64,000 nucleotides of DNA, taken from the NCBI GenBank assembly GCA_002155105.1, contig MUZD01000005.1, positions 62,001 to 126,000 on the forward strand, written 5' to 3'. Made by a program: the position numbers and the translations under genes. This document shows positions 1 to 64,000 of the stretch, in pieces. The DNA comes from Sedimentibacter sp. SX930. GTDB lineage: Bacteria > Bacillota > Bacilli > Lactobacillales > Aerococcaceae. Position 1 is the first letter of the stretch, and each line of letters opens with the position of its first letter. The notes under the pieces are model-generated. The model saw only the letters and a program-made list of their open reading frames with translations. It was not told the origin of the DNA and made no database searches.

Positions 1-2
1 TG

Positions 3-1637
3 GTTGATGAAGAATTATATCAGCTTTTTAAAGAATCGCAGGATTATGTGATACGCCGTGTGAAATGGGGAGATCATTATTTTGATATGATCATTCAAGA
101 GGATATTGGCGTCATTTATTTGATGGATATAACAGAATATGCCAAAATTGAAGAGAAGTACAAAGACGAAAAATTTGTTTTTGGGAATATCATTGTCGAC
201 AATTATGATGAGGCTGTTCAATCCATGAACGATCGTAAGCGATCGAATGTAAACAACTATCTGACGAATCAACTCACAAATTGGGCAAACATGAATAATG
301 TCTTTCTGAAACGAGTAGATGATGACCGCTTTATAGCATTGACCAATATGCGTGCATTAAAGAAAATCGAAGAAAACAATTTTGATATCATAAATCAAAT
401 AAGGGAAAGAACCTACAAGCAAAATTTTCCGTTGACATTGAGCATGGGTTTCTCATATGAGAAAACTTTTGAGCAAACCAATTTTAAAGAAGTCGCTAAA
501 ATGGCGCAGTCGAATATTGATTTAGCCTTGGCAAGAGGTGGCGATCAGGTTGTTGTGCGGGCCGAAAATGAAGATGCCCGTTTCTATGGTGGTAAAACTA
601 ACCCAATGGAAAAACGGACCCGTATCCGTGCGAGAATGATCAGCCAGGCTTTGGAAGAGCTTATTATCCATGCCGATAAAGTGATCATCATGGGTCATAG
701 TTATCCGGATATGGACGTTATCGGTTCCTGTTTAGGAATCCGCCGCATTTCTCAGATGAACAATCGGGAAGCCTGGATAGTATTGGATCCGCAACAATTT
801 TCCAATGATGTGAACCGGATCATGCAGGAGATAGACAAAGATCCTTTGATTGCGAAGCGAATCATTTCGCCTGAACAAGCAATGGCATTGGTGACGCCAC
901 AGACGCTGATCGTGATGGTTGATGTCCATCGCCCATCCATGACTCCGGCACCTGGGCTGTTGAATCTGTCCAAAAAAATTGTTGTTTTGGATCATCACAG
1001 ACGCGGACAAGAATTTCCGAAAGATTCTGTTTTGGTTTATATGGAACCTTATGCGTCCTCCACATCGGAATTGATCGCTGAATTGTTCGAATATCAATCC
1101 AATGAGATGGATGCTATCAATAAGATAGAAGCAACTGCTATGTTGGCGGGGATTATCGTCGATACCCGCAACTTCAGTTTGAGAACCGGATCAAGGACTT
1201 TTGATGCTGCCAGTTATCTGCAATCTAATGGAGCCGATACCGTACTGATCCAGAAATCACTGAAAGAGGACTTGGATACTTATCTGTTGCGAAGCCATTT
1301 GTTGCAGACAATGGAATTTGTGAATGGTAACCTGGCGATCGTCCATGGGGAAGATGAAAAAATCTATGACACGGTCGTAGCTGCTCAAACAGCCGACACG
1401 ATGTTGTCGATGGAAGCGGTAGATGCTTCATTTGTCGTCACAAAACGCCAAGACGGCAGAGTCGGAATCAGCGCCAGAAGTCTGGGTCAATACAATGTGC
1501 AGACAGTCATGGAAAAATTAGGTGGCGGCGGACATTTATCCAATGCAGCCACTCAGATTGAGAATACGACAGTCCATGAAGTCGTTGAGAAACTGAAAGC
1601 AGTCATAAATCCAGAAAAAATCAAGGAAGGGGAATAA
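3..1637 (+). CDS. gdpP: Cyclic-di-AMP phosphodiesterase GdpP (5' partial)
   Basis: Membrane-bound DHH/DHHA1 phosphodiesterase that hydrolyses c-di-AMP, controlling potassium and osmotic balance. The frame is open to the first bases, so the N-terminus (two membrane helices and the start of the PAS domain, roughly 110 residues by family length) lies outside the window. The visible part begins in the PAS domain, followed by a degenerate GGDEF domain (RVDDDRF instead of GGDEF), then a DHH domain with GHSYPDMDVIGS and VLDHHRR, and a DHHA1 domain with GGGGHLSNAA near the C-terminus. rplI starts 3 nt after the stop, the usual Firmicute order. Confident family call. Confidence 0.96.
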   Translation, partial: VDEELYQLFKESQDYVIRRVKWGDHYFDMIIQEDIGVIYLMDITEYAKIEEKYKDEKFVFGNIIVDNYDEAVQSMNDRKRSNVNNYLTNQLTNWANMNNVFLKRVDDDRFIALTNMRALKKIEENNFDIINQIRERTYKQNFPLTLSMGFSYEKTFEQTNFKEVAKMAQSNIDLALARGGDQVVVRAENEDARFYGGKTNPMEKRTRIRARMISQALEELIIHADKVIIMGHSYPDMDVIGSCLGIRRISQMNNREAWIVLDPQQFSNDVNRIMQEIDKDPLIAKRIISPEQAMALVTPQTLIVMVDVHRPSMTPAPGLLNLSKKIVVLDHHRRGQEFPKDSVLVYMEPYASSTSELIAELFEYQSNEMDAINKIEATAMLAGIIVDTRNFSLRTGSRTFDAASYLQSNGADTVLIQKSLKEDLDTYLLRSHLLQTMEFVNGNLAIVHGEDEKIYDTVVAAQTADTMLSMEAVDASFVVTKRQDGRVGISARSLGQYNVQTVMEKLGGGGHLSNAATQIENTTVHEVVEKLKAVINPEKIKEGE

Positions 1638-1640
1638 TAA

Positions 1641-2090
1641 ATGAAAGTTGTTTTTTTAGAGGACGTTAAAGGTAAAGGTAAAAAAGGGGAAGTCAAAGAT
1701 GTTGCGGATGGCTACGCTAATTTCCTGATCAAAAACCGCAAGGCTGAAGAAGCGAATGCCGCCACTATTTCCGCATTGAAAGGCCAAAAGAAGGCTGAAG
1801 AGAAGAAGCAGGCAGAGGAGTTAGCAGCAGCCCAAGAATTAAAAGCACTGCTGGAGAATGATGAATCAATCATCAAATTGTCCGCAAAAATTGGCGAAGA
1901 TGGTCGATTGTTCGGTTCCATAACAACGAAACAGGTTGCTGAAGCGTTGCAAAAGCAACATAATGTTAAATTGGATAAACGAAAAATTGAATTAGAAAAT
2001 CCTATCCGCGCATTGGGTTTCACAAAAATGCCCGTAAAAATTCATCCGGAAGTGACAGCGATGTTGACTGTACAAGTGACGGAAGGGTAA
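1641..2090 (+). CDS. rplI: 50S ribosomal protein L9
   Basis: Large-subunit ribosomal protein bL9, 149 residues, the normal length. The N-terminal rRNA-binding part shows [19 protein letters not shown] and GYANFLIKN, followed by the long charged helix (about residues 40-75, rich in K/E/A) and the C-terminal domain ending in [15 protein letters not shown]. It starts 3 nt after gdpP behind AAGGAAGGGG, so it is co-transcribed with it. A hairpin terminator follows the stop. Confidence 0.98.
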
Positions 2091-2104
2091 TAATTTTCCA
2101 AACA

Positions 2105-2145
2105 CAAACGAAAGACAGGGATACCAATCTCTGTCTTTTCGTTTG
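2105..2145 (+). terminator. Terminator after rplI
   Basis: Imperfect inverted repeat: arm CAAACGAAAGACAG pairs with CTGTCTTTTCGTTTG around a short loop, one bulged T. It ends the gdpP-rplI transcript. There is no long T run, so it is a moderate prediction. Confidence 0.6.
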
Positions 2146-2266
2146 CTTATGAGGATCACTGAGGCAACTCCTATAATATAGAAGAAAATTAATCTGACGG
2201 CCTTTTTAAGGCGGACTGACCCAACAGAATTTTTTACAAATGGGAACAAGAGTTCGTTTTTCTGAA

Positions 2267-2295
2267 TTGTAAATATGGCTGATTTAGGATACAAT
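2267..2295 (+). promoter_or_regulatory. Putative promoter of dnaB
   Basis: TTGTAA at 2267 and TACAAT at 2290 with a 17-nt spacer, about 75 nt upstream of the dnaB start and downstream of the rplI terminator. Confidence 0.6.
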
Positions 2296-2370
2296 AAGGA
2301 AGCAAAAGACGAGGTAGCCAGGAATGATTGCCTCGTCCGAATGAAAAAACCTAAAGGGTGAAAATATAAA

Positions 2371-3738
2371 ATGGAAGATACACTTCAAGATCGCATACCC
2401 CCTCATAGTATAGAAGCAGAGCAATCCGTTCTGGGTTCCATTTTTTTGGATCCCGAAACGGTTGTGAATGTTTTAGAATACCTTGAATCATCTGATTTTT
2501 ACAGAAAAAATCATCAGATTATTTTTGATGCGATTTTGCAATTGAACAATCGGAATGAAGCGATAGACGTCGTCACTATCTCGAATGAGTTGGATACGAA
2601 GAATCAGCTTGAAAATGCTGGCGGCATGGAGTACTTAGCCGAATTGGCGGTCGCGGTACCCACTTCAGCCAACGTGGAATATTACGCCAAGATAGTGGAA
2701 GAGAAATCGATCTTGCGCAATCTGATCCGATCAGCTACAGAAATCGTCCGCAAAGGCTATGAAGAGGGTGATGAGCTTGCTGTCATGCTGGACAGCGCCG
2801 AACAGAACATCCTTCAGGTATCCGAACGGAGAAACCGATCCGGGTTCATCCGCATATCGGATGTCGTTTCGGCATCGCTGCAGAATATCGAATCATTGGC
2901 TCAACGAAGCGATGACGTCACTGGGGTGCCGACAGGCTATATCGCTTTGGACAAAATGACGGCGGGCCTCCAAAAAGAAGAGCTGATCATCCTGGCGGCG
3001 CGTCCGGCCGTAGGTAAGACCGCTTTTGCGCTGAACATCGCGCAGAATGTCGCAACCAAGGCGGATCAGGTAGTCGCTATCTTCAGCTTGGAGATGGGGG
3101 CGGAGTCATTGGTCAACCGGATGCTGTGTGCGGAAGGGAACATCGATGCCGGCCACCTGAGGACAGGACAGCTTTCTGAAGATGAGTGGTCCAACCTGAT
3201 CATGGCGATGGGGACGCTGGGCCAGTCAAAAATCTTCATAGATGATACGCCGGGGATCCGGATTGCGGAAATCAGGGCAAAAAGCCGTCGTTTGCTGCAG
3301 GAACAGGGAAAACTGGGCCTCATCGTGATCGATTATCTGCAGCTGATCGAAGGGAATAACCGCGAAAGTCGCCAACAGGAAGTTTCCGACATTTCGCGTC
3401 AATTGAAGAAGTTGGCGAAGGAACTGAAAGTACCGGTAATCGCCCTTTCCCAATTGTCCCGTGGCGTGGAGCAAAGGCAAGACAAGCGTCCGGTATTGAG
3501 CGATATCCGTGAATCGGGATCGATCGAGCAGGATGCCGATATCGTTGCTTTCCTGTACCGCGATGATTATTACGAACGTGAAGGCGGCGAAGAATCGGAA
3601 CGGGATGAGCAGGAGAACAATGTCGTAGAAGTCATCATCGAAAAAAACCGGAGTGGGGCGCGGGGAACCGTAAAGCTCCTGTTCAAAAAGGAATTCAATA
3701 AATTTTCTTCGATGAGCTATATGCCGGAAATTAGTTAA
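2371..3738 (+). CDS. dnaB: Replicative DNA helicase DnaB
   Basis: Hexameric replicative helicase (called DnaC in Bacillus subtilis), 455 residues, full length. The N-terminal DnaB domain (about residues 8-110) begins PPHSIEAEQSVLGSIFLD. The RecA-like C-terminal domain carries Walker A AARPAVGKTAFALN (about 210), the IFSLEMGAESLVNRM segment, Walker B LIVIDYLQLI (about 315) and the DIRESGSIEQDAD motif. ATG follows AAAGGGTG. No intein or insertion is seen. It stands between its own promoter and the purA promoter. Confidence 0.98.
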   Translation: MEDTLQDRIPPHSIEAEQSVLGSIFLDPETVVNVLEYLESSDFYRKNHQIIFDAILQLNNRNEAIDVVTISNELDTKNQLENAGGMEYLAELAVAVPTSANVEYYAKIVEEKSILRNLIRSATEIVRKGYEEGDELAVMLDSAEQNILQVSERRNRSGFIRISDVVSASLQNIESLAQRSDDVTGVPTGYIALDKMTAGLQKEELIILAARPAVGKTAFALNIAQNVATKADQVVAIFSLEMGAESLVNRMLCAEGNIDAGHLRTGQLSEDEWSNLIMAMGTLGQSKIFIDDTPGIRIAEIRAKSRRLLQEQGKLGLIVIDYLQLIEGNNRESRQQEVSDISRQLKKLAKELKVPVIALSQLSRGVEQRQDKRPVLSDIRESGSIEQDADIVAFLYRDDYYEREGGEESERDEQENNVVEVIIEKNRSGARGTVKLLFKKEFNKFSSMSYMPEIS

Positions 3739-3787
3739 TGATATTGGACAAATTGTTCAGAAATGAGCGCTTTTATTTGATTCTTTA

Positions 3788-3816
3788 TTGAAAGACATAG
3801 GTAATATTGGTAAACT
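3788..3816 (+). promoter_or_regulatory. Putative promoter of purA
   Basis: TTGAAA at 3788 and TAAACT at 3811, spacer 17 nt, about 40 nt before the purA start codon. No G-box riboswitch or long leader is present. Confidence 0.5.
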
Positions 3817-3854
3817 AGCATAGTGTTATGAATAAATAAGATGAGGTGGAGTAA

Positions 3855-5153
<1,299 letters not shown>

Positions 5154-5167
5154 GGCAGTAATGAATA

Positions 5168-5219
5168 CAAAAAAGAGTCCGCATCCGGAGATACTATCCG
5201 GATGTGGACTCTTTTTTTC
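5168..5219 (+). terminator. Terminator after purA
   Basis: 16-bp stem AGAGTCCGCATCCGGA / TCCGGATGTGGACTCT (one G-U) with a 7-nt loop and a T7 tail. Confidence 0.93.
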
Positions 5220-5228
5220 GTGAAGTTA

Positions 5229-5257
5229 TTGCATTTTATTGGAAAAGAGAGTAAAAT
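5229..5257 (+). promoter_or_regulatory. Putative tRNA-Lys promoter
   Basis: TTGCAT at 5229, 17-nt spacer, TAAAAT at 5252, about 30 nt before the mature tRNA. Confidence 0.55.
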
Positions 5258-5287
5258 AACATTTGTTACGTGATCAGCACGTGATAG

Positions 5288-5360
<73 letters not shown>

Positions 5361-5380
5361 TAATTCTTTAAGCAGAAATT

Positions 5381-5427
5381 CTGGGAACAGTGAAGTAATT
5401 TTCTTCACTGTTTCCCAGGATTTTTTT
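5381..5427 (+). terminator. Terminator after tRNA-Lys
   Basis: Stem CTGGGAACAGTGAAG / CTTCACTGTTTCCCAG (one bulged T) followed by GATTTTTTT. Confidence 0.9.
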
Positions 5428-5430
5428 GTT

Positions 5431-5568
5431 TTATAAATAACACAGGATGACAAAGATGGGCATGGTTACAATACATACCAGCGTGGTCATGATATTGATC
5501 GCGCCAGCATACTCAGCATAAAGCCTATTATATATCATCTTCTCGCTGCCTACTAGTTTACTTGGAAT
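5431..5568 (-). pseudogene. C-terminal remnant of an AEC-family permease
   Basis: On the minus strand an open frame of 45 codons plus stop reads through YAEYAGAINIMTTLVCIV and TMPIFVILC to a TAA at 5431-5433. This matches the last helix of auxin-efflux-carrier (AEC) family transporters (the AEKYG...ELA...TLLS...TLP pattern) recalled from family knowledge. A TGA precedes it at 5569-5571 and nothing recognisable continues upstream, so only the tail survives. It has no start codon or RBS. Decayed gene is the simplest reading; identity is moderately sure. Confidence 0.5.
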
Positions 5569-5691
5569 TCATGCAAAGCAATAACCGTATTCTTTGTTTT
5601 TAAATTTTTTAGCAGGCACTGCAAATAATAACTACAATCTAATATTTTTATATTCTTACATGATTAAAGTATGGTACGATTGTCATTGGAA

Positions 5692-5705
5692 TGTAAACGC
5701 TTGCC
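5692..5705 (+). promoter_or_regulatory. Candidate cre (CcpA) site upstream of the PTS regulator
   Basis: TGTAAACGCTTGCC fits the catabolite-responsive element consensus TGNAANCGNWNNCW at all but the last base. It lies 15 nt before the TTG start of the sigma-54 activator, overlapping its leader, a position suited to repression when glucose is present. Confidence 0.45.
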
Positions 5706-5720
5706 AAGGGGTGATGATTT

Positions 5721-8486
5721 TTGCAGAGGATTGAAAAAGTGCTAGAGGCATTGGGCATGCTTTACGAGGAAAAGAAGCATGGCATAACGGCCGAGGAAAT
5801 CGCCTATAGATTGAAAAGCGACAGAAGCAATATTTCGCGTGACCTGAATCAGCTGTATAAGGAAAAACGCTGCTACAAAGAAAAAACCAGACCGGTACGT
5901 TTTTTCCCGTGCGCACGCAAGGTGCCCCAACAGGCTGCGGCACCAAAGGAAACGCCTAAAATCGTGGACATGGATAAATTCCTGAAGAAGAATCCCAGCC
6001 TTTTCCATCAGATCGAGCAAGGGAAGGCTGCCATCCTGTATCCAGGGGACGGCATGCATATGCTGTTGCTGGGCGAAACTGGGGTGGGCAAGTCGTTGTT
6101 TGCCGATTTGCTGCACAAATACGGTATCCAATCGGGGAAACTGGCCGAATCTTCCCCCTTCATCCAGTTCAATTGCGCCGATTATGCCCATAATCCGCAA
6201 CTATTGATGAGCCAGTTGTTTGGCCATACAAAAGGGGCTTATACGGGTGCGGAGACAAATAAGACAGGGCTGCTCGAGAAGGCGAACGGTGGCATCCTAT
6301 TTTTGGATGAAATCCACCGGTTGCCGATCGAAGGGCAGGAGATGCTGTTCACCTACATCGACCGCGGTGTTTTCCGGCCGCTCGGCGAATCCGAAAAGGA
6401 TCACCATGCCAATGTCCTGATCATCGGCGCTACGACGGAGAAGAAGGACACACTTCTGAAAACATTCATCCGCAGACTGCCGATCATCATCGATCTGCCG
6501 AGTTTGAGGGAAAGGTCGATCGAGGAACGCCATCAGCTGTTCGATGCCTTCGTCCAGCAGGAAGTCGACCAGTTGGGAGTGCCGATGTATTTCAGCAAGA
6601 ATGCGCTGAAAGCTTTTCTGCATTACAAATGCGAATTGAACATCGGGCAATTCAAAGCGGATATCCGGATCGCTTTCGCGAAAAGCTATGCCCGTTTCTT
6701 GGCAGTCAAAGAAAACTATCTGAAAGTCAGCAGCAATGATCTGCCGGATTACATCCGGGCGGGTCTGCTCAGCAATGCGGACCACCGTCAGATGTGGTCG
6801 AAATACGAAGGGACGAACCGACAGGCGATCCAATATCTTCCTTCCGACAATACCGTTCCGGAAGTCAGCAGCGCGCCGAGCGAAAGCACCATTTATCGGG
6901 AAATGAATACACGCTACAGGGAATTGGAGCAGAAAAAAATCAGTGCGGATGAGATCCAAAAAGCGATGGAGCACGATCTGAAGACGTATTTCAAGTTGAC
7001 TGGAGAAAAGGAACAACGCTTCTGCAACAAGGAAAATTTGATTGCGCTTGTGCCTGACAACATCATCAAGGAACTGGAAAAAATCCTCCGCCATGTCACG
7101 ATCAAGACCGGCAAATTGATGAGCGATAAGGTGTTCCAGATGATGGCGATCCACATCTACAACCTTGTGAAGCGAAGCCAACAGGATCATGTGCTGAAAA
7201 ACGATATGCATGAAGCGATCATCGACAAATATCCGGAGATGTATGGTGTCGCGAAAGAATGTATGGCCATTTTGGAAGCGGACCTGGGTGTGCGCATTCC
7301 GGAAGAGGAAGCGAGTTACTTCATCATGTTCCTGACGCACGATGAGATGGATGCGATCGAAAGATTGGCGAAAGTACAGGTAATCGTGATTGCGCACGGA
7401 TCAGGGATTGCGTCGGCACTTTGCGACACGGCGAACCAACTGCTGAACCATGAGGGTGCCATCGGGATCAATGCGCGCTTGGATGAGGAGCCCCGACAGG
7501 TATTCGAAAGGCTGGTCCGCTACATCAAAAACCATCAGATTATGGACGATATCCTGCTGCTGGTGGATATGGGCAGCCTGACGACTTTTGCGGGGGAACT
7601 GGAAAAGCTGTTCCCCTTGAAGGCCGAGTCCATCCCATTGGTGAGCACCATGCATGTCCTCGAGGCCAGCAGAAAAGCGATGATCGGTTGCAGTCTGCGT
7701 GAAGTCTACGTCGAGACCCTGAAGGTGAACGACTATATGGCCATCTATCAGGACAGGAAGGCATTGGAACAGGTGCAGAAGCCCAAAGTGCGGCCGCAAG
7801 CCACGGATTCGTTCCATTTCAGACCGTTGGCGATCATTTCGATCTGCCTGACCGGCGAGGGAACCGCCGTAACGATCCGTGACATCATCCGCAAGGAGAT
7901 TTCCTTCGACGAGAAGGAAATCACGATCGTACCGATCAACCTGGTCGGCAAGGAGAGCATTTATGTGCGCCTTCAGGAATTGACGAAGGAATACGAGATC
8001 ATCTGTGTCATCAGCACCTTTGCGATCAAAACGGAGTATCCGACCTTTGAACTGTATACGGTCATGAACCGGGCGGGACTGCAAAGGATTCAGGACTGCA
8101 TCGATGAAATCTATACGTATCGTTCGATTAAGGAAACGATCCTGAAGTATTACGACATGCCCGAAATAGAGGAGCTGCTGTCCAGCATTTATCGCTTCAA
8201 CGATGAAGTGAACGAAATGATGAGCCCTTCCCTGTTTGTGAGCGATAAGATCGGCCTTTCCTTCCATATCATCGGTATGCTGCGCAAAATCAAGCGCAAG
8301 GAACAGATTCCGCATTTTGAAAAAGGCATGGTTTCCTTTCCGCAGGACAAATATATCGTTCCGAAAATCAAGTATCTTTTCCTGGATTATTTCCGGGAGC
8401 ATCTGGAGATGATCAACGAGGACATGCTGAACCATGTCGCCTATGCTTACTTGGCCCGAAGTGTGTCCTACACGGCGAACGGCTGA
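5721..8486 (+). CDS. LevR-type sigma-54-dependent PTS activator
   Basis: Transcriptional activator, 921 residues, of the LevR/ManR/CelR family. Order seen: N-terminal helix-turn-helix (about 1-60); AAA+ domain with Walker A GETGVGKS (about 119), the sigma-54 contact loop GAYTGA (about 172, variant of GAFTGA) and Walker B ILFLDE (about 193); PRD1 (about 450-540, MAIHIYNL); EIIA-Man-like domain with IAHG (about 559); an EIIB-like segment (about 700-785); PRD2 (about 790-915, LSFHIIGML). The TTG start is set by AGGGGTGATG 5-8 nt upstream. Phosphorylation of PRD and EIIA histidines by PTS proteins is known to tune this family. The gene faces a sigma-54 promoter and PTS genes, its likely target. 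Confidence 0.93.
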   Translation: MQRIEKVLEALGMLYEEKKHGITAEEIAYRLKSDRSNISRDLNQLYKEKRCYKEKTRPVRFFPCARKVPQQAAAPKETPKIVDMDKFLKKNPSLFHQIEQGKAAILYPGDGMHMLLLGETGVGKSLFADLLHKYGIQSGKLAESSPFIQFNCADYAHNPQLLMSQLFGHTKGAYTGAETNKTGLLEKANGGILFLDEIHRLPIEGQEMLFTYIDRGVFRPLGESEKDHHANVLIIGATTEKKDTLLKTFIRRLPIIIDLPSLRERSIEERHQLFDAFVQQEVDQLGVPMYFSKNALKAFLHYKCELNIGQFKADIRIAFAKSYARFLAVKENYLKVSSNDLPDYIRAGLLSNADHRQMWSKYEGTNRQAIQYLPSDNTVPEVSSAPSESTIYREMNTRYRELEQKKISADEIQKAMEHDLKTYFKLTGEKEQRFCNKENLIALVPDNIIKELEKILRHVTIKTGKLMSDKVFQMMAIHIYNLVKRSQQDHVLKNDMHEAIIDKYPEMYGVAKECMAILEADLGVRIPEEEASYFIMFLTHDEMDAIERLAKVQVIVIAHGSGIASALCDTANQLLNHEGAIGINARLDEEPRQVFERLVRYIKNHQIMDDILLLVDMGSLTTFAGELEKLFPLKAESIPLVSTMHVLEASRKAMIGCSLREVYVETLKVNDYMAIYQDRKALEQVQKPKVRPQATDSFHFRPLAIISICLTGEGTAVTIRDIIRKEISFDEKEITIVPINLVGKESIYVRLQELTKEYEIICVISTFAIKTEYPTFELYTVMNRAGLQRIQDCIDEIYTYRSIKETILKYYDMPEIEELLSSIYRFNDEVNEMMSPSLFVSDKIGLSFHIIGMLRKIKRKEQIPHFEKGMVSFPQDKYIVPKIKYLFLDYFREHLEMINEDMLNHVAYAYLARSVSYTANG

Positions 8487-8505
8487 CACACAATTGCATA
8501 ATTTT

Positions 8506-8541
8506 AAAAAATCTGTGTCGTTTTGGCGACACAGATTTTTT
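8506..8541 (+). terminator. Terminator after the activator gene
   Basis: Nearly perfect hairpin AAAAATCTGTGTCG / CGACACAGATTTTT with a 6-nt loop and T-rich end. The symmetric TGTGTCG-N6-CGACACA core lies about 60-80 nt upstream of the -24/-12 promoter, so it could also serve as an upstream activator site (inference). Confidence 0.85.
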
Positions 8542-8571
8542 TGTTGCGCGATACGGTGCGGTTCATGTGTG

Positions 8572-8589
8572 TTGGCACGCTATTTGCAT
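8572..8589 (+). promoter_or_regulatory. Sigma-54 (-24/-12) promoter of the PTS operon
   Basis: TTGGCACG followed by TTTGCAT: the invariant GG is at 8574-8575 and GC at 8586-8587, exactly 10 nt apart, as sigma-54 requires. Expected start near 8599, 16 nt before AGGAGG of the first PTS gene. Implies an RpoN outside this window. Confidence 0.92.
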
Positions 8590-8627
8590 ATAGATAAATG
8601 AAAGGATAAAGGACAGGAGGGATTCAT

Positions 8628-8975
8628 TTGGAAGACGAGGAGAACATCATCATGCAACTGATCATCCATGGGGGAGATGCCCGCGCGTACAGCATGAAAG
8701 CCATCCAAGCTGCCGAAAAGGGCGAGTTTATGGAAGCCGACAAACTGATGGGGGAGGCAAGGACTTCCTTGAACAAGGCGCATGATCTGCAAACTACGAT
8801 CATCCAAGAAGAAATCAGAGGAAAACCGACCAACACTACGCTGCTGATGGTCCATGCACAGGATCATGTGATGAATGCCATGACCGTGAGGGATCTGGCG
8901 CAGCACCTGATCCAACTGAGGGAAGAAGTCCATTTGTTCCATACACAAAAAGTGAATCAGGAGGGGATTGCATGA
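8628..8975 (+). CDS. celC: PTS lactose/cellobiose-family IIA component
   Basis: Cytoplasmic phosphocarrier of the Lac/Cel PTS family, 115 residues, all helical. The phosphorylated histidine sits in LLMVHAQDHVMNAM near residue 78, and the N-terminal half has the usual HGGDARAYSMKAIQAA. TTG start 7 nt after a perfect AGGAGG; no better ATG exists in frame. First gene after the sigma-54 promoter; its TGA overlaps the ATG of the IIB gene (ATGA). Substrate is inferred only as a beta-glucoside such as cellobiose. Confidence 0.93.
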   Translation: MEDEENIIMQLIIHGGDARAYSMKAIQAAEKGEFMEADKLMGEARTSLNKAHDLQTTIIQEEIRGKPTNTTLLMVHAQDHVMNAMTVRDLAQHLIQLREEVHLFHTQKVNQEGIA

Positions 8976-9283
8976 CACTATCGATTATGTTGGCCTGTGC
9001 GGGAGGTTTCTCGACCAGTATGCTGGTCGAACGGATGAAGGACGCAGCAAAAGAGAGAGGGATGGAGGTCAATATCGATGCCACGGCGGAAGGGAAAGTG
9101 GATAAGCTGATCCAGAATATCGACATCCTCCTGCTGGGTCCGCAAGTCGGTTACATGGAGGAGAGCTTTAAAAAGAAGTACAGTGGCCATCCGGTTGCTA
9201 TCGCAACGATTCCATCGATGGATTACGGCATGATGAACGGCAAAAAAGTATTGGCCGATGCTTTAAATTTATTAAACAAATAG
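8972..9283 (+). CDS. celA: PTS lactose/cellobiose-family IIB component
   Basis: 103-residue IIB protein that passes phosphate from IIA to the sugar. The phosphocysteine loop is visible as LACAGGFSTSMLV (Cys9), followed by the alpha/beta fold with DILLLGPQVGYM. Starts inside the stop of the IIA gene, so translation is probably coupled. IIC begins 13 nt downstream behind AGGGGGC. Confidence 0.93.
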   Translation: MTLSIMLACAGGFSTSMLVERMKDAAKERGMEVNIDATAEGKVDKLIQNIDILLLGPQVGYMEESFKKKYSGHPVAIATIPSMDYGMMNGKKVLADALNLLNK

Positions 9284-9296
9284 GGGGCTGAAAAGA

Positions 9297-10601
9297 ATGG
9301 CTGATTTTTCGAATGTGCAAATGAGTTTACAACGTGGTGCGGGTGCGATCCAAAACAACAAATACATCAGTGCCATCACGAATGGTCTGATGTCAGCGAT
9401 GCCGATCACAATCGTGGGTGCCTTGGGGAGTCTCGTGAACAGTTTCCCGGTTCAAGGGTATCAGGATTTTTTGGTCAACACGGGATTGAAAGCGATTACG
9501 GTAATTCCTTCCGAAATCACGACAAACCTTTTGGCCATCTATGTTGTTTATTTGATCGCTGCCAAGTTTGCGGAGTCTTATGACATCGACGGGACGCCGG
9601 CAGGGATCCTTGCCTTGATGAGCTTTCTGATTGTGACACCTTTCAATTATTCCGAAGCGAACACATTGGCCTCGCTGCCCGCTACCTGGATGGGCGCACC
9701 GGGACTGTTTACTGCATTTCTTGTCGCGTTATTGTCCGCGAAAGTTTATACCATATTCAAAATTAAAGGTTGGGTCATCAAAATGCCTGACGGCGTACCG
9801 CCTACCGTATCCAAATCATTCTCCGGTTTGGTGCCGGGCTTGGTGTTGGCTGTCCTTGCAATGGTCATCCGCTACGTGATGACGTTGACTGCTTTTGGTG
9901 ATATCCACTCGTTCATCTTTTCAGTAGTGGCTGCACCGTTGACCAAACTGGGCGGAAGCTTTACGGCTCTGTTGGTTGCGATGTTTGCGGCACAGATTTT
10001 GTGGTTGGTCGGTGTACACGGCGCAATGGTCGTCTACAGTGTATTCATGCCGATCTGGACACCGCTGGGGACTGAAAACTTGGCAGCTTATAACGCCGGT
10101 CTGGAAATCCCGAACATCGTTTCCGGAAGCATGTTCGGGATGGTTGTATTCATGGGTTCAGGCGCTACTTTAGGATTGGCTATGGCGATGCTGCGGGCAA
10201 AATCGGAGCAATACCGTGTCCTTGGTAAATTGAGCTTGATCCCGAACATCTGCGGCATCAACGAACCGATCATCTTCGGGATGCCGATCATCATGAACTT
10301 CACTTTGGCTATCCCATTCATCCTGGTGCCTTTGATCATCGCCGTTACCTCTTATCTGGGCATGCTGACAGGCATCCTACCTTACCTGCCGGGTATCGCG
10401 GTACCGCTGGGTGTTCCGGTCATCATCAACGGATTGATGGCGGGCGGCTGGAGATGGGCTGTCTATCAAGCACTTATGATCGCTGTGAGCTATTTCGTTT
10501 ACCTGCCGTTCTTCAAAGTCATGGACAAATCCGCTTATAAGCTAGAAGTGGAAGCGCAACAGCAAGCGGAAGCAACTGAATTTGACAACGCATTAGTTTA
10601 A
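9297..10601 (+). CDS. celB: PTS lactose/cellobiose-family IIC permease
   Basis: Membrane channel component, 434 residues, about ten hydrophobic segments. Features shared with CelB/LicC: N-terminal [21 protein letters not shown], the [16 protein letters not shown] stretch near residue 240, and the sugar-binding region with [15 protein letters not shown] near 320. It is a separate IIC rather than the IICB fusion of LacE, which favours cellobiose or another beta-glucoside over lactose. Its TAA overlaps the ATG of a GH1 remnant by one base (TAATG). Confidence 0.94.
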
Positions 10602-10741
10602 TGTATGGCAAAATGTCCAAACGCTACGGCTTCATCTATGTCGATCATGATGAAGGAAAAGGCAACTTGAAACGCAGCAAAAAAGAGTCGTTCCACTGGT
10701 ACAAGAAGTTCATCGCTTCAAACGAGGCCGATCTGGACTGA
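10601..10741 (+). pseudogene. C-terminal remnant of GH1 6-phospho-beta-glucosidase
   Basis: An open frame of 46 codons begins at an ATG overlapping the IIC stop and reads [18 protein letters not shown], then [15 protein letters not shown], ending LD. This is the conserved C-terminal end of glycoside hydrolase family 1 phospho-beta-glucosidases ([15 protein letters not shown]). Roughly 430 residues, including both catalytic glutamates, are missing, so it is catalytically dead. The fragment might still be translated by coupling to IIC. It shows that the operon once carried its own phospho-sugar hydrolase. Confidence 0.85.
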
Positions 10742-10813
10742 ATGTCCGGAGCGGACGCAACATTTTCTGTAAGGATCCAACACAAAAACACAGATAGATC
10801 GGGAGGAAAAAAT

Positions 10814-12139
10814 ATGATGGGTAGAGTGAAAAAAATGGCTAAAGTAACGGCATTGAGCGCGGTGGTTTTAGGAGGGTTGTTCGCAACGGCGGATCCGGTT
10901 TCGGCAAAAGAATTGAAGACGCAGCCATCATCCTATGAAACGGTCATCGAAGTGAAGGATTGGGGCGCAACGGTGACGAAGATCATCGTGGACTTGGGCA
11001 GGCCGGTTCCGCAAGGCTCCGTGACGACTGATACATTCCGCGTCAATGTCTCAAGAAGCGACAGCCGCTTAGAACCTTCCTTGCTGGGTGCGGGCATCGT
11101 GAATGTCACCAATGCCTATGTGGCCGACAAAGACGGCAATCCGGCCGTTCAGACTGGCCAGTATGCGGTGCTGGAAATGGAATACGGTCCGACTTTGGCC
11201 CTGAGCTCTGCTTTGAACTATCAGGTCGCTACCGGTCGCAATGATTGGACGACGAACGCCTACACCATCACGCAACAGACGGCTATCGAAACGCCGGCGG
11301 GCTCCGTATCCGGTCTGGTCGTCACGGAATTTGCCGGAACAACCAAGGAAATCATCGAAGATTTCGAAACCGGCGCATCGACCTTCGAAGACGTCACATT
11401 GACTTATGCTGACTACAGCCCGGCGCAGGACAACCAAGAAAATCCATTGATCATCTGGCTGCACGGAGGCGGGGAAGGCGGAACGGATGCGACAATCCCG
11501 TTGGCTGCAAACAAAGCGACTGCTTTGGCTACGGATGAGATCCAGTCCTACTTCGATGGAGCCTATGTCTTGGCTCCGCAGACACCGACCTATTGGATGG
11601 ACGGCATCGGCGGAAGAGCGGATGGTTCTTCCAAATACGAAGATGCTTTGATGGCATTGATTGAAGAGTACGTCGCCAATAATCCGGATGTCGACACCGA
11701 CCGAATCTATATCGGCGGACCTTCCAACGGCGGCTACATGACGATGCTGATGGTGCGGGATTACCCTGGCTACTTTGCTGCCGCTTTCCCTGTCTGCGAA
11801 GGTTTGAATGATGTTTTGATCTCGGATGCGGACATCCAGAATCTGGCGCAGACGCCGATCTGGTTCACTGCCGCCGCAAACGACATGGTGCTGCCTCCAG
11901 CAATCAATACGATTCCTACCTACAACCGCTTGTTGGCTGCCGGTGCGGATGTGTACATGACCTTGTTTGATAATGTCGAGGACACTTCCGGTCTGTATAC
12001 AAATGCGGACGGCACGCCTTATCAATACAATGGCCACTTCTCTTGGGTGTATGTCCACAACAATGAAGTGTCGACAGTGATCGACGGAACAGAGATCACA
12101 TTGATGCAATGGCTGGCCGAACAGTCCTTGAACGACTGA
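10814..12139 (+). CDS. Secreted alpha/beta-hydrolase (esterase/peptidase-like)
   Basis: 441 residues. The start chosen is the ATG after GGGAGGAAAAAAT; the frame is open to 10742 but without an RBS. A signal peptide is clear (KK, then ALSAVVLGGLFATA, cleavage near VSA-KE). Residues about 35-180 form a beta-rich N-terminal domain. The C-terminal hydrolase shows IIWLHGGGEGG (oxyanion region), nucleophile motif GGPSNGGYM (Ser about 310), a likely Asp in AANDMVLPP and His in NGHFSWVY. It resembles COG4099/PHB-depolymerase-like esterases, including carbohydrate esterases. It follows the PTS genes in the same direction with a terminator behind it, so it may work on an extracellular glycan. Confidence 0.75.
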   Translation: MMGRVKKMAKVTALSAVVLGGLFATADPVSAKELKTQPSSYETVIEVKDWGATVTKIIVDLGRPVPQGSVTTDTFRVNVSRSDSRLEPSLLGAGIVNVTNAYVADKDGNPAVQTGQYAVLEMEYGPTLALSSALNYQVATGRNDWTTNAYTITQQTAIETPAGSVSGLVVTEFAGTTKEIIEDFETGASTFEDVTLTYADYSPAQDNQENPLIIWLHGGGEGGTDATIPLAANKATALATDEIQSYFDGAYVLAPQTPTYWMDGIGGRADGSSKYEDALMALIEEYVANNPDVDTDRIYIGGPSNGGYMTMLMVRDYPGYFAAAFPVCEGLNDVLISDADIQNLAQTPIWFTAAANDMVLPPAINTIPTYNRLLAAGADVYMTLFDNVEDTSGLYTNADGTPYQYNGHFSWVYVHNNEVSTVIDGTEITLMQWLAEQSLND

Positions 12140-12162
12140 TCTATTTGATGCACCTTTTATAA

Positions 12163-12212
12163 AACAAACAGCCTCCGGAAGTCCGTAACATACGGATTTC
12201 TGGAGGCTGTTT
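12163..12212 (+). terminator. Terminator after the esterase gene
   Basis: AAACAGCCTCCGGAA...CCGTA pairs with TACGG...TTCTGGAGGCTGTTT; long stem with a T-rich end. Confidence 0.9.
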
Positions 12213-12314
12213 TATGTCGTTTTGACGCTTTAAGAGAGTGGGTATCAGTGGGCGGACAGCGGTTTGTCGGACAATGACCAGCTTTCTACGACGCGTGCTC
12301 CTATCATTCGGGCA

Positions 12315-12492
12315 GCCGAATTCCCGGCGAACGGCTTCACACCGGGAAACTGACCCATTCCGTTGGCCGAATTCCCGGCGAACGGCTTCACACCGGGAAA
12401 CCGACTCATTCCGACAGCCGAATTCCCGGCGAACGGCTTCACACCGGGAACCCGACCCATTTCCGTTAGCCGAATTCCCGGTGAGCTCCCGC
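12315..12492 (+). repeat. Palindromic tandem array A (51-nt period, 3 full units and a partial)
   Basis: Units start at 12315, 12366, 12417 and (partial) 12469. Each holds a palindromic core TTCCCGGCGAA...TTCACACCGGGAA starting at 12323, 12374, 12425 and 12477, so the spacing is 51, 51 and 52 nt. The intervening 27 nt are also alike (ACTGACCCATTCCG type). Read on the minus strand the core is closest to the cores of the arrays at 53.0 and 54.2 kb. The last copy is cut after CCCGGTGAGCTCCCG, directly before the promoter region of a small gene. Confidence 0.85.
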
Positions 12493-12535
12493 AATCTTTG
12501 TGCTATGATGGTAAAAAAGCAGGGGAGGAATCGTG

Positions 12536-12715
12536 ATGGTTGAACTGGATCGGTTGGTCAAACTGCTCGTGGAGAAGATGCTGCGGTCGTCCAAAGAACC
12601 GGAGCCAAGCGGGAGTGGGACCGATGAGGGAAAAGCAGTAGGGCATAAGCCCCAAGAGCGTGTTTCGGAGGGAACTGCTAAAGACGCAACGGACAAAAAA
12701 ATGCCTGAAGGGTGA
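12536..12715 (+). CDS. Small hypothetical protein
   Basis: 59 residues, MVELDRLVKLLVEKMLRS at the start (amphipathic helix), then a polar Gly/Ser/Glu/Lys-rich tail. No family recognised. Support is a strong AGGGGAGGAA 6 nt before ATG (or GTG at 12533) and a TATGAT -10-like hexamer about 25 nt upstream. The tail looks disordered. Could be a small regulatory or stress protein; function unknown and reality only moderately sure. Confidence 0.45.
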   Translation: MVELDRLVKLLVEKMLRSSKEPEPSGSGTDEGKAVGHKPQERVSEGTAKDATDKKMPEG

Positions 12716-12726
12716 TTCCCTTCAGA
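12694..12726 (-). terminator. Terminator of the minus-strand gene at 12722-13030
   Basis: Stem CTGAAGGG / CCCTTCAG with a 5-nt loop; on the minus strand it is followed by GCATTTTTTT. It overlaps the stop codons of both convergent genes. Confidence 0.85.
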
Positions 12727-13030
12727 CATATTGGAGCAGTTCGTCGTAATAAAGTTTTGTGATCAATTCCCGGTCGGCCGTAGTTGGTTTGTCGATGTAG
12801 ATGACGTATTCGGCATCCCAGGTATAGGCGGATGTGCCTTCCAAAAACGGATTTTCTACGGGCGTTTCGGTTTCCAATTCGGCGATGAGGACGGCGATGT
12901 AGTCTTCGCTTTCGGTTTCGTCATGGAAGTCGAAGTCATCGCTTGTCTCGATGTAGAGTTTGTAGGCTTTGTTCGGGTGCTCGGCTTTGAATTTTTGGAT
13001 GATCGCAATTTCTTTGTCCAAGTTTCTCAT
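12722..13030 (-). CDS. Acidic hypothetical protein
   Basis: 102 residues, strongly acidic in the centre (DDFDFHDETESEDY), with a C-terminal AEYVIYIDKPTTADRELI. No signal peptide or membrane segment. ATG preceded by GAAGGGAGC at 8 nt. I do not recognise the family. It has its own terminator and stands alone, convergent with the small gene at 12536. Confidence 0.6.
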   Translation of the reverse strand: MRNLDKEIAIIQKFKAEHPNKAYKLYIETSDDFDFHDETESEDYIAVLIAELETETPVENPFLEGTSAYTWDAEYVIYIDKPTTADRELITKLYYDELLQYV

Positions 13031-13188
13031 GATGCTTGCTCCCTTCGGAAATGGCTTTGGATCAAGTGTTTTCTATAGGTCTATCATAACATTCTCTACC
13101 CGCATCTGCACTCAATAACGCGGCGATGGGGGACGTTCGCGGGATGATGGATTATGATGGAAATAAACAATTTTAAGGAGGGATCAGC

Positions 13189-13866
13189 ATGGGTATCGCA
13201 ATTTTGCAGCACGTGGATTTTGAAGGGCCAGGTGAAATCGAGAATTGGTGCCGACAGACCGGAAATGAATATAAGGTATACCGCCTATTTCTGGGGGAAG
13301 CTTTGCCGAAAGCGGAGGAAACGGATTTCCTGGTGATATTGGGCGGTCCCATGAGCGTCCTGGATGAACTGCCTTGGCTGGAGGAGGAGCGCCAGCTTAT
13401 CCGCGCACTCATCAGCCAGGGCAAGCCAGTGTTTGGCGTTTGTCTCGGCGGACAGCAGATCGCCAAAGCTTTGGGGGCTGACATTTTTCAGGGGGCCTAC
13501 CGGGAAGCAGGCTGGCTGCCGATCCGAACGATAAGCTCGACAACTGTCGGCGATTTGCCTGAGGAAATGGTCGTGTTCCATTGGCACGGGGAACAATTCG
13601 GCTTGCCGGAAGGAGCGGAGCGCCTGTTCGCAAGCGATGTCTGTCCGAACCAGGGCTTTGTCTATAAAAGTAACGTGATCGGCCTGCAATTCCATTTCGA
13701 GTCCACAAAGGAGAGCATCGAGAGCATTCTCCAGAACGATGCGTCATTCTTGGATGGCACCGCCTATACGCAGACGGCAGTAGAAATCCGGAATTATCCG
13801 ATTCCAGCGAGCAACCGGGAGCTGCTTTATCGGTTGTTGGACCGGTTGAATCGTAATTTCCTGTGA
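13189..13866 (+). CDS. Class I glutamine amidotransferase (GATase1) protein
   Basis: 225 residues, a free-standing type 1 glutamine amidotransferase of the GuaA-like/YfeJ group. Triad visible: nucleophile in GVCLGGQQIAKAL (Cys about 85), and the His-x-Glu in GLQFHFES (about 167). LGGPMSV near residue 50 and FHWHGEQF near 130 are family landmarks. No synthase domain is attached and no neighbour suggests a partner; such proteins may deglutamylate small molecules. AAGGAGGG precedes the ATG. Monocistronic. Confidence 0.85.
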   Translation: MGIAILQHVDFEGPGEIENWCRQTGNEYKVYRLFLGEALPKAEETDFLVILGGPMSVLDELPWLEEERQLIRALISQGKPVFGVCLGGQQIAKALGADIFQGAYREAGWLPIRTISSTTVGDLPEEMVVFHWHGEQFGLPEGAERLFASDVCPNQGFVYKSNVIGLQFHFESTKESIESILQNDASFLDGTAYTQTAVEIRNYPIPASNRELLYRLLDRLNRNFL

Positions 13867-13918
13867 AAGAATGATTTGTCGGTTGTTCCACGTTTATGTA
13901 TCTAATATCCGGAAGCGC

Positions 13919-13953
13919 AGAAAGAGGCTGGGACAAAATCCCAGCCTCTTTCT
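13919..13953. terminator. Bidirectional terminator between GATase and HAD genes
   Basis: Perfect 15-bp stem AGAAAGAGGCTGGGA / TCCCAGCCTCTTTCT with loop CAAAA. It serves the plus-strand amidotransferase and the minus-strand rib/HAD run. Confidence 0.9.
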
Positions 13954-13957
13954 ATTG

Positions 13958-14623
13958 TTACAGCAAGTCATTCAATTCGCGGATATCGTCTATCAGCGCA
14001 TCCGCCGAATCCAGTTCCCCGGGAAAGCCGAAGCCGTAGCGGCAACCGACTGTGCGGACGGGATGATGTTCGGCGACCTCGATGTCCTGGAAACGGTCGC
14101 CCACAATCAGGTAGCCGCCAGGGAAAACCGATTGGATCGATTCGAAGATTTCATATTTTGGGATGAAGCTGAAGTCTTCGGTGCAGTACATGCCGTCGAA
14201 GTAGCGGTCCAAGCCGAAGCTTTCCCGGTGCGCTTCCATATAGGCGCGGCTGCAGTTGCTCAAGAAGACCAAGCGGTAGCCTTTTTCCTTCAATGCCTGC
14301 AAGGTTTCCAGAGCGCCATCGTAAAGGATGGCCTGCCCGGTTTGGGCTTTTTCCAGCAGGATCTGTCCGATCATTTTTGAGGCCTTCGATCGGATTTCTT
14401 CTTCTAGGTCAGGCATGAAATTTTCCCACATGGCTTTACTGCTGTAGCCCAGCCACTTCGTGATTTCAGCATCCGCCCAATCCCTTGGAGCGGCGTGGCC
14501 GCCTTCAACAAGAAAAGCATAGGCTTGTTTGAAAGCGTGAATGTAATTCCGGGTACTGTCATGGAGGGTGCCGTCGTAGTCAAGGATGATGGTGCGGACA
14601 CCTTTGAACATTAGTTTTTCCAT
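13958..14623 (-). CDS. HAD-superfamily phosphatase, last gene of the rib run
   Basis: 221 residues. HAD motif I LDYDGTLHD (about residue 15), a helical cap, motif II VFLSNCSR (about 120), motif III Lys in IPKYEIF and motif IV IVGDRFQDIE. This is the subclass I (phosphoglycolate/phosphoglucomutase-like) layout. The start lies 6 nt after the ribH stop; an internal ATG at 14611 is an alternative start. As the fifth gene of a riboflavin operon it is a candidate for the ARPP phosphatase step (dephosphorylation of 5-amino-6-ribitylaminouracil phosphate), which HAD enzymes perform in other bacteria. Family certain, substrate inferred. Confidence 0.85.
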   Translation of the reverse strand: MEKLMFKGVRTIILDYDGTLHDSTRNYIHAFKQAYAFLVEGGHAAPRDWADAEITKWLGYSSKAMWENFMPDLEEEIRSKASKMIGQILLEKAQTGQAILYDGALETLQALKEKGYRLVFLSNCSRAYMEAHRESFGLDRYFDGMYCTEDFSFIPKYEIFESIQSVFPGGYLIVGDRFQDIEVAEHHPVRTVGCRYGFGFPGELDSADALIDDIRELNDLL

Positions 14624-14629
14624 AAACTT

Positions 14630-15091
14630 CTATAAATTTTTAAGCAGATTGGCCATTTCGATGGCAGATACAGCACAATCATAGCCTTTGTTGCCCGCTT
14701 TCGTGCCGGCGCGCTCGATGGCTTGTTCGATCGTGTCGGTCGTCAGTACACCAAAGATGACCGGAACGCCTGTATTCATGGATGCTGTCGCTACGCCTTT
14801 TGAAACTTCCGAGCAGACATAGTCGAAATGCGCCGTTGCGCCTTTGATGACGGCGCCCAAAGTGATGACAGCATCGTATTTTCCGGAAGCCGCCATTTTT
14901 TGCGCTACCAATGGGATCTCGTATGCGCCCGGCACCCATGCCAAGTCGATGGCATCTTCAGCCACGCCATGGCGCTTCAAGCCGTCCAAGGCACCGCCCA
15001 CCAATTTCGAGCCGATGAATTCGTTGAATCTTGCCACCACGATAGCGATTTTTAAATCCTGTGCAATTAATTGTCCTTCGATGATGTTCAT
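14630..15091 (-). CDS. ribH: 6,7-dimethyl-8-ribityllumazine synthase
   Basis: Condenses 5-amino-6-ribitylaminouracil with dihydroxybutanone phosphate; forms 60-mer or pentamer shells. 153 residues, normal. Motifs: [39 protein letters not shown] (catalytic His), [12 protein letters not shown]. The start is the ATG just after AGGAGG; the frame runs 30 codons further upstream but into the intergenic region. 28 nt after ribBA. Confidence 0.97.
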
Positions 15092-15119
15092 TTTTTTTTC
15101 CTCCTGTTTGGTTGTTTTT

Positions 15120-16316
15120 TTATAAATCCAAATAATGCCCCATCTTTTGTTTCTTTGTTTCCATGTAGCGCTGCGTTTCATCGAAGATCTCCAGCTGGAT
15201 CGGAAGCCTTTCGGTGATCTTCACACCGTGCTTTTTCAATCCTTCTATCTTAAGCGGATTGTTCGTCAAAAGCCGGATTTCCTTGACGCCCAAGTCTTGC
15301 AGCATCTCGTCAGCCATGTAGTATTCGCGCAGATCGCTTGGGAATCCCAGAATCAGATTGGCTTCAACTGTGTCGTAGCCTTGGTCCTGCAGCGAATAAG
15401 CGTGGATTTTGTTGACGAGCCCGATGCCGCGTCCTTCCTGGCGCAAGTAGACCAAGACCCCTCGGCCTGCCTCGGCGATCTGCTTCATGGCCGCGTCCAA
15501 TTGCTGGCCGCAGTCGCAGCGTTTCGATCCGAAGACATCGCCGGTCAAGCACTCGGAATGGACGCGCACCAGCACGGGTTCTTCCGTCGTGACATCGCCC
15601 ATGACCAAAGCGACGTGGTGTTCGTCTGCGTCGATCTTGCTCACGTAAGTGTAGATGTCGAACTCACCGTATTTGGTGGGTAGTTTGGCTTTGCCTTCGC
15701 GCTTGTAGAGCTGTTCGTTCTCCTTGCGGTAGGCGATCAGGTCGGCGATCGTGCCGATCTTCAGGTCATGTTGTTTGGCGAAAGTGATCAGTTCGTCTGT
15801 GCGCATCATCGTGCCGTCATCGGCCATGATTTCGCAGCAGAGCCCTGCCGGCTTCAGACCGGCCAAACGCGCCAAGTCGACGGTGGCTTCGGTGTGGCCG
15901 TTGCGAGCGAGCACGCCGTTGTCCACTGCTTTCAGTGGGAAGATGTGGCCGGGTCGGCGGAAATCTTCGGGCTGGGCATTATCCTCTACTGCCTTCATGA
16001 CGGTCAAAGAGCGTTCGAAGGCCGAGATGCCGGTTGTCGTCTCAACGTGATCGATGGCGACGGTGAAGGCTGTCCCATGATTATCGGTGTTGCGGTCCAC
16101 CATCGGAGTCAGCACCAGTTTCTCGGTGAGTGTCCGATCCATCGGCATACAGATTAAGCCTTTCGCGTAGATGGCCATGAAATTGATGTTTTCCGGAGTC
16201 GCGAATTCGGCTGCGCAGATCAGATCGCCTTCATTTTCGCGATCCTCATCATCGACAAGCACGATGATTTTGCCGGCTTTGATGTCCGCGATTATTTCTT
16301 CAGATGTGTTGAACAT
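15120..16316 (-). CDS. ribBA: Bifunctional DHBP synthase / GTP cyclohydrolase II
   Basis: 398 residues. N-terminal RibB domain (1-200) makes 3,4-dihydroxy-2-butanone 4-phosphate from ribulose 5-phosphate: [25 protein letters not shown]-terminal RibA domain (205-398) opens GTP: zinc ligands in [24 protein letters not shown], and NNPLKIEGL. Both catalytic sets look intact. Between ribE and ribH. Confidence 0.97.
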
Positions 16317-16339
16317 GTATGTTTCCCTCCTTATTTCTT

Positions 16340-16993
16340 TCAGAAAAAGCCGTTCTCTTGCAAGAAAGCTTCAGATAGGTTGCTTTGTTTTGTTTGTGTT
16401 TTAGGGCTCAGGCCCAGCAGTTTTTCCACGTATTTTCCGATGATGTCGCACTCCAGATTGACCGTGTCGCCCAGCTTCTTCTCAAGCAGGATCGTCTCCG
16501 CTCCGGTATGGGGAATGATGGATACCTGGAACGATTGGTTGTCGACCGTCGCCACAGTCAGGCTGACGCCGTCGATGGCGATCGAGCCTTTTTCGATGAT
16601 GTAGCGGAGCAGTTCGGGGCCGGCTGAGATGGTGATCCAGACGGCATTATCGTCCTTGCGGTATTCCTTGATCGATCCGGTGCCGTCGATGTGGCCGCTG
16701 ACGATGTGCCCGCCTAGGCGGGTATCAAGCTGCAATGCCCGTTCCAGATTGACGCGGCCGCCCATCTGCAGGGCGCCTAGATTGGAGCGCTGCAGTGTTT
16801 CCGGCATGACGTCCGCATCGAAGGCATCCTTATGCAGCTTCGTTACCGTCAGGCAGACGCCGTTGGTGGAAATGCTGTCTCCGATTTTTGTCCCGATCAG
16901 CACTTTTTTGCCGCCGACAGTGACGACGGAAGATTTTTGCCCATGGCGGATGCCTTTTAAGGTGCCGACTTCTTCGATGATTCCAGTAAACAT
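16340..16993 (-). CDS. ribE: Riboflavin synthase alpha subunit
   Basis: 217 residues. Dismutes two lumazine molecules to riboflavin. Begins with [11 protein letters not shown], the signature of the family; two lumazine-binding repeats (1-95 and 96-195), each with a GDSI/S.NGVCLTV-type or IDGVSLTV motif and [12 protein letters not shown] at the junction. 24 nt upstream of ribBA. Confidence 0.97.
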
Positions 16994-17016
16994 GAATTTC
17001 CTCCCACTTTCCTCTA

Positions 17017-18120
17017 TTATTCGTTCTTGGAAATGTAGCCTTCCAAGAGGATGTCTTCCCCGACGGTGCTGGCCTTCAACTCGACCACGCTAAAAGCTTG
17101 GCTCAGCTTCTCGATGCCATCTCCGCCGACAGGTGTTTTTGCCGTTTCCCCGCCGATCAATTTCGGAGCGACGTAGACTTGCACTTTGTCGACGATGCCC
17201 GCCTGCAGGGCAGAAAAGTTCAAAGTTGCGCCGCCTTCCAGGAGGATGCTGTCGATGCCGCGCTCCCCGAGGGCGCTCATCAGCGCATTCAGGTCGGTCT
17301 GGCCGTCTTTGTCGGGTACGGTCAAAAGCTCGATGCCGGATTCTTCGAGCCGGGCTGCCTTGCTGCGGTCCGCCCGTTCTGTCGTTGCGATAAGAGTCTT
17401 GGCCACATCCTGGTTTTGGAGCACTTTTGCTTCCAGCGGGATACGCAAGGTGCTGTCGACGATGATCCGCACCGGGTTTTTTCCTCCCGGAATGCGGGAG
17501 GTCAGCTGCGGATCGTCCATGATGACGGTCTGGACGCCGACCATGATGCCACTGAGGGCGTTGCGCAGTTGGTGTACGCGTTCCCTGGCGGCAGGTCCGG
17601 TGATCCATTGCGATTCTCCGGTCCGGGTCGCGATCTTTCCGTCCAGGGACATCGCTGCTTTCATGACGACGAAGGGCTCTTTTTTGACGATGTATTTCAT
17701 GAATATTTCATTCAAACGGATGCTTTCTTCGGCCAGTATATCTGTCACCACTTCAATGCCGGCAGCCTGCAGTTTCTTGACGCCGCGCCCGGAAACCAAT
17801 GGATTGGGATCCAAAGCCGCGATGACGACCCGCCCGATTTTCTTTTCGATGATCTTGTCGGAGCAGGGCGGTGTTTTACCGTAATGGGAGCAGGGTTCCA
17901 AGGTCACGTAGATGGTCGCGCCGGCCACATCTTCTGTTGCCGAGCGGAACGCGTTCACTTCAGCATGGCCTTCCCCGAATTTTTCGTGGTAGCCGGATCC
18001 GATTATGCGTCCGTCCTTGACGATGATGGCGCCGACCATCGGATTTGGTGCGACGGTCCCGCGGCCTTTCTCTGCCAGTTCCAGAGCCATTTGCATAAAG
18101 TGTGTATCTTTATCTTGCAT
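17017..18120 (-). CDS. ribD: Bifunctional deaminase/reductase RibD
   Basis: 367 residues. N-terminal zinc deaminase: GHAEVNAF and PCSHYGKTPPC (zinc Cys). C-terminal NADPH reductase: MKAAMSLDGKIATRTGESQWITG and LLEGGATLN. Catalyses the second and third steps after GTP opening. First gene of the rib run, behind the FMN riboswitch and two terminators. Confidence 0.97.
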   Translation of the reverse strand: MQDKDTHFMQMALELAEKGRGTVAPNPMVGAIIVKDGRIIGSGYHEKFGEGHAEVNAFRSATEDVAGATIYVTLEPCSHYGKTPPCSDKIIEKKIGRVVIAALDPNPLVSGRGVKKLQAAGIEVVTDILAEESIRLNEIFMKYIVKKEPFVVMKAAMSLDGKIATRTGESQWITGPAARERVHQLRNALSGIMVGVQTVIMDDPQLTSRIPGGKNPVRIIVDSTLRIPLEAKVLQNQDVAKTLIATTERADRSKAARLEESGIELLTVPDKDGQTDLNALMSALGERGIDSILLEGGATLNFSALQAGIVDKVQVYVAPKLIGGETAKTPVGGDGIEKLSQAFSVVELKASTVGEDILLEGYISKNE

Positions 18121-18150
18121 CTTTGTGTGCCTCCCTTTTCCAAAATAAAG

Positions 18151-18180
18151 AGCCCTGAACAGTTTCTGCTTCAGGGCTCG
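18151..18180 (-). terminator. Second leader hairpin before ribD
   Basis: On the minus strand GAGCCCTGAA...TTCAGGGCTC then TTTATTTT, 30 nt upstream of the ribD start. Together with the hairpin at 18206 it makes two terminators in series in the rib leader. Confidence 0.7.
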
Positions 18181-18205
18181 ACAAAGGAAGGCCAGCTAAA
18201 TAAAG

Positions 18206-18242
18206 CCAAAAATCCCTGGGCATAGACTACACCCAGGGATTG
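18206..18242 (-). terminator. First rib leader terminator (riboswitch expression platform)
   Basis: On the minus strand AATCCCTGGG...CCCAGGGATT followed by TTTGG; stem 10 bp. It lies 80 nt after the FMN aptamer and is the likely terminator formed when FMN is bound. Confidence 0.75.
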
Positions 18243-18319
18243 ACGTTCCGATTCATGAACGGATGGCGCGAAAACGTTTTTTGTATGACAAATAAACGTA
18301 GCGTGCCATTCGATAAATG

Positions 18320-18437
18320 GTTCTTGTCTTCTTTCATCCAGACTCTGACTGTCGGCTTCGGAATTTAACCGAATCTGCTTTAAAGGCTCGTGGGCTTTAC
18401 CACCGGTAGGGATTTTCACCCGTCCCTGAAGACTATT
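18320..18437 (-). ncRNA. FMN riboswitch (RFN element)
   Basis: On the minus strand the aptamer reads AGGGACGGGTGAAAATCCC, then TACCGGTGGTAAAGCCCACG and AGCC, and ends with CCGACAGTCAGAGTCTGGAT and GAAAGAAGA. These are the conserved blocks of the RFN element. It sits in the ribD leader, so the whole rib run should be shut down by FMN. Confidence 0.95.
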
Positions 18438-18453
18438 CAATTAAGTTGTCTCT

Positions 18454-18482
18454 AGGATAATCCCAATCAGTACTATTGTCAA
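18454..18482 (-). promoter_or_regulatory. Promoter of the rib operon
   Basis: Minus strand TTGACA (18477-18482), 17-nt spacer, TATCCT (18454-18459). Start about 18447, a few bases before the FMN aptamer. Confidence 0.8.
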
Positions 18483-18595
18483 ATTAAAATTTTCGCAAAC
18501 AAATGTTCAACCGCAGAGTGGTTAGGGCAGCGGCAAAGGCCAGTCTTTGGCTCGATGAATCGCACCTTATTCTATACATATAATTAAAATAAAGT

Positions 18596-18624
18596 TTGTA
18601 ATTGATTAGAATTGGGTATAAAAT
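18596..18624 (+). promoter_or_regulatory. Putative promoter of the OTC gene
   Basis: TTGTAA at 18596, 17-nt spacer, TAAAAT at 18619 (overlapping TATAAA at 18617). The AT-rich stretch just upstream (TATACATATAATTA) is a possible ArgR site but too loose to call. Confidence 0.5.
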
Positions 18625-18710
18625 GAGTCCAATAATAGTCGCATCATGACTCGGAAATGATTGTTCACAAGAACGAGAGTGAGAATATAATTAAAAGGGG
18701 ATGGCAGAAT

Positions 18711-19724
18711 TTGGAACAAGTATTTCAAGGAAGAAGCTTATTGGCGGAAAAAGATTTCACTCGGGAAGAATTGGAGTATCTGATTGATTTTTCGGCACAT
18801 CTGAAGGATCTGAAGAAACGAAATATCCCGCACCGTTATCTTGAAGGCAAGAACATCTGCCTATTATTCGAAAAAGCATCCACTCGCACCAGAGCCGCTT
18901 TTACAGTGGCTGCCATCGATCTTGGGGCGCATCCTGAATATCTCGGGAAAAATGATATCCAATTGGGCAAAAAGGAATCCGTTGAAGATACCGCTAAAGT
19001 GCTCGGCAGCATGTTCGACGGCATCGAATTCCGCGGCTTCAGCCAAAAAACCGTCGAAGATTTGGCGAAATATGCCGGTGTACCGGTGTGGAACGGCTTG
19101 ACCGATGACTGGCATCCGACCCAAATGATCGCCGATTTCCTGACGGTCAAAGAGCATTTCGGCAAGTTGGCCGGACTTAAGTTGGTTTATGTCGGGGATG
19201 GACGCAATAATGTCGCCAACAGCTTGTTGGTTACCGGCGCTATCCTGGGTGTCAACGTCACGATCTGCGCGCCGGAATCGTTGTTCCCGACCGATGAATT
19301 GGTTGAGATGGCGCAGAAATTCGCTGAAAAGAGCGGCAGCAAAATCGAAATCACGGCCGATGTAGCCCAAGGCGTGAAAGCGGCAGATGTGCTTTACACC
19401 GATGTATGGGTATCGATGGGTGAAGAAGATAAATTTGCGGAGCGTATTGAATTGTTGACACCTTATCAGATCAATATGGAGATGATTGAGAAGACTGGCA
19501 ATGATGATGTGATCATGTTGCACTGCCTGCCGGCTTTCCACGATACAAAAACGCAATATGGCCAGGAAATCGCGGAAACATTCGGCATGCGCGAGATGGA
19601 AGTGACCGACGCGGCCTTCCGCAGCAAGCATGGTCTTCAGTTTGAACAAGCCGAAAATCGCATGCATTCCATCAAGGCAATCATGGCTGCGACCTTAGGA
19701 AATTTATTTATTCCAAAAGTTTGA
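18711..19724 (+). CDS. argF: Ornithine carbamoyltransferase
   Basis: Joins carbamoyl phosphate and ornithine to citrulline. 337 residues. Carbamoyl-phosphate motif [11 protein letters not shown], ornithine-site [12 protein letters not shown], and catalytic HCLPAFHD. The TTG start follows AAAAGGGGA by 9 nt and matches the usual beginning [14 protein letters not shown]; the frame extends to 18657 without an RBS. From memory the sequence, including its NLFIPKV end, is closer to the catabolic ArcB type of enterococci than to short anabolic ArgF proteins, although its neighbours are biosynthetic. Direction of use is therefore uncertain. Confidence 0.93.
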
Positions 19725-19753
19725 TTGACAAAGTGAAAAACAGATGATAAATT
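19725..19753 (+). promoter_or_regulatory. Promoter of the T-box/argC transcript
   Basis: TTGACA at 19725, directly after the OTC stop codon, 17-nt spacer, TAAATT at 19748. Gives the arg operon its own start, separate from the OTC gene. Confidence 0.7.
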
Positions 19754-19784
19754 TAATGCAAATGTCAAACAACATCTAAAACAA

Positions 19785-20052
19785 ATAAAAACTTTGACAA
19801 GAAGAGTAGTCCATTTGCACAGTGAAGCGAACCTTGGAGGGTGAAAGCAAGGTCAACCGCGATGGATGAACAGGAACTTTGAGTTGATAAGCTGAATGTG
19901 AACCATAAAGTTTAATCCGGTTGCCCCGTTATCGCAAAAGTAGCAATACTTGAGTCCGGCGTGCGCGCATGCTGGAGAATAAGGGTGGCACCACGAACTT
20001 TCGTCCCTATACTGAATCTATTTGATTTGGTATAGGCACGGAAGTTTTTTTG
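19785..20052 (+). ncRNA. T-box leader of argCJBD-carB
   Basis: tRNA-sensing leader. Stem I shows AGAGTAG on the 5' side, an apical hairpin CCTTG-GAGGGTGAAAG-CAAGG, and a TCCAT/ATGGA helix closing the specifier loop. The T-box itself is AAGGGTGGCACCACG at 19981-19995. The terminator is AACTTTCGT..CCTATAC / GTATAGG.CACGGAAGTT with a T7 run (19996-20052). The 3' side of the specifier loop reads TGAACAGGAAC, which offers AGG (Arg) but also AAC (Asn) or CAG (Gln). The downstream pathway argues for Arg. The T-box TGGC predicts a G discriminator on the matching tRNA. Confidence 0.92.
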
Positions 20053-20123
20053 TATATCTGCAAGACTTTGCAAAACGGGCTTGGCCTGCTTTTGCAACAA
20101 ATTTAAAAAGGGGGATGGGAAGT

Positions 20124-21164
20124 ATGATTCATGTCAGTATCATTGGAGCAACAGGTTACACGGGGGTAGAATTAGTCCGATTATTGGGATTGCGCGAGGA
20201 TGTGGTCCTGGATCATCTGACCTCCCGCACGTACGCGGGTCAAAAGATCCAGCATCTTTTTCCGCACCTGTTGGGCAATGTCGATCACACGTGTGAAGAA
20301 TTGGATCTGGAACAGGTGACGACCGACAGCGATGTGATTTTTGTGGCTTTGCCGCATGGACACGCGTTGCCGATAGCCAAGAAAGCCAAAGAAAAGGGCA
20401 AAAAGGTCATCGATTTGGGAGCCGATTTCCGCTTGAAGGATGCGGCCGTCTATGAAGAATGGTACAAAGTCCCGCACACAGAGCCGGAACTATTGGAGGA
20501 AGCTGTCTACGGTCTGCCTGAATGGGACCGCGGTGCGATCAAGGACGCAACAGTCATCGCGAATCCGGGTTGTTTTGTGACAAGCATTCTCTTGGGCTTG
20601 ATGCCCTTGATGAAAAAAGGCTGGGTCGTACCGAACAGCATCGTCTGCGATTCCAAATCCGGTACGTCCGGAGCGGGCCGCGCCGGCAACGTAGCGAACC
20701 TCTTCACCGAGGTGGAAAGCAGCTTCAAAGCCTACGGGGTAGCGCATCACCGCCACACACCGGAAATCGAGCAGCTGTTGACGCAGATGGCCGGCACGGA
20801 AACGATGATCCAATTCACGCCGCATCTAGTTCCGATGAGCCGAGGCATCCTCAGCACCATCTATGCGACGGCCACCGAAGGACATACAGCGGATGAAATC
20901 CACGCCCTTTTTGAGGAAACTTATGCAGACGAACCGTTTGTGCAGGTTCTGCCTGCGGGCATGTGGCCGATGACGAAATCGGTAAAAGGCACAAATAACT
21001 GCCAATTGGGTGTCACCTACGACGAACGCACAGGCCGGGTCATCATCGTATCGGTCATCGACAACTTGATGAAGGGTGCTGCCGGCCAAGCCGTGCAAAA
21101 CATGAACCTGATGTTCGGACTTGCCGAAACGACAGGATTACAGATGATAGGGCTTTTCCCGTAA
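20124..21164 (+). CDS. argC: N-acetyl-gamma-glutamyl-phosphate reductase
   Basis: NADPH-dependent third step of arginine synthesis. 346 residues. GATGYTGVELVRLL nucleotide-binding start, catalytic Cys in NPGCFVTSILLGL (about 148), and HRHTPEIEQ. The start is the ATG after AAAAAGGGGGATGGGA; the frame runs upstream into the T-box terminator and should not be used. First gene of the T-box operon. Confidence 0.97.
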   Translation: MIHVSIIGATGYTGVELVRLLGLREDVVLDHLTSRTYAGQKIQHLFPHLLGNVDHTCEELDLEQVTTDSDVIFVALPHGHALPIAKKAKEKGKKVIDLGADFRLKDAAVYEEWYKVPHTEPELLEEAVYGLPEWDRGAIKDATVIANPGCFVTSILLGLMPLMKKGWVVPNSIVCDSKSGTSGAGRAGNVANLFTEVESSFKAYGVAHHRHTPEIEQLLTQMAGTETMIQFTPHLVPMSRGILSTIYATATEGHTADEIHALFEETYADEPFVQVLPAGMWPMTKSVKGTNNCQLGVTYDERTGRVIIVSVIDNLMKGAAGQAVQNMNLMFGLAETTGLQMIGLFP

Positions 21165-21195
21165 TAACGGAAGACTGAAGGAGGAAATGAACGAA

Positions 21196-22422
21196 ATGAT
21201 AAAGAAATTACATAAAAGCGGTGTGACTGCCGCTGCAGGTGTGCAAGCCGCAGGGATTCACGCTGGGTTCAAGAAACGCAAAAAGGACATGGCGCTGCTG
21301 TATTTCCCGGATGGGGCAACAGTTGCGGGCGTCTTCACCAAAAATAAAGTCAAAGCGGCTCCGGTCCAGTACGATCAACAAGCCCTGCAGCAACATGACC
21401 GTTTCAAGGCGATCCTGATCAACAGCGGCAACGCGAATGCCTGTACAGGCAAACAAGGCAAAGCCGATGTGGAAGAGACCGTGAAGCTCCTTTCTGCAGA
21501 ATTGAACATCCAACCGGAAGAAGTGTTGGTGTCTTCGACAGGCGTCATCGGGATGTTCATGAACATGGAGACAATGAAAAAAGGGATCAAGGAAATCGCA
21601 CCGGAAGTTTCCGAATTCGGCGGTGCTGCAGCCAGCAAAGCAATCATGACGACTGATACGGTTCCGAAAGAAGTCAGCTTCACCTTTGAAGTCGCCGGCA
21701 AGACGGCTACCATCGGCGGCATGGTCAAGGGATCCGGGATGATCCATCCGAACCTTGGCACTATGCTGGGCTACATCACAACTGATGTCGCAATCGGTCA
21801 AACAGCCTTACACGCGATGTTACTGAAAGCCGCTGACGCGACCTTCAACCACGCTACCATCGATGGGGACACGAGCACGAACGATTCCGTCTTTGTCGCT
21901 GCAACCGGCAAACTGGATAATCCGCTGATTGTTTCGGCTGATGATGCAGGCTATGCCGAAGTTGAAGCGGCTGTCCTATCCATCTGCTCCCAATTGGCGC
22001 AACTGTTGGTCAAGGACGGTGAAGGAGCGACAAAATTTGTCGAGGTGCTGGTTTCCGGCGCGAAGACAATGGCTGATGCCGTTTCGATCGGCAAATCGGT
22101 TGCTACATCAAGCTTGGTGAAGACGGCGATGTTCGGCGAGGATGCCAACTGGGGTCGTGTCATCACGGCTGCCGGTTATGCGGACACGGAATACTTCGAT
22201 GCCGATGTGATTGATATCGCGTTCTCAAGCAAGAACGGCGAAATCAAGCTTTGCGAAGCAGGGATGGGCGTCGTCTTCGATGAAGAACTTGCGAAAAAAA
22301 TATTGGAAGCAGATGAAATCAATATTTTGATCGACCTGCATCTGGGAACAGAAGCCGCCAGCACGTGGACATGCGACTTCTCTTACGACTACGTGAAAAT
22401 AAATGCGGATTACAGGAGCTGA
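21196..22422 (+). CDS. argJ: Glutamate N-acetyltransferase ArgJ
   Basis: Ornithine acetyltransferase that recycles the acetyl group, possibly also acetylating glutamate (bifunctional type, since no argA or separate synthase is seen here). About 408 residues. Self-cleaving precursor: the threonine of the KGSGMIHPNLGTMLGY segment (about 190) is the expected new N-terminus. DGDTSTNDSVF is the substrate site. ATG 21196 fits AAGGAGG better (11 nt) than ATG 21187 (2 nt). argB follows 5 nt after the stop. Confidence 0.96.
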   Translation: MIKKLHKSGVTAAAGVQAAGIHAGFKKRKKDMALLYFPDGATVAGVFTKNKVKAAPVQYDQQALQQHDRFKAILINSGNANACTGKQGKADVEETVKLLSAELNIQPEEVLVSSTGVIGMFMNMETMKKGIKEIAPEVSEFGGAAASKAIMTTDTVPKEVSFTFEVAGKTATIGGMVKGSGMIHPNLGTMLGYITTDVAIGQTALHAMLLKAADATFNHATIDGDTSTNDSVFVAATGKLDNPLIVSADDAGYAEVEAAVLSICSQLAQLLVKDGEGATKFVEVLVSGAKTMADAVSIGKSVATSSLVKTAMFGEDANWGRVITAAGYADTEYFDADVIDIAFSSKNGEIKLCEAGMGVVFDEELAKKILEADEINILIDLHLGTEAASTWTCDFSYDYVKINADYRS

Positions 22423-22427
22423 GCGGG

Positions 22428-23330
22428 ATGAAGATGAACAAGAGCAATTGTGAAAAAGCCGAAATGCTTGTCGAAGTACTGCCTTACGTCAACCGTTTCC
22501 GCGATAAGATCATCGTCATCAAATACGGCGGCAATGCCATGATCAATGAAGAACTGAAAAAAGCCGTCATGCAGGATTTGTTATTGATGAAATCGGTGGG
22601 GATGCACCCTATCCTTGTCCATGGCGGCGGACCGGCCATCAACGATATGCTGAAAAAACTGAAGGTCGAGAGCCACTTCGAGCAGGGGCTGCGCGTGACG
22701 GACAAAGAGACGATGGAAATCGTCGAAATGGTGTTGGCGGGCAAAGTCAACAAGGATATCGTCGGCACCCTGAACCAGCTCGGCGGCAAAGGCATCGGCT
22801 TGTCAGGTAAAGACGGCAATCTGATCCAAGCGCGCAAAAAATATCTGGAAAAGAACGGCGAAAAAATCGACATCGGCTATGTGGGCGAAGTGGAAGCAGT
22901 CAACAAGGAAATGCTGGATTCGCTCATCTACAGCGGCTATATCCCGATCATTTCCTCCATCGGTATGGGCAAGGACGGGATGAGCTACAACATCAACGCC
23001 GATTATGTAGCCGGCGCTATAGCGAAGGCCGTTCAGGCAAATAAATTCATCCTGCTGACTGACGTGGAAGGGATTTTCCGCGATTACCATGATAAGGATT
23101 CCCTGATCTCTCGGATCACGCTTGATGAGATCGAAGCATTGGAAGCGGATGGCGTCATCTCAGGCGGAATGGTGCCGAAGGTTGACTGCTGCATCGACGC
23201 ATTGCGAGGCGGTGTGGACGGAGCGCACATCATCGATGGCCGTTTGCGCCACTCGATTTTGTTGGAAGTGTTTTTCGACGAAGGGATCGGCACGATGATC
23301 GATCGTGAGAAGGAAGGGGTACTGGAATAA
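22428..23330 (+). CDS. argB: Acetylglutamate kinase
   Basis: Phosphorylates N-acetylglutamate. 300 residues. KYGGNAM (phosphate loop), LVHGGGPAIN (substrate loop), NKDIVGTLNQLGGKGIGLSG, and the C-terminal GGMVPKVDCCIDAL. ATG after AGGAGCTGAGCGGG; the frame is open upstream inside argJ. Its stop overlaps the argD start (TAATG). Confidence 0.97.
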   Translation: MKMNKSNCEKAEMLVEVLPYVNRFRDKIIVIKYGGNAMINEELKKAVMQDLLLMKSVGMHPILVHGGGPAINDMLKKLKVESHFEQGLRVTDKETMEIVEMVLAGKVNKDIVGTLNQLGGKGIGLSGKDGNLIQARKKYLEKNGEKIDIGYVGEVEAVNKEMLDSLIYSGYIPIISSIGMGKDGMSYNINADYVAGAIAKAVQANKFILLTDVEGIFRDYHDKDSLISRITLDEIEALEADGVISGGMVPKVDCCIDALRGGVDGAHIIDGRLRHSILLEVFFDEGIGTMIDREKEGVLE

Positions 23331-24523
23331 TGAATGAAGAGATAAAAACAAAAGGGCAAGCCTACTTGATGAATACTTTCAACCGCGGAGCCATCTGTAT
23401 GGTCGAAGGACAAGGCAGCTACCTGAAGGATGCGGACGGCAAGCAATATTTGGATTTCCTGGCAGGCATCGCCGTGAACGCGTTAGGACATAATCATCCG
23501 AAAGTGACGGCTGCGATAGCGGAACAGGCGGCCAAACTGGTCCACTGCTCGAACTTTTACTGGATTGAGCCGCAAGTGCAGTTGGCGGAAAAACTGATCA
23601 CGAATTCCGTTTTGGATAAGGTCTTTTTCGGCAACAGCGGCGCGGAAGCGAATGAAGGGGCCATCAAATTGGCGCGCAAATACGGACGCGAAGTCCACGG
23701 TGAAGGCTGCTACGAAATCATCACAGCGGATAATTCCTTCCACGGCCGTACGATGGCGACGCTGACGGCGACCGGCCAAAAGCAATTCCATAAAGATTAC
23801 GATCCGTTCCTGGAAGGTTTCCACTATGTTCCTTTCAATGACTTTGAGGCTTTGGCCGCCAAAGTTACGGAAAAGACATGCGCAATCCTTTTGGAGCCGA
23901 TCCAGGGCGAAGGCGGCGTCTACGTGGGCGATCAAGCCTACCTGGAGCAAGTGCGTGCGCTCTGTGACGAAAAGGATATCCTGTTGATCTTTGATGAAGT
24001 CCAAACCGGGATGGGCCGCACCGGCAAGTGGTTCGCCTACGAAGGCTACGGTGTGGAACCGGATGTGATGACGTTGGCGAAGGCTTTGGGTAATGGCGTT
24101 CCGATAGGCGCGCTCTTGGCTAAGGATGCTGTCGCTTCCCATTTCAAACCGGGCGATCATGGTTCAACTTTCGGCGGCAATCCGCTTGTCTGTGCGGCAG
24201 CTTTCGCAACCATGCAAGCGATCGAAGACGAGAATATCCTGGCGAACGTCAATGAGATGGGCCGCTATTTCGAAGAGAAATTAGTGGCATTCAAGGAAAA
24301 ATATGATTTTATCCTCGATGTGCGCGGCAAAGGCTTGCTGCTCGGGATGGAACTGGCGATGAAGGGAGCCGACATCGTCGCGAAGTGCATGGAAAAGGGC
24401 GTCATCATCAACTGCACGCATGATACGGTATTGCGTTTCCTTCCGCCGCTGAATGTGACCAGCGCAGAAATCGACAAGGCTGTTGCAGTGATGGATGAAG
24501 TTTTTCAAACAATTGAAGCTTAA
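23330..24523 (+). CDS. argD: Acetylornithine aminotransferase
   Basis: PLP-dependent class III transaminase making N-acetylornithine. 397 residues. FGNSGAEANEGAIKLARKY, SFHGRTMATLTATGQ, DEVQTGMGRTGK (PLP ring Asp) and Schiff-base lysine in TLAKALGNGVPIGA (about 250). Overlaps argB by one base; carB follows after 17 nt. Confidence 0.97.
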   Translation: MNEEIKTKGQAYLMNTFNRGAICMVEGQGSYLKDADGKQYLDFLAGIAVNALGHNHPKVTAAIAEQAAKLVHCSNFYWIEPQVQLAEKLITNSVLDKVFFGNSGAEANEGAIKLARKYGREVHGEGCYEIITADNSFHGRTMATLTATGQKQFHKDYDPFLEGFHYVPFNDFEALAAKVTEKTCAILLEPIQGEGGVYVGDQAYLEQVRALCDEKDILLIFDEVQTGMGRTGKWFAYEGYGVEPDVMTLAKALGNGVPIGALLAKDAVASHFKPGDHGSTFGGNPLVCAAAFATMQAIEDENILANVNEMGRYFEEKLVAFKEKYDFILDVRGKGLLLGMELAMKGADIVAKCMEKGVIINCTHDTVLRFLPPLNVTSAEIDKAVAVMDEVFQTIEA

Positions 24524-24540
24524 AGAAAGGACGGTAAAGC

Positions 24541-27500
24541 ATGCCTAAACGAACAGATATCAAGACGATCCTCGTGATCGGCTCGGGACCTATCATCATC
24601 GGCCAAGCCGCGGAATTTGACTATGCCGGTACGCAGGCATGCGTAGCTTTAAGAGAAGAAGGATACAAAGTCATCCTGGTCAACTCTAATCCCGCCACGA
24701 TCATGACGGACGTTGAGATCGCTGATAAAGTCTACATGGAACCACTGACGTTGGAGTTCATCGCGAACATCATCCGCAAAGAGCGTCCGGATGCCTTGTT
24801 GCCGACGTTGGGCGGCCAGACCGGTTTGAATATGGCGGTGGAGTTGGACGAAGCCGGCATTCTGGACGAGTACAAGGTCGAGTTGCTTGGCACGAAACTG
24901 ACTTCCATCCAACAAGCCGAAGACCGTGATCTATTCCGTCAATTGATGGCGGAATTGAATCAGCCGGTTCCGGAGAGCGACATTATCCACACCGTCGACG
25001 AGGCACTTCGCTTCGCGGCGGAAGTCGGGTATCCGTTGATCGTCCGTCCTGCCTTCACAATGGGCGGCACCGGCGGCGGCATCTGCCATAATGAAGCTGA
25101 CCTACATGAAATCGTGGCCAACGGTTTGCGCTACTCACCGGTGAGACAATGTCTGTTGGAAAAATCGATCGCCGGCTTCAAGGAAATTGAATATGAAGTG
25201 ATGCGCGACAGCAACGACAACGCCATCGTAGTCTGCAACATGGAAAACATCGATCCGGTCGGCGTCCACACCGGCGATTCAATCGTCGTGGCGCCTTCCC
25301 AAACCTTATCCGACAAAGAGTACCAAATGTTGCGCGATGTCTCCCTGCAGATCATCCGCGCCCTGAAAATCGAAGGCGGCTGCAATGTGCAGTTGGCTTT
25401 GGATCCGTACTCGTTCGATTACTACATCATCGAAGTGAACCCGCGCGTCAGCCGTTCTTCGGCTTTGGCGAGTAAAGCGACCGGTTACCCGATCGCGAAG
25501 ATGGCGGCGAAGATCGCTGTCGGCTTGACCTTGGATGAAATGAAGAACCCGGTTACCGGCACGTCTTATGCGGCTTTCGAGCCGGCTTTGGATTACATCG
25601 TCTCCAAAATCCCGCGTTTCCCGTTCGATAAATTCGAAAAGGGCGACCGTACCCTCGGCACACAGATGAAAGCGACAGGCGAAGTTATGGCCATGGGCCA
25701 TACGTTCGAGGAATCGATGCTGAAAGCCGTCCGTTCTTTGGAATACGGCGTCAACCATTTGGCATTGCCGAAAGACCAAGGCCAGACCGTGACGATGGAA
25801 GAAATCGAACAGAACATCCGCGTCGCTTGCGACGAACGTCTTTTCTATCTGGGAGAAGCGTTGCGCCGCGGCGTGACACCGGAAACGATCCACGAATGGA
25901 GCGAAATCGACTACTTCTTCCTGTACAAATTCAAGCACATCATCGACTTGGAGAAGGAAGTGGCGGCAGCTGAACCGAAAGACTTGGAAATCCTGCGCGA
26001 AGCGAAGAAATACGGCTTCAGCGATGAAATCATCGCGGAATTGTGGGGCATGGCTTCGGAAGACATCTACGCGTTGCGTAAAGCCAACGGCATCGTCCCT
26101 GTCTTCAAGATGGTGGATACGTGTGCGGGCGAATTCGAATCCTTCACACCGTACTTCTACAGCACGTATGAGATGGAACAGGAATCTTTCCCGAGCGACC
26201 GCGAAAAAGTCATCGTCTTGGGCTCCGGTCCGATCCGTATCGGGCAAGGGGTCGAGTTCGACTACGCAACCGTGCATGCTGTCTGGGCAATCCAAGAAGC
26301 CGGCTATGAAGCGATCGTCGTCAACAACAACCCGGAAACCGTTTCGACGGACTTCTCGATCTCCGACAAACTGTATTTCGAACCCTTGACCGAAGAAGAC
26401 GTGATGGCCATCATCGACCTGGAACAACCGTTGGGCGTCGTTGTGCAGTTCGGTGGCCAAACGGCCATCAACCTGGCCGACAAATTGGTGAAACACGGCG
26501 TCAAGATCCTGGGCACGAGCCTGGAAGATCTGGACCGCGCCGAAGACCGCAAGCTGTTCGAACAGTTGTTGCGCGACTTGGATATCCCGCAAGCACCCGG
26601 CAAAACAGCCGTGACCGTTGAAGAAGCGGTCGCAGTTGCCGACGAAATCGGCTATCCGGTCTTGGTGCGTCCGTCCTATGTATTGGGCGGCCGGGCGATG
26701 CAGATCGTCTACAACCAAGCCGACCTTGAGAAATACATGCGCGAAGCGGTCGTGGCCAGTCCCGAACGTCCGGTCCTAGTCGATCATTACCTGATCGGAC
26801 AAGAGCTGGAAGTCGATGCGATCTGCGACGGCGAAACCGTCCTGATCCCGGGCATCATGGAACACATCGAACGCGCCGGCGTCCACTCGGGCGACTCGAT
26901 CGCTGTTTACCCGCCGCAAAACTTGTCACCTGAATTGATCCAAACGATTGAAGATTACACGATCCGTGTGGCGCAAGGCCTGAACACCATCGGCTTGGTG
27001 AACATCCAGTTCGTCATCAGCGAAGGCGTCGTCTACATCATCGAAGTGAATCCGCGCGCGAGCCGGACGATCCCGTTCCTGAGCAAAGTGACCGGCATTC
27101 CGATGGCGAACTTAGCGATGCAGGGCATCCTTGGCATCAAACTGAAAGATCAAGGCTACCGGACCGGGTTGGTTCCGTCCAAATCCGGGGTATACGTGAA
27201 GATGCCGGTCTTCAGTTTCAACAAACTGAAGAAAGTCGACACCGTTCTGGGGCCGGAAATGAAGTCCACAGGGGAGATCATCGGAAAAGATGTCATCCTT
27301 TCCAAAGCCCTGTACAAAGCTTTCCGGGCCGCCAATATTGAGATCCCCGAGTACGGTACGGCGCTGCTGACGATTGCCGACAAGGACAAGCACGAAATCC
27401 TGCCTCTGGCGAAACGCTTGGTTGCGGTCGGCTACCGTTTGCTTGCAACAAAGGGTACTGGGGAAGCCTTGCTGGAGGCGAATGTGCCGGTCACGATCCT

Positions 27501-27744
27501 CCAAAACGGCGAGGCGAAAAGGGAAAATATCCTGAAACGCATGCATGACGGAGAGATCCAGTTCATCATCAATACGATGACCGAAGGCAAGACCGAGGAA
27601 ACCGACGGCTATTTCATCCGCCGCGAAGCCGCGGACAACAATCTGCCGTGCCTGACCTCTCTGGATACAGCCGAGGCGCTACTGCAGGCGATGGAAATGA
27701 TGCATTTCCAACTGCAGGCGGTCGGGACCGAACCGGCCTTTTAA
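24541..27744 (+). CDS. carB: Carbamoyl-phosphate synthase large subunit
   Basis: 1067 residues, full length: two ATP-grasp synthase halves ([20 protein letters not shown] at 12 and [20 protein letters not shown] at about 560) and a C-terminal MGS-type allosteric domain (about 935-1060). Makes carbamoyl phosphate for the OTC. The glutaminase subunit carA, usually placed directly before carB in arg operons, is absent: argD ends only 17 nt upstream. CarB must borrow CarA from elsewhere, for instance a pyr operon (inference). Confidence 0.97.
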
Positions 27745-27765
27745 ACAAAATCATTTCAGAAAAGA

Positions 27766-27812
27766 AAAGGCCGGCGCATTATATCCTGCTCAGGATAATG
27801 CGCCGGCCTTTT
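27766..27812. terminator. Bidirectional terminator between carB and FAH gene
   Basis: AAAAGGCCGGCGCATTAT / ATAATGCGCCGGCCTTTT, near-perfect 18-bp stem, shared by convergent genes. Confidence 0.93.
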
Positions 27813-27821
27813 GGCTGTTTT

Positions 27822-28700
27822 CTATCGGAAAGTATTCACCAGTGTCCCGATGCCGTCGATGGTGGATTCGATGACATCGCCTGGTTTCAGCCAGACTTGT
27901 TCGTCTTCCGGGTAACCAAGGATGACCCCATCCGGTGTGCCGGTGAAGATGATGTCGCCGGGTTCCAAGGAAAAGTGTTGGGAAATGTAGGAAACGATTG
28001 TCGCGATGTCAAAAATAAGGTGCTTCGTGTTGCTGTTCTGGCGAACCTCGTTGTTCAGTTTAAGCGAAATGTCCAGATTTCTCGGATCGATCTCATCGGC
28101 GGTCACGTAGACAGGTCCGAGCGGCGCGAATTTATCCGGGGACTTTCCTAATAACCATTGCGGAGAGCCTTTTTGCCAGTCGCGTGCGGTCACGTCGTTG
28201 CCGATTGTATAGCCCGCTACGTGCTCAAGAGCTTCTTCCGGGGAGACGCAATAAGCTTTTTTGCCGATGACTGCCACCAGTTCGACTTCGTAATCTACCT
28301 TGCTGGTGTTCACCGGAATCGGAATGCCTTCTTTATGGGCAGCCAAAGCGCTCGTGAATTTGCTGAAGACAAGCGGTTTTTTCGGGGCTTCACTTTTCGT
28401 TTCCGCGACATGGGCGGCATAGTTCTTGCCGATGCAGAGGATTTTGCCTGGACGGGAGAGGACGGGCAGGAATGTGACCTCATCCATGGAAACATAGTAG
28501 GCTGGATCCGTCAGCGTTTCAGCTTGGGCCAGAATGGCGTCCAATTGGGCAGCCTGTTCCGGATCCTTCAGCACATCGTCTATATAGGAAGGGAAAGGCA
28601 GCGATAAAGCCGCAGCCACTTTGGCGACGTTCAGGAAACCCTGCTCCGTCTTGATGCCGATGCGGCTTTGGCCGTCTTCTGAAAAATGAATCAATTGCAT
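27822..28700 (-). CDS. Fumarylacetoacetate hydrolase-family protein
   Basis: 292 residues. FAH domain from about residue 80: ILCIGKNYAAHV, metal-binding DYEVELVAVIGK, GYTIGNDVTARDWQ, and FTGTPDGVILGY. Members are hydratases, decarboxylases or acylpyruvate hydrolases acting on 2-keto acids; the substrate here is not clear. An N-terminal 70-residue extension is usual for this subgroup. Single gene with its own terminator. Confidence 0.88.
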   Translation of the reverse strand: MQLIHFSEDGQSRIGIKTEQGFLNVAKVAAALSLPFPSYIDDVLKDPEQAAQLDAILAQAETLTDPAYYVSMDEVTFLPVLSRPGKILCIGKNYAAHVAETKSEAPKKPLVFSKFTSALAAHKEGIPIPVNTSKVDYEVELVAVIGKKAYCVSPEEALEHVAGYTIGNDVTARDWQKGSPQWLLGKSPDKFAPLGPVYVTADEIDPRNLDISLKLNNEVRQNSNTKHLIFDIATIVSYISQHFSLEPGDIIFTGTPDGVILGYPEDEQVWLKPGDVIESTIDGIGTLVNTFR

Positions 28701-28924
28701 AGGAAAACCTCCTTGATATTTGATTGGAACTTGCTTATATCCAGTGTAGCAATTATTCCCAAAAAACGATAGATTTAATGCAGCATCTGCAACAATTTTC
28801 GTGTTTCGGGAAAGAACACAGAAAAATCCAATTAGAGAGCGGTTACTGTTTTGTATTTCCCAAAAAAACAGTAGTCATTCCCTTTAGATGTGATAGAATA
28901 GGAAACATAAAAATTTTAATTGGA

Positions 28925-28952
28925 TTTTCATATTGGCTTAAAATGGTATAAT
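28925..28952 (+). promoter_or_regulatory. Putative promoter of the ACT/UPF0210 pair
   Basis: Perfect TATAAT at 28947 with TTTTCA 16 nt upstream; the ACT gene begins about 40 nt later. Confidence 0.55.
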
Positions 28953-28990
28953 GGACTCGACAAAAAACTAAAGAAGCAGGGGCGAAAAAA

Positions 28991-29260
28991 ATGAGAGCAA
29001 TCATGACCGTAACAGGTAAAGACCATACCGGAATCGTAGCGAGCGTAGCGGTGGAATTGGCGCGTCTGGGCGTAAATATTTTGGATATCTCACAGACCAT
29101 CATGGATGAATACTTCACCATGATTTTGATGGTCGAATTGAATGAATCAAAAAATTCAGTCAGAGAAGTAAAAGAAGCGATGAAAAAAGTTGAAGAAGAA
29201 CAAGGCTTGGTCATCCGTTTACAGGCAGAAGACACATTCCATGCAATGCATCGGATCTAG
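28991..29260 (+). CDS. ACT-domain protein, UPF0237 family
   Basis: 89 residues, a single ACT domain: MRAIMTVTGKDHTGIVASVA, then LGVNILDISQTIMD. ACT domains bind amino acids or similar small ligands. Always found next to the UPF0210 gene in Firmicutes as far as I recall; here the spacing is 12 nt. AGGGGCG precedes the start. Function of the pair is not established. Confidence 0.9.
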   Translation: MRAIMTVTGKDHTGIVASVAVELARLGVNILDISQTIMDEYFTMILMVELNESKNSVREVKEAMKKVEEEQGLVIRLQAEDTFHAMHRI

Positions 29261-29272
29261 GGGGACATTTGA

Positions 29273-30631
29273 ATGTTAAGAACTGACAATATCTTGGACA
29301 CCATCCGAATGTTCGAAGAGGACAATTTGGATATCCGTACCATCACCATGGGGATTTCTTTATTGGACTGCATCGACAGCGATGGCGAAAAAGCTCGTGA
29401 AAGAATATACAAAAAAATCACCACCAAAGCGAAGAACCTGGTCAGCGTAGCGCAGGAAATCGAAGATACGTACGGCGTTCCGATCACGAACAAACGGATT
29501 TCGGTCACACCGATCGCCTTGATTGCTGGCGCAAGCGATGACACGGACTACGTGGCATACGCAAAAACGTTGGATGCTGCGGCGAAGGAAGTCGGCGTCG
29601 ACTTCATCGGCGGATTCTCTGCATTGGTCGAAAAAGGCTACAACAAAGGCGACAAAATCCTGATTGATTCGATTCCGGAAGCTCTAGCAGTGACGGATAA
29701 GGTCTGCAGCAGCGTGAACATCGGCTCCACTAAAGCGGGCATCAATATGGATGCTGTGAAATTGATGGGTGAAATCGTACTTGCCACAGCGGAAAAAACA
29801 GCCGACAGAAACGGATTCGGTTGTGCGAAATTAGTAGTATTCGCAAACTCAGTAGGTGACAATCCCTTTATGGCAGGCGCTTATCATGGGGTGGAAGAAG
29901 CAGATTGTGAAATCCACGTCGGCATTTCCGGCCCTGGTGTCGTCAAACGTGCTTTGGAAAAAGTAAAAGGCGAACCGATGGACATCGTTGCCGATACAAT
30001 CAAGAAAGCAGCCTTCCAGATCACCCGCATGGGTCAATTGGTCGGGAACATCGCTTCCCAAAAATTGGGCGTGCCCTTCGGCATCGTCGACTTGGCTTTG
30101 GCTCCGACACCTGCAGTCGGCGACTCTGTCGGTGAAATCCTTGAAGAATTCGGTTTGGGTGTAGTCGGTACCCACGGAACAGTCGCTGCTCTAGCTGTAT
30201 TGAATGATGCAGTCAAAAAGGGTGGCGTAATGGCATGCAGCCATGTCGGCGGACTTTCGGGTTCGTTCATTCCCGTATCGGAAGACCACCGCATGATTGA
30301 TGCTGCGGCAGCAAACCAAATCAGTTTGGATATGTTGCTGGCGATGACTGCCATCTGCTCGGTTGGTTTGGATATGATCGCCATCCCTGGTGACACGCCT
30401 GCAACGACAATCGCGGCCATGATCGCTGATGAAGCCGCAATCGGTGTTCAAAACAACAAAACGACCGCTGTCCGCGTGATTCCGGCAATCGGCTGTGGTG
30501 TGGGTGATTTCGTTGAATTCGGCGGCCTGCTTGGACGCGCTCCGGTAATGCCGGTCCACAAAGAAAGCTCTGCTGACTTCATCAATCGTGGTGGACGCAG
30601 TCCGGCACCGATCCACTCATTCAAAAACTAA
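29273..30631 (+). CDS. UPF0210/DUF711 family protein
   Basis: 452 residues of the PFL-fold (DUF711) family. Recognised by [15 protein letters not shown] near the start, [35 protein letters not shown] and [17 protein letters not shown]. Although structurally related to pyruvate formate-lyase-like barrels, no glycyl-radical motif is present. Co-transcribed with the ACT protein, which probably senses its ligand (inference). Confidence 0.92.
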
Positions 30632-30640
30632 ATGCACTCA

Positions 30641-30684
30641 AAAAGTGGAGCTGTCCCGTCGCGGGGCAGCTCCACTTTCTTATT
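30641..30684 (+). terminator. Terminator after UPF0210 gene
   Basis: AAAGTGGAGCTGTCCC / GGGGCAGCTCCACTTT with 6-nt loop, followed by CTTATTTT. Confidence 0.92.
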
Positions 30685-30706
30685 TTCCGGGCAGTTTGAG
30701 CGTTAG

Positions 30707-30834
30707 CTCCGGCGAAGGTGGGCCTCCCCGGAGTTGAACCAACATTCAGTCTGCGTACTCCGGCGAGCAAGGCCTCGCAGGAGTATACCATGATGGTTAT
30801 CTCCCTTCTCCGGGGAGCGACATCCTGACCGGAG
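30707..30834 (+). repeat. Palindromic array D (51-nt period, 3 units)
   Basis: Three palindromic cores starting CTCCGG at 30707, 30758 and 30808 (spacing 51 and 50 nt), each 26-27 nt and closing with CCGGAG or CAGGAG. Examples: CTCCGGCGAGC...GCCTCGCAGGAG. Core bases differ from the CCCGG arrays (A, B, C), but the inner CCGGCGA...TCGC layout and the period agree. Located between convergent terminators of the UPF0210 and permease genes. Confidence 0.75.
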
Positions 30835-30883
30835 CTGGGCGCTCGATTCCACCTTACGCTACCCTCCAAATGCTGAGGCAACG

Positions 30884-30921
30884 AAGAAGGGCTGCCCCCC
30901 GCAATTGGAGACAGCCCTTCA
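30884..30921 (-). terminator. Terminator of the APC permease gene
   Basis: Minus strand GAAGGGCTGTCTCC / GGGGGGCAGCCCTTC then TTCGTTG; stem strong, tail short. Confidence 0.75.
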
Positions 30922-30924
30922 CTA

Positions 30925-32265
30925 TTATGCCGTAATTTTTTTCTCGTAATATTTATAGCCGATGAAGCAAACCGCGAAGCAGAACAGGATGAAAATCGGC
31001 ACATAAGTCGGATTGGACACGATGCCGCCGATCAGAATGATGGCAGAGCCCATGATCGCGAATACCGGCGTGATCGAACCGAAGAAAGAACTGGTGATGA
31101 CACCTTCTTTTTTCATGCTGATGACTTTCAGATAAAGGATGACATAAGTCATATAACTGAAGACAATCGCGATTTCGCTGACATCTCCGCCACCCAGAAT
31201 CCCGGATTTTTGGCTCAAATAGTGCAACACCATCCACACAAGGGATACCGCAAAGGCAATTTGTGCGGCTGCCGGGGACAATAGGCTCTTTGGATCGATC
31301 CGTTTTACCTTAGAGCTGTTTGGCAGCATGTTTTTTTCTGCCAGTGCTTGAGGCAAACGCAGCATACCCATGATAACGCCGTTCGTTACGCCCAAGATAG
31401 CGATCAATACAAAGGAAAGAATGATGCTGCCGCCGCGTTCGCCCAGCAAGGAAATACCGATGGTTGTGGTGGCTTCATCGCCCACCGCCAAGATGTATTC
31501 GGAGCCGGCGATGGAGACCAAGCCGCTGAAATAGGTCAAATAGATGGCCAGCACAACCAAAGGTCCGATGGTCAAAGCCAATGGCATCGTCCGTTTGGGA
31601 TTCTTTACTTCATGCGTGATGTTTGTTGCGATGGTCCAGCCATCGTAGGAGAAGGCCATCGGCGCCAATGCAGCCAACCAACCCCAGCCCACGTTCGTGA
31701 TCGGAACAGCCAATTCGGGAGGAACGATCGGAGCCGGTTCTTTCCAAAAAACCCCAACAAAAGCGATGGCAATCAGCGGGATCAGTTTCATTATGGTGGC
31801 GAGGTTCTGGAAATAGCCGCCCAATCTGAGCGAAAAATAATTCAACAAGAAGAAGAACGCCATGTAACCCGTCCCGATCAGTGTCTGTGTTTCCAATGTG
31901 TTCGGCAGACCCAAAAGCATGCAAGTGTAGATGCCGGATACCCAACTCACGACGACGGTGATCGTCGGAAGGTAGACGAACAATTGGAACCAGCCGAACG
32001 CGCTCGCTGCTTTATCAGAGATGAACTCCTCGAAATAAGCGACGACGCCGCCGGTTTTTTCCGTCCGGTTAGCCAATTGCGTCAGTGTGATGCTCCCGAA
32101 AATGATGCTGAACGCGCCGATACAGAAAACCAAAATCCCTAATGCTACGTTTCCTCCGGTCGCTCCCAAAATATCATCGGCTTTGAAAAAGATCCCTGAT
32201 CCGACGCAGATGCCGACAATCATGGATACAGCGGTGAATAAGCCGTAGTGTTTCTCTTCTTTCAT
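30925..32265 (-). CDS. APC-family amino acid permease
   Basis: 446 residues, about 12 membrane helices. N-terminal SMIVGICVGSGIFFKADD (TM1 with the GSGIF unwound binding segment), GGVVAYFEEFISDKAASAFGW, and GWGWLAALAPMAFSYDGW in TM6. Looks like the LAT/SteT-like exchanger branch, so a serine/threonine or neutral amino-acid exchanger is plausible, not proven. Good GGAG-type RBS. Confidence 0.9.
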   Translation of the reverse strand: MKEEKHYGLFTAVSMIVGICVGSGIFFKADDILGATGGNVALGILVFCIGAFSIIFGSITLTQLANRTEKTGGVVAYFEEFISDKAASAFGWFQLFVYLPTITVVVSWVSGIYTCMLLGLPNTLETQTLIGTGYMAFFFLLNYFSLRLGGYFQNLATIMKLIPLIAIAFVGVFWKEPAPIVPPELAVPITNVGWGWLAALAPMAFSYDGWTIATNITHEVKNPKRTMPLALTIGPLVVLAIYLTYFSGLVSIAGSEYILAVGDEATTTIGISLLGERGGSIILSFVLIAILGVTNGVIMGMLRLPQALAEKNMLPNSSKVKRIDPKSLLSPAAAQIAFAVSLVWMVLHYLSQKSGILGGGDVSEIAIVFSYMTYVILYLKVISMKKEGVITSSFFGSITPVFAIMGSAIILIGGIVSNPTYVPIFILFCFAVCFIGYKYYEKKITA

Positions 32266-32295
32266 AAGTCACTCCCAATAAATGTATTTTTTCCA

Positions 32296-32372
32296 AAAAA
32301 AAAGACGGACAGATCTTGATGACAGCTGCGTCCGCCAAAATAATCTGTATAAATCCGTCTGTTATTATACCA
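32296..32372 (-). promoter_or_regulatory. Hairpin with T-run and -10 box ahead of the permease gene
   Basis: On the minus strand TATAAT (about 32366-32371) is followed by AGACGGA, 44 nt, TCCGTCT and nine Ts. The hairpin either terminates the upstream CDF gene or acts as an attenuator in the permease leader. The TATAAT inside the same 75 nt favours a leader role, but no ligand motif is seen. Confidence 0.45.
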
Positions 32373-32406
32373 TCAAAATGATGCCCGGCCTATAAAACTT
32401 GTAACA

Positions 32407-33279
32407 TCAGTGTGTTAGAGGTTCTACATGGACATCTGTTTCGAAAACATTGAATGCCTTGCGCAAGCGCTCCTCGACTTCTTCCGTGATTTCATGGCTG
32501 CGCAGCACTGTCAGCTCCGCATCCAGCAGAATGGTCACATCAACATAGACATTTGCACCATAGCTGCGCGCGGCTATGGTCGTCACTTGTTGGACGTCAG
32601 GAATGTCGAGGATGGCTTGTCGGTATTCGGTTAAATAATTCGTTTCGAAACCATCGGACAAGGAGAAAGCACTCTCGCGGAAGATATCGATTGCCGTTTT
32701 GATGATGACGACCCCTACGATGACAGCCATGACGCCGTCCAACCAATACAGACCGAAGATGGAGCCGAAAATGGCGATTGCCGCCGCAAAACTGGTCAGG
32801 GCATCGCTCAGGTTGTCTTTTGCGGAAGCGGCCAAACCGATGCTGTTGATGCGGTTTGCGAGTCGATTGTTGAATATGTAGACACCTATCATGATAAACC
32901 CTGCAATCAGGGCGGTAACACCGGATACGATATCAGGTGTGGTGAACTCTCCTCCGGTCAGTTTCGAAAAACTTGAGAAGAGCACCTGCAGGCCGACCAA
33001 AAGCATAATGAAGGAAGTGGAGAGGCTAGCTATCGTCTCGGCTTTCCAATGGCCATAAGGATGATCCTCATCAGCCGGTCGGCGGGCGATCCGTAAGCCA
33101 ATCATGACAGCGACCGTGGAGATGACGTCCGTGAAATTGTTCAGCCCATCGGCACTCAGAGAGGCCGATCCGAAGGCATTCCCGATGAAAAGTTTTGCGA
33201 AAGAGAGAGTGACATAGGCAACCATGCTGAGTCGTGCGCCCTGTTCCGCCAATTGTAAGTCTTTATATCTTTCGTTCAT
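32407..33279 (-). CDS. Cation diffusion facilitator (CDF) transporter
   Basis: 290 residues, six membrane helices then a C-terminal cytoplasmic metal-sensing domain (about 210-290). TM2 motif SADGLNNFTDV (metal-site Asp) and HPYGHWKAE; TM5 SAKDNLSDAL. Exports Zn, Mn or Fe; the NxxxD/SxxxD mix does not fix the metal. Start placed at the ATG after GGAGCAGGACACG; an ATG 5 codons upstream lacks an RBS. Confidence 0.92.
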   Translation of the reverse strand: MNERYKDLQLAEQGARLSMVAYVTLSFAKLFIGNAFGSASLSADGLNNFTDVISTVAVMIGLRIARRPADEDHPYGHWKAETIASLSTSFIMLLVGLQVLFSSFSKLTGGEFTTPDIVSGVTALIAGFIMIGVYIFNNRLANRINSIGLAASAKDNLSDALTSFAAAIAIFGSIFGLYWLDGVMAVIVGVVIIKTAIDIFRESAFSLSDGFETNYLTEYRQAILDIPDVQQVTTIAARSYGANVYVDVTILLDAELTVLRSHEITEEVEERLRKAFNVFETDVHVEPLTH

Positions 33280-33469
33280 CGTGTCCTGCTCCATTTCCTA
33301 TGAATTCATCTGACCTGCCTGTTTTTGCGTACTTCCTAAAATTGGTACAATAGAAGGATTCTACTATATTTCAGTTTGGTTGTCATTAAAAACGATTTAA
33401 TAATACTGTCATCAACCTACGGAATGGTGACGGAATCATGAACGATGCGGCACTTGCCCGGGCAAACCG

Positions 33470-33498
33470 TTGCCTTTTTTTGGCGAGCAACCTACAAT
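33470..33498 (+). promoter_or_regulatory. Putative promoter of the amidase gene
   Basis: TTGCCT at 33470, 17-nt spacer, TACAAT at 33493, 43 nt before the start codon. A GC-rich hairpin (GGCACTTGCCCGGGCAA) lies just upstream. Confidence 0.5.
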
Positions 33499-33540
33499 TG
33501 AAGGAAATATGAAATTGTGAGAACGAGAAGGAGGCTTATT

Positions 33541-34995
33541 ATGGATCGCCAGAAAGATGCCCTGTATTACACTGGGCTTTTAAAAATGAAAAAAGCATCC
33601 CCTGAAGAATTGGTTGCGGATGCCTTCAAAAAGATAGATGAAGAGAATCCCGGCTGCAATGCCGTCGTGCATACGCGTAGAGAAAAAGCGCTGCATGAAG
33701 CCAGAACAAGGGACTTCAGAAACACGTTATTCGGCGGTGTGCCGATCCTGATCAAGGATTTGGGCCAGGACCTCGCCGGGGAGCCGGCGACATCAGGCTC
33801 GCGGTTGCTGAAGGATTACGTCGCTCCCCGCACCAGTCATTTTGTCGAAGCGGTTGAGAGGGCCGGTTTCATCGTCATCGGCCAGACGAGCACACCCGAA
33901 TTCGGGTTCAAGAACATCACGGATGCCGTCATACATGGTCCTGCCAGAAACCCTTTCAATCGGAACCATTCTCCTGGAGGGTCCAGCGGCGGTGCGGCAG
34001 CGGCTGTCGCATCGGGGATGGTAGCCATCGCCACCGCCAGCGACGGCGGCGGCTCGATCCGGATTCCGGCATCCTTCACGGGCTTGGTGGGGTTGAAACC
34101 GACAAGGGGGCGGACACCAGTGGGTCCGGGATCTTATCGCGGCTGGCAAGGCGCATCAATCAGCTTCGCCTTGACGAAGACGGTAAGGGATACAGCGATG
34201 ATGCTGGATGCTTTGCAGACTGTCCAAGCGGCAGCGCCGTTCCAGACACCACTATTTCCGGGGAGCCATTTCCAGGAACTTCAATCCGGAAAGCGGCGCA
34301 ATTTCCGGATCGCCTATTCATTGGAATCGCCGGTGAAGTCCGTCGTCAGCGAGGAGGCGAAACGGGCTGTACTTCAAACTGTGGCAGCGCTGGAAGAGTT
34401 GGGATACGAGGTGGAAGAAAAAACGCCCGACATCGACGGCATCCTTTTGATGGAGGCCTACTATGCAATGAACGGAGCCGAAACGGACGCCATGCTGAGA
34501 GGTTTTGCCGCGAAACTCGGACGCCCGTTGACCGCCGACGACATGGAGTTGGTTTCATGGTCCCTCTACCAGTACGGCCGGACAATCTCCGGAGGCGACT
34601 ACTCGTTGGCATTGAGCCTCTGGGACCAAGCGGCAGCCACGATGGATCGGTTCCATGAAAATTATGATCTGCTGCTGCAGCCGACTACAGCAGCGAGTGC
34701 TCCTCTGATCGATCACTCTTTCCAAAGCGAAGAACTGAAGGAGCGGATGCGCAGATCGGATCTGCTGTCGGCTGCGGACAGGAAAGAAATTGTCTGGACC
34801 ATGTTTGAAGAGAGCTTGGGCGTGACCCCGTTTACGCAGCAAGCGAATTTGACGGGGCAGCCTGCCATCAGCCTGCCGGTGCACCGCACGGCTGCCGGGT
34901 TGCCTTTGGGGGTTCAGTTCACGGCCCCGAAAGGGAAAGAGGAGTGGCTATTGGACATCGCGTCGGTATTGGAGATGGCCGGGCTTTTCACCTGA
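33541..34995 (+). CDS. Amidase-signature family protein
   Basis: 484 residues. Ser-cisSer-Lys triad visible: Lys in PILIKDLG (about 69), cis-Ser in SPGGSSGGAAAAVASG (about 148) and nucleophile in SDGGGSIRIPA (about 172). Not GatA: it stands alone without gatC/gatB. ATG follows AAGGAGG by 6 nt; the frame starts 8 codons earlier with GTG but lacks a proper RBS. Probable hydrolysis of a small amide; substrate unknown. Confidence 0.9.
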   Translation: MDRQKDALYYTGLLKMKKASPEELVADAFKKIDEENPGCNAVVHTRREKALHEARTRDFRNTLFGGVPILIKDLGQDLAGEPATSGSRLLKDYVAPRTSHFVEAVERAGFIVIGQTSTPEFGFKNITDAVIHGPARNPFNRNHSPGGSSGGAAAAVASGMVAIATASDGGGSIRIPASFTGLVGLKPTRGRTPVGPGSYRGWQGASISFALTKTVRDTAMMLDALQTVQAAAPFQTPLFPGSHFQELQSGKRRNFRIAYSLESPVKSVVSEEAKRAVLQTVAALEELGYEVEEKTPDIDGILLMEAYYAMNGAETDAMLRGFAAKLGRPLTADDMELVSWSLYQYGRTISGGDYSLALSLWDQAAATMDRFHENYDLLLQPTTAASAPLIDHSFQSEELKERMRRSDLLSAADRKEIVWTMFEESLGVTPFTQQANLTGQPAISLPVHRTAAGLPLGVQFTAPKGKEEWLLDIASVLEMAGLFT

Positions 34996-35040
34996 TTGGG
35001 GACACCGATAAGAACTGCAGACTGATCTTTCGGAAAGCGC

Positions 35041-35068
35041 TTGACGGCCCTTGAAAAAAAGCTATAAT
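35041..35068 (+). promoter_or_regulatory. Promoter of kup
   Basis: TTGACG at 35041, 16-nt spacer, TATAAT at 35063. The leader is only about 50 nt, too short for a c-di-AMP riboswitch. Confidence 0.8.
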
Positions 35069-35120
35069 TAGGTAGTTTTTAAAATAAAAAAGATATCTAG
35101 GACATTGGAGGAAAAATAGA

Positions 35121-37121
35121 TTGGAAACGCAGAAAGAAAGGCATCCGCAGATTCCCCTGAGCATGGCTGCGGTTGTTGTGGCGCTGGGTGTCGTTTATGG
35201 GGATATCGGTACCTCACCGCTCTATGTCATGAAAGCTATTGTAGAAGGGAACGGCGGGCTCGAATCATTGTCGGATTCATTTATCACAGGTGCGCTATCC
35301 TTGGTGATCTGGACGGTCACGCTGATTACGTCAATCAAATATGTGCTTATCGCGATGCAGGCTGATAACCATGGAGAAGGCGGTATTTTCTCGCTTTATA
35401 CACTCGTCCATAAACGCGCAAAATGGCTGATTATTCCGGCTATGGTGGGCGGGGCGGCCTTGCTGGCTGATGGTATTTTGACCCCTGCAGTAACGGTCAC
35501 GACGGCTGTCGAAGGCTTGCGCAGCATCCCGTTCTTCGAAGGCTTTCTAGGCGAGGGACAAGGAAAAATATTGGCGATAACGATGACGATCATCTCGGCT
35601 TTATTCATGATCCAACGCCTCGGAACGAAAACGATAGGGAAAGCATTTGGACCCATCATGGCTTTTTGGTTTGCCTTTATCGGCGGATTTGGGCTATGGC
35701 AAGTGCTCAGCAATCCGACTGTACTGCTTGCCTTCAATCCGATGCGCGGTATCGAACTGCTCCTGAGCGAGCAGAATCACGCCGGCTTTATGATTTTGGG
35801 CAGCATTTTCTTGGCTACGACCGGAGCGGAAGCCTTGTACTCGGATATGGGGCATGTCGGCAAGAAGAATATCTACGGTAGTTGGCCCTTTGTAAAGGCT
35901 TCCTTGCTGTTGAATTATCTCGGCCAAGGGGCTTGGTTGATGCAAGCCAAATCAAACGTTGCGCTCTACCATATTGAAGATTTCAATCCATTTTTTGAAA
36001 TGCTGCCGGGCGGATTGCGTTTCTTTGCGGTTCTGTTGAGTACCCTCGCCGCAATCATCGCTTCGCAGGCACTCATTACCGGGTCCTACACGCTTGTTTC
36101 GGAGGCGATCAGCCTGAATCTGTTGCCGCATCTGAAAATCCAATACCCTTCCCAAACTAAGGGACAAATGTACATCCCTTTGGTGAACAACATTCTTTGG
36201 TTGTCATGTATGGGGGTTGTCTTTTACTTCAAGACATCGATCCGGATGGAAGCTGCCTACGGTCTGGCGATCACCATCACGATGCTGATGACGACGATGC
36301 TGCTGTTCGAATTTCTGCGCTTGAAGAATTTCAATATCATCGTTTCTCTGATCATGTTCGTGTTCTTCGGCACATTGGAGGCGACCTTCTTCATCTCCAG
36401 CGCAACCAAATTCTTCCATGGCGGCTATGTCGCGATCCTTATGGGCGCCATTCTTTTCGCCATCATGTTCGTCTGGCATAAAGGAAGTAAGATTGAATCA
36501 TTGCAGCGATTGGAATACCCGATGACGGACTTCATCGGCCAATTCAAAAAACTGAAGGAAGATGATTCCTTGCCTGTATATGCGAATAACCTGGTCTTCC
36601 TGACGAGCAATCAAAATGCAGAATCTGTTGATCGGGACATTCTCTACTCCATATTGGATAAGCGGCCGAAGCGCGCCGACGTGTATTGGTTCATCAACGT
36701 AGCCGTCACCGACGAACCGTACACACAGGAATATAAGGTGGAGGACTATGGTACAGACTTCTGCTTCAAAGTGCAGTTGCGTTTGGGTTTCAAAATTGAG
36801 CAACGGATCAATGTATACTTGCGCCAAATCATCCAGGAGATGATGGAAGAGGGAAGAATCAAACCCCAAAAGCAGACATACACAATCTATCACGACAAAG
36901 AAATCGGCGACTTCTGCTTTGTGTTGGTCCGCAAGGCCATTTCGCCAGAAAGCGATCTTTCTGTTTTCAGCCGCTTCATCTTGAGTTTGAAATATAACAT
37001 CAAGGCGTGGACAGGATCTCCCGCAAGATGGTTTGGGTTGGAAAATACAAACCTGGTCATTGAACAGGTTCCCCTGTTCCTGAAGGCAAGGGAGGCCAGC
37101 CGGCTTACCCGAGTGGAATAG
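35121..37121 (+). CDS. kup: Kup/KimA-class potassium uptake protein
   Basis: 666 residues: twelve-helix KUP transporter domain (about 15-450) and cytoplasmic C-terminal domain. Begins with LGVVYGDIGTSPLYVMKAI, the diagnostic Kup motif; DNHGEGGIFSLYTL and GDGILTPAVTVTTAVEGL-like segments follow (here ADGILTPAVTV). TTG start 9 nt after GGAGG. Potassium-proton symport into the cell. c-di-AMP, degraded by the GdpP encoded at the window start, is known to restrain potassium uptake in Firmicutes. Confidence 0.96.
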   Translation: METQKERHPQIPLSMAAVVVALGVVYGDIGTSPLYVMKAIVEGNGGLESLSDSFITGALSLVIWTVTLITSIKYVLIAMQADNHGEGGIFSLYTLVHKRAKWLIIPAMVGGAALLADGILTPAVTVTTAVEGLRSIPFFEGFLGEGQGKILAITMTIISALFMIQRLGTKTIGKAFGPIMAFWFAFIGGFGLWQVLSNPTVLLAFNPMRGIELLLSEQNHAGFMILGSIFLATTGAEALYSDMGHVGKKNIYGSWPFVKASLLLNYLGQGAWLMQAKSNVALYHIEDFNPFFEMLPGGLRFFAVLLSTLAAIIASQALITGSYTLVSEAISLNLLPHLKIQYPSQTKGQMYIPLVNNILWLSCMGVVFYFKTSIRMEAAYGLAITITMLMTTMLLFEFLRLKNFNIIVSLIMFVFFGTLEATFFISSATKFFHGGYVAILMGAILFAIMFVWHKGSKIESLQRLEYPMTDFIGQFKKLKEDDSLPVYANNLVFLTSNQNAESVDRDILYSILDKRPKRADVYWFINVAVTDEPYTQEYKVEDYGTDFCFKVQLRLGFKIEQRINVYLRQIIQEMMEEGRIKPQKQTYTIYHDKEIGDFCFVLVRKAISPESDLSVFSRFILSLKYNIKAWTGSPARWFGLENTNLVIEQVPLFLKAREASRLTRVE

Positions 37122-37163
37122 GCATCATGGGGCACTGCTTTTTGATGGGAATAATAGATGTGG

Positions 37164-37192
37164 AGGCCGGGACTTATGTTCCGGCCTTTTTT
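37164..37192 (+). terminator. Terminator after kup
   Basis: AGGCCGG / CCGGCCT, 10-nt loop, T6 tail. Confidence 0.88.
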
Positions 37193-37338
37193 AGTCATCG
37201 CTTCAGCCGGCCATTCACATTTTTTTTTAATATTTTTTTCATTAAGGGCTCTTTTTTTTGTTTCCATGCGAGGAAATTGGCCTATCAAGGGGAGATGAAA
37301 TGCCTTTCAAATGTTATTCTGACAAGGGTTTATATGCA

Positions 37339-37355
37339 TGTAAGAAAATGTTACA
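37339..37355 (+). promoter_or_regulatory. GlnR box upstream of glnRA
   Basis: TGTAA-GAAAATG-TTACA, an exact match to the GlnR/TnrA consensus TGTNAN7TNACA, centred about 60 nt upstream of the expected start site. Together with the adjacent glnR gene this indicates autoregulation by GlnR with feedback-inhibited glutamine synthetase. Confidence 0.92.
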
Positions 37356-37373
37356 TGCGATGTTAAGGTAGCG

Positions 37374-37402
37374 TTGACTTGTATGAGAATTTGGAGTATT
37401 CT
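37374..37402 (+). promoter_or_regulatory. Promoter of glnRA
   Basis: TTGACT at 37374, 17-nt spacer, TATTCT at 37397, 19 nt downstream of the GlnR box; a leader of about 140 nt precedes glnR. Confidence 0.8.
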
Positions 37403-37548
37403 TGTTGTATTAAATCACTCAATTAGTTGTTAGGAAATACGATTAATTGCTGAAAAGAATTACCTTTTTCTCAACAGGCGTTAACTCCTGAAGAAAAAGG
37501 ATACATCTGTGGTTCACTCAACTCAGAAGCTTCGATGGAGGGGTTGGT

Positions 37549-37938
37549 ATGAAAGAAAAAGAGCTACGACGTTCGATGGCTGTTTTTACCATCGGAACAG
37601 TCATGCAGCTTACGGATCTGACAGCAAGACAGATTCGCTATTACGAAGAGCAAGACCTCGTTCATCCTAAGCGGACAGACACCAATCGCCGGATGTTTTC
37701 ATTGAACGACGTCGATCGGTTGCTGGAAGTCAAAGACTATTTGGCTGAAGGGTTGAACATCACTGCAATCAAGCGGATGTACAGTACCGAAAGGCTGAAG
37801 AAGCAGCAAGAAGAGGAGCTTGAAAACAAGCACAAAAACTTGACAGACGAAGATGTCCGTCGCATCCTCTACAAAGAAATTCTTAACGCAAGTGGATTTA
37901 ACCCTGGGGATTCAAGTAAACCTTGGGGAAGATTATAA
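37549..37938 (+). CDS. glnR: Nitrogen repressor GlnR (MerR family)
   Basis: 129 residues. N-terminal MerR winged helix: [27 protein letters not shown] (about 20-45) and [20 protein letters not shown]-terminal tail of the type that senses feedback-inhibited GlnA. RBS GGAGGGG. glnA starts 46 nt after the stop, in one operon. Confidence 0.97.
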
Positions 37939-37984
37939 AAAAACAAAAAAATACACAAAGCATAGTCAAGGAGAGGGAATACAA

Positions 37985-39319
37985 ATGCCAAAATTTACTA
38001 GAGAAGAAATCATCGCATCAGCAAAGAATGATAACGTCCGTTACCTACGCTTAATGTTCACTGACATCTTAGGAACAATCAAAAACGTGGAAGTTCCTAT
38101 CAGCCAGTTAGAAAAAGTATTAGACAACAAAATGATGTTCGACGGTTCTTCCATCGAAGGTTTCGTGCGTATCGAAGAAAGCGATATGTACTTGTACCCA
38201 GATTTTAATACATGGTTAGTATTCCCATGGGGCACTGAACAAGGCAAAGTAGCTCGATTGATTTGTGATATCTACATGCCTGATGGCACACCATTTGCAG
38301 GAGATCCACGTAACAACTTGAAGCGTTCTCTTAAAGAAATGAAAGAATTAGGTTTCACTGAATTCAACTTAGGACCTGAACCTGAATTCTTCCTGTTCAA
38401 ATTGGATGAAAAAGGTCAACCTACATTGAAATTGAACGATCAAGGTGGATACTTCGACTTGGCTCCTACTGACTTGGGCGAAAACTGCCGTCGTGATATC
38501 GTATTGGAATTGGAAGCTTTGGGCTTTGAAATTGAAGCAAGCCACCACGAAGTTGCTCCAGGACAACACGAAATCGATTGGAAATACGCAAATGCTGTTG
38601 AAGCTTGCGACAACATCCAAACTTTCAAATTGATCGTCAAAACAGTTGCCCGCAAACACGGTTTGCATGCAACATTCATGCCTAAACCAGTATTCGGCAT
38701 CAATGGTTCCGGTATGCATTTCAATATGTCATTGTTCAACGAAAACGGCAATGCTTTCTACGATAAAGAAGATGAACGTCAATTAAGCGAAACAGCTTAC
38801 CAATTCATCGCTGGTCTGATCAAACATGCGCGCGGATACACAGCTGTCTGCAACCCGATCGTTAACTCATACAAACGTTTGGTACCTGGCTACGAAGCGC
38901 CAGTATACATCGCATGGAGCGGAAAAAACCGTTCACCGCTGATCCGTATCCCAGAATCACGCGGCATGTCCACTCGTGTTGAATTGCGTAGCGTTGACCC
39001 AGCTGCTAACCCATACTTGGCTTTAGCTACTTTATTGGCTGCAGGTCTTGATGGCGTGAAGAACAAATTGGAAGCTCCAGCTCCAATCAACCGCAACATC
39101 TACCAAATGTCAGCTGAAGACCGTTACGAAAATGGAATTTTGGATTTGCCTACATCGTTGCATGAAGCTCTTGGAGAGTTCTCTAAAGACCAATTGTTGG
39201 TTGAAGCATTAGGCGACCATATCAGCAACAACTTCATCGAATCAAAAGAAATCGAAGTAATGTCTTACATCCAACAAGTAACAGAGTGGGAAAGAGAACA
39301 ATACTTAAACATGTACTAA
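37985..39319 (+). CDS. glnA: Glutamine synthetase, type I
   Basis: ATP-dependent amidation of glutamate, dodecameric. 444 residues, the GS I-alpha size without an adenylylation loop. [10 protein letters not shown] (about 55-65), GPEPEFFLF metal ligands, [14 protein letters not shown], the [16 protein letters not shown] stretch, and [12 protein letters not shown] behind AAGGAGAGGG; the frame is open upstream inside glnR. Under GlnR control by the box at 37339. Confidence 0.98.
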
Positions 39320-39328
39320 GAGCGAGAT

Positions 39329-39427
39329 GAATCCCGCTCTAGAAATCGAGCACTAAGAGGACTAACACAAAGAGGACGCTTTTTGTCCTCGTGTGTTAGT
39401 CAGCTTAGGCACAGATTTCTGGGATTC
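39329..39427 (+). other. Long imperfect palindrome in the glnA 3' region
   Basis: Nested arms pair in order over 99 nt: GAATCCC/GGGATTC, AGAAATC/GATTTCT, CTAAG/CTTAG, GACTAACAC/GTGTTAGTC and GAGGAC/GTCCTC around loop GCTTTTT. A second small hairpin GCGTGA-TGAT-TCACGC follows at 39445-39460. It is longer and more interrupted than an ordinary terminator, and a separate strong terminator lies downstream. Could be a 3'-UTR RNA structure, a small RNA, or a MITE-like element. Confidence 0.75.
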
Positions 39428-39469
39428 AGAACGCGTTTACCAAGAGCGTGATGATTCACGCACTTCCCC

Positions 39470-39503
39470 AAAAGGCCGAGACAAATTTGTCTCGGCCTTT
39501 TGT
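39470..39503 (+). terminator. Terminator of the glnRA transcript
   Basis: AAAAGGCCGAGACAAA / TTTGTCTCGGCCTTTT, perfect 16-bp palindrome, no loop bases beyond the stem turn. Confidence 0.9.
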
Positions 39504-39598
39504 GTCGTTCAGGGAAGAAAAATCCTGCTGTTGCTGTAAACTTCAGCCGAGAAAACGTATAATGGGTATATGTAAAGTTCTTCAGAGGAGGGATCACC

Positions 39599-40489
39599 GT
39601 GGAAGCAATCGAAATGAAGGGTTTGACAAAAATTTACCGCAAGCGTGCAGCTTTGGACAATGTCCAACTCACAGTGGAGCAAGGTGAAAGGTTCGGATTC
39701 ATCGGGCCGAACGGAGCTGGAAAGTCGACAACCATAAAGCTGTTGCTTGATTTCATCAAGCCGAGCAAGGGAAGTGCCAGAATTTTCGGATTGGATGCCC
39801 AGAAAGATTCCGAGAGCCTGAAACGCATCATCGGGTACGTCCCGAGCGATGTGCATTATTACAGCAATCTGACTGTGGAAGAGATTCTGATGATGACGGG
39901 GAAATTCCACCATATCCAGAACATAAAGGAAATGATGGCTTATTACGTAGAACGATTCGCGTTGGAGCCGAAAAAGAAAATGAAGGACCTGTCGTTGGGG
40001 AATCGGAAAAAAGTCGCAATCGTGAACAGCTTGATCTTCAACCCGGAACTTTTGATACTTGATGAACCTACTAATGGGCTGGATCCTTTGATGCAGCATC
40101 GTTTGTTTGAAGAGCTGAACTACCACAACAAGGAAGGCGCGACCATCTTCATTTCTACGCATAACCTGCCGGAAGTGGAAGCATTCTGCACGCGTACTGC
40201 CTTCATCCGCGAAGGGAAAATCATTTCCGTGGAAGATATGGCATCCGGATATCAACCAGGGAAAGTGGTGACGCTGACCGGTTCAGCCATCGTAACGGAG
40301 GATTTCGAATCCAAAGGGTACCGTGTCCTTTCCAGGACCGACCGGGTGGTTTCGTTGTTGTATAAGGACAACGTGAATCAGATTTTGGCGGATATGTCAT
40401 CCTTGGATTTGGAGGATATCGAAATCCGCAATCAGAATTTGGAGGAAAAATTCATGACCCTATATGGTGGAGGTGAATCCCATGAATAG
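39599..40489 (+). CDS. ABC exporter ATP-binding protein
   Basis: 296 residues. Walker A GPNGAGKSTT (about 43), signature DLSLGNRKKVAIV (LSxGx variant, about 135), Walker B LLILDEPTNGLDPL (about 160), switch His in ISTHNLPEVE. The C-terminal 80 residues form the extra domain usual in ABC-2 exporters. GTG start 7 nt after GAGGAGGG. The permease gene overlaps its end by 8 nt. Substrate unknown. Confidence 0.93.
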   Translation: MEAIEMKGLTKIYRKRAALDNVQLTVEQGERFGFIGPNGAGKSTTIKLLLDFIKPSKGSARIFGLDAQKDSESLKRIIGYVPSDVHYYSNLTVEEILMMTGKFHHIQNIKEMMAYYVERFALEPKKKMKDLSLGNRKKVAIVNSLIFNPELLILDEPTNGLDPLMQHRLFEELNYHNKEGATIFISTHNLPEVEAFCTRTAFIREGKIISVEDMASGYQPGKVVTLTGSAIVTEDFESKGYRVLSRTDRVVSLLYKDNVNQILADMSSLDLEDIEIRNQNLEEKFMTLYGGGESHE

Positions 40490-41303
40490 CATCCGATTGG
40501 AGTGGAAACAGGAACGCGGCGGGTTATTCGTATGGCTGTTTTTTATGGTCCTGACCATGGGGCTGATGATGGCCATGTTTCCCGTCATGGCAAATCAAGG
40601 GATGGAGGATATCTTGACGACCAAGCTCGATGCGATGCCTCCTGAGATGCTGGAGGCCTTCTCGCTCACGAATGGCGCGAGCTTATTGAAGGCTACCGGA
40701 TTTTTTGCTTATATTTTTCAGTATCTCTTTTTGGCAGCCTGCATTTTTGCAACGATGAAAGGGGCCCAGGCGCTGATCAAGGAAGAGACAAACGGCACGA
40801 TCGAGTATCTGTACGCACAGCCGATCAGCAGAAAAGCCATCGTAACGAGCAAATACATCGCTAACTTAGTGTTGCTTATGATTTTTTGGATCGTCCTGTA
40901 CGGTGCGGCTTTGCTGTTCATCTATCTGTTCAAGGAGGATGGAGCCGATTTTGTGGAAATCATAAAAGATATCACGCTGATTTTCGGCGCGGAGTCATTG
41001 GTATTGTTGTTCTTTTATTCAATCGGCTTCCTTTTCTCAACGTTCATCGCGAGCAGCCGTTCAACAAGCGGAGTCGCGTTGTTGCTGGTTTTCGGCACGT
41101 ACATGATCGGCCTTGTCTCGAAGATGGTTGAGGACTATGAATTTCTGCGTGTTTTGTCGCCGATCGAATACGCACATCCAGCGGCCTTGCTGGAAGAGGG
41201 GATTTCCTGGGAGTACATGGTCATCTGCATCATCGGAAGCATGTTGGTATTGGGTCTAAGCTATCTGATCTACGGCAGAAAAGATCTGCGGATCCAGGTT
41301 TAG
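40482..41303 (+). CDS. ABC-2 type permease
   Basis: 273 residues, six membrane segments (about 20-42, 85-105, 130-155, 170-195, 205-225, 245-265), with KEETNGTIEYLYAQPISRKAIVTSKY in the typical ABC-2 coupling region. Start at the ATG after GGTGGAGGTGAATCCC. Pairs with the overlapping ATPase. Likely exporter of a lipid, peptide or drug; nothing nearby fixes it. Confidence 0.88.
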   Translation: MNSIRLEWKQERGGLFVWLFFMVLTMGLMMAMFPVMANQGMEDILTTKLDAMPPEMLEAFSLTNGASLLKATGFFAYIFQYLFLAACIFATMKGAQALIKEETNGTIEYLYAQPISRKAIVTSKYIANLVLLMIFWIVLYGAALLFIYLFKEDGADFVEIIKDITLIFGAESLVLLFFYSIGFLFSTFIASSRSTSGVALLLVFGTYMIGLVSKMVEDYEFLRVLSPIEYAHPAALLEEGISWEYMVICIIGSMLVLGLSYLIYGRKDLRIQV

Positions 41304-41342
41304 TGTTATAGGTTGGTTGGATGGTAATTAATGAATCAAATA

Positions 41343-41367
41343 AAAAAAGCCCGTGATGGGCTTTTTT
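41343..41367 (+). terminator. Terminator after the ABC exporter
   Basis: AAAAAAGCCC-GTGAT-GGGCTTTTTT. Confidence 0.9.
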
Positions 41368-41405
41368 ATTTTGGAATGCGGTAAATGCGGGATTCATCAC
41401 ACTCT

Positions 41406-41579
41406 CTAACCAAATGTCATGAACATTACGGCGGCGACGATCAGGGCGTAGGATAATTTCTCCAGATTTTTCTTTGTAATCGGGTTCAGGCCTTTTTCGT
41501 AGCGTGTCTGATACATGATCCAGACATTGATTGCGATGCTGATGATACCCAGTATGCTGGCGGTAAGATACTTATTCAC
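41406..41579 (-). CDS. Small two-helix membrane protein
   Basis: 57 residues on the minus strand: NKYLTASILGIISIAINVW (helix 1), a basic loop TRYEKGLNPITKKNLEK, then LSYALIVAAVMFMTF (helix 2). GTG start 6 nt after AGGAGG, overlapping the end of the GNAT gene by 8 nt, so translation is coupled to it. No family recognised with certainty. The RBS, the hydropathy and the exact overlap make it a credible gene. Confidence 0.65.
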   Translation of the reverse strand: MNKYLTASILGIISIAINVWIMYQTRYEKGLNPITKKNLEKLSYALIVAAVMFMTFG

Positions 41580-42051
41580 GTTTTTCCTCCTGTCGGTTTA
41601 TGCTTTCTGTTTGGCTATTCTGCGAATCGATGATCATATCGATGTGGGGGATATCATCCTCCAGGTAGATATCCGATACTGATTGGAATCCGAAAGAGGC
41701 GTAAAAATCCTGCAGATAGGCTTGTGCTTGCGCGTGGATCGGGAGTCCAGGGAAATGCGTCTGTGCATACTCAAGTACGACTTGCATCAATTCTTGTCCG
41801 TAGCCATGGGTGCGTTCGCCTTGCGGAACCAGAACGCGTCCGATACGCACTCCCTCCGCTTCCGGGATCAGCCGGGCATAGGCTAGCAACCGGTCGTCCC
41901 CCTGCTTCCAGAAGTGGATGCTGACGAGGTCGGTGTCGTCCACCTCTTGATAAGGGCAATTTTGCTCCACAACAAAGACAGCGACCCGCTCTTTGTAGAT
42001 CAGATGCAATTCCCTCGCCGTCAGTTCTTCAAAAGGCTTGATGACCCACAT
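41572..42051 (-). CDS. GNAT acetyltransferase, ElaA-like
   Basis: 159 residues. ElaA-type N-terminus (FEELTARELHLIYKERVAVFVVEQNCPYQEVDD...D), acetyl-CoA loop RIGRVLVPQGERTHGYGQELM (R-x-x-x-G-x-G/A region), then YLQDFYASFGFQSVSDIYLEDDIPHIDM. Substrate unknown. RBS GGAGG. Overlaps the small membrane protein downstream. Confidence 0.88.
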   Translation of the reverse strand: MWVIKPFEELTARELHLIYKERVAVFVVEQNCPYQEVDDTDLVSIHFWKQGDDRLLAYARLIPEAEGVRIGRVLVPQGERTHGYGQELMQVVLEYAQTHFPGLPIHAQAQAYLQDFYASFGFQSVSDIYLEDDIPHIDMIIDSQNSQTESINRQEEKRE

Positions 42052-42216
42052 AGGTTTTCCTCCTTAGCGTTTGGTGGAAAACCACCTTCTCAGACCATTA
42101 TAGCAAAGCGCAGGCAAACAAAAAACCGGGAATACTCCAGTATCAAAACCATCAGACGAATGATACGGTTAGCGTTTTACAACAATCAGTTCACAAGAAA
42201 AACTGATCTGATTCGT

Positions 42217-43083
42217 TCAATCATGTTCTTCTGACCCATGCGTTAAGCTACGAATAGCTTCCTTTGATTTCTCCAAATTATTAATCGTTGTATCATAATG
42301 CTTGGTTGCAAAATCGTAAAATAATAAATCAACAGCATACATTTGTGCTAATAACGAGACCGTGGCGCCACTTCGCAAAGGTGCTTCATGGCTGTTGGCT
42401 GTTTTTAACGAAAGATCGGACAGTTGGCTTAATGTATTAGTCGTGTCTTTTGTTAGTGAAATAGTTTTTATCCCGAGTTTTTTAGCAGTTTTCATTAAGG
42501 CGATAACTTCTTGCTTTTCGCCGCTATTAGAAACGCCAAAAAAAACCGCATTTTCTTCCATTACCGACATTGATGTCACAAGTAGGTGCTGGTCTTGCGA
42601 GCAGATCATCGATTTTCCAATCCGACTGAACTTTTGCTGCAAATCCAAGGCCGCTAAATGGGAAGCTCCGATCCCGTAAGTAAAAATTACTTTGCTTTCA
42701 TGAAACCATTGAGTGGCTCGAGCGACACAATCGTTTGTCAAGGTTTGGTTAGTTTCTTCAAAAATATGATAAGTTTGCATTAAAAATTTCTTTTTGATTT
42801 GCTCGAGTTCTTCACCGGGTTGAATTTCACTGTACAGTTTTTCTTGGATTCCTTGAGTATCCGCTGATAAGTTTAACTTTAATTGGGTAAACCCTTTTAG
42901 ACCAATTGAATGACAAAAACGTATGACTGCGGCAGGGCTGGAACCGGCTTGCAAAGCTAAACTTGTCGCATTCATTTGGATTACGGCTGTTGGATCAGCT
43001 AAGATCGTAGCCGCAATCTTTTTTTCTGATTGGGGTAAATCCGCCATTTTTTCTTCGATCCTAAATAAAAGATTGCTCTGCAT
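42217..43083 (-). CDS. murR: RpiR/MurR-family regulator
   Basis: 288 residues. N-terminal helix-turn-helix 6 domain (1-75: KKIAATILADPTAVIQMNATSLALQAG, then PAAVIRFCHSIGLKGFTQLKL) and C-terminal SIS sugar-phosphate domain (about 120-250: FTYGIGASHLAALDL, FGVSNSGEKQEVIALMKTA). Such regulators bind MurNAc-6-phosphate next to mur genes. A terminator separates it from murP, so it may also have its own transcript. Confidence 0.9.
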   Translation of the reverse strand: MQSNLLFRIEEKMADLPQSEKKIAATILADPTAVIQMNATSLALQAGSSPAAVIRFCHSIGLKGFTQLKLNLSADTQGIQEKLYSEIQPGEELEQIKKKFLMQTYHIFEETNQTLTNDCVARATQWFHESKVIFTYGIGASHLAALDLQQKFSRIGKSMICSQDQHLLVTSMSVMEENAVFFGVSNSGEKQEVIALMKTAKKLGIKTISLTKDTTNTLSQLSDLSLKTANSHEAPLRSGATVSLLAQMYAVDLLFYDFATKHYDTTINNLEKSKEAIRSLTHGSEEHD

Positions 43084-43112
43084 AAGACATCTCCTCCCAC
43101 TTCGGTAAAAAG

Positions 43113-43148
43113 AAGGACCTCTAAATCAACAGACTTAGAGGTCCTTTT
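43113..43148. terminator. Terminator between murP and murR
   Basis: AAGGACCTCTAA / TTAGAGGTCCTT with a 10-nt loop and T-runs on both sides. Confidence 0.88.
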
Positions 43149-43163
43149 TATTCTTCGACTATT

Positions 43164-44675
43164 TTATCTTACAACACTTGATTCTTCCAGGTCAACCATC
43201 TCAGGATTTGCTGGTTCACTTGAAGGTAATTCTGAAGGCTCCATTGCTTCTTCAGGAACCCCGAATAAAAAGGTTGCTACAAAACCTCCCGCATAAGCTG
43301 CTACTAAGCCTAATGCATATCCCCACCACAGGTTGTTCGAAATCAACGGTAATAAAGCTACACCTGACGGACCAATCGCTGTTGCTCCAACTCCGCCAAT
43401 TGCGCCGATCACTGCGCCGCCAATACCGCCACCAATGCAAGCGGTGATGAACGGACGGCCTAAAGGCAACGTTACTGCGTAAATTAGTGGTTCTCCAATT
43501 CCTAAAATTCCAACAGGTAATGCCCCTTTGATCATATTCGTCAGCTGTTTATTTTTACGGCACTTTACCCAAAGAGCCAATGCCGCTCCAACCTGACCGG
43601 CACCCGCCATTGCCAAGATCGGCAAGAGTAAGGTCATACCTTGCGTCGAAATCATTTCGATATGAATCGGCGTTAATATTTGATGGAGTCCGAACATAAC
43701 CATCGGCAAGAACGTAGCGCCCAGAACGAATCCTGCAAAAGCGCCGCCCACATTCAAGACCCAAGTGATTGCTCCAACCAAGCTAGAAGAAATAACACCT
43801 GCAATCGGCATAATCAAGAAAATCGTCAATATTCCGATCAGCAGTAGAGAGATTGTGGGTGTCACAATAACGTCGATGGAATCAGGAATGAATTTACGCA
43901 ACCATTTTTCAACAATGGATAAAAGAAAGACCGCAAAGATAACGCCAATAATTCCGCCTTGTCCTGCAACCAAATTGCCGCCTGTAAATACATTTGGCAA
44001 AGGCAGTTCCGGATTCATACCGGTTAGATAGATGATTCCGGCAACAACCCCGCCGAGGCCTTCTGTCGCGCCAAATACTTTTGCAGCATTGATCCCGACG
44101 TAGATGTTTAAATAGGCAAAGAGGCCGCTTTTTATAATATTCAACACAACGACAAGGGTTACCCATGATTCGCCGCTCAAAGAGCCAGCTGTCAGCATAT
44201 TCTGCATGACAGACGCTATTCCGCCAATAATACCGGCTCCAACGAATGCTGGGATTAATGGAACAAAAATATTAGCGATGGACTTTAATGCTCTTTTAAA
44301 AGGAGTGTTGTTCTTGTTTTTCTGATTGGCTTTCGTGATCGCAGCTTTCCTTTCAGCTTCTTCGCGGCCAGACAAAGCCGCGCTGGTTGATGGTTTCATC
44401 GGGATGATTTCTCCTAACCGCACACCCGCCATGCCGACCATTTCATTTGCTACTTTATTTACAATTCCAGGGCCTAAGACAACTTGCAAGGTGTCATCCT
44501 CAACGATCCCCAGCACACCATCTATTTTTTTTAATCCGTCCAAATTAACGCTTGCGTTGTCTTTGATGTCCATCCGTACCCGTGTCATGCAGTGAATCAC
44601 TTTATTGACATTTCCCATACCGCCAACTTGCGCATAGATTTCTCTAGCTAAACGTTGTTCTTTTGTTTCAGCCAT
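43164..44675 (-). CDS. murP: PTS IIBC component, N-acetylmuramic acid type
   Basis: 503 residues. N-terminal IIB domain with phosphocysteine in [12 protein letters not shown] (about 28), then the ten-helix IIC domain of the glucose/sucrose superfamily (about 120-480) with [17 protein letters not shown]. No IIA domain is attached, as in MurP, which borrows a general IIA. Imports MurNAc as its 6-phosphate. The next genes, murQ and mupG, support the substrate. Confidence 0.92.
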
Positions 44676-44702
44676 TTTTGTACCCTCCTAGGTTAACGTT
44701 CT

Positions 44703-45593
44703 TTATGCGATTGTTCTACGAATAAACCCTTTTGCAGCCGTTAATTTTTCGCGGGCTTCTGCTTGCGAAGAGTTGGTTAAAATCATGACGATTGCAAGTT
44801 TTACTTGATGATCTGCAGCTTCAAACATTTCGCTTGCGACTTCATATGAACATTCCGTTGCATCCATGATAATGCGCTTAGCGCGTTCTTCTAGTTTTTT
44901 ATTTGATGGCTTTACATCCACCATTAAATTCTGGTAAACTTTCCCGATTCCGACCATGGCGGCTGTCGATAGCATATTTAATACTAATTTCTGGGCTGTT
45001 CCTGACTTCAAGCGTGTTGAACCGGTCAAAATCTCTGGTCCTACCTCAACTTCAATAGGAAGTTGGGCAAATGCACTAATTTCGGCCGCCTTATTGCATG
45101 AAATAGTAGCCGTCATTGCTCCAACTTTCCCGGCGTATTCCAGTCCGCCAATGACATAAGGTGTCCTTCCGCTAGCTGCAATTCCGATAACCATATCTTT
45201 TTTGGTCAGTTCGATCGCTGCCAAATCTTGTGCGCCCAATTCTTTTGAATCTTCAGCGCCTTCTACAGCTAAGGTCATTGCTTTCATTCCGCCAGCAATC
45301 AATCCTTGTACCATACTGGGATCGACACTGAAAGTAGGTACACATTCAGCTGCATCCAATACTCCCAATCGTCCGCTCGTTCCAGCGCCCATATAAATTA
45401 AACGTCCTTCTTGATTAAAAGATTGTATGATTGCATCGGCTACTTTAGTGATTTGTGGAATCTCAAGTGATACGGCCTTTGCAACAGTTTGATCCTCTTG
45501 ATTCATAAGCCGTAGTAATTCTTCCGTGGATAATGTATCCAATTCCATTGTTTGTTCGTTTCTTTTTTCTGTTGCTAATTTACCTAAATCCAT
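44703..45593 (-). CDS. murQ: N-acetylmuramic acid 6-phosphate etherase
   Basis: Cleaves the lactyl ether of MurNAc-6P to GlcNAc-6P and lactate. 296 residues. SIS domain with YMGAGTSGRLGVLDAAECVPTF (about 55-75), ESTERAL-type IAASGRTPYVIGGLEYA and LTGSTRLKSGTAQK (here ILTGSTRLKSGT). The ATG at 45593 has better RBS spacing than the one at 45599. Overlaps the end of mupG by 14 nt. Confidence 0.96.
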   Translation of the reverse strand: MDLGKLATEKRNEQTMELDTLSTEELLRLMNQEDQTVAKAVSLEIPQITKVADAIIQSFNQEGRLIYMGAGTSGRLGVLDAAECVPTFSVDPSMVQGLIAGGMKAMTLAVEGAEDSKELGAQDLAAIELTKKDMVIGIAASGRTPYVIGGLEYAGKVGAMTATISCNKAAEISAFAQLPIEVEVGPEILTGSTRLKSGTAQKLVLNMLSTAAMVGIGKVYQNLMVDVKPSNKKLEERAKRIIMDATECSYEVASEMFEAADHQVKLAIVMILTNSSQAEAREKLTAAKGFIRRTIA

Positions 45594-46677
45594 TCTCATA
45601 AACCCCTCTTTTTAAGCCTCTATTCAATTGAATCTCGAATTGTTGACCAGCGGCAAACCAATCCAATAATGGAATATCCTCTGGGATAATCTGAGCCACG
45701 ACGTTTACTTTCTTATCTGCTGGCAAATGATGAAGCGTTATTTGAATTTCTCCCGCATAGCGTCCATAAAGTTGGTTGTCCAAAGTAACGCTTCCCTTTG
45801 GACGGGGCTTCTCGCCTTCAGGCTGAATGATTCCAATCTGCTTAAAGCGAGCAGCGGCGCTGCGCACCACATCGCGCGCCGGATCCCAACGGTTCTGATG
45901 GTTTCCCAAAACGATCTGCGTATAAGCAGATTGTTTTTCGGGTGTCGCGAACAACACTAGGCGATCTTCATTGAAATATGCCTCAAATTGACGTTGGGTT
46001 TTATAGTCTATTTCTGGATCACCAATATAAACATCATCCACCAAGCAGTCTTCAAGCAATTCAATCGTTGCTGCCAACGGATGCATATGGCGATGTTTTT
46101 CGAGAGTCGGCAAGCTTTCAAATAAAGGGCCTCTCAGTGATGCGTTCCCGGGAACAAAAGCCATTACACGAAACCCTAATTGTTTCAACCACCTATTTTT
46201 AGCAATCAGAACCGTTTTAGCCAATCCTGTTTCTGGCCTAGGATAATAATTATGCCAAGCTTCCAAGTTTTGGAAATCAGCCTTAGCAATCCTTAATTCT
46301 GCTACATCTGTATCAGTGATCGTGCTGGCATTGAGAGAAATCTTCATTGAATGCGACAGATCAGCGATCACTTGATTTGAAATGCCGTAATCCATTCGTA
46401 AACCAGTTATGCCAGTTGAAATTATTGCTGCCGGATCCTCAAAAGACAACCCAATTTTGTTTAAAGCTGACCCTGAAATATCGACCATAAACTCCATCCC
46501 TAAATTCTTTGACCAACTTCCCAATGTGGTCAATCGTTCAAGATACTTTGTGCTGTCGTCTTCCGGAATGTGCAGCGAAGAAAAAACACCCTTAAAACCA
46601 CTATTTTTCATTGAACGTAGGTAGTCTGTTGTCTCCTTTGCTAAATCCTCTCCAAGAAACACCGAAACGCCTAACAT
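45580..46677 (-). CDS. mupG: DUF871/MupG 6-phospho-N-acetylmuramidase
   Basis: 365 residues: TIM barrel (about 1-240) with GVFSSLHIPED, MVDISGSALNKIG and LRMDYGI, then a cyclophilin-like C-terminal domain (about 250-365). The family member MupG of Staphylococcus splits MurNAc-6P-GlcNAc taken up by MurP. The start at 46677 follows AGGGGTGATTCT; the frame extends 13 codons further but those overlap the promoter -10. First gene of the mupG-murQ-murP run. Confidence 0.92.
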   Translation of the reverse strand: MLGVSVFLGEDLAKETTDYLRSMKNSGFKGVFSSLHIPEDDSTKYLERLTTLGSWSKNLGMEFMVDISGSALNKIGLSFEDPAAIISTGITGLRMDYGISNQVIADLSHSMKISLNASTITDTDVAELRIAKADFQNLEAWHNYYPRPETGLAKTVLIAKNRWLKQLGFRVMAFVPGNASLRGPLFESLPTLEKHRHMHPLAATIELLEDCLVDDVYIGDPEIDYKTQRQFEAYFNEDRLVLFATPEKQSAYTQIVLGNHQNRWDPARDVVRSAAARFKQIGIIQPEGEKPRPKGSVTLDNQLYGRYAGEIQITLHHLPADKKVNVVAQIIPEDIPLLDWFAAGQQFEIQLNRGLKRGVYENGFR

Positions 46678-46690
46678 AGAATCACCCCTT

Positions 46691-46752
46691 TGAAAACGCT
46701 TTTTCAACAAGTCCATTGTAGCATAATGAAATAAAATTTCAAGCGTTAACTA
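46691..46752 (-). promoter_or_regulatory. Promoter and operator-like palindromes of the mur operon
   Basis: Minus strand TTGAAA (46737-46742), 16-nt spacer, TACAAT (46715-46720). Two CG-centred elements flank it: a near-perfect 18-nt dyad TTGAAAAAGCGTTTTCAA at 46691-46708 just after the start site, and AGTTAACGCTTGAA overlapping the -35, one mismatch from the cre consensus. CcpA or another LacI-type repressor is likely (inference). Confidence 0.65.
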
Positions 46753-46759
46753 ACAAATG

Positions 46760-46975
46760 GATGGTGCTTAAGTTTTATACGAATATTTGGGAATACTTAT
46801 TAATGTTGTTTTTACAAGCGTTTTGAACAGTATTGCTTGAAAAATAATTTCCGAAAAAATGTTCTTTTTTTTATTTTTCATAAATAGATGATTTCACACA
46901 ATCTAAATTTGGTTTTTTTGAAATTAAATTTCAATCCGGTGGATGAACTTGGGGACGGTTACTAGTAGTTCATGA
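46760..46975. other. AT-rich intergenic stretch without a gene
   Basis: Between the mur promoter and the amt terminator. Very AT-rich with T and A runs; GAAATTAAATTTC at about 46920 is a short palindrome, and ATGAACT...AGTTCAT brackets GGGGACGGTT near 46943-46972. No ORF with an RBS or known element was found. Confidence 0.5.
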
Positions 46976-47020
46976 AAAAATAGTAGCCACAAACCTCAGC
47001 TGTGGTTTGTGGCTACTATT
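46976..47020 (-). terminator. Terminator after the amt gene
   Basis: AATAGTAGCCACAAACC / GGTTTGTGGCTACTATT, 17-bp stem, followed on the minus strand by TTTTTTCATG. Confidence 0.92.
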
Positions 47021-47055
47021 TATATTTATTATTTATCTTGTCTTCGTTATTCGCT

Positions 47056-48735
47056 TTAATAATATTTCAGGGCTGCAGGGCCTGAATCGCTATTGCTGAT
47101 GCGGAAGGCATCGGCAACCGGGGAAACGAAGACTTTACCGTCACCGACATGACCCGTGTATAAAGCACGGCGGGCAGCACGGATGACTTCTTCAACAGGC
47201 ACCTCGCTGATGATCGTTTCGATGCGGATTTTCGGTAAAAGATTGCCCTCAGCCTTCGCTCCACGATAGAAGGTTTGTTGGCCTTTTTGGAGCCCGTAAC
47301 CATGCACGGATGTGACCGTCATGCCGGTTACGCCGATAGCGTTCAATTCCGCTTTCAGACGCTCCAGTTTATCCGGATTAGCGATGATTTCCACTTTATT
47401 CATCGTGTAGCCTGAATCAGCCAATTTGAAGGCTCCAACTTTACTCAAATCCACTTCTTGGACAGCAGGAATTTCTGCAGGTTTGTTGCTGTCTGTTACA
47501 TAATCTTCGAATGCAGTCGTTGCGACAAAGTCATGGTAGCTTGAAGTCAAGCCATGCTCAGCGACGTCCATACCGACGATTTCTTCTTCAGCAGTAACGC
47601 GGAGACCCATTGTCTTTTGGATGACTTTGAAGACTACGTACATGGAACCGGCTGTGTAGGCTGCCACAGAAGCGACACCCAAAACTTGGATCCCCAGCAT
47701 GTTGAATCCGCCGCCGTATAATAATCCGCCATCCGTTGCGAAAACACCTACTAAGATTGTTCCCAATGCACCATTCACACCGTGGACACTGAAAGCACCG
47801 ACAGGATCATCGAACTTCAATTTTTGATCGACGAATTCAACAGCAAGGACAATGGCAAATCCGGCGATGAATCCGATGGCGATAGCGCCGAAGGGAGATA
47901 CGACCGCACAGCCTGCAGTAATGGCTACAAGACCTGCCAATGAACCGTTCAGCGTCATTGAAACATCGGGCTTACCATATTTCTTCCAAGTGAATAAGAG
48001 AGTGACCAGAGTAGCTGTAACTGCGGATAAATTTGTATTCAAGAAGATAGTACCGATCAAGGCAAGGGTTTCGTCTCCTGTTGCCGCAACGGTTGAAGCC
48101 CCGTTGAATCCGAACCATGCGAACCATAGGATGAATACGCCTAGTGCACCGATTGTCAGGTTGTGTCCAGGAATGACTTGTGCTTTGCCATCTTTATATT
48201 TTCCGATACGCGGACCGACGATAGCAGCACCGACAAGTGCAGCGATGCCTCCGACCATATGCACGGCTGTGGATCCAGCGAAGTCGATGAAGCCCATTTG
48301 AGCTAACCAACCGCCGCCCCAGATCCAGTGACCTGAGATAGGATAGATCAACAAGGAGATGATGAAGGAGTACACGAGATAAGAGCTGAATTTTGTCCGT
48401 TCCGCAACAGCTCCGGATACGATAGTGGCTGCAGTTGCCGCGAATACGTTTTGAAACATGAAATGTACGGTTCCAGGAATGGTGGAATCAAGTCCCTCCA
48501 TAAATAAGGCAGGTGTTCCGATGATGCCGGCGATATCGTCCCCGAACATGATGCTGTATCCGATGAGGAAGAATCCCAACGATCCGAGCACAAAGTCCAT
48601 GAGGTTTTTCATGATGATGTTCGCCGCGTTCTTGGCACGAGTGAATCCCGTCTCGACCATTGCGAAACCGGCTTGCATAAAGAATACCAATACCGTTCCC
48701 AGCAAGGTCCATAATGTATCTACTGATGAAAACAT
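47056..48735 (-). CDS. amt: Ammonium transporter fused to a PII domain
   Basis: 559 residues. Residues 1-400 are an Amt channel: FFMQAGFAMVETGFTRAKNAANIIMKN, DFAGSTAVHMVGGIAALVGA, WFAWFGFNGAS and VDDPVGAFSVHGVNGALG-like (here FDDPVGAFSVHGVNG). After a linker of about 45 residues, residues 445-559 form a PII/GlnB domain: MNKVEIIANPDKLERLKAEL, GVTGMTVTSVHGYGLQKGQ, YRGAK in the T-loop, LPKIRIETII, GHVGDGKVFVSPV. Most bacteria encode amtB and glnK as separate genes. GlnR box upstream. RBS AAAGGAGG. Confidence 0.96.
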   Translation of the reverse strand: MFSSVDTLWTLLGTVLVFFMQAGFAMVETGFTRAKNAANIIMKNLMDFVLGSLGFFLIGYSIMFGDDIAGIIGTPALFMEGLDSTIPGTVHFMFQNVFAATAATIVSGAVAERTKFSSYLVYSFIISLLIYPISGHWIWGGGWLAQMGFIDFAGSTAVHMVGGIAALVGAAIVGPRIGKYKDGKAQVIPGHNLTIGALGVFILWFAWFGFNGASTVAATGDETLALIGTIFLNTNLSAVTATLVTLLFTWKKYGKPDVSMTLNGSLAGLVAITAGCAVVSPFGAIAIGFIAGFAIVLAVEFVDQKLKFDDPVGAFSVHGVNGALGTILVGVFATDGGLLYGGGFNMLGIQVLGVASVAAYTAGSMYVVFKVIQKTMGLRVTAEEEIVGMDVAEHGLTSSYHDFVATTAFEDYVTDSNKPAEIPAVQEVDLSKVGAFKLADSGYTMNKVEIIANPDKLERLKAELNAIGVTGMTVTSVHGYGLQKGQQTFYRGAKAEGNLLPKIRIETIISEVPVEEVIRAARRALYTGHVGDGKVFVSPVADAFRISNSDSGPAALKYY

Positions 48736-48813
48736 AATAATTCCTCCTTTTGTTTTAGCATAGCCTTAGTTTATAGAAATAATTTTATTGAGGCTATATC
48801 CTGCTTACCAACC

Positions 48814-48841
48814 ATGTTATATAATCTTACATATCTTTCAA
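48814..48841 (-). promoter_or_regulatory. GlnR box overlapping the amt promoter
   Basis: TGTTA-TATAATC-TTACA at 48815-48831 matches TGTNAN7TNACA exactly. It lies between a minus-strand TTGAAA (48836-48841) and TAACAT (48814-48819), 16-nt spacer, so bound GlnR would block polymerase. Confidence 0.88.
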
Positions 48842-49060
48842 ACCAACGTTTGCAAGCGTTTAAATGTTAAAACGATGAGAGGTTTAATCTTAAATCTCAT
48901 CTAATTGCAGTAATGTTGGATGGATTTGTGTTTTTTTGGTCAATATGATTAAAATAAACCTGACATGGGAGAGTAGGGAATATGGCGGATGTCAGAATCA
49001 CTGACAAGAAAGAGGTCGCATTGGCAGGGAAATCCGACGAAAAGTGAAATTTCACAACAA

Positions 49061-49108
49061 AAAACCGTAAAGGGAACATGATCACATGCGCCCCTTACGG
49101 CTTTTTTA
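49061..49108 (-). terminator. Terminator of the hypothetical gene at 49123
   Basis: AAAACCGTAAAGGG / CCCCTTACGGCTTTTTT with a 16-nt loop; on the minus strand followed by TTTTTTGTTG. Confidence 0.85.
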
Positions 49109-49122
49109 TTTTTTGGTATCTT

Positions 49123-49488
49123 CTAAAAGTTGATGATCCAGTCCATTTCCGATAATTCGATCAATGGCAGCTCAATCGCTTCCTCTTTTAGTGCCTTCCC
49201 GAACCCTTCTTTGGAAAAAGGGCCTTTTACAGATTCAATTCTTCTATCGATAATAAAATATTCGAATGCTTCATTATGTTCTTTTTCAAGAATGATAAAT
49301 TCATCGGTCCAATTCAATCGTGTAATGTAGCCCTGTATGTTTCCAGTCGGGTAGCGATAAGATGAAGGCAGATGGAAAAGGTTTTGCCAAGAAGCGCACT
49401 GTCTCAAAAATAGGTCTTCTCCGACCGGTATTCTAAATTTAGCAATTTTGGATATTTCAGGCAACATTCTATTTTTCCACACTAGCAT
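49123..49488 (-). CDS. Hypothetical protein
   Basis: 121 residues, no membrane segment or signal peptide. Mixed alpha/beta composition, GDLFLRQCASW-like N-terminal part, FEYFIIDRRIESVKGPF in the middle and an acidic C-terminus ending WIINF. I do not recognise the family. RBS AAGGGGGG lies 2 nt before the ATG; a GTG two codons later (49482) has better spacing. Has its own terminator. Confidence 0.6.
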   Translation of the reverse strand: MLVWKNRMLPEISKIAKFRIPVGEDLFLRQCASWQNLFHLPSSYRYPTGNIQGYITRLNWTDEFIILEKEHNEAFEYFIIDRRIESVKGPFSKEGFGKALKEEAIELPLIELSEMDWIINF

Positions 49489-49850
49489 TTCCCCCCTTTT
49501 TATCTCCTCATTCTTTTGACATCCTTACGGCACAAAAAACCGGATAATGGATCCGAAAAAAAGAATGAATCGCTTACATTTGTGACAAGTCATAGTATAA
49601 CCGCTTTTATTTCCAAAGTACAGCAGATTCTATTGATTTTATGTACTTTATATGTTTTTTAACATTTTTTTTAATATTAGGGGCATTGTTCGGAAATCAA
49701 AACGGATCAGCTGGGTTTGTTTGGCTATTGTTTCTGTTCTGACTATGTAAGCGGGAGTCTGCTAAGGAAATAGCAAGCATTCCATTTTCAGGGCATTTTC
49801 TTATTGACCAACAGAACAAAATGTGTCTGATTGCTCTAGGTGTACTTTGC
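49489..49850. other. Intergenic region upstream of nrdD, first part
   Basis: AT-rich, no ORF with an RBS. The stretch before 49600 should hold the promoter of the minus-strand hypothetical gene. No hairpin of note. Confidence 0.4.
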
Positions 49851-49856
49851 TATAAA

Positions 49857-49912
49857 ACACTATATATTGTGGTGGAAATTTATGTGTGGATGATATATAG
49901 TATATACAGTGA
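49857..49912 (+). promoter_or_regulatory. NrdR-like box pair upstream of nrdDG
   Basis: ACACTATATATTGTGG at 49857 matches the NrdR consensus ACACWATATATWGTGT closely; ATAGTATATACAGTGA at 49897 matches at 12 of 16. Centres are 40 nt apart, close to four helical turns. A TATAAA -10-like hexamer (49851) abuts the first box. NrdR, encoded elsewhere, represses ribonucleotide reductase genes. Confidence 0.8.
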
Positions 49913-49949
49913 ATCGAAACAGAGACTACTTTAAGTGGAGGTATATGAC

Positions 49950-49991
49950 TTGAGAAGCGCGTCCCGCAAGGAAAGCTTGCTCATTTTGTAA
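49950..49991 (+). CDS. Possible 13-residue leader peptide
   Basis: TTG start 10 nt after GTGGAGG, reading MRSASRKESLLIL then TAA, 68 nt before nrdD. Too short to judge by composition; the RBS is the only support. It could be chance. Confidence 0.2.
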   Translation: MRSASRKESLLIL

Positions 49992-50059
49992 CGACCTCTT
50001 ACTTTTTATTAGCTTTTTTTGCATGTTCGGTTAATTTTTAACTAGGGAGTGGGAAAAAT

Positions 50060-52282
50060 ATGGCTTCATTACCAACGGATTTCTTAAATGAAAGCACGAA
50101 TCTTCAAGTCGCTGACGCAGAAGTGAATATCCAAGTGTTGAAGGCGGATGGACGGGTAGTTCCTTTTCATGCCAAGAAAATATATAAAGCGATCAAGAAG
50201 GCGGAGCGTTTCTTGTCTGAACAGAACGAAGCGGCTGCAGATTACGATGTGGATGCTGTCGTGGCTTTGGTCGTAGACAAACTGATTGCATCAGAAACGG
50301 AAAGTGTTTCGACGGATGATATCCATGATCAAGTTGAAGCGACACTTGCTGAAATGGGGAATCTGCCGTTAGCGGAAGCCTACAATACCTATAAATTGAC
50401 GAAAAAAGTCAAAAAGCTGCAACAACAGGACATCGAATTGCGCATCCAAAGTCTGATGAATGCCGATCAGAGCATCGTCAATGAGAATGCCAACAAGGAT
50501 AGCCGCGTCTTCAATACGATCCGTGACTTGACGGCAGGAGTGGCTGCAAAAGCAATCGGACTGAGAATGCTGCCGAAACACGTTTCCAACGCCCATATGA
50601 AAGGCGATATCCATTATCATGACCTGGATTACCAACCGTATTCACCGATGACGAACTGTGTTCTGATCGATTTCCAGAATATGCTTCGTGAAGGTTTCAA
50701 AATCGGCAATGCAGAAGTAGACAGCCCGCGTTCAGTCAACACAGCGACTGCCCAAATGGCGCAGATTTTTGCGAACGTCGCTTCCAGCCAATACGGCGGC
50801 TGCAGTGCAGACCGTGTTGATGAAGTGTTGGCACCATACGCACGCCTGAACTATGAGAAACATCTGGAAACGGCTAAGGATTGGGTGGAAGGCGAAGCGA
50901 AACAAATCGCTTATGCCGAAGAAAAAACCCGCAAAGACATCTACGATGCTATGCAAAGCCTGGAGTACGAAATCAATACACTCTACACTTCAAACGGACA
51001 AACACCATTCACCACACTCGGATTCGGGTTGGGGACGGATTGGTTTGCACGCGAAATCCAAAAAGCAGTTCTGCAAGTGCGCATCAAAGGATTGGGCAAG
51101 GAAAGACGCACAGCGATCTTCCCGAAATTGATCTTCGCCTTGAAAAAAGGCACGAACTTGGAGACACAAGATCCAAACTATGACATCAAACAATTGGCCA
51201 TCACTTGCGCCACGAAACGGATGTATCCGGATGTGCTGATGTACGATAAAATCGTTGAATTGACAGGCAGTTTCAAGACACCGATGGGTTGCCGTTCCTT
51301 CCTGCAGGGATGGAAAGACGAAAACGGAAACGAAGTCAATTCCGGTCGGATGAATCTTGGGGTCGTGACGTTGAACATCCCGAGAATCGCCTTGGAGTCG
51401 GAAGGGAATCCGGAAGCATTCTGGAACATCTTCGAGGAACGTTTGGCGATCTGTAAGGATGCTCTTGTCTACCGTGTCGAGCGCACCAAAGAAGCGACGC
51501 CTACGAACGCACCAATCCTGTATCAGCACGGAGCCTTCGGGAAACGTCTGGGCGAAACGGACAATGTCGACGAACTGTTCAAGGACAAACGCGCTACAGT
51601 CTCCCTAGGTTACATCGGGCTGTATGAAGCGGCTACCGTCTTTTACGGTGGAGATTGGGAAACGAATCCGGAAGCGAAAGCCTTCACTTTGGACATCGTC
51701 AAGAAGATGAAGGAAAAAACGGATGCTTGGGGCAACCAATACGGTTACCATTTCAGCGTCTACTCGACTCCGAGCGAAAGCTTGACCGATCGCTTCTGCA
51801 GCATGGACACAGAGAAATTCGGCATCATTTCCGACATCACGGATAAGGAATACTATACAAACAGCTTCCATTACGATGTCCGCAAGAATCCGAATCCTTT
51901 CGAGAAAATCGCCTTTGAAATGGAATATCCGCAATATTGCTCAGGCGGATTTATCCATTATTGCGAATACCCGAACCTGCAACAAAATCCGAAAGCGTTG
52001 GAAACAGTCTGGGATTTCGCCTACGACAAAGTCGGCTACCTGGGAACGAACACACCGATCGATCACTGCCTGGAGTGCGGTTTCGAAGGGGACTTCAATC
52101 CTACCGAGCGCGGGTTCCAATGCCCGGAATGCGGCAATACCGATCCGCAGACATGCGACGTCGTAAAACGCACATGCGGTTATCTCGGTAACCCACAGAT
52201 CCGTCCGATGGTGAAAGGTCGCCACAAAGAGATTTCCGCCCGCGTCAAACATCTGCATGCGGATTGCAAGTCAGAACAGTAA
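50060..52282 (+). CDS. nrdD: Anaerobic ribonucleoside-triphosphate reductase
   Basis: 740 residues, class III reductase reducing NTPs with a glycyl radical. N-terminal ATP-cone (about 22-120: IQVLKADGRVVPFHAKKIYKAI), catalytic barrel with NCVLIDFQNM and SQYGGCS, and a C-terminal zinc site CLECG..CPECG followed by the glycyl-radical loop RTCGYLGNP (Gly about 718). Behind AACTAGGGAGTGGG. Indicates anaerobic growth ability. nrdG follows after 23 nt. Confidence 0.98.
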   Translation: MASLPTDFLNESTNLQVADAEVNIQVLKADGRVVPFHAKKIYKAIKKAERFLSEQNEAAADYDVDAVVALVVDKLIASETESVSTDDIHDQVEATLAEMGNLPLAEAYNTYKLTKKVKKLQQQDIELRIQSLMNADQSIVNENANKDSRVFNTIRDLTAGVAAKAIGLRMLPKHVSNAHMKGDIHYHDLDYQPYSPMTNCVLIDFQNMLREGFKIGNAEVDSPRSVNTATAQMAQIFANVASSQYGGCSADRVDEVLAPYARLNYEKHLETAKDWVEGEAKQIAYAEEKTRKDIYDAMQSLEYEINTLYTSNGQTPFTTLGFGLGTDWFAREIQKAVLQVRIKGLGKERRTAIFPKLIFALKKGTNLETQDPNYDIKQLAITCATKRMYPDVLMYDKIVELTGSFKTPMGCRSFLQGWKDENGNEVNSGRMNLGVVTLNIPRIALESEGNPEAFWNIFEERLAICKDALVYRVERTKEATPTNAPILYQHGAFGKRLGETDNVDELFKDKRATVSLGYIGLYEAATVFYGGDWETNPEAKAFTLDIVKKMKEKTDAWGNQYGYHFSVYSTPSESLTDRFCSMDTEKFGIISDITDKEYYTNSFHYDVRKNPNPFEKIAFEMEYPQYCSGGFIHYCEYPNLQQNPKALETVWDFAYDKVGYLGTNTPIDHCLECGFEGDFNPTERGFQCPECGNTDPQTCDVVKRTCGYLGNPQIRPMVKGRHKEISARVKHLHADCKSEQ

Positions 52283-52305
52283 TCAGAACAGTTAGGTGAT
52301 GTGAA

Positions 52306-52866
52306 GTGAAAAACCCGCAACCGCAAGAATGGTTGGCAGAGAAATACAGCAAGGACAAAGTGGCGGACTACAAGCCTTTCAACTTTGTCGATGGCGAAGG
52401 CGTGCGCTGCAGCATCTATCTGAGCGGCTGCCTGTTCGCCTGCGAAGGCTGCTACAACAAGATTGTCCAAAACTTCGACTATGGGATTGCCTACACCGAC
52501 GAGCTTGAGGAACAGATCATGGCCGATCTGCGTCAGCCTTATGTGCAAGGCCTGACGCTTTTGGGCGGCGAACCTTTCCTCAACACGAAGGTCGCGCTGC
52601 GGCTTGCGCAGCGGATCCGGGCAGAGTTCGGCCGGACCAAGGACATCTGGGGCTGGACCGGTTACTACTGGGACGAACTGGCTGGAGAATCCGAGGATAA
52701 GCAGGAATTGCTACGCTTGATGGATGTGCTCGTCGACGGCCGCTTCGAACTGTCCAAACGGGATCTGACTCTGAAATTCCGCGGCAGCTCCAACCAAACA
52801 ATCATTGATGTACAAAAATCGCTCGAAGTCGGAGAAAAGGTTCTCTGGGCCAATGGTTACGAATAA
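52306..52866 (+). CDS. nrdG: Anaerobic NrdD-activating radical SAM enzyme
   Basis: 186 residues. Installs the glycyl radical on NrdD with S-adenosylmethionine. FNFVDGEGVRCSIYLSGC followed by the cluster motif CLFACEGCYN (CxxxCxxC), then LTLLGGEPFLN. GTG start after AGGTGATGTGAA; no in-frame ATG nearby. Co-transcribed with nrdD. Confidence 0.97.
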   Translation: MKNPQPQEWLAEKYSKDKVADYKPFNFVDGEGVRCSIYLSGCLFACEGCYNKIVQNFDYGIAYTDELEEQIMADLRQPYVQGLTLLGGEPFLNTKVALRLAQRIRAEFGRTKDIWGWTGYYWDELAGESEDKQELLRLMDVLVDGRFELSKRDLTLKFRGSSNQTIIDVQKSLEVGEKVLWANGYE

Positions 52867-53007
52867 AACAGCGTGAAATAATCAAGAATTGGCTAGGACT
52901 TATTGCCAGCATTCAAAGACAGTTTTATTACTGAACTTTGGGGCTGGGCAAGTTCTAGCTTTTTTTGTTGTGACGGCAGAATGGCGCCTGGCTGGGGGTG
53001 GCCAAAA

Positions 53008-53139
53008 CCCGGTGAGGCGACCCTCTCCGGGAATCAGCGCCTCGCGGCCGATCGAAATCCCGGTGAGGCGACCCTCGCCGGGAACCAGCGCCTCGCGGCC
53101 GATCGAAATCCCGGCGAGACAGCCCTCGCCGGGATTTTT
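53008..53139 (+). repeat. Palindromic array B (51-nt period, 3 units)
   Basis: Cores CCCGGTGAGG...CCTCTCCGGG at 53008, CCCGGTGAGG...CCTCGCCGGG at 53059 and CCCGGCGAGA...CCTCGCCGGG at 53110, exactly 51 nt apart. The 27-nt spacers (AATCAGCGCCTCGCGGCCGA type) are nearly identical to each other. The last core is followed by ATTTTTTCTC, so it may also act as a terminator for nrdDG. Same family as array C 1.1 kb downstream. Confidence 0.88.
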
Positions 53140-53275
53140 TCTCCCAAAGAATTTTTAAGTCCAGGTATTTTGGCCTATTAATGAACAAAGATTGAAATAA
53201 ATCTTCTCCTATAGCGCAATTGGCAACATATTACGTATGTTTATGGTAGTAAATAAATATAATGGAGTGAGCGCT

Positions 53276-54175
53276 ATCGCATACAAGGAACGCACGAAAC
53301 CAAAGCTTCTCCGCATCTATGAGGTACTGTCCAATCGCATGATCTTGAGCAGTGATGACCACTATTACCACCTTCATCTAGATAAAGGTTTCGATGGGGA
53401 ATACGGGTTAGATGGACTTACGGAACCATTATCTTCGCACTGATTGGTACTGAATGATTTGCAGTTGGAATTCAGAAAATCTTCTTTTCAAGTCGATACG
53501 CTGTTGATTTGTACTGACAAAATACGACTGTACGAAGTTAAGAATTACGAGGGAGTTCATACATGGGCTGATGATAAATTACTTAAATCAACCGGTGTAT
53601 ATCTGGAAAATCCATGGGTGCAATTGCAGCGGACTAAAGTGAAATTGGAATTGCTGCTTCAGTCCCTGTCGTGTCAAATGAAGGTGGAGGCTTATGTTGT
53701 CTACATCAATCCCGAATTCACTTTGTTGGAGGCGAAAGGTGATGGGAATTATCTTTTGCCTAGTCAGGTTCCCCTTCATTTTCGAAGTTTGCAAATGAAA
53801 GAGACACTATCTTTTGAACAGCGACGGTTAGCTGAGCGATTGCTGCAGTTGCATAATCCGGATTATCCACCGCACATGAAACCAGTATATTGTTATGAAG
53901 ACCTGCGTAAAGGGATCGGTTGTCCGGCATGCGGGACTGTTGCGGAAGCTTTCCATGGACACTTCATAAAGTGTCAGACATGTGGTGAAAGAATGAATGT
54001 CAAAAAAGCAATTAAAAGAAACATTGAGGATTTTCGTCTCTTGTTCCCTGATGAAAAATTGACTACCAATCGCATGCTGGACTGGTGCGGTTCAGGCGAT
54101 AAGGACCGCATATATCGGATTCTCAGAGAAAGCTATCAGCCTAAAGGAAATGCGCATGGCCGCTATTATATCTGA
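53276..54175 (+). pseudogene. NERD-domain (nuclease-related) gene broken by an in-frame TGA
   Basis: One frame covers 53276-54175 with a single internal stop, TGA at 53441-53443. Before it: AYKERTKPKLLRIYEVLSNR; after it: LVLNDLQLEFRKSSFQVDTL and RLYEVKNYEG, the core of the NERD domain, where the E-V-K is the nuclease-like motif. A C-terminal zinc ribbon (CPACG...CQTCG, about residue 220) follows. The expected start codon reads ATC (53276) 6 nt after GGAGTGA, so the start is also degraded; a GTG at 53267 or ATG at 53237 could substitute. Two lesions suggest a recent pseudogene. Arrays B and C flank it. Confidence 0.75.
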
Positions 54176-54192
54176 AATTCTGGAGTCCTGAT

Positions 54193-54368
54193 CCCAGCTG
54201 GTGCTGGCCGGGAACCAAGCACACCGCGGACGACTGAAAACCCGGTGAGGTGGCCTTCACCGGGAAATAGCGCCCTATGGCCGACCGAATACCCTGTGAA
54301 GCGGCCCTCGCCGGGAACCAGCACCCCGGAGCAGGTCGGAAACCCGGTGAGGCAGCTCTCGCCGGGAA
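54193..54368 (+). repeat. Palindromic array C (51-nt period, 3 units and a degenerate one)
   Basis: Cores at 54241 (CCCGGTGAGG...CTTCACCGGG), 54292 (CCCTGTGAAG...CCTCGCCGGG) and 54343 (CCCGGTGAGG...TCTCGCCGGG), exactly 51 nt apart, plus a degenerate first copy CCCAGCTGG...GGCCGGG at 54193. Spacers resemble those of array B (CAGCRCC...GRYCG). Same orientation as B. Confidence 0.85.
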
Positions 54369-54448
54369 ATTAAGCTCACTGGGGTTATCCGGGATATCCG
54401 GTAGCCTTTTTTGGTGCGCTTCATTTCACGAATGGCCAGCAAAAATGC

Positions 54449-54476
54449 TATACTGTTTTTATTGAAACGTTTTCAA
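54449..54476 (+). promoter_or_regulatory. Putative promoter and operator of the aldo/keto reductase gene
   Basis: TATACT at 54449 followed by the palindrome TTGAAAC-G-TTTTCAA at 54462-54476, which would cover the start site. It is CG-centred like LacI-family operators but one base shorter than a standard cre. Confidence 0.5.
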
Positions 54477-54506
54477 AAAAATCCGAAATGAAAGCTGGTA
54501 TGACCA

Positions 54507-55430
54507 TTGAAAAAAATAAACATTGGTAATTCAGGACTTTTTGCATCAGAAATCTCGCTTGGCATCATGCGCATGAACGCTTTGACGCATGAAGAAGCGA
54601 CTGCGGTCATCCGCACGGCAGTGGACAACGGCATCGATTACTTCGATCATGCGGATATTTACGGCAGAGGGACTTCGGAGGAAATCTTCGGAAAAGCCTT
54701 CAAGGAACTTGGCATCGCGAGGGACAGCGTGATGCTACAGACGAAATGCGGCATCGTACCGGGTGTCATGTTCGATTTCTCGAAAGAACACATCATCGCA
54801 TCGGTGGAAGGCAGCCTGAAACGTCTGCAGACCGATTACGTGGATGCCTTGTTGTTGCACCGGCCGGATACATTGATGGAGCCTGAGGAAGTTGCGGAAG
54901 CTTTTGAAGAACTGCAAAAATCAGGGAAAGTGCGCCATTTCGGCGTCAGCAACCAAAATCCGATGCAGGTCGAATTACTGAAGAAAGTCGTCACACAACC
55001 ATTATTGATCAATCAATTGCAACTCAGCCTGACGCATGCGCCGATGATCGATGCAGGCTTCAACGTGAATATGATGAACAATCCATCGCTCGTGCATGAT
55101 GGTTCCGTCCTGGAGTACAGCCGCATCACGGATATGACGATCCAACCATGGTCGCCATTCCAAGCCGGAAACGGAAAAAAAGGGCTGTTCTTCGATCATC
55201 CCGATTATGTGGAGCTGAATGAAAAAATCGAAGCGATTGCGGAAGACAAGGGCGTATCCCGTGAAGCAATCGCAATCGCTTGGTTGCTGCGTCATCCGGC
55301 CAAAATGCAGCCGATCGTCGGCAGCATGAATCCTGAGCGCATCGCGGCCATCTGCAAAGCTTCCGATGTGGCGCTGAGCCGCACCGAGTGGTATGACCTC
55401 TACAAAGCCGCAGGCAAAAAATTGCCTTAA
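54507..55430 (+). CDS. Aldo/keto reductase
   Basis: 307 residues, NADPH-dependent (beta/alpha)8 barrel oxidoreductase of the YdhF-like group. Catalytic tetrad region FDHADIYGRG (Asp, Tyr about 54), Lys in LQTKCGIVPG (about 79), LLHRPDTLMEP (His), and the C-terminal coenzyme loop PIVGSMNPERI. TTG start, weak RBS, no in-frame ATG nearby. Natural substrate unknown. Confidence 0.92.
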   Translation: MKKINIGNSGLFASEISLGIMRMNALTHEEATAVIRTAVDNGIDYFDHADIYGRGTSEEIFGKAFKELGIARDSVMLQTKCGIVPGVMFDFSKEHIIASVEGSLKRLQTDYVDALLLHRPDTLMEPEEVAEAFEELQKSGKVRHFGVSNQNPMQVELLKKVVTQPLLINQLQLSLTHAPMIDAGFNVNMMNNPSLVHDGSVLEYSRITDMTIQPWSPFQAGNGKKGLFFDHPDYVELNEKIEAIAEDKGVSREAIAIAWLLRHPAKMQPIVGSMNPERIAAICKASDVALSRTEWYDLYKAAGKKLP

Positions 55431-55453
55431 ACAAAGCCAATCTCTGTTAAAGC

Positions 55454-55495
55454 GAAAAAAGAACAAGACTCCAATTGGAATCTTGTTCTTTTTTT
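55454..55495. terminator. Bidirectional terminator after the aldo/keto reductase
   Basis: AAAAAAGAACAAGACTCC / GGAATCTTGTTCTTTTTT, loop AATT, shared with the convergent minus-strand operon. Confidence 0.92.
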
Positions 55496-55497
55496 GT

Positions 55498-56670
55498 TTA
55501 GGGCTCGTAGACAATCCTTTCAAAGTAGAGGCTGTCTGTTTCCTTGTCGGTTCCGAACGTGCTTGCTATTTCTCCGCTGTAAAGCATTTCACCGGTCGCG
55601 ATATCGAATGCGGCCAACTGCGCATTCCGGTCAGGCTCCAGATAAGTCTGTGTCAGTATCGCTTGGTTATCAGCAACAAGAATCTGCCAATCGCTATCGG
55701 GCCTGCGTTCCCATTCAGAGGTGCCCTGAAGCGGGATGCTGTCCAACACTTCATCCTTCATAAGATCAAGGGATTGGAGCGTCCAATCGCCGTCCGCTTG
55801 ATGCAGCTGATAGAAGATGCCATCCTCGATCGCATACGGCAGGGCATCATGGGAGAAATCAGCGACGTTGCGAAGGTCCGTCCATTGCTTCGTATCCCAG
55901 TCGTAGCACTTGAACGTTGTTGAGATAACCGGTGGTACATATTCGGTCGCTTCCAAATCGGTTTCTTCGGTCCGGATCATCACGAAGATGCCTTCTTTAT
56001 CGTCCTGCGTCAAAGTAGCCGTCGAAATGCTCTGGTAGCCGGAGATACCTTCAGGCATTTCGAAGACAAAGTGCTCTTCCAATGAGCCGCTAGTCGGGTC
56101 ATAGATCACGATATCGCTGCCGAGATAATCAGAGTAGTTCCCATAACGACTGTATTCGATGATCACTTTACCGTCCAGAAAAAAAGTGCGGCTGACGGAA
56201 TAATAAGTCTTTTGCGTCTTTTCCGGATAGGCAAGCAGTGTTTCCGAAACGCTTCCGCTCGCTTTATCCAATATCTCCAACGAAAACCCGTCATTTTCTT
56301 CCACTGCATAATACAAATGGTCTTCCGTCTCTGCATAATTTCCTGAGAAGGAACTTTTGCCGCGCATAAAGGAACGGTAGTCGGCACGCCATGCCAGTAC
56401 GGCGCTGTCTGCATTATCCTGGAAGAACACATCATTCCGCTTTGTTTCGGAATGACGTAAGCCTGAACGATCCAAACTGAATGTCGTCGACTCCCACTGA
56501 TTGCTGATTGTTCCATAGTAGGTCAAGCCTTCCAATGCTGCATCGTCACCGGAAGTTGTCTCGATACTGATGCGTAATGGATCTTCTTTTGCCAACAGCG
56601 GTTGGGTATAGAATCCTCCGAGAACGACAAGCAGGAGGAGACTCAGCAATAAAATCGTTTGTTTTCTCAT
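55498..56670 (-). CDS. Secreted or membrane-anchored hypothetical protein
   Basis: 390 residues. N-terminal signal or anchor (RKQTILLLSLLLLVVLGGFY), then an all-beta body with repeating patterns such as DHLYYAVEENDGF, LDGKVIIEYSRYG, and DWTLQSLDLMKDEVLDSI that suggest a beta-propeller. No catalytic motif seen. Last gene of the GntR-ATPase-permease run, 12 nt after the permease gene, so it probably works with that transporter outside the membrane. Family not recognised. Confidence 0.72.
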   Translation of the reverse strand: MRKQTILLLSLLLLVVLGGFYTQPLLAKEDPLRISIETTSGDDAALEGLTYYGTISNQWESTTFSLDRSGLRHSETKRNDVFFQDNADSAVLAWRADYRSFMRGKSSFSGNYAETEDHLYYAVEENDGFSLEILDKASGSVSETLLAYPEKTQKTYYSVSRTFFLDGKVIIEYSRYGNYSDYLGSDIVIYDPTSGSLEEHFVFEMPEGISGYQSISTATLTQDDKEGIFVMIRTEETDLEATEYVPPVISTTFKCYDWDTKQWTDLRNVADFSHDALPYAIEDGIFYQLHQADGDWTLQSLDLMKDEVLDSIPLQGTSEWERRPDSDWQILVADNQAILTQTYLEPDRNAQLAAFDIATGEMLYSGEIASTFGTDKETDSLYFERIVYEP

Positions 56671-56682
56671 TTTGTCCTCCTT

Positions 56683-57510
56683 CTATACGCTGATGCGTTT
56701 TTCAAGCAACCGATAATTGGCCCATGTCCCGGACAGGAAAAGTATAAGGCTCCCGGAAATCGTCATCCAATACTTCTCTTCCGCATACAAGCGTGTCGTG
56801 ATGCCGGTACGCAGGAAGAGAAGCATAGCGGCAATAAGGCCGATCGCGAGAGCAGTTGCCAAGAATACCCCTTTCCAACGTCCACTCAAGTGCATCAGAA
56901 TGAACGTGTACGCCAAAGTGAGCGCTGTATAGCCGATAGTGTAAAAAAGCAGATAATTGGAAAAGAGACTTGGTAAAGCCAAGGCTAATGGAGAAGAGCT
57001 GGTTGATGCCATCTGCAAAGGAATGTCCCGATAGATGTCCGTAGGAATGAGTCCGGAAAAGACCAACTCTTCAAGATACAAAAGCCCGATCTGCCAAACT
57101 TGCAGTCCCGTGATCAGTAGCCAAATGGTCCCGAATTTCGATGCATACACGGCAAAGCGGCTGCCGGGCAGGCTGAGTAAGCGAAAAGAGAAGCGATTTT
57201 TTCCAGTCCAATCCTGATACCAGATGAAGACGGCATAGAAGAGCAGACCGAAGACGGCCGTCATGACCGAAAAGACAAAGAATGAATTGCTTGTAACAGC
57301 TGCGACCGTGAGGTTCCCATATTCCTGCAGATATTGTTCGGGCATTGCAGCGTAGCCCTGTTGCCGATAATTTTCATATCCATCTTTCCAGAAATTGTAT
57401 TCGTGGAAGACTGCATAAGCCTGTAAAGCCGTCACAAAAGCCAACAGGAAGCCGTAGAACCGTTTTGCGCGATTCCATTCAAATGTCCATAGTTCCATAA
57501 ATTTTTTCAT
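56683..57510 (-). CDS. ABC transporter membrane subunit
   Basis: 275 residues with about six hydrophobic segments (20-35, 75-100, 120-145, 175-200, 205-225, 245-265). No clear motif; role is inferred from the ATPase gene that overlaps it by 4 nt (ATGA). Resembles YtrC/YtrD-like ABC-2 permeases in size and layout. Confidence 0.8.
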   Translation of the reverse strand: MKKFMELWTFEWNRAKRFYGFLLAFVTALQAYAVFHEYNFWKDGYENYRQQGYAAMPEQYLQEYGNLTVAAVTSNSFFVFSVMTAVFGLLFYAVFIWYQDWTGKNRFSFRLLSLPGSRFAVYASKFGTIWLLITGLQVWQIGLLYLEELVFSGLIPTDIYRDIPLQMASTSSSPLALALPSLFSNYLLFYTIGYTALTLAYTFILMHLSGRWKGVFLATALAIGLIAAMLLFLRTGITTRLYAEEKYWMTISGSLILFLSGTWANYRLLEKRISV

Positions 57511-58196
57511 GGTTGATACACCTCCCGCATCACGTCAATGATTGCCTTGCCTTCGTTTTGGCGGATGTCTTCTGCATAAAAATCTTTGACGACGCGGCCG
57601 CTGCGCAGCATGACGATCCGGTCCAACAACATTTCTACTTCATCCATATGATGAGTGGCGATGAGGACGCCCTTGTCCGTCACGAATTTGCTAGTGAAGA
57701 CCTCCAGAATATCCTCCCGGGCAAAGACATCGATGCCGGAAAAAGGTTCATCCATCAAATAGTAATCCGCGTCCAGGGAAAGCCCCAGCAAGAAATTCAC
57801 CTTTGCGCTGTTCCCTTTGGATAGATTTTTCAGCTGCAGATCCGATTCCAGACGGAAAAATGAAAGTAATTCATCCGCTTTGGCGGCATTCCAATTCGGG
57901 TAGTAGGTACTCATAAACTTCATCGACTCCGCAATCGTCATCCATCGGGGCATCGTCAGTGAGTCAGGGATATATGAGACTTTTTCGTATAGCTGTTTAT
58001 GAATGTCTTGCCCGTCGATCGTAATCGAGCCGTTGTTGCGTGGAACTAAGCCCATAATGCAGTTCATGAGGGTCGTTTTGCCTGTACCGTTCATTCCGGT
58101 CAGACAAGTCACTTCATTTTTTTTGATGGTAAAGCTGACATCTTCCAAAATGGTTCGTTTGCCGTATTTTTTTTCCAGATTCCTGATTTCAATCAT
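57507..58196 (-). CDS. ABC transporter ATP-binding protein, YtrB-like
   Basis: 229 residues. Walker A LTGMNGTGKTTLMN (about 38), Q-loop, signature NLSKGNSAKVNFL (about 133), Walker B YYLMDEPFSGID (about 155) and switch IATHHMDEVE. The short form lacks an extra C-terminal domain. Overlaps the GntR regulator gene upstream by 8 nt and the permease gene downstream by 4 nt. Confidence 0.93.
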   Translation of the reverse strand: MIEIRNLEKKYGKRTILEDVSFTIKKNEVTCLTGMNGTGKTTLMNCIMGLVPRNNGSITIDGQDIHKQLYEKVSYIPDSLTMPRWMTIAESMKFMSTYYPNWNAAKADELLSFFRLESDLQLKNLSKGNSAKVNFLLGLSLDADYYLMDEPFSGIDVFAREDILEVFTSKFVTDKGVLIATHHMDEVEMLLDRIVMLRSGRVVKDFYAEDIRQNEGKAIIDVMREVYQP

Positions 58197-58569
58197 TCAC
58201 ATGCACCTCCTTCAAGCGCTTTTTGATCAAGTTCAGGACCGCCTCATCTTCCAGTCCGATTGACCGAACCGTTTCGATGAACGCTTGCAGGGCATCTTCC
58301 AGTGTCTCTTGCCTTAATGTCTGGATCTTCGATTGACTGTCCGTTATTTTGCTGAGAGAATTTCCATCTGTATAAATCAAACCAAGCCCCTCCATTTCCT
58401 TATAGGCACGTTGTACGGTATTCGGATTCACTTTTAATTGTGTAGCCAATTCCCGGCGCGACGGTATTTCTTGTCCGGGTTGGAAATCGCCGCTGACGAT
58501 TTTCTGCTTGTGCATTTCGATGATCTGTTCATAGACCGGACTTCTTTTGTCAAAAATCACTTTTCCCAC
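58189..58569 (-). CDS. GntR-family regulator, YtrA type
   Basis: 126 residues. N-terminal winged helix (about 10-75: PVYEQIIEMHKQKIVSGDFQPGQEIPSRRELATQLKVN, then TVQRAYKEMEGLGLIY) with only a short C-terminal helix pair, as in YtrA. First gene of the ABC operon and very probably its repressor, acting at the two 22-nt palindromes upstream. In Bacillus such operons respond to cell-wall antibiotics; here this is inference only. Confidence 0.93.
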   Translation of the reverse strand: MGKVIFDKRSPVYEQIIEMHKQKIVSGDFQPGQEIPSRRELATQLKVNPNTVQRAYKEMEGLGLIYTDGNSLSKITDSQSKIQTLRQETLEDALQAFIETVRSIGLEDEAVLNLIKKRLKEVHVND

Positions 58570-58586
58570 CTGCCTTTCCCGATCGA

Positions 58587-58665
58587 GTGTATTAAGTGGT
58601 TAATACACAGGGGGTAAAAAATATATGTATAGGTGTATTATATGGATAATACACTAGTAAGTCAA
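58587..58665 (-). promoter_or_regulatory. Promoter and twin operators of the GntR-ABC operon
   Basis: Minus strand TTGACT (58660-58665), 17-nt spacer, TATAAT (58637-58642). Operator 1, GTGTATTAT-N4-ATAATACAC (58633-58654), covers the spacer and -10; operator 2, GTGTATTAA-N4-TTAATACAC (58587-58608), lies downstream of the start. Both are perfect 9-bp dyads, 46 nt apart. They fit YtrA-type regulators. Confidence 0.88.
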
Positions 58666-58701
58666 CCAACACCCTGAAGACAGGGTGTTGGTTGACTTAC
58701 T
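58656..58701. repeat. Perfect 21-bp inverted repeat
   Basis: Arms AGTAAGTCAACCAACACCCTG and its exact complement separated by AAGA. It contains the -35 TTGACT of the GntR operon and a mirrored TTGACT on the other strand. No T-run follows on either side. It may end transcription of neither gene; see findings. Confidence 0.9.
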
Positions 58702-58714
58702 GAGGTAATGGTCA

Positions 58715-59479
58715 TCAAAAAGAAGAATCCGCCGTTTCAGCAGTCGTATCTGCGGCATCAAAATCAGGCACAGTCTTCAACTTTTGGGCTTTATCGTACA
58801 GGTCGAACTCGCCTGTCAATTCCGTCGTGACGGTTGTCTTCTGATCCGGATGAATGGCTGTGGAACGGTAATGGAACTCGGTCAGATAGAAGCTTTCGGC
58901 ATCCAAATGGATAGCGATCTCGTAGTTTGTTTGTTCCGTTGGCAGGGTTTGGAACAGGTAGTTGAGCTCTTTGTTCAGAGCATCATCGCTGCCGGAAAAG
59001 CTCAGCAAATACTCGTCCCCTTTGAGTTCAAGGGTGCCGTATTCTTCGATGATTTGGCTCAGTTCGATAAACGTCTCCAGCGGGTAGACTTGCAGACTTG
59101 CAAGCGGGACATCGGGGGTGGCATAAGCGGTCCAGTCGGTATCATCGGTCCGGATATAACCCACTTCCGGGGTCACATAGAACTCGGATTTTGTTGCGGG
59201 ATAGTCGCTGCTTTTGTCAATCCGCTTTCCGTAACCGGTCTTCTCTTCCGGGAACAGCGTCGCGTCGGCGGTTGTGTACTGCTCGTTTACAGTTGTTACG
59301 CCATTCAGATCCTCTTTGGTGGTAGTTGTCGTAAATGAAACGAACTGGTGGTAGCTTTCAAGGCCGGCGGACCGGTTGATCAGGTTCTGTATGACTTCTT
59401 CCCCCGGTAGTGCGGTTCCGCAGGCGGAAAGCAGAAAGAGCGGAAGGAGCAGCAGCGCAGAGAATATTGTTTTTTTCAA
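58715..59479 (-). CDS. Lipoprotein, DUF6612/LppX-like
   Basis: 254 residues. TTG start 8 nt after GGAGG (the upstream ATG at 59494 sits on the RBS). Signal peptide KKTIFSALLLLPLFLLSAC with lipobox LSAC, Cys about 20. The body is a beta-rich LolA/LppX-like fold with YHQFVSFTTTTTKEDLNG, GYIRTDDTDWTAYA and EIAIHLDAESFYLTEFHY. Outer face of the membrane; function unknown. Confidence 0.78.
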   Translation of the reverse strand: MKKTIFSALLLLPLFLLSACGTALPGEEVIQNLINRSAGLESYHQFVSFTTTTTKEDLNGVTTVNEQYTTADATLFPEEKTGYGKRIDKSSDYPATKSEFYVTPEVGYIRTDDTDWTAYATPDVPLASLQVYPLETFIELSQIIEEYGTLELKGDEYLLSFSGSDDALNKELNYLFQTLPTEQTNYEIAIHLDAESFYLTEFHYRSTAIHPDQKTTVTTELTGEFDLYDKAQKLKTVPDFDAADTTAETADSSF

Positions 59480-59663
59480 GGGTGGTGCCTCCAAATCTAT
59501 AGCAAAGGTATGGGATATTATCTAGGTTGTTAGGAATCTGCCTGGTACGGGCAATCTTTTCTCATATTAATGCAAATTATAAAATAGTTTGAATTCAAAA
59601 GTGCATCACCGTTGGTGTTTCAAAGTTTTTGTAAAGTGTTCCCTGCATCCAATAATGATGGCT

Positions 59664-59779
59664 AGCAGTCCAAGCCTGCCTCTCGGAAATTAGATAAATC
59701 TGACCCATTGCGCTCTGCGATGCTCATTCAGGGCCAGATTTCCTAAATTTCTTTCGAGGCAGAGCGGGCTTGGACTGCT
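59664..59779. other. 116-nt imperfect palindrome
   Basis: Outer arms AGCAGTCCAAGCC (59664-59676) and GGCTTGGACTGCT (59767-59779) are exact complements; inner blocks GCCTC/GAGGC, GAAAT/ATTTC and AAATCTG/CAGATTT continue the pairing. TTTTCTC follows. It may be a terminator-like RNA or a small MITE; it lies alone between a lipoprotein gene and an AraC gene. Confidence 0.75.
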
Positions 59780-59860
59780 TTTCTCATTGTACAAGAGAAT
59801 GTGTGATTGCGAAAGGGTTGAATTTCATGCAGGGAGGGAGTTACAGCTAAAAGCGCGGGT

Positions 59861-59889
59861 TTGCTATAGCAGGGAGACCATCCTATAAT
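59861..59889 (+). promoter_or_regulatory. Promoter of the AraC-type regulator gene
   Basis: TTGCTA at 59861, 17-nt spacer, TATAAT at 59884. Confidence 0.75.
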
Positions 59890-59933
59890 GGGAGCAGTGA
59901 GTACAAGAGGAAACAAGGATCGGGGTGATGGAA

Positions 59934-60770
59934 ATGGATGAGGATTTTTTCAAGGAAGAAATCTATTATAAGGATCTTTATTACACAACCAAAGGCAAAG
60001 AGGAGTGCGCTCCCAACCACAGTTTCGGGCCAACCGTCCGGGAATATTTTTTGATCCATATCATTATGAAGGGAAAGGGCTACTTCGAGATCGGCAACAG
60101 CCGGTTCAATCTGAAGGAAGGCCAATTCTTCATCATCTATCCGAACGTAATGACCTATTATCAAGCGGATGAAGAGAATCCTTGGGAATATTACTGGATC
60201 GGCATGAAGGGCGAGCATCTGGAAGCATTACTGACGGCCATCGGTTTCCAGGTTTCGCATCCGGTAGGGAACGTGAAGAACTTCGGGCAAGTGAAGGCAA
60301 TGCTGCAGGAAATCATGGCGGCTAATCCGTTCGATACGTTGTCCCGGCTGCGTCTGCAAGGGCAGCTGTACCTCTTTTTGAGCATGCTGGCACATGACCT
60401 GGATGGCACTGAAATCAAACAAATCGAGAAAATCAATAAAGGTGTCGAATACACGAAAAGGGCCATCGAAATCATCAAAGACAGGTATCAGGACAGTGAA
60501 TTTCTGATCGGCGACATCAGCCAGGAATTGTCTCTGAATGACTCTTATTTGACCGCCGTTTTCCATAAAACGACAAACCGGACACCGCATGAGTATCTGA
60601 TTGATTTCCGCATCCAGAAAAGCCGGGAGTACCTGGAAACGACGGACCTCAGCATCGCTGAAATCGCCGAAAAGGTCGGCTATCAGAATCCTTTGAGTTT
60701 CACGCGCATCTTCAAAAGCAAGATGCAACTGTCACCAAGGGCTTACGTCAAAAAAGTCAAAACCAAATAA
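59934..60770 (+). CDS. AraC-family sugar regulator
   Basis: 278 residues. N-terminal cupin sensor (about 25-135: REYFLIHIIMKGKGYFEIGN, EGQFFIIYPNVMTYY), C-terminal double helix-turn-helix (about 180-275: DISQELSLNDSYLTAVFHKTT, then the second helix pair near IAEIAEKVGYQNPLSFTRIFK). Start could be GTG 59925, ATG 59928 or ATG 59934; GGGGTG is best spaced for the last. Upstream of and co-directional with the ABC sugar importer, so its activator is the obvious role. Confidence 0.9.
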   Translation: MDEDFFKEEIYYKDLYYTTKGKEECAPNHSFGPTVREYFLIHIIMKGKGYFEIGNSRFNLKEGQFFIIYPNVMTYYQADEENPWEYYWIGMKGEHLEALLTAIGFQVSHPVGNVKNFGQVKAMLQEIMAANPFDTLSRLRLQGQLYLFLSMLAHDLDGTEIKQIEKINKGVEYTKRAIEIIKDRYQDSEFLIGDISQELSLNDSYLTAVFHKTTNRTPHEYLIDFRIQKSREYLETTDLSIAEIAEKVGYQNPLSFTRIFKSKMQLSPRAYVKKVKTK

Positions 60771-61226
60771 GGCAATCAGGCAAGTAGGATAAAAAAGTCC
60801 GGGCCGCTTGGAACGATGTTGCGTCGATTCCGGCAGGTCCGGTCTTCTTTGTGCGTTCGGCATCCAACATTTTGACTGATATGTAAAACATTGCACTATA
60901 TGGTATACGCTTTCAAGTGCCTATAATTTAAAACAAGTCAGCTACCAGAAACGAAAGGAGTGGGAAAGCCGGGAAGGATTGCTGTATAGCTCGGTGCCTG
61001 TATAGTATTTATCGATAGTTTTTAGTAATCAACAAAAATGTATGTTTTTGTACGGCTGAATATCTATCGGCTATCTGCTGTATTTGGTATTATTAAGACA
61101 TCAAAACAAGTAAACGTTTACAAAATGATTGTTTTTGAACATGTCACATGTGTTTGCTCAGTTACCTGGAAGTTCCTTTGTTTCCGACTATACAATATTA
61201 TTGATAAAAGAAAAGGTGGAGAAGAG
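60771..61226 (+). promoter_or_regulatory. Control region of the sugar ABC importer
   Basis: No gene. Contains a cre-like GTATACGCTTTCAA near 60903 just before a TATAAT at 60922, a second -10-like TATTAT near 61088, and the perfect palindrome GTAAACGTTTAC at 61110-61121 (AGTAAACGTTTACA, one mismatch from cre). A weak GC-rich hairpin around 60797-60834 may end the AraC gene. The leader is over 100 nt long whichever start is used. Confidence 0.6.
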
Positions 61227-62501
61227 ATGTTGAAGAATTGGAAGAAAGTATCATTGGCTACAGTATTGTTATCAGGACTTGTTTTAGGTGCATGCGGAAA
61301 CGGTTCCGATGGGGAAGGCGGTTCCGGTGATGTGACCATCACTTACGGCATCTGGGATAAAATCCAACAACCGGGCATGGAAGCGATAGCGGAAGCTTTC
61401 GAAGCGGAAAATCCGGACATAGACGTAAAAGTGGAAGTGACACCGTGGGATCAATACTGGACCAAATTGGAAGCGGGCGCAAAAGGCGAAAGCATGCCGG
61501 ATGTATTCTGGATGCACTCCAACGAAATCGCGAAATACGCAACGGGCGGCGTCCTGATGGATCTGTCGGAAACCTACGCAAACAGTGAAGTGACTTCTTT
61601 GGATCATTTCCCAGAAGAGTTGGTCGAATTGTATTCTGCTGACGATGCGCTTTACGGTATACCGAAAGATTACGATACAATCGCACTATGGTACAACAAA
61701 ACGCTGTTCGACGCAGCGGGCGTTGCCTATCCGGATGAAACTTGGACTTGGGACACGATGCTGGCAGCCGCTCAAACGTTGAACGATCCAGACAACGGCG
61801 TCTACGGTATTTTGGCTCCTTTGAACAGACAGGAAGGCTACCACAACTTCATCTTCCAGAACGGTGGCTACGTATTGTCCGATGACAAGACCGAATCCGG
61901 TTTCCGTTTGGACGAAACAATCGAAGCCGTGCAATGGTATGCGGATCTGAGCGTGAAACATGGCGTGTCGCCGACCCAAAGCCAATTTGCTGAAAACACA
62001 AACTTGTCCTTCTTCCAATCAGGACGCGGCGCGATGGGCTTCTTCGGATCTTGGATGACAGGGGAGATGGCCAACAATGATTATACGGCTGCCAATGCCG
62101 ATGTAGCGCCATTACCTCAAGGCAAACAAGCGGGAACAATATTCAATGGCTTGGCGAACTCCGTTGCGGCCTCAACTGAAAATGAAGAAGCGGCCTTGAA
62201 ATTCGTCGAATTCCTGGGAACAGAGGAAGCGATGCGTCTGCAAGGCGAGAACGGCGCGGCTATCCCGGCGTATGAAGGAACGGAAGAGACATTTGTAAAT
62301 GCCTATAGCCAATTCAATATGCAAGTCTATGTGGACCAAATGGCAAATGCGTACATCAAGCCTTATTCAGCAGAGACAGCCCGTTGGGAAGATGTCGAAA
62401 ACAATGCTTTGATGCCGGTATTTGACGGTACAACGACTGTTAAAGATGTGGCCGCCGACATCGTAGCCGGTGTTGAAGAAGTCTTGGCGAACGAAAAATA
62501 A
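61227..62501 (+). CDS. Sugar ABC transporter substrate-binding lipoprotein
   Basis: 424 residues. Lipoprotein signal WKKVSLATVLLSGLVLGAC with Cys about 20; family 1 extracellular solute-binding fold: ITYGIWDKIQQPGMEAIAEAF, MPDVFWMHSNEIAKYA, LYGIPKDYDTIALWYNK, and GRGAMGFFGSWM. ATG after AAGGTGGAGAAGAG; the open frame to 61038 has no RBS. Sugar not identifiable by eye. The ATPase gene is not in the window; such importers often share MsmK. Confidence 0.94.
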   Translation: MLKNWKKVSLATVLLSGLVLGACGNGSDGEGGSGDVTITYGIWDKIQQPGMEAIAEAFEAENPDIDVKVEVTPWDQYWTKLEAGAKGESMPDVFWMHSNEIAKYATGGVLMDLSETYANSEVTSLDHFPEELVELYSADDALYGIPKDYDTIALWYNKTLFDAAGVAYPDETWTWDTMLAAAQTLNDPDNGVYGILAPLNRQEGYHNFIFQNGGYVLSDDKTESGFRLDETIEAVQWYADLSVKHGVSPTQSQFAENTNLSFFQSGRGAMGFFGSWMTGEMANNDYTAANADVAPLPQGKQAGTIFNGLANSVAASTENEEAALKFVEFLGTEEAMRLQGENGAAIPAYEGTEETFVNAYSQFNMQVYVDQMANAYIKPYSAETARWEDVENNALMPVFDGTTTVKDVAADIVAGVEEVLANEK

Positions 62502-62566
62502 TAAAATAGAAGGCCGCTTATGGGAAGGCTCCCATAAGTGGCTTTCAATATATATAGAGGTGAAAC

Positions 62567-63508
62567 ATGATGAAATCGGATACGGCAATCCCTAAAGAAA
62601 AAACGCTCCGCACCGTGACCGCAAAGGAACGCAAAAGAAAAACTGCGCTGTGGGGCTGGTTTTTTATCGCTCCAACATTTATCGGGCTTTTGATCCTGAA
62701 CGTCATCCCGTTATTCCAGTCGCTTTATATGAGTTTCCAGAATGTGAGTACATTCGGGACCTCGACCTTTGTCGGGATGGACAACTATCTGCACATGCTG
62801 CAAGATCCTGAATTCTGGCAATCATTGAAAAATACCTTCTTCTACGCCGCCATCCAAGTGCCGATCACAATAGTCCTGTCGCTGTTCTTTGCGGTATTGA
62901 TGAACACGAAGATAAAAGCGGTCGGACTGTACCGGACCATCTTCTTCCTGCCGATGATCGCCGCCCCGGCTGCCGTGGCAATGGTTTGGCGCTGGTTGTT
63001 CAACTCGGAATACGGCTTGCTGAATGCAGTACTGGATAAACTCGGTTATTCCGGAAACATCTTATGGATCACCGATCCTGATGTGGCAATCTGGTCCATC
63101 ATCATCGTCGGAATCTGGACGAATGTCGGTTACAACATGATCTTGTTGTTGGCTGGGCTGAAGGAAATACCCAAAGAATATTATGAAGCAGCTGTTGTGG
63201 ATGGCGCCGGCCCGTTGAAGCAATTCTTCGCGATCACACTGCCTTTGCTTTCGCCGCAACTGTTCTTCGTTTCCGTAACGAGTGTCATCAGTGCCCTGCA
63301 GGTGTTCGATGTCATCTTCATGATGTTCGACCGCACGAATCTGGCGCTGAAGAGCACGCAATCGCTCGTGTACATGTTCTTCAATGAATCATTCGTGCTC
63401 AATGACAAAGGCTACGGTTCGGCTGTTGCCATTTCATTAGTACTGATCATCATGGCGATCACCGGCATCCAGCTGTTGGCGCAGAAAAAATGGGTCACCT
63501 ACGATTAG
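62567..63508 (+). CDS. Sugar ABC transporter permease, MalF type
   Basis: 313 residues, six membrane helices. N-terminal AFFGWFFIAPTFIGLLI-like segment (here WGWFFIAPTFIGLLILN), FVGMDNYLHML, and the EAA coupling loop YYEAAVVDGAGPLKQFFAITLPLLSP (about 205-230). Follows the binding protein by 65 nt; the second permease starts 12 nt downstream. Confidence 0.94.
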   Translation: MMKSDTAIPKEKTLRTVTAKERKRKTALWGWFFIAPTFIGLLILNVIPLFQSLYMSFQNVSTFGTSTFVGMDNYLHMLQDPEFWQSLKNTFFYAAIQVPITIVLSLFFAVLMNTKIKAVGLYRTIFFLPMIAAPAAVAMVWRWLFNSEYGLLNAVLDKLGYSGNILWITDPDVAIWSIIIVGIWTNVGYNMILLLAGLKEIPKEYYEAAVVDGAGPLKQFFAITLPLLSPQLFFVSVTSVISALQVFDVIFMMFDRTNLALKSTQSLVYMFFNESFVLNDKGYGSAVAISLVLIIMAITGIQLLAQKKWVTYD

Positions 63509-63520
63509 GAGTGAATAGAT

Positions 63521-64000
63521 ATGCAGACAAAAATGAACAAAACGACGGCACTGATCCATATCGTGCTGATCATCGGATCCTTGCTGATGGTCGTGCCGTT
63601 CTTATGGATGGTCCTGACTTCGGGAAAAACAATCAGCGAATCCACGCAGATACCGCCGCAAATTTTCCCGGAAGTGTTCCAGATCGAGAACTACAAAGCG
63701 GTATGGAATTCCTTGCCGTTCGTCAGTTTTTACATCAACACCGGTTTGATGATCGCCTTCAGGGTGTTGACTTCGACGCTCTTCAGCGCGATGGCTGCCT
63801 TTGCGGTTGCAAAACTGGACTTTCCCGGAAAGAACCTGTTTTTCGGCATCGTCCTGACGCAGATGATGATCCCTTCGCAGATCTATCTGACACCGCAATA
63901 TTTGTTGGTCCAGAATCTGGGCCTGTTGAACACAATCTCCGCTTTGGTCATTCCAGGCATCGTCTCCGCTTTCGGAACGTTCCTGCTGCGCCAATTTTTC
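63521..64000 (+). CDS. Sugar ABC transporter permease, MalG type (3' partial)
   Basis: 160 codons visible, cut by the window end. LLMVVPFLWMVLTSGKTISE in the first helix region, FPEVFQIENYKAVWNSLPF, then SAMAAFAVAKLDFPGKNLFF, all typical of the MalG/CUT1 partner. ATG after AGGAGTGAATAGAT. The EAA loop lies beyond the end. Confidence 0.93.
   Translation, partial: MQTKMNKTTALIHIVLIIGSLLMVVPFLWMVLTSGKTISESTQIPPQIFPEVFQIENYKAVWNSLPFVSFYINTGLMIAFRVLTSTLFSAMAAFAVAKLDFPGKNLFFGIVLTQMMIPSQIYLTPQYLLVQNLGLLNTISALVIPGIVSAFGTFLLRQFF

Follow-up and report, generated by a model that had tools for sequence, protein, structure and literature searches.

Evenly spaced arrays of palindromes between genes in the genus Trichococcus

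In the window analyzed here (the whole stretch of 64,000 nucleotides), palindromes of one type recur every 51 nt at separate loci. This arrangement raises the question of how widespread such arrays are, and whether they represent RNA structures, mobile elements, or sites on DNA. Pattern inspection bore out arrays A, B, and C, with the period of 51 given in a preliminary description, and added a fourth, array D, which had been overlooked. The spacings in array D are 51 and 50, and its outer letters (CTCCGG..CCGGAG) differ from those of A to C.

12322..12449, no strand: array A, TTCCCGG type, three palindromes (12322-12347, 12373-12398, 12424-12449)
12476..12487, no strand: broken fourth copy of array A, left arm only, at a spacing of 52
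30645..30680, plus strand: terminator-like stem and T-run of the left gene, ahead of array D
30707..30834, plus strand: array D, CTCCGG type, three palindromes (30707-30733, 30758-30783, 30808-30834)
30886..30920, minus strand: inverted repeat preceding the end of the right-hand, convergent gene, a possible terminator without a clear U tract
53007..53134, no strand: array B, three palindromes (53007-53032, 53058-53083, 53109-53134)
54190..54216, no strand: degenerate first copy of array C
54240..54367, no strand: array C, three palindromes (54240-54265, 54291-54316, 54342-54367)

The strict pattern CCCGGYGAN{8,12}TCRCCGGG matched 4 times, compared to 0 matches in 100 dinucleotide shuffles. Array D scored 102.6 bits (E 7.4e-32) against R2, which was built from 55 arrays that include array D itself. 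The spacers, said earlier to be repeated within each array, are clearly so in A and B and more weakly in C, whose 58-nt copies match the reference copy at 67-71%. A CRISPR identity is ruled out, since the arrays sit at about 100 places, mostly have three units, and in some cases repeat their linkers. The palindromes were also rejected as intrinsic terminators, defined by a GC stem with an immediate T-run, because, judged by eye, just one of the window's 12 complete palindromes (the third of array B) has a T-run directly after its stem.

The array family and its distribution

At least 104 arrays with 319 palindromes were found in the sampled part of the source genome, in line with the earlier proposal of a shared unit that recurs with a single period at distant sites. 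The CTCCGG type is common (94/104 arrays) and the TTCCCGG type of A to C is rare (9/104). The three-palindrome form accounts for 85 of the 104 arrays, and for 90/141 arrays at 80 named loci. The consensus dyad is CTCCGGYGARG-N4/5-CYTCRCCGGAG, each palindrome is 26-27 bp long, and a standard site spans ∼128 bp. Neighboring centers lie 50.5 bp apart, with 210/215 pairs falling within 49.5-52 bp, a regularity that is partly ascertained since R1 came from period-51 dimers and a contig search pattern had one linker fixed at 23-26. The survey of the 80 named loci allowed loop lengths from 0 to 14 and distances as large as 400; there, loops were 4 or 5 nt in 461/467 cases, linkers were 24-25 nt in 289/326, and the commonest distances were 50, 51, and 52 (155, 119, and 18 cases, respectively). 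The three-unit form could descend from one ancestral element.

The arrays are restricted to Trichococcus among the genomes sampled. They were found in 12/12 other Trichococcus genomes, and all 80 of the named loci listed belong to that genus; none of 24 other genomes of the same family carried them, and the source genome alone matched in a phylum-wide search of 398 genomes. The arrays are thus not confined to the window and recur across the genus, as the genome-wide search called for at the outset has established. A genome of another genus (G037) has a copy with two palindromes close to a gene for a DDE transposase, and a match in G041 was rejected by eye as an ordinary terminator. A phage or plasmid origin was discarded, given that viral contigs yielded no match to the array pattern and plasmids none with one array as the query.

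The family appears to be undescribed. Rfam gave no match for the window arrays at the gathering score, and none at E values up to 0.1 for arrays from four further loci. The repeat was not found in the accessible portions of the open-licence literature on Trichococcus, Lactobacillales, Carnobacteriaceae, 51-bp palindromic repeats, BIMEs, and EFAR, in line with the initial remark that no named repeat has this form. In the available text of a Trichococcus genome comparison (PMC6950789), "repeat" and "palindrom" have 0 occurrences.

Location, conservation, and a candidate docking site

Arrays avoid divergent gaps: 1/59 lies in a divergent gap and 20/59 in convergent ones (3/70 and 24/70 under a looser gene call), compared to 23/130 and 15/130 among control gaps no shorter than 100 nt. 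In 65/103 cases a terminator points at the array from one side or both, against 60/1500 random windows (one strand) and 39/150 stretches following stop codons. Terminators face the array from both sides in just 6/103, and terminator-like stems reading away from the array are also present (23 left, 15 right). Clustering at the replication terminus was considered and rejected. In G060, the origin lies near 1.635 Mb and the terminus near 0.2 Mb, as judged from the GC skew of 30 sampled stretches, and the dense bins at 0.44-0.59 and 2.34-2.49 Mb are not centered on the terminus.

Across 89 source-genome arrays, mean identity is 51%. The CTCCGG and CCGGAG letters carry ∼1.0-2.0 bits, the two to four letters flanking a palindrome up to 1.2 bits, and linker interiors mostly 0-0.4 bits (maximum, 0.7), which suggests that palindromic sequence and spacing are kept and that the linker interior is little kept; because arrays are detected via their arms, arm conservation is inflated in these figures, and the bias-free test is the single locus of array D. 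At this one locus, the arms change more slowly. Among orthologues from 5 species, the mean pairwise difference is 0.105 for arms, 0.186 for loops, 0.194 for linkers, and 0.193 and 0.297 for the flanks; gapped columns number 0/128 in the array, 6/81 in the 5′ flank, and 51/130 in the 3′ flank.

Arrays are gained and lost between relatives. The orthologue of array A in G060 is shorter by exactly 102 bp, or two units; array A is missing in G003 and G005, array D is missing in G008, and one source-genome array is absent from a same-species genome. Since the arrays are not fixed among relatives, no individual site is indispensable. The CTCCGG and TTCCCGG types were both found next to one shared gene when two genomes of a single species were compared.

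We tentatively interpret the arrays as Trichococcus-specific, BIME-like extragenic DNA sites that would dock a putative protein on three dyads. A dimeric host protein, or a gyrase-like enzyme, might bind the three dyads jointly on double-stranded DNA. The array would then act as DNA rather than RNA, a choice that rests on arms that barely covary, the lack of a firm relation to gene direction, and terminators facing the arrays (see below). BIMEs are thought to organize the chromosome or absorb transcription-driven supercoiling in enterobacteria, and by analogy sites located 3′ of genes, often beyond terminators, may do likewise. The units come and go in steps of exactly 51 bp, probably through recombination between them. 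The spacing of 50.5 bp amounts to five helical turns only if a turn takes 10.1 bp; at 10.5 bp it is 4.8 turns. It is rather doubtful that the arrays form a full genus-specific chromosome-organizing system, in which a putative protein or wrapped topoisomerase would read three dyads at 50.5 bp, written in two interchangeable alphabets, at about 100 sites or more that lie mostly outside transcription units.

Mobility, RNA structure, and recombination as alternatives

A selfish, non-autonomous element of the MITE or REP kind, ∼150 bp long with three hairpins and spread by a hairpin-recognizing transposase, is an unlikely but serious alternative, under which location and arm conservation would reflect insertion and recognition and not host function. 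High copy number, dispersal, genus restriction, and presence or absence between relatives are consistent with it, as are a definable element direction, weakly shared linker words, and the copy beside the DDE transposase gene in G037. A few dispersed pairs are also close (0.886 within C36, 0.884 between C25 and C1, and 0.83 within C6), but most copies are not: nearest-neighbor identity among the 89 arrays has a median of 0.655 and a 75th percentile of 0.698, and the best value, 0.913, belongs to an adjacent pair. Filled and empty sites compared at four places (A, D, B-C, and C36:105651), a small number, revealed no clean insertion or target duplication. A RAYT-type (Y1) partner, as the preliminary description had envisaged, was rejected for want of correlation with the arrays. 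PF01797 was detected in 12/13 genomes of the genus (1-8 matches each) and not in the array-rich G008 (98% complete), where 52/52 scored candidates match R2; the Y1 family alone was searched.

The docking interpretation also has to be weighed against an RNA element, in which a transcribed triple hairpin would act at the 3′ end of mRNAs, stabilizing or ending them. An RNA hairpin under selection had been proposed from paired changes at stem positions 6/19, and these did not hold for the family: Watson-Crick pairs occur there in 43% of own arms, 41% of within-array swaps, and 45% of random arms (303 palindromes). Covariation is detectable but tiny. At the four outer stem positions, pairing is 0.412 for own arms and 0.386 for arms swapped within the array (7/1000 permutations as high), and in the core stem it is 0.722 and 0.714 (10/1000 as high); swapped arms pair nearly as well as own arms, so compensatory change is slight and the earlier proposal is left weakly supported. 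Predicted folding is strong, with z values of -5.2 and -5.3 for array D on the two strands and eight folds of A to D spanning -1.1 to -6.0, but all arms in an array are mutually complementary, and the predicted fold of D joins palindrome 1 to palindrome 3. One outer pair in the middle hairpin of D reads A-T in the source genome but C-G in four further species, and the placement of arrays 3′ of genes would also suit a transcript-borne element. The terminators that face most arrays argue against it. Element direction runs with the genes in 7 cases and against them in 17 (14 tandem-gap arrays of unclear direction excluded), a count that leans one way (two-sided sign test by hand, ∼0.06) and does not amount to a firm relation. 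On these sequence comparisons the RNA-hairpin reading appears weakened, and we consider it improbable.

Arrays also border accessory genes, which brings in one further feature of the window.

53263..54175, plus strand: NERD-domain gene region between arrays B and C, with an in-frame TGA at 53441-53443 and an open part at 53444-54175

This region is present or absent as one block in relatives. The gene is found in G060, G005, G011, G002, and G007 and is absent from G003, G004, G010, G008, G009, and G001; in G001 there is just a two-unit array. On contig C36, each of the macro/DarT, SEC-C, AbiE, Gp49/HTH, and NERD modules is set off from the next by arrays, and the NERD gene again stands between two arrays. 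Such arrays might serve as recombination joints that let modules swap, somewhat like cassette borders. The excess of breakpoints is weak, however: between C36 (1-70 kb) and G060, 8/34 block ends fall ≤150 nt from an array, compared to 3.2 expected (shift test, p 0.055), and 8 fall ≤300 nt away, compared to 5.3 expected (p 0.21). With genes at the place of array D in G004 that carry no arrays, and NERD paralogues at three other places without arrays, this explanation is very improbable; the same three places led to rejection of the NERD gene as the array machinery.

Relation to known systems

In two surveys, the extragenic palindromes described are mostly Proteobacterial, their spread being explained in large part by a transposase. 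Trichococcus offers a comparable Gram-positive family without sign of a Y1 transposase behind it, one that holds its spacing but lets the linker interior vary. The old question of whether such repeats are parasites or functional components of the chromosome thus becomes testable in culturable strains.

Noc-binding sites of Bacillus are dispersed dyads, each a single short palindrome. The TTCCCGG half-site of Noc resembles the rare array type of A to C, whereas the Trichococcus dyads are 26-27 bp long and grouped in threes. The res sites of serine resolvases hold three dyads within ∼120 bp; the Trichococcus dyads differ in being equally spaced and in having ∼100 copies of the site per genome. 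BOX, RUP, bcr1, and EFAR of Gram-positive bacteria are MITE-like repeats that are dispersed, non-coding, and structured. The Trichococcus arrays, with no target duplication at four places and nearest copies typically ∼65% alike, differ from this description. RUP, Bcr1, and EFAR are named in the available text of PMC3733652.

A further likeness is to the REP/BIME sequences of Proteobacteria, which PMC3733652 and PMC2817692 portray as imperfect palindromes of 20-40 bp present in many copies, extragenic and often grouped, lying mostly downstream of genes and between unidirectional or convergent genes; "Firmicutes" has 0 occurrences in both papers. The Trichococcus arrays are likewise extragenic, high copy, palindromic, and mostly 3′ of genes. 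Alternating orientation, a BIME trait, was examined as well; because the units are near-dyads, their direction is hard to define, and their spacing is uniform. BIME-2 elements are also characterized by binding of DNA gyrase. The GTAG/CGTC tags of REPs occur in only 11/638 tetramers flanking Trichococcus palindromes, and, unlike the REP GTAG families, the arrays give no sign of RAYT dependence. They differ further from REP/BIME in belonging to a Gram-positive genus and in their usual form, three units in a direct 50.5-bp register with linkers fixed in length but not in interior sequence.

Palindrome arrays in the window and its genome

The three palindrome arrays of the preliminary description (A, B, and C) were found where it had placed them; the strict pattern matched exactly four times in the window and not once in 100 shuffles. 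Scanning the window with mismatches allowed, and separately for spacing, added a fourth array, D, which has the same period and different outer letters (CTCCGG..CCGGAG). Covariance models, whose training rows came in part from these arrays, recovered all four and no other solid match in the window; the next-best match (34252-34329, E 0.02) lies within a long ORF. The arrays and the Rfam features of the window are as follows.

12315-12492, array A, rare TTCCCGG type
30707-30834, array D, common CTCCGG type
53008-53139, array B, TTCCCGG type
54193-54368, array C, TTCCCGG type
5288-5360, + strand, tRNA (Rfam)
18322-18437, - strand, FMN riboswitch (Rfam)
19785-20011, + strand, T-box leader (Rfam)

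The proposal of a common unit at distant sites was borne out by at least 104 arrays and 319 palindromes in the sampled part of the genome. A two-palindrome model (both strands, E up to 1) gave at least 138 matches with 150/859 candidates scored, and a three-palindrome model built from 55 arrays matched 150/150 scored of 659 candidates; both counts are lower bounds because 150 candidates were scored per model. An arm-weight scan of 453,321 bases around the model matches yielded the 104 arrays and 319 palindromes, compared with no arrays on the reversed, uncomplemented sequence of the same bases. Three units were present in 85 arrays, two in 12, four in 6, and 16 in one; 94 arrays belonged to the CTCCGG type, 9 to the TTCCCGG type, and 1 to another. 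The mean centre-to-centre distance was 50.45 bp (49.5-52 in 210/215 neighbouring pairs), and in a first set the middle palindrome had a loop of 4 in 57/57 three-unit arrays, with 4 or 5 in the outer palindromes. The 16-palindrome array (L158:1403-2146) has a 189-nt higher-order repeat, and five giant arrays of 7-16 palindromes each occur in a same-species genome (G060:C1:2425112-2452595). Adjoining the former, outside it, is a sub-threshold Rfam match to Vibrio AS7 (L158:1057-1226; 61.4 bits, gathering 90).

Distribution, gain, and loss

The covariance-model search of the genome and its relatives envisaged in the preliminary description located the family throughout the tested genomes of the genus. 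Matches were present in 11/11 other genus genomes, each with the maximum number of matches listed per genome or one fewer, and in the same-species genome G060, in 0/24 genomes from the family's other genera, and in 2/24 at the order level, namely a copy with two palindromes close to a DDE transposase gene in another genus (G037) and a match that by eye is an ordinary terminator (G041). Under stricter filters, 12 of 395 genomes across the order matched (11 of the genus and G037), and none of 398 across the phylum did besides the own genome. Viral contigs had no match to the array pattern, and plasmids none to the one array used as query. A pattern scan of named genomes returned at least 110 stretches, with Trichococcus in 80/80 listed, from which we infer that the window belongs to Trichococcus. 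In these 80 loci, measured under permissive limits (loops 0-14, distances up to 400), loop length was 4 or 5 in 461/467 palindromes, the commonest distances were 50 (155), 51 (119), and 52 (18), linkers (n = 326) were 24 nt in 218 and 25 nt in 71, and 90/141 arrays had three units, a regularity that is partly ascertained because the search pattern fixes one linker at 23-26 nt. In the accessible part of a Trichococcus genome comparison (PMC6950789), "repeat", "palindrom", and "intergenic" each have 0 occurrences.

In G060, array D is exactly 51 bp shorter and array A exactly 102 bp shorter, steps implying that whole units were lost or gained. Array D is absent from one other Trichococcus genome (G008) and array A from two (G003 and G005). 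An array at C36:105651 is absent from G060 along with some further sequence, with no target duplication. Beside a shared gene at C36:59754 there is a CTCCGG array in the own genome and, in G060, an identically built array of the TTCCCGG type. Median identity to the nearest neighbour is 0.655, and the dispersed copies are probably mostly old; three dispersed pairs reach 0.83-0.89.

The same contig, C36, carries macro/DarT, SEC-C, AbiEi/AbiEii, Gp49/HTH, and NERD modules with arrays between each (L162:2518-8076, L071:357-2577), and this defence and toxin-antitoxin-like region differs from G060 almost gene by gene. Between arrays B and C, the NERD-domain gene (window 53263-54175) is interrupted by an in-frame TGA at 53441-53443; a paralogue (L071:1414-2313) lacks this stop. 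A different element of ∼205 bp with the 5-bp repeat TAGCC at its ends (L185:6316-6520) is missing at the same place in G060, where similar-looking sequence was seen by eye elsewhere.

Arm sequence and pairing

Structure-keeping paired changes had been reported from the window. Some covariation was detected, but nearly all arm pairing results from every arm retaining the same letters. When own arms were compared with arms of neighbours in the same array (303 palindromes, 16-unit array excluded), core pairing was 0.722 versus 0.714 swapped (10/1000 permutations as high), and at the four outer positions 0.412 versus 0.386 (7/1000). In agreement with this, a covariation score over 55 arrays was 0.188 versus 0.165 shuffled (0/500 as high, with a control that ignores relatedness), and a count on 20 palindromes gave no clear excess. 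When 150/206 matches were aligned and the better strand of each array was kept, leaving 89 arrays of the own genome, the CTCCGG/CCGGAG letters carried about 1.0-2.0 bits, the two to four letters flanking the palindrome up to 1.2, and linker interiors mostly 0-0.4 (maximum 0.7). For array D orthologues in five species, picked by synteny starting from the own copy, per-site difference was 0.105 in arms, 0.186 in loops, 0.194 in linkers, and 0.193 and 0.297 in the 5′ and 3′ flanks; gapped columns numbered 0/128 in the array, 6/81 in the 5′ flank, and 51/130 in the 3′ flank.

Genomic place and interpretation

The 59 arrays with both neighbours called lay in ++ (30), -- (8), convergent (20), and divergent (1) gaps; a looser gene call (70 arrays) gave 29, 12, 24, and 3, with two undecided. 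Among control gaps of ≥100 nt on two contigs, 23/130 were divergent and 15/130 convergent. In 65/103 arrays, one or both sides had a terminator facing inwards (44 left, 27 right; both sides in 6), compared with 60/1500 random windows and 39/150 post-stop-codon stretches in the same scan; stems reading away from the array were also present (23 left, 15 right, among the 103). In tandem gaps, the element ran with the genes in 7 cases and against them in 17 (n = 24, 14 unclear excluded; two-sided sign test about 0.06, by hand), so that direction follows no firm rule, yet is not plainly even. In G060, 1/81 merged array places among the matches listed fell within a stretch of ∼585 kb that adjoins the replication terminus (G060:C1:2632554-292506, spanning the record start).

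Conserved dyads, constant spacing, freer linkers, promoter avoidance, and frequent placement beyond a terminator favour a DNA site read by a putative protein, which fits better than the RNA hairpin put forward in the preliminary description. A serious rival is a selfish element, putatively mobile, with arms maintained through recognition; it retains that standing because a search by arm sequence makes arms look conserved and the array D test concerns a single locus. As a putative protein-read DNA site, the Trichococcus arrays are alike in kind to BIMEs, the extragenic palindrome clusters of enterobacteria, which are described in the accessible portions of two papers as bound by gyrase (PMC2817692, PMC3733652).
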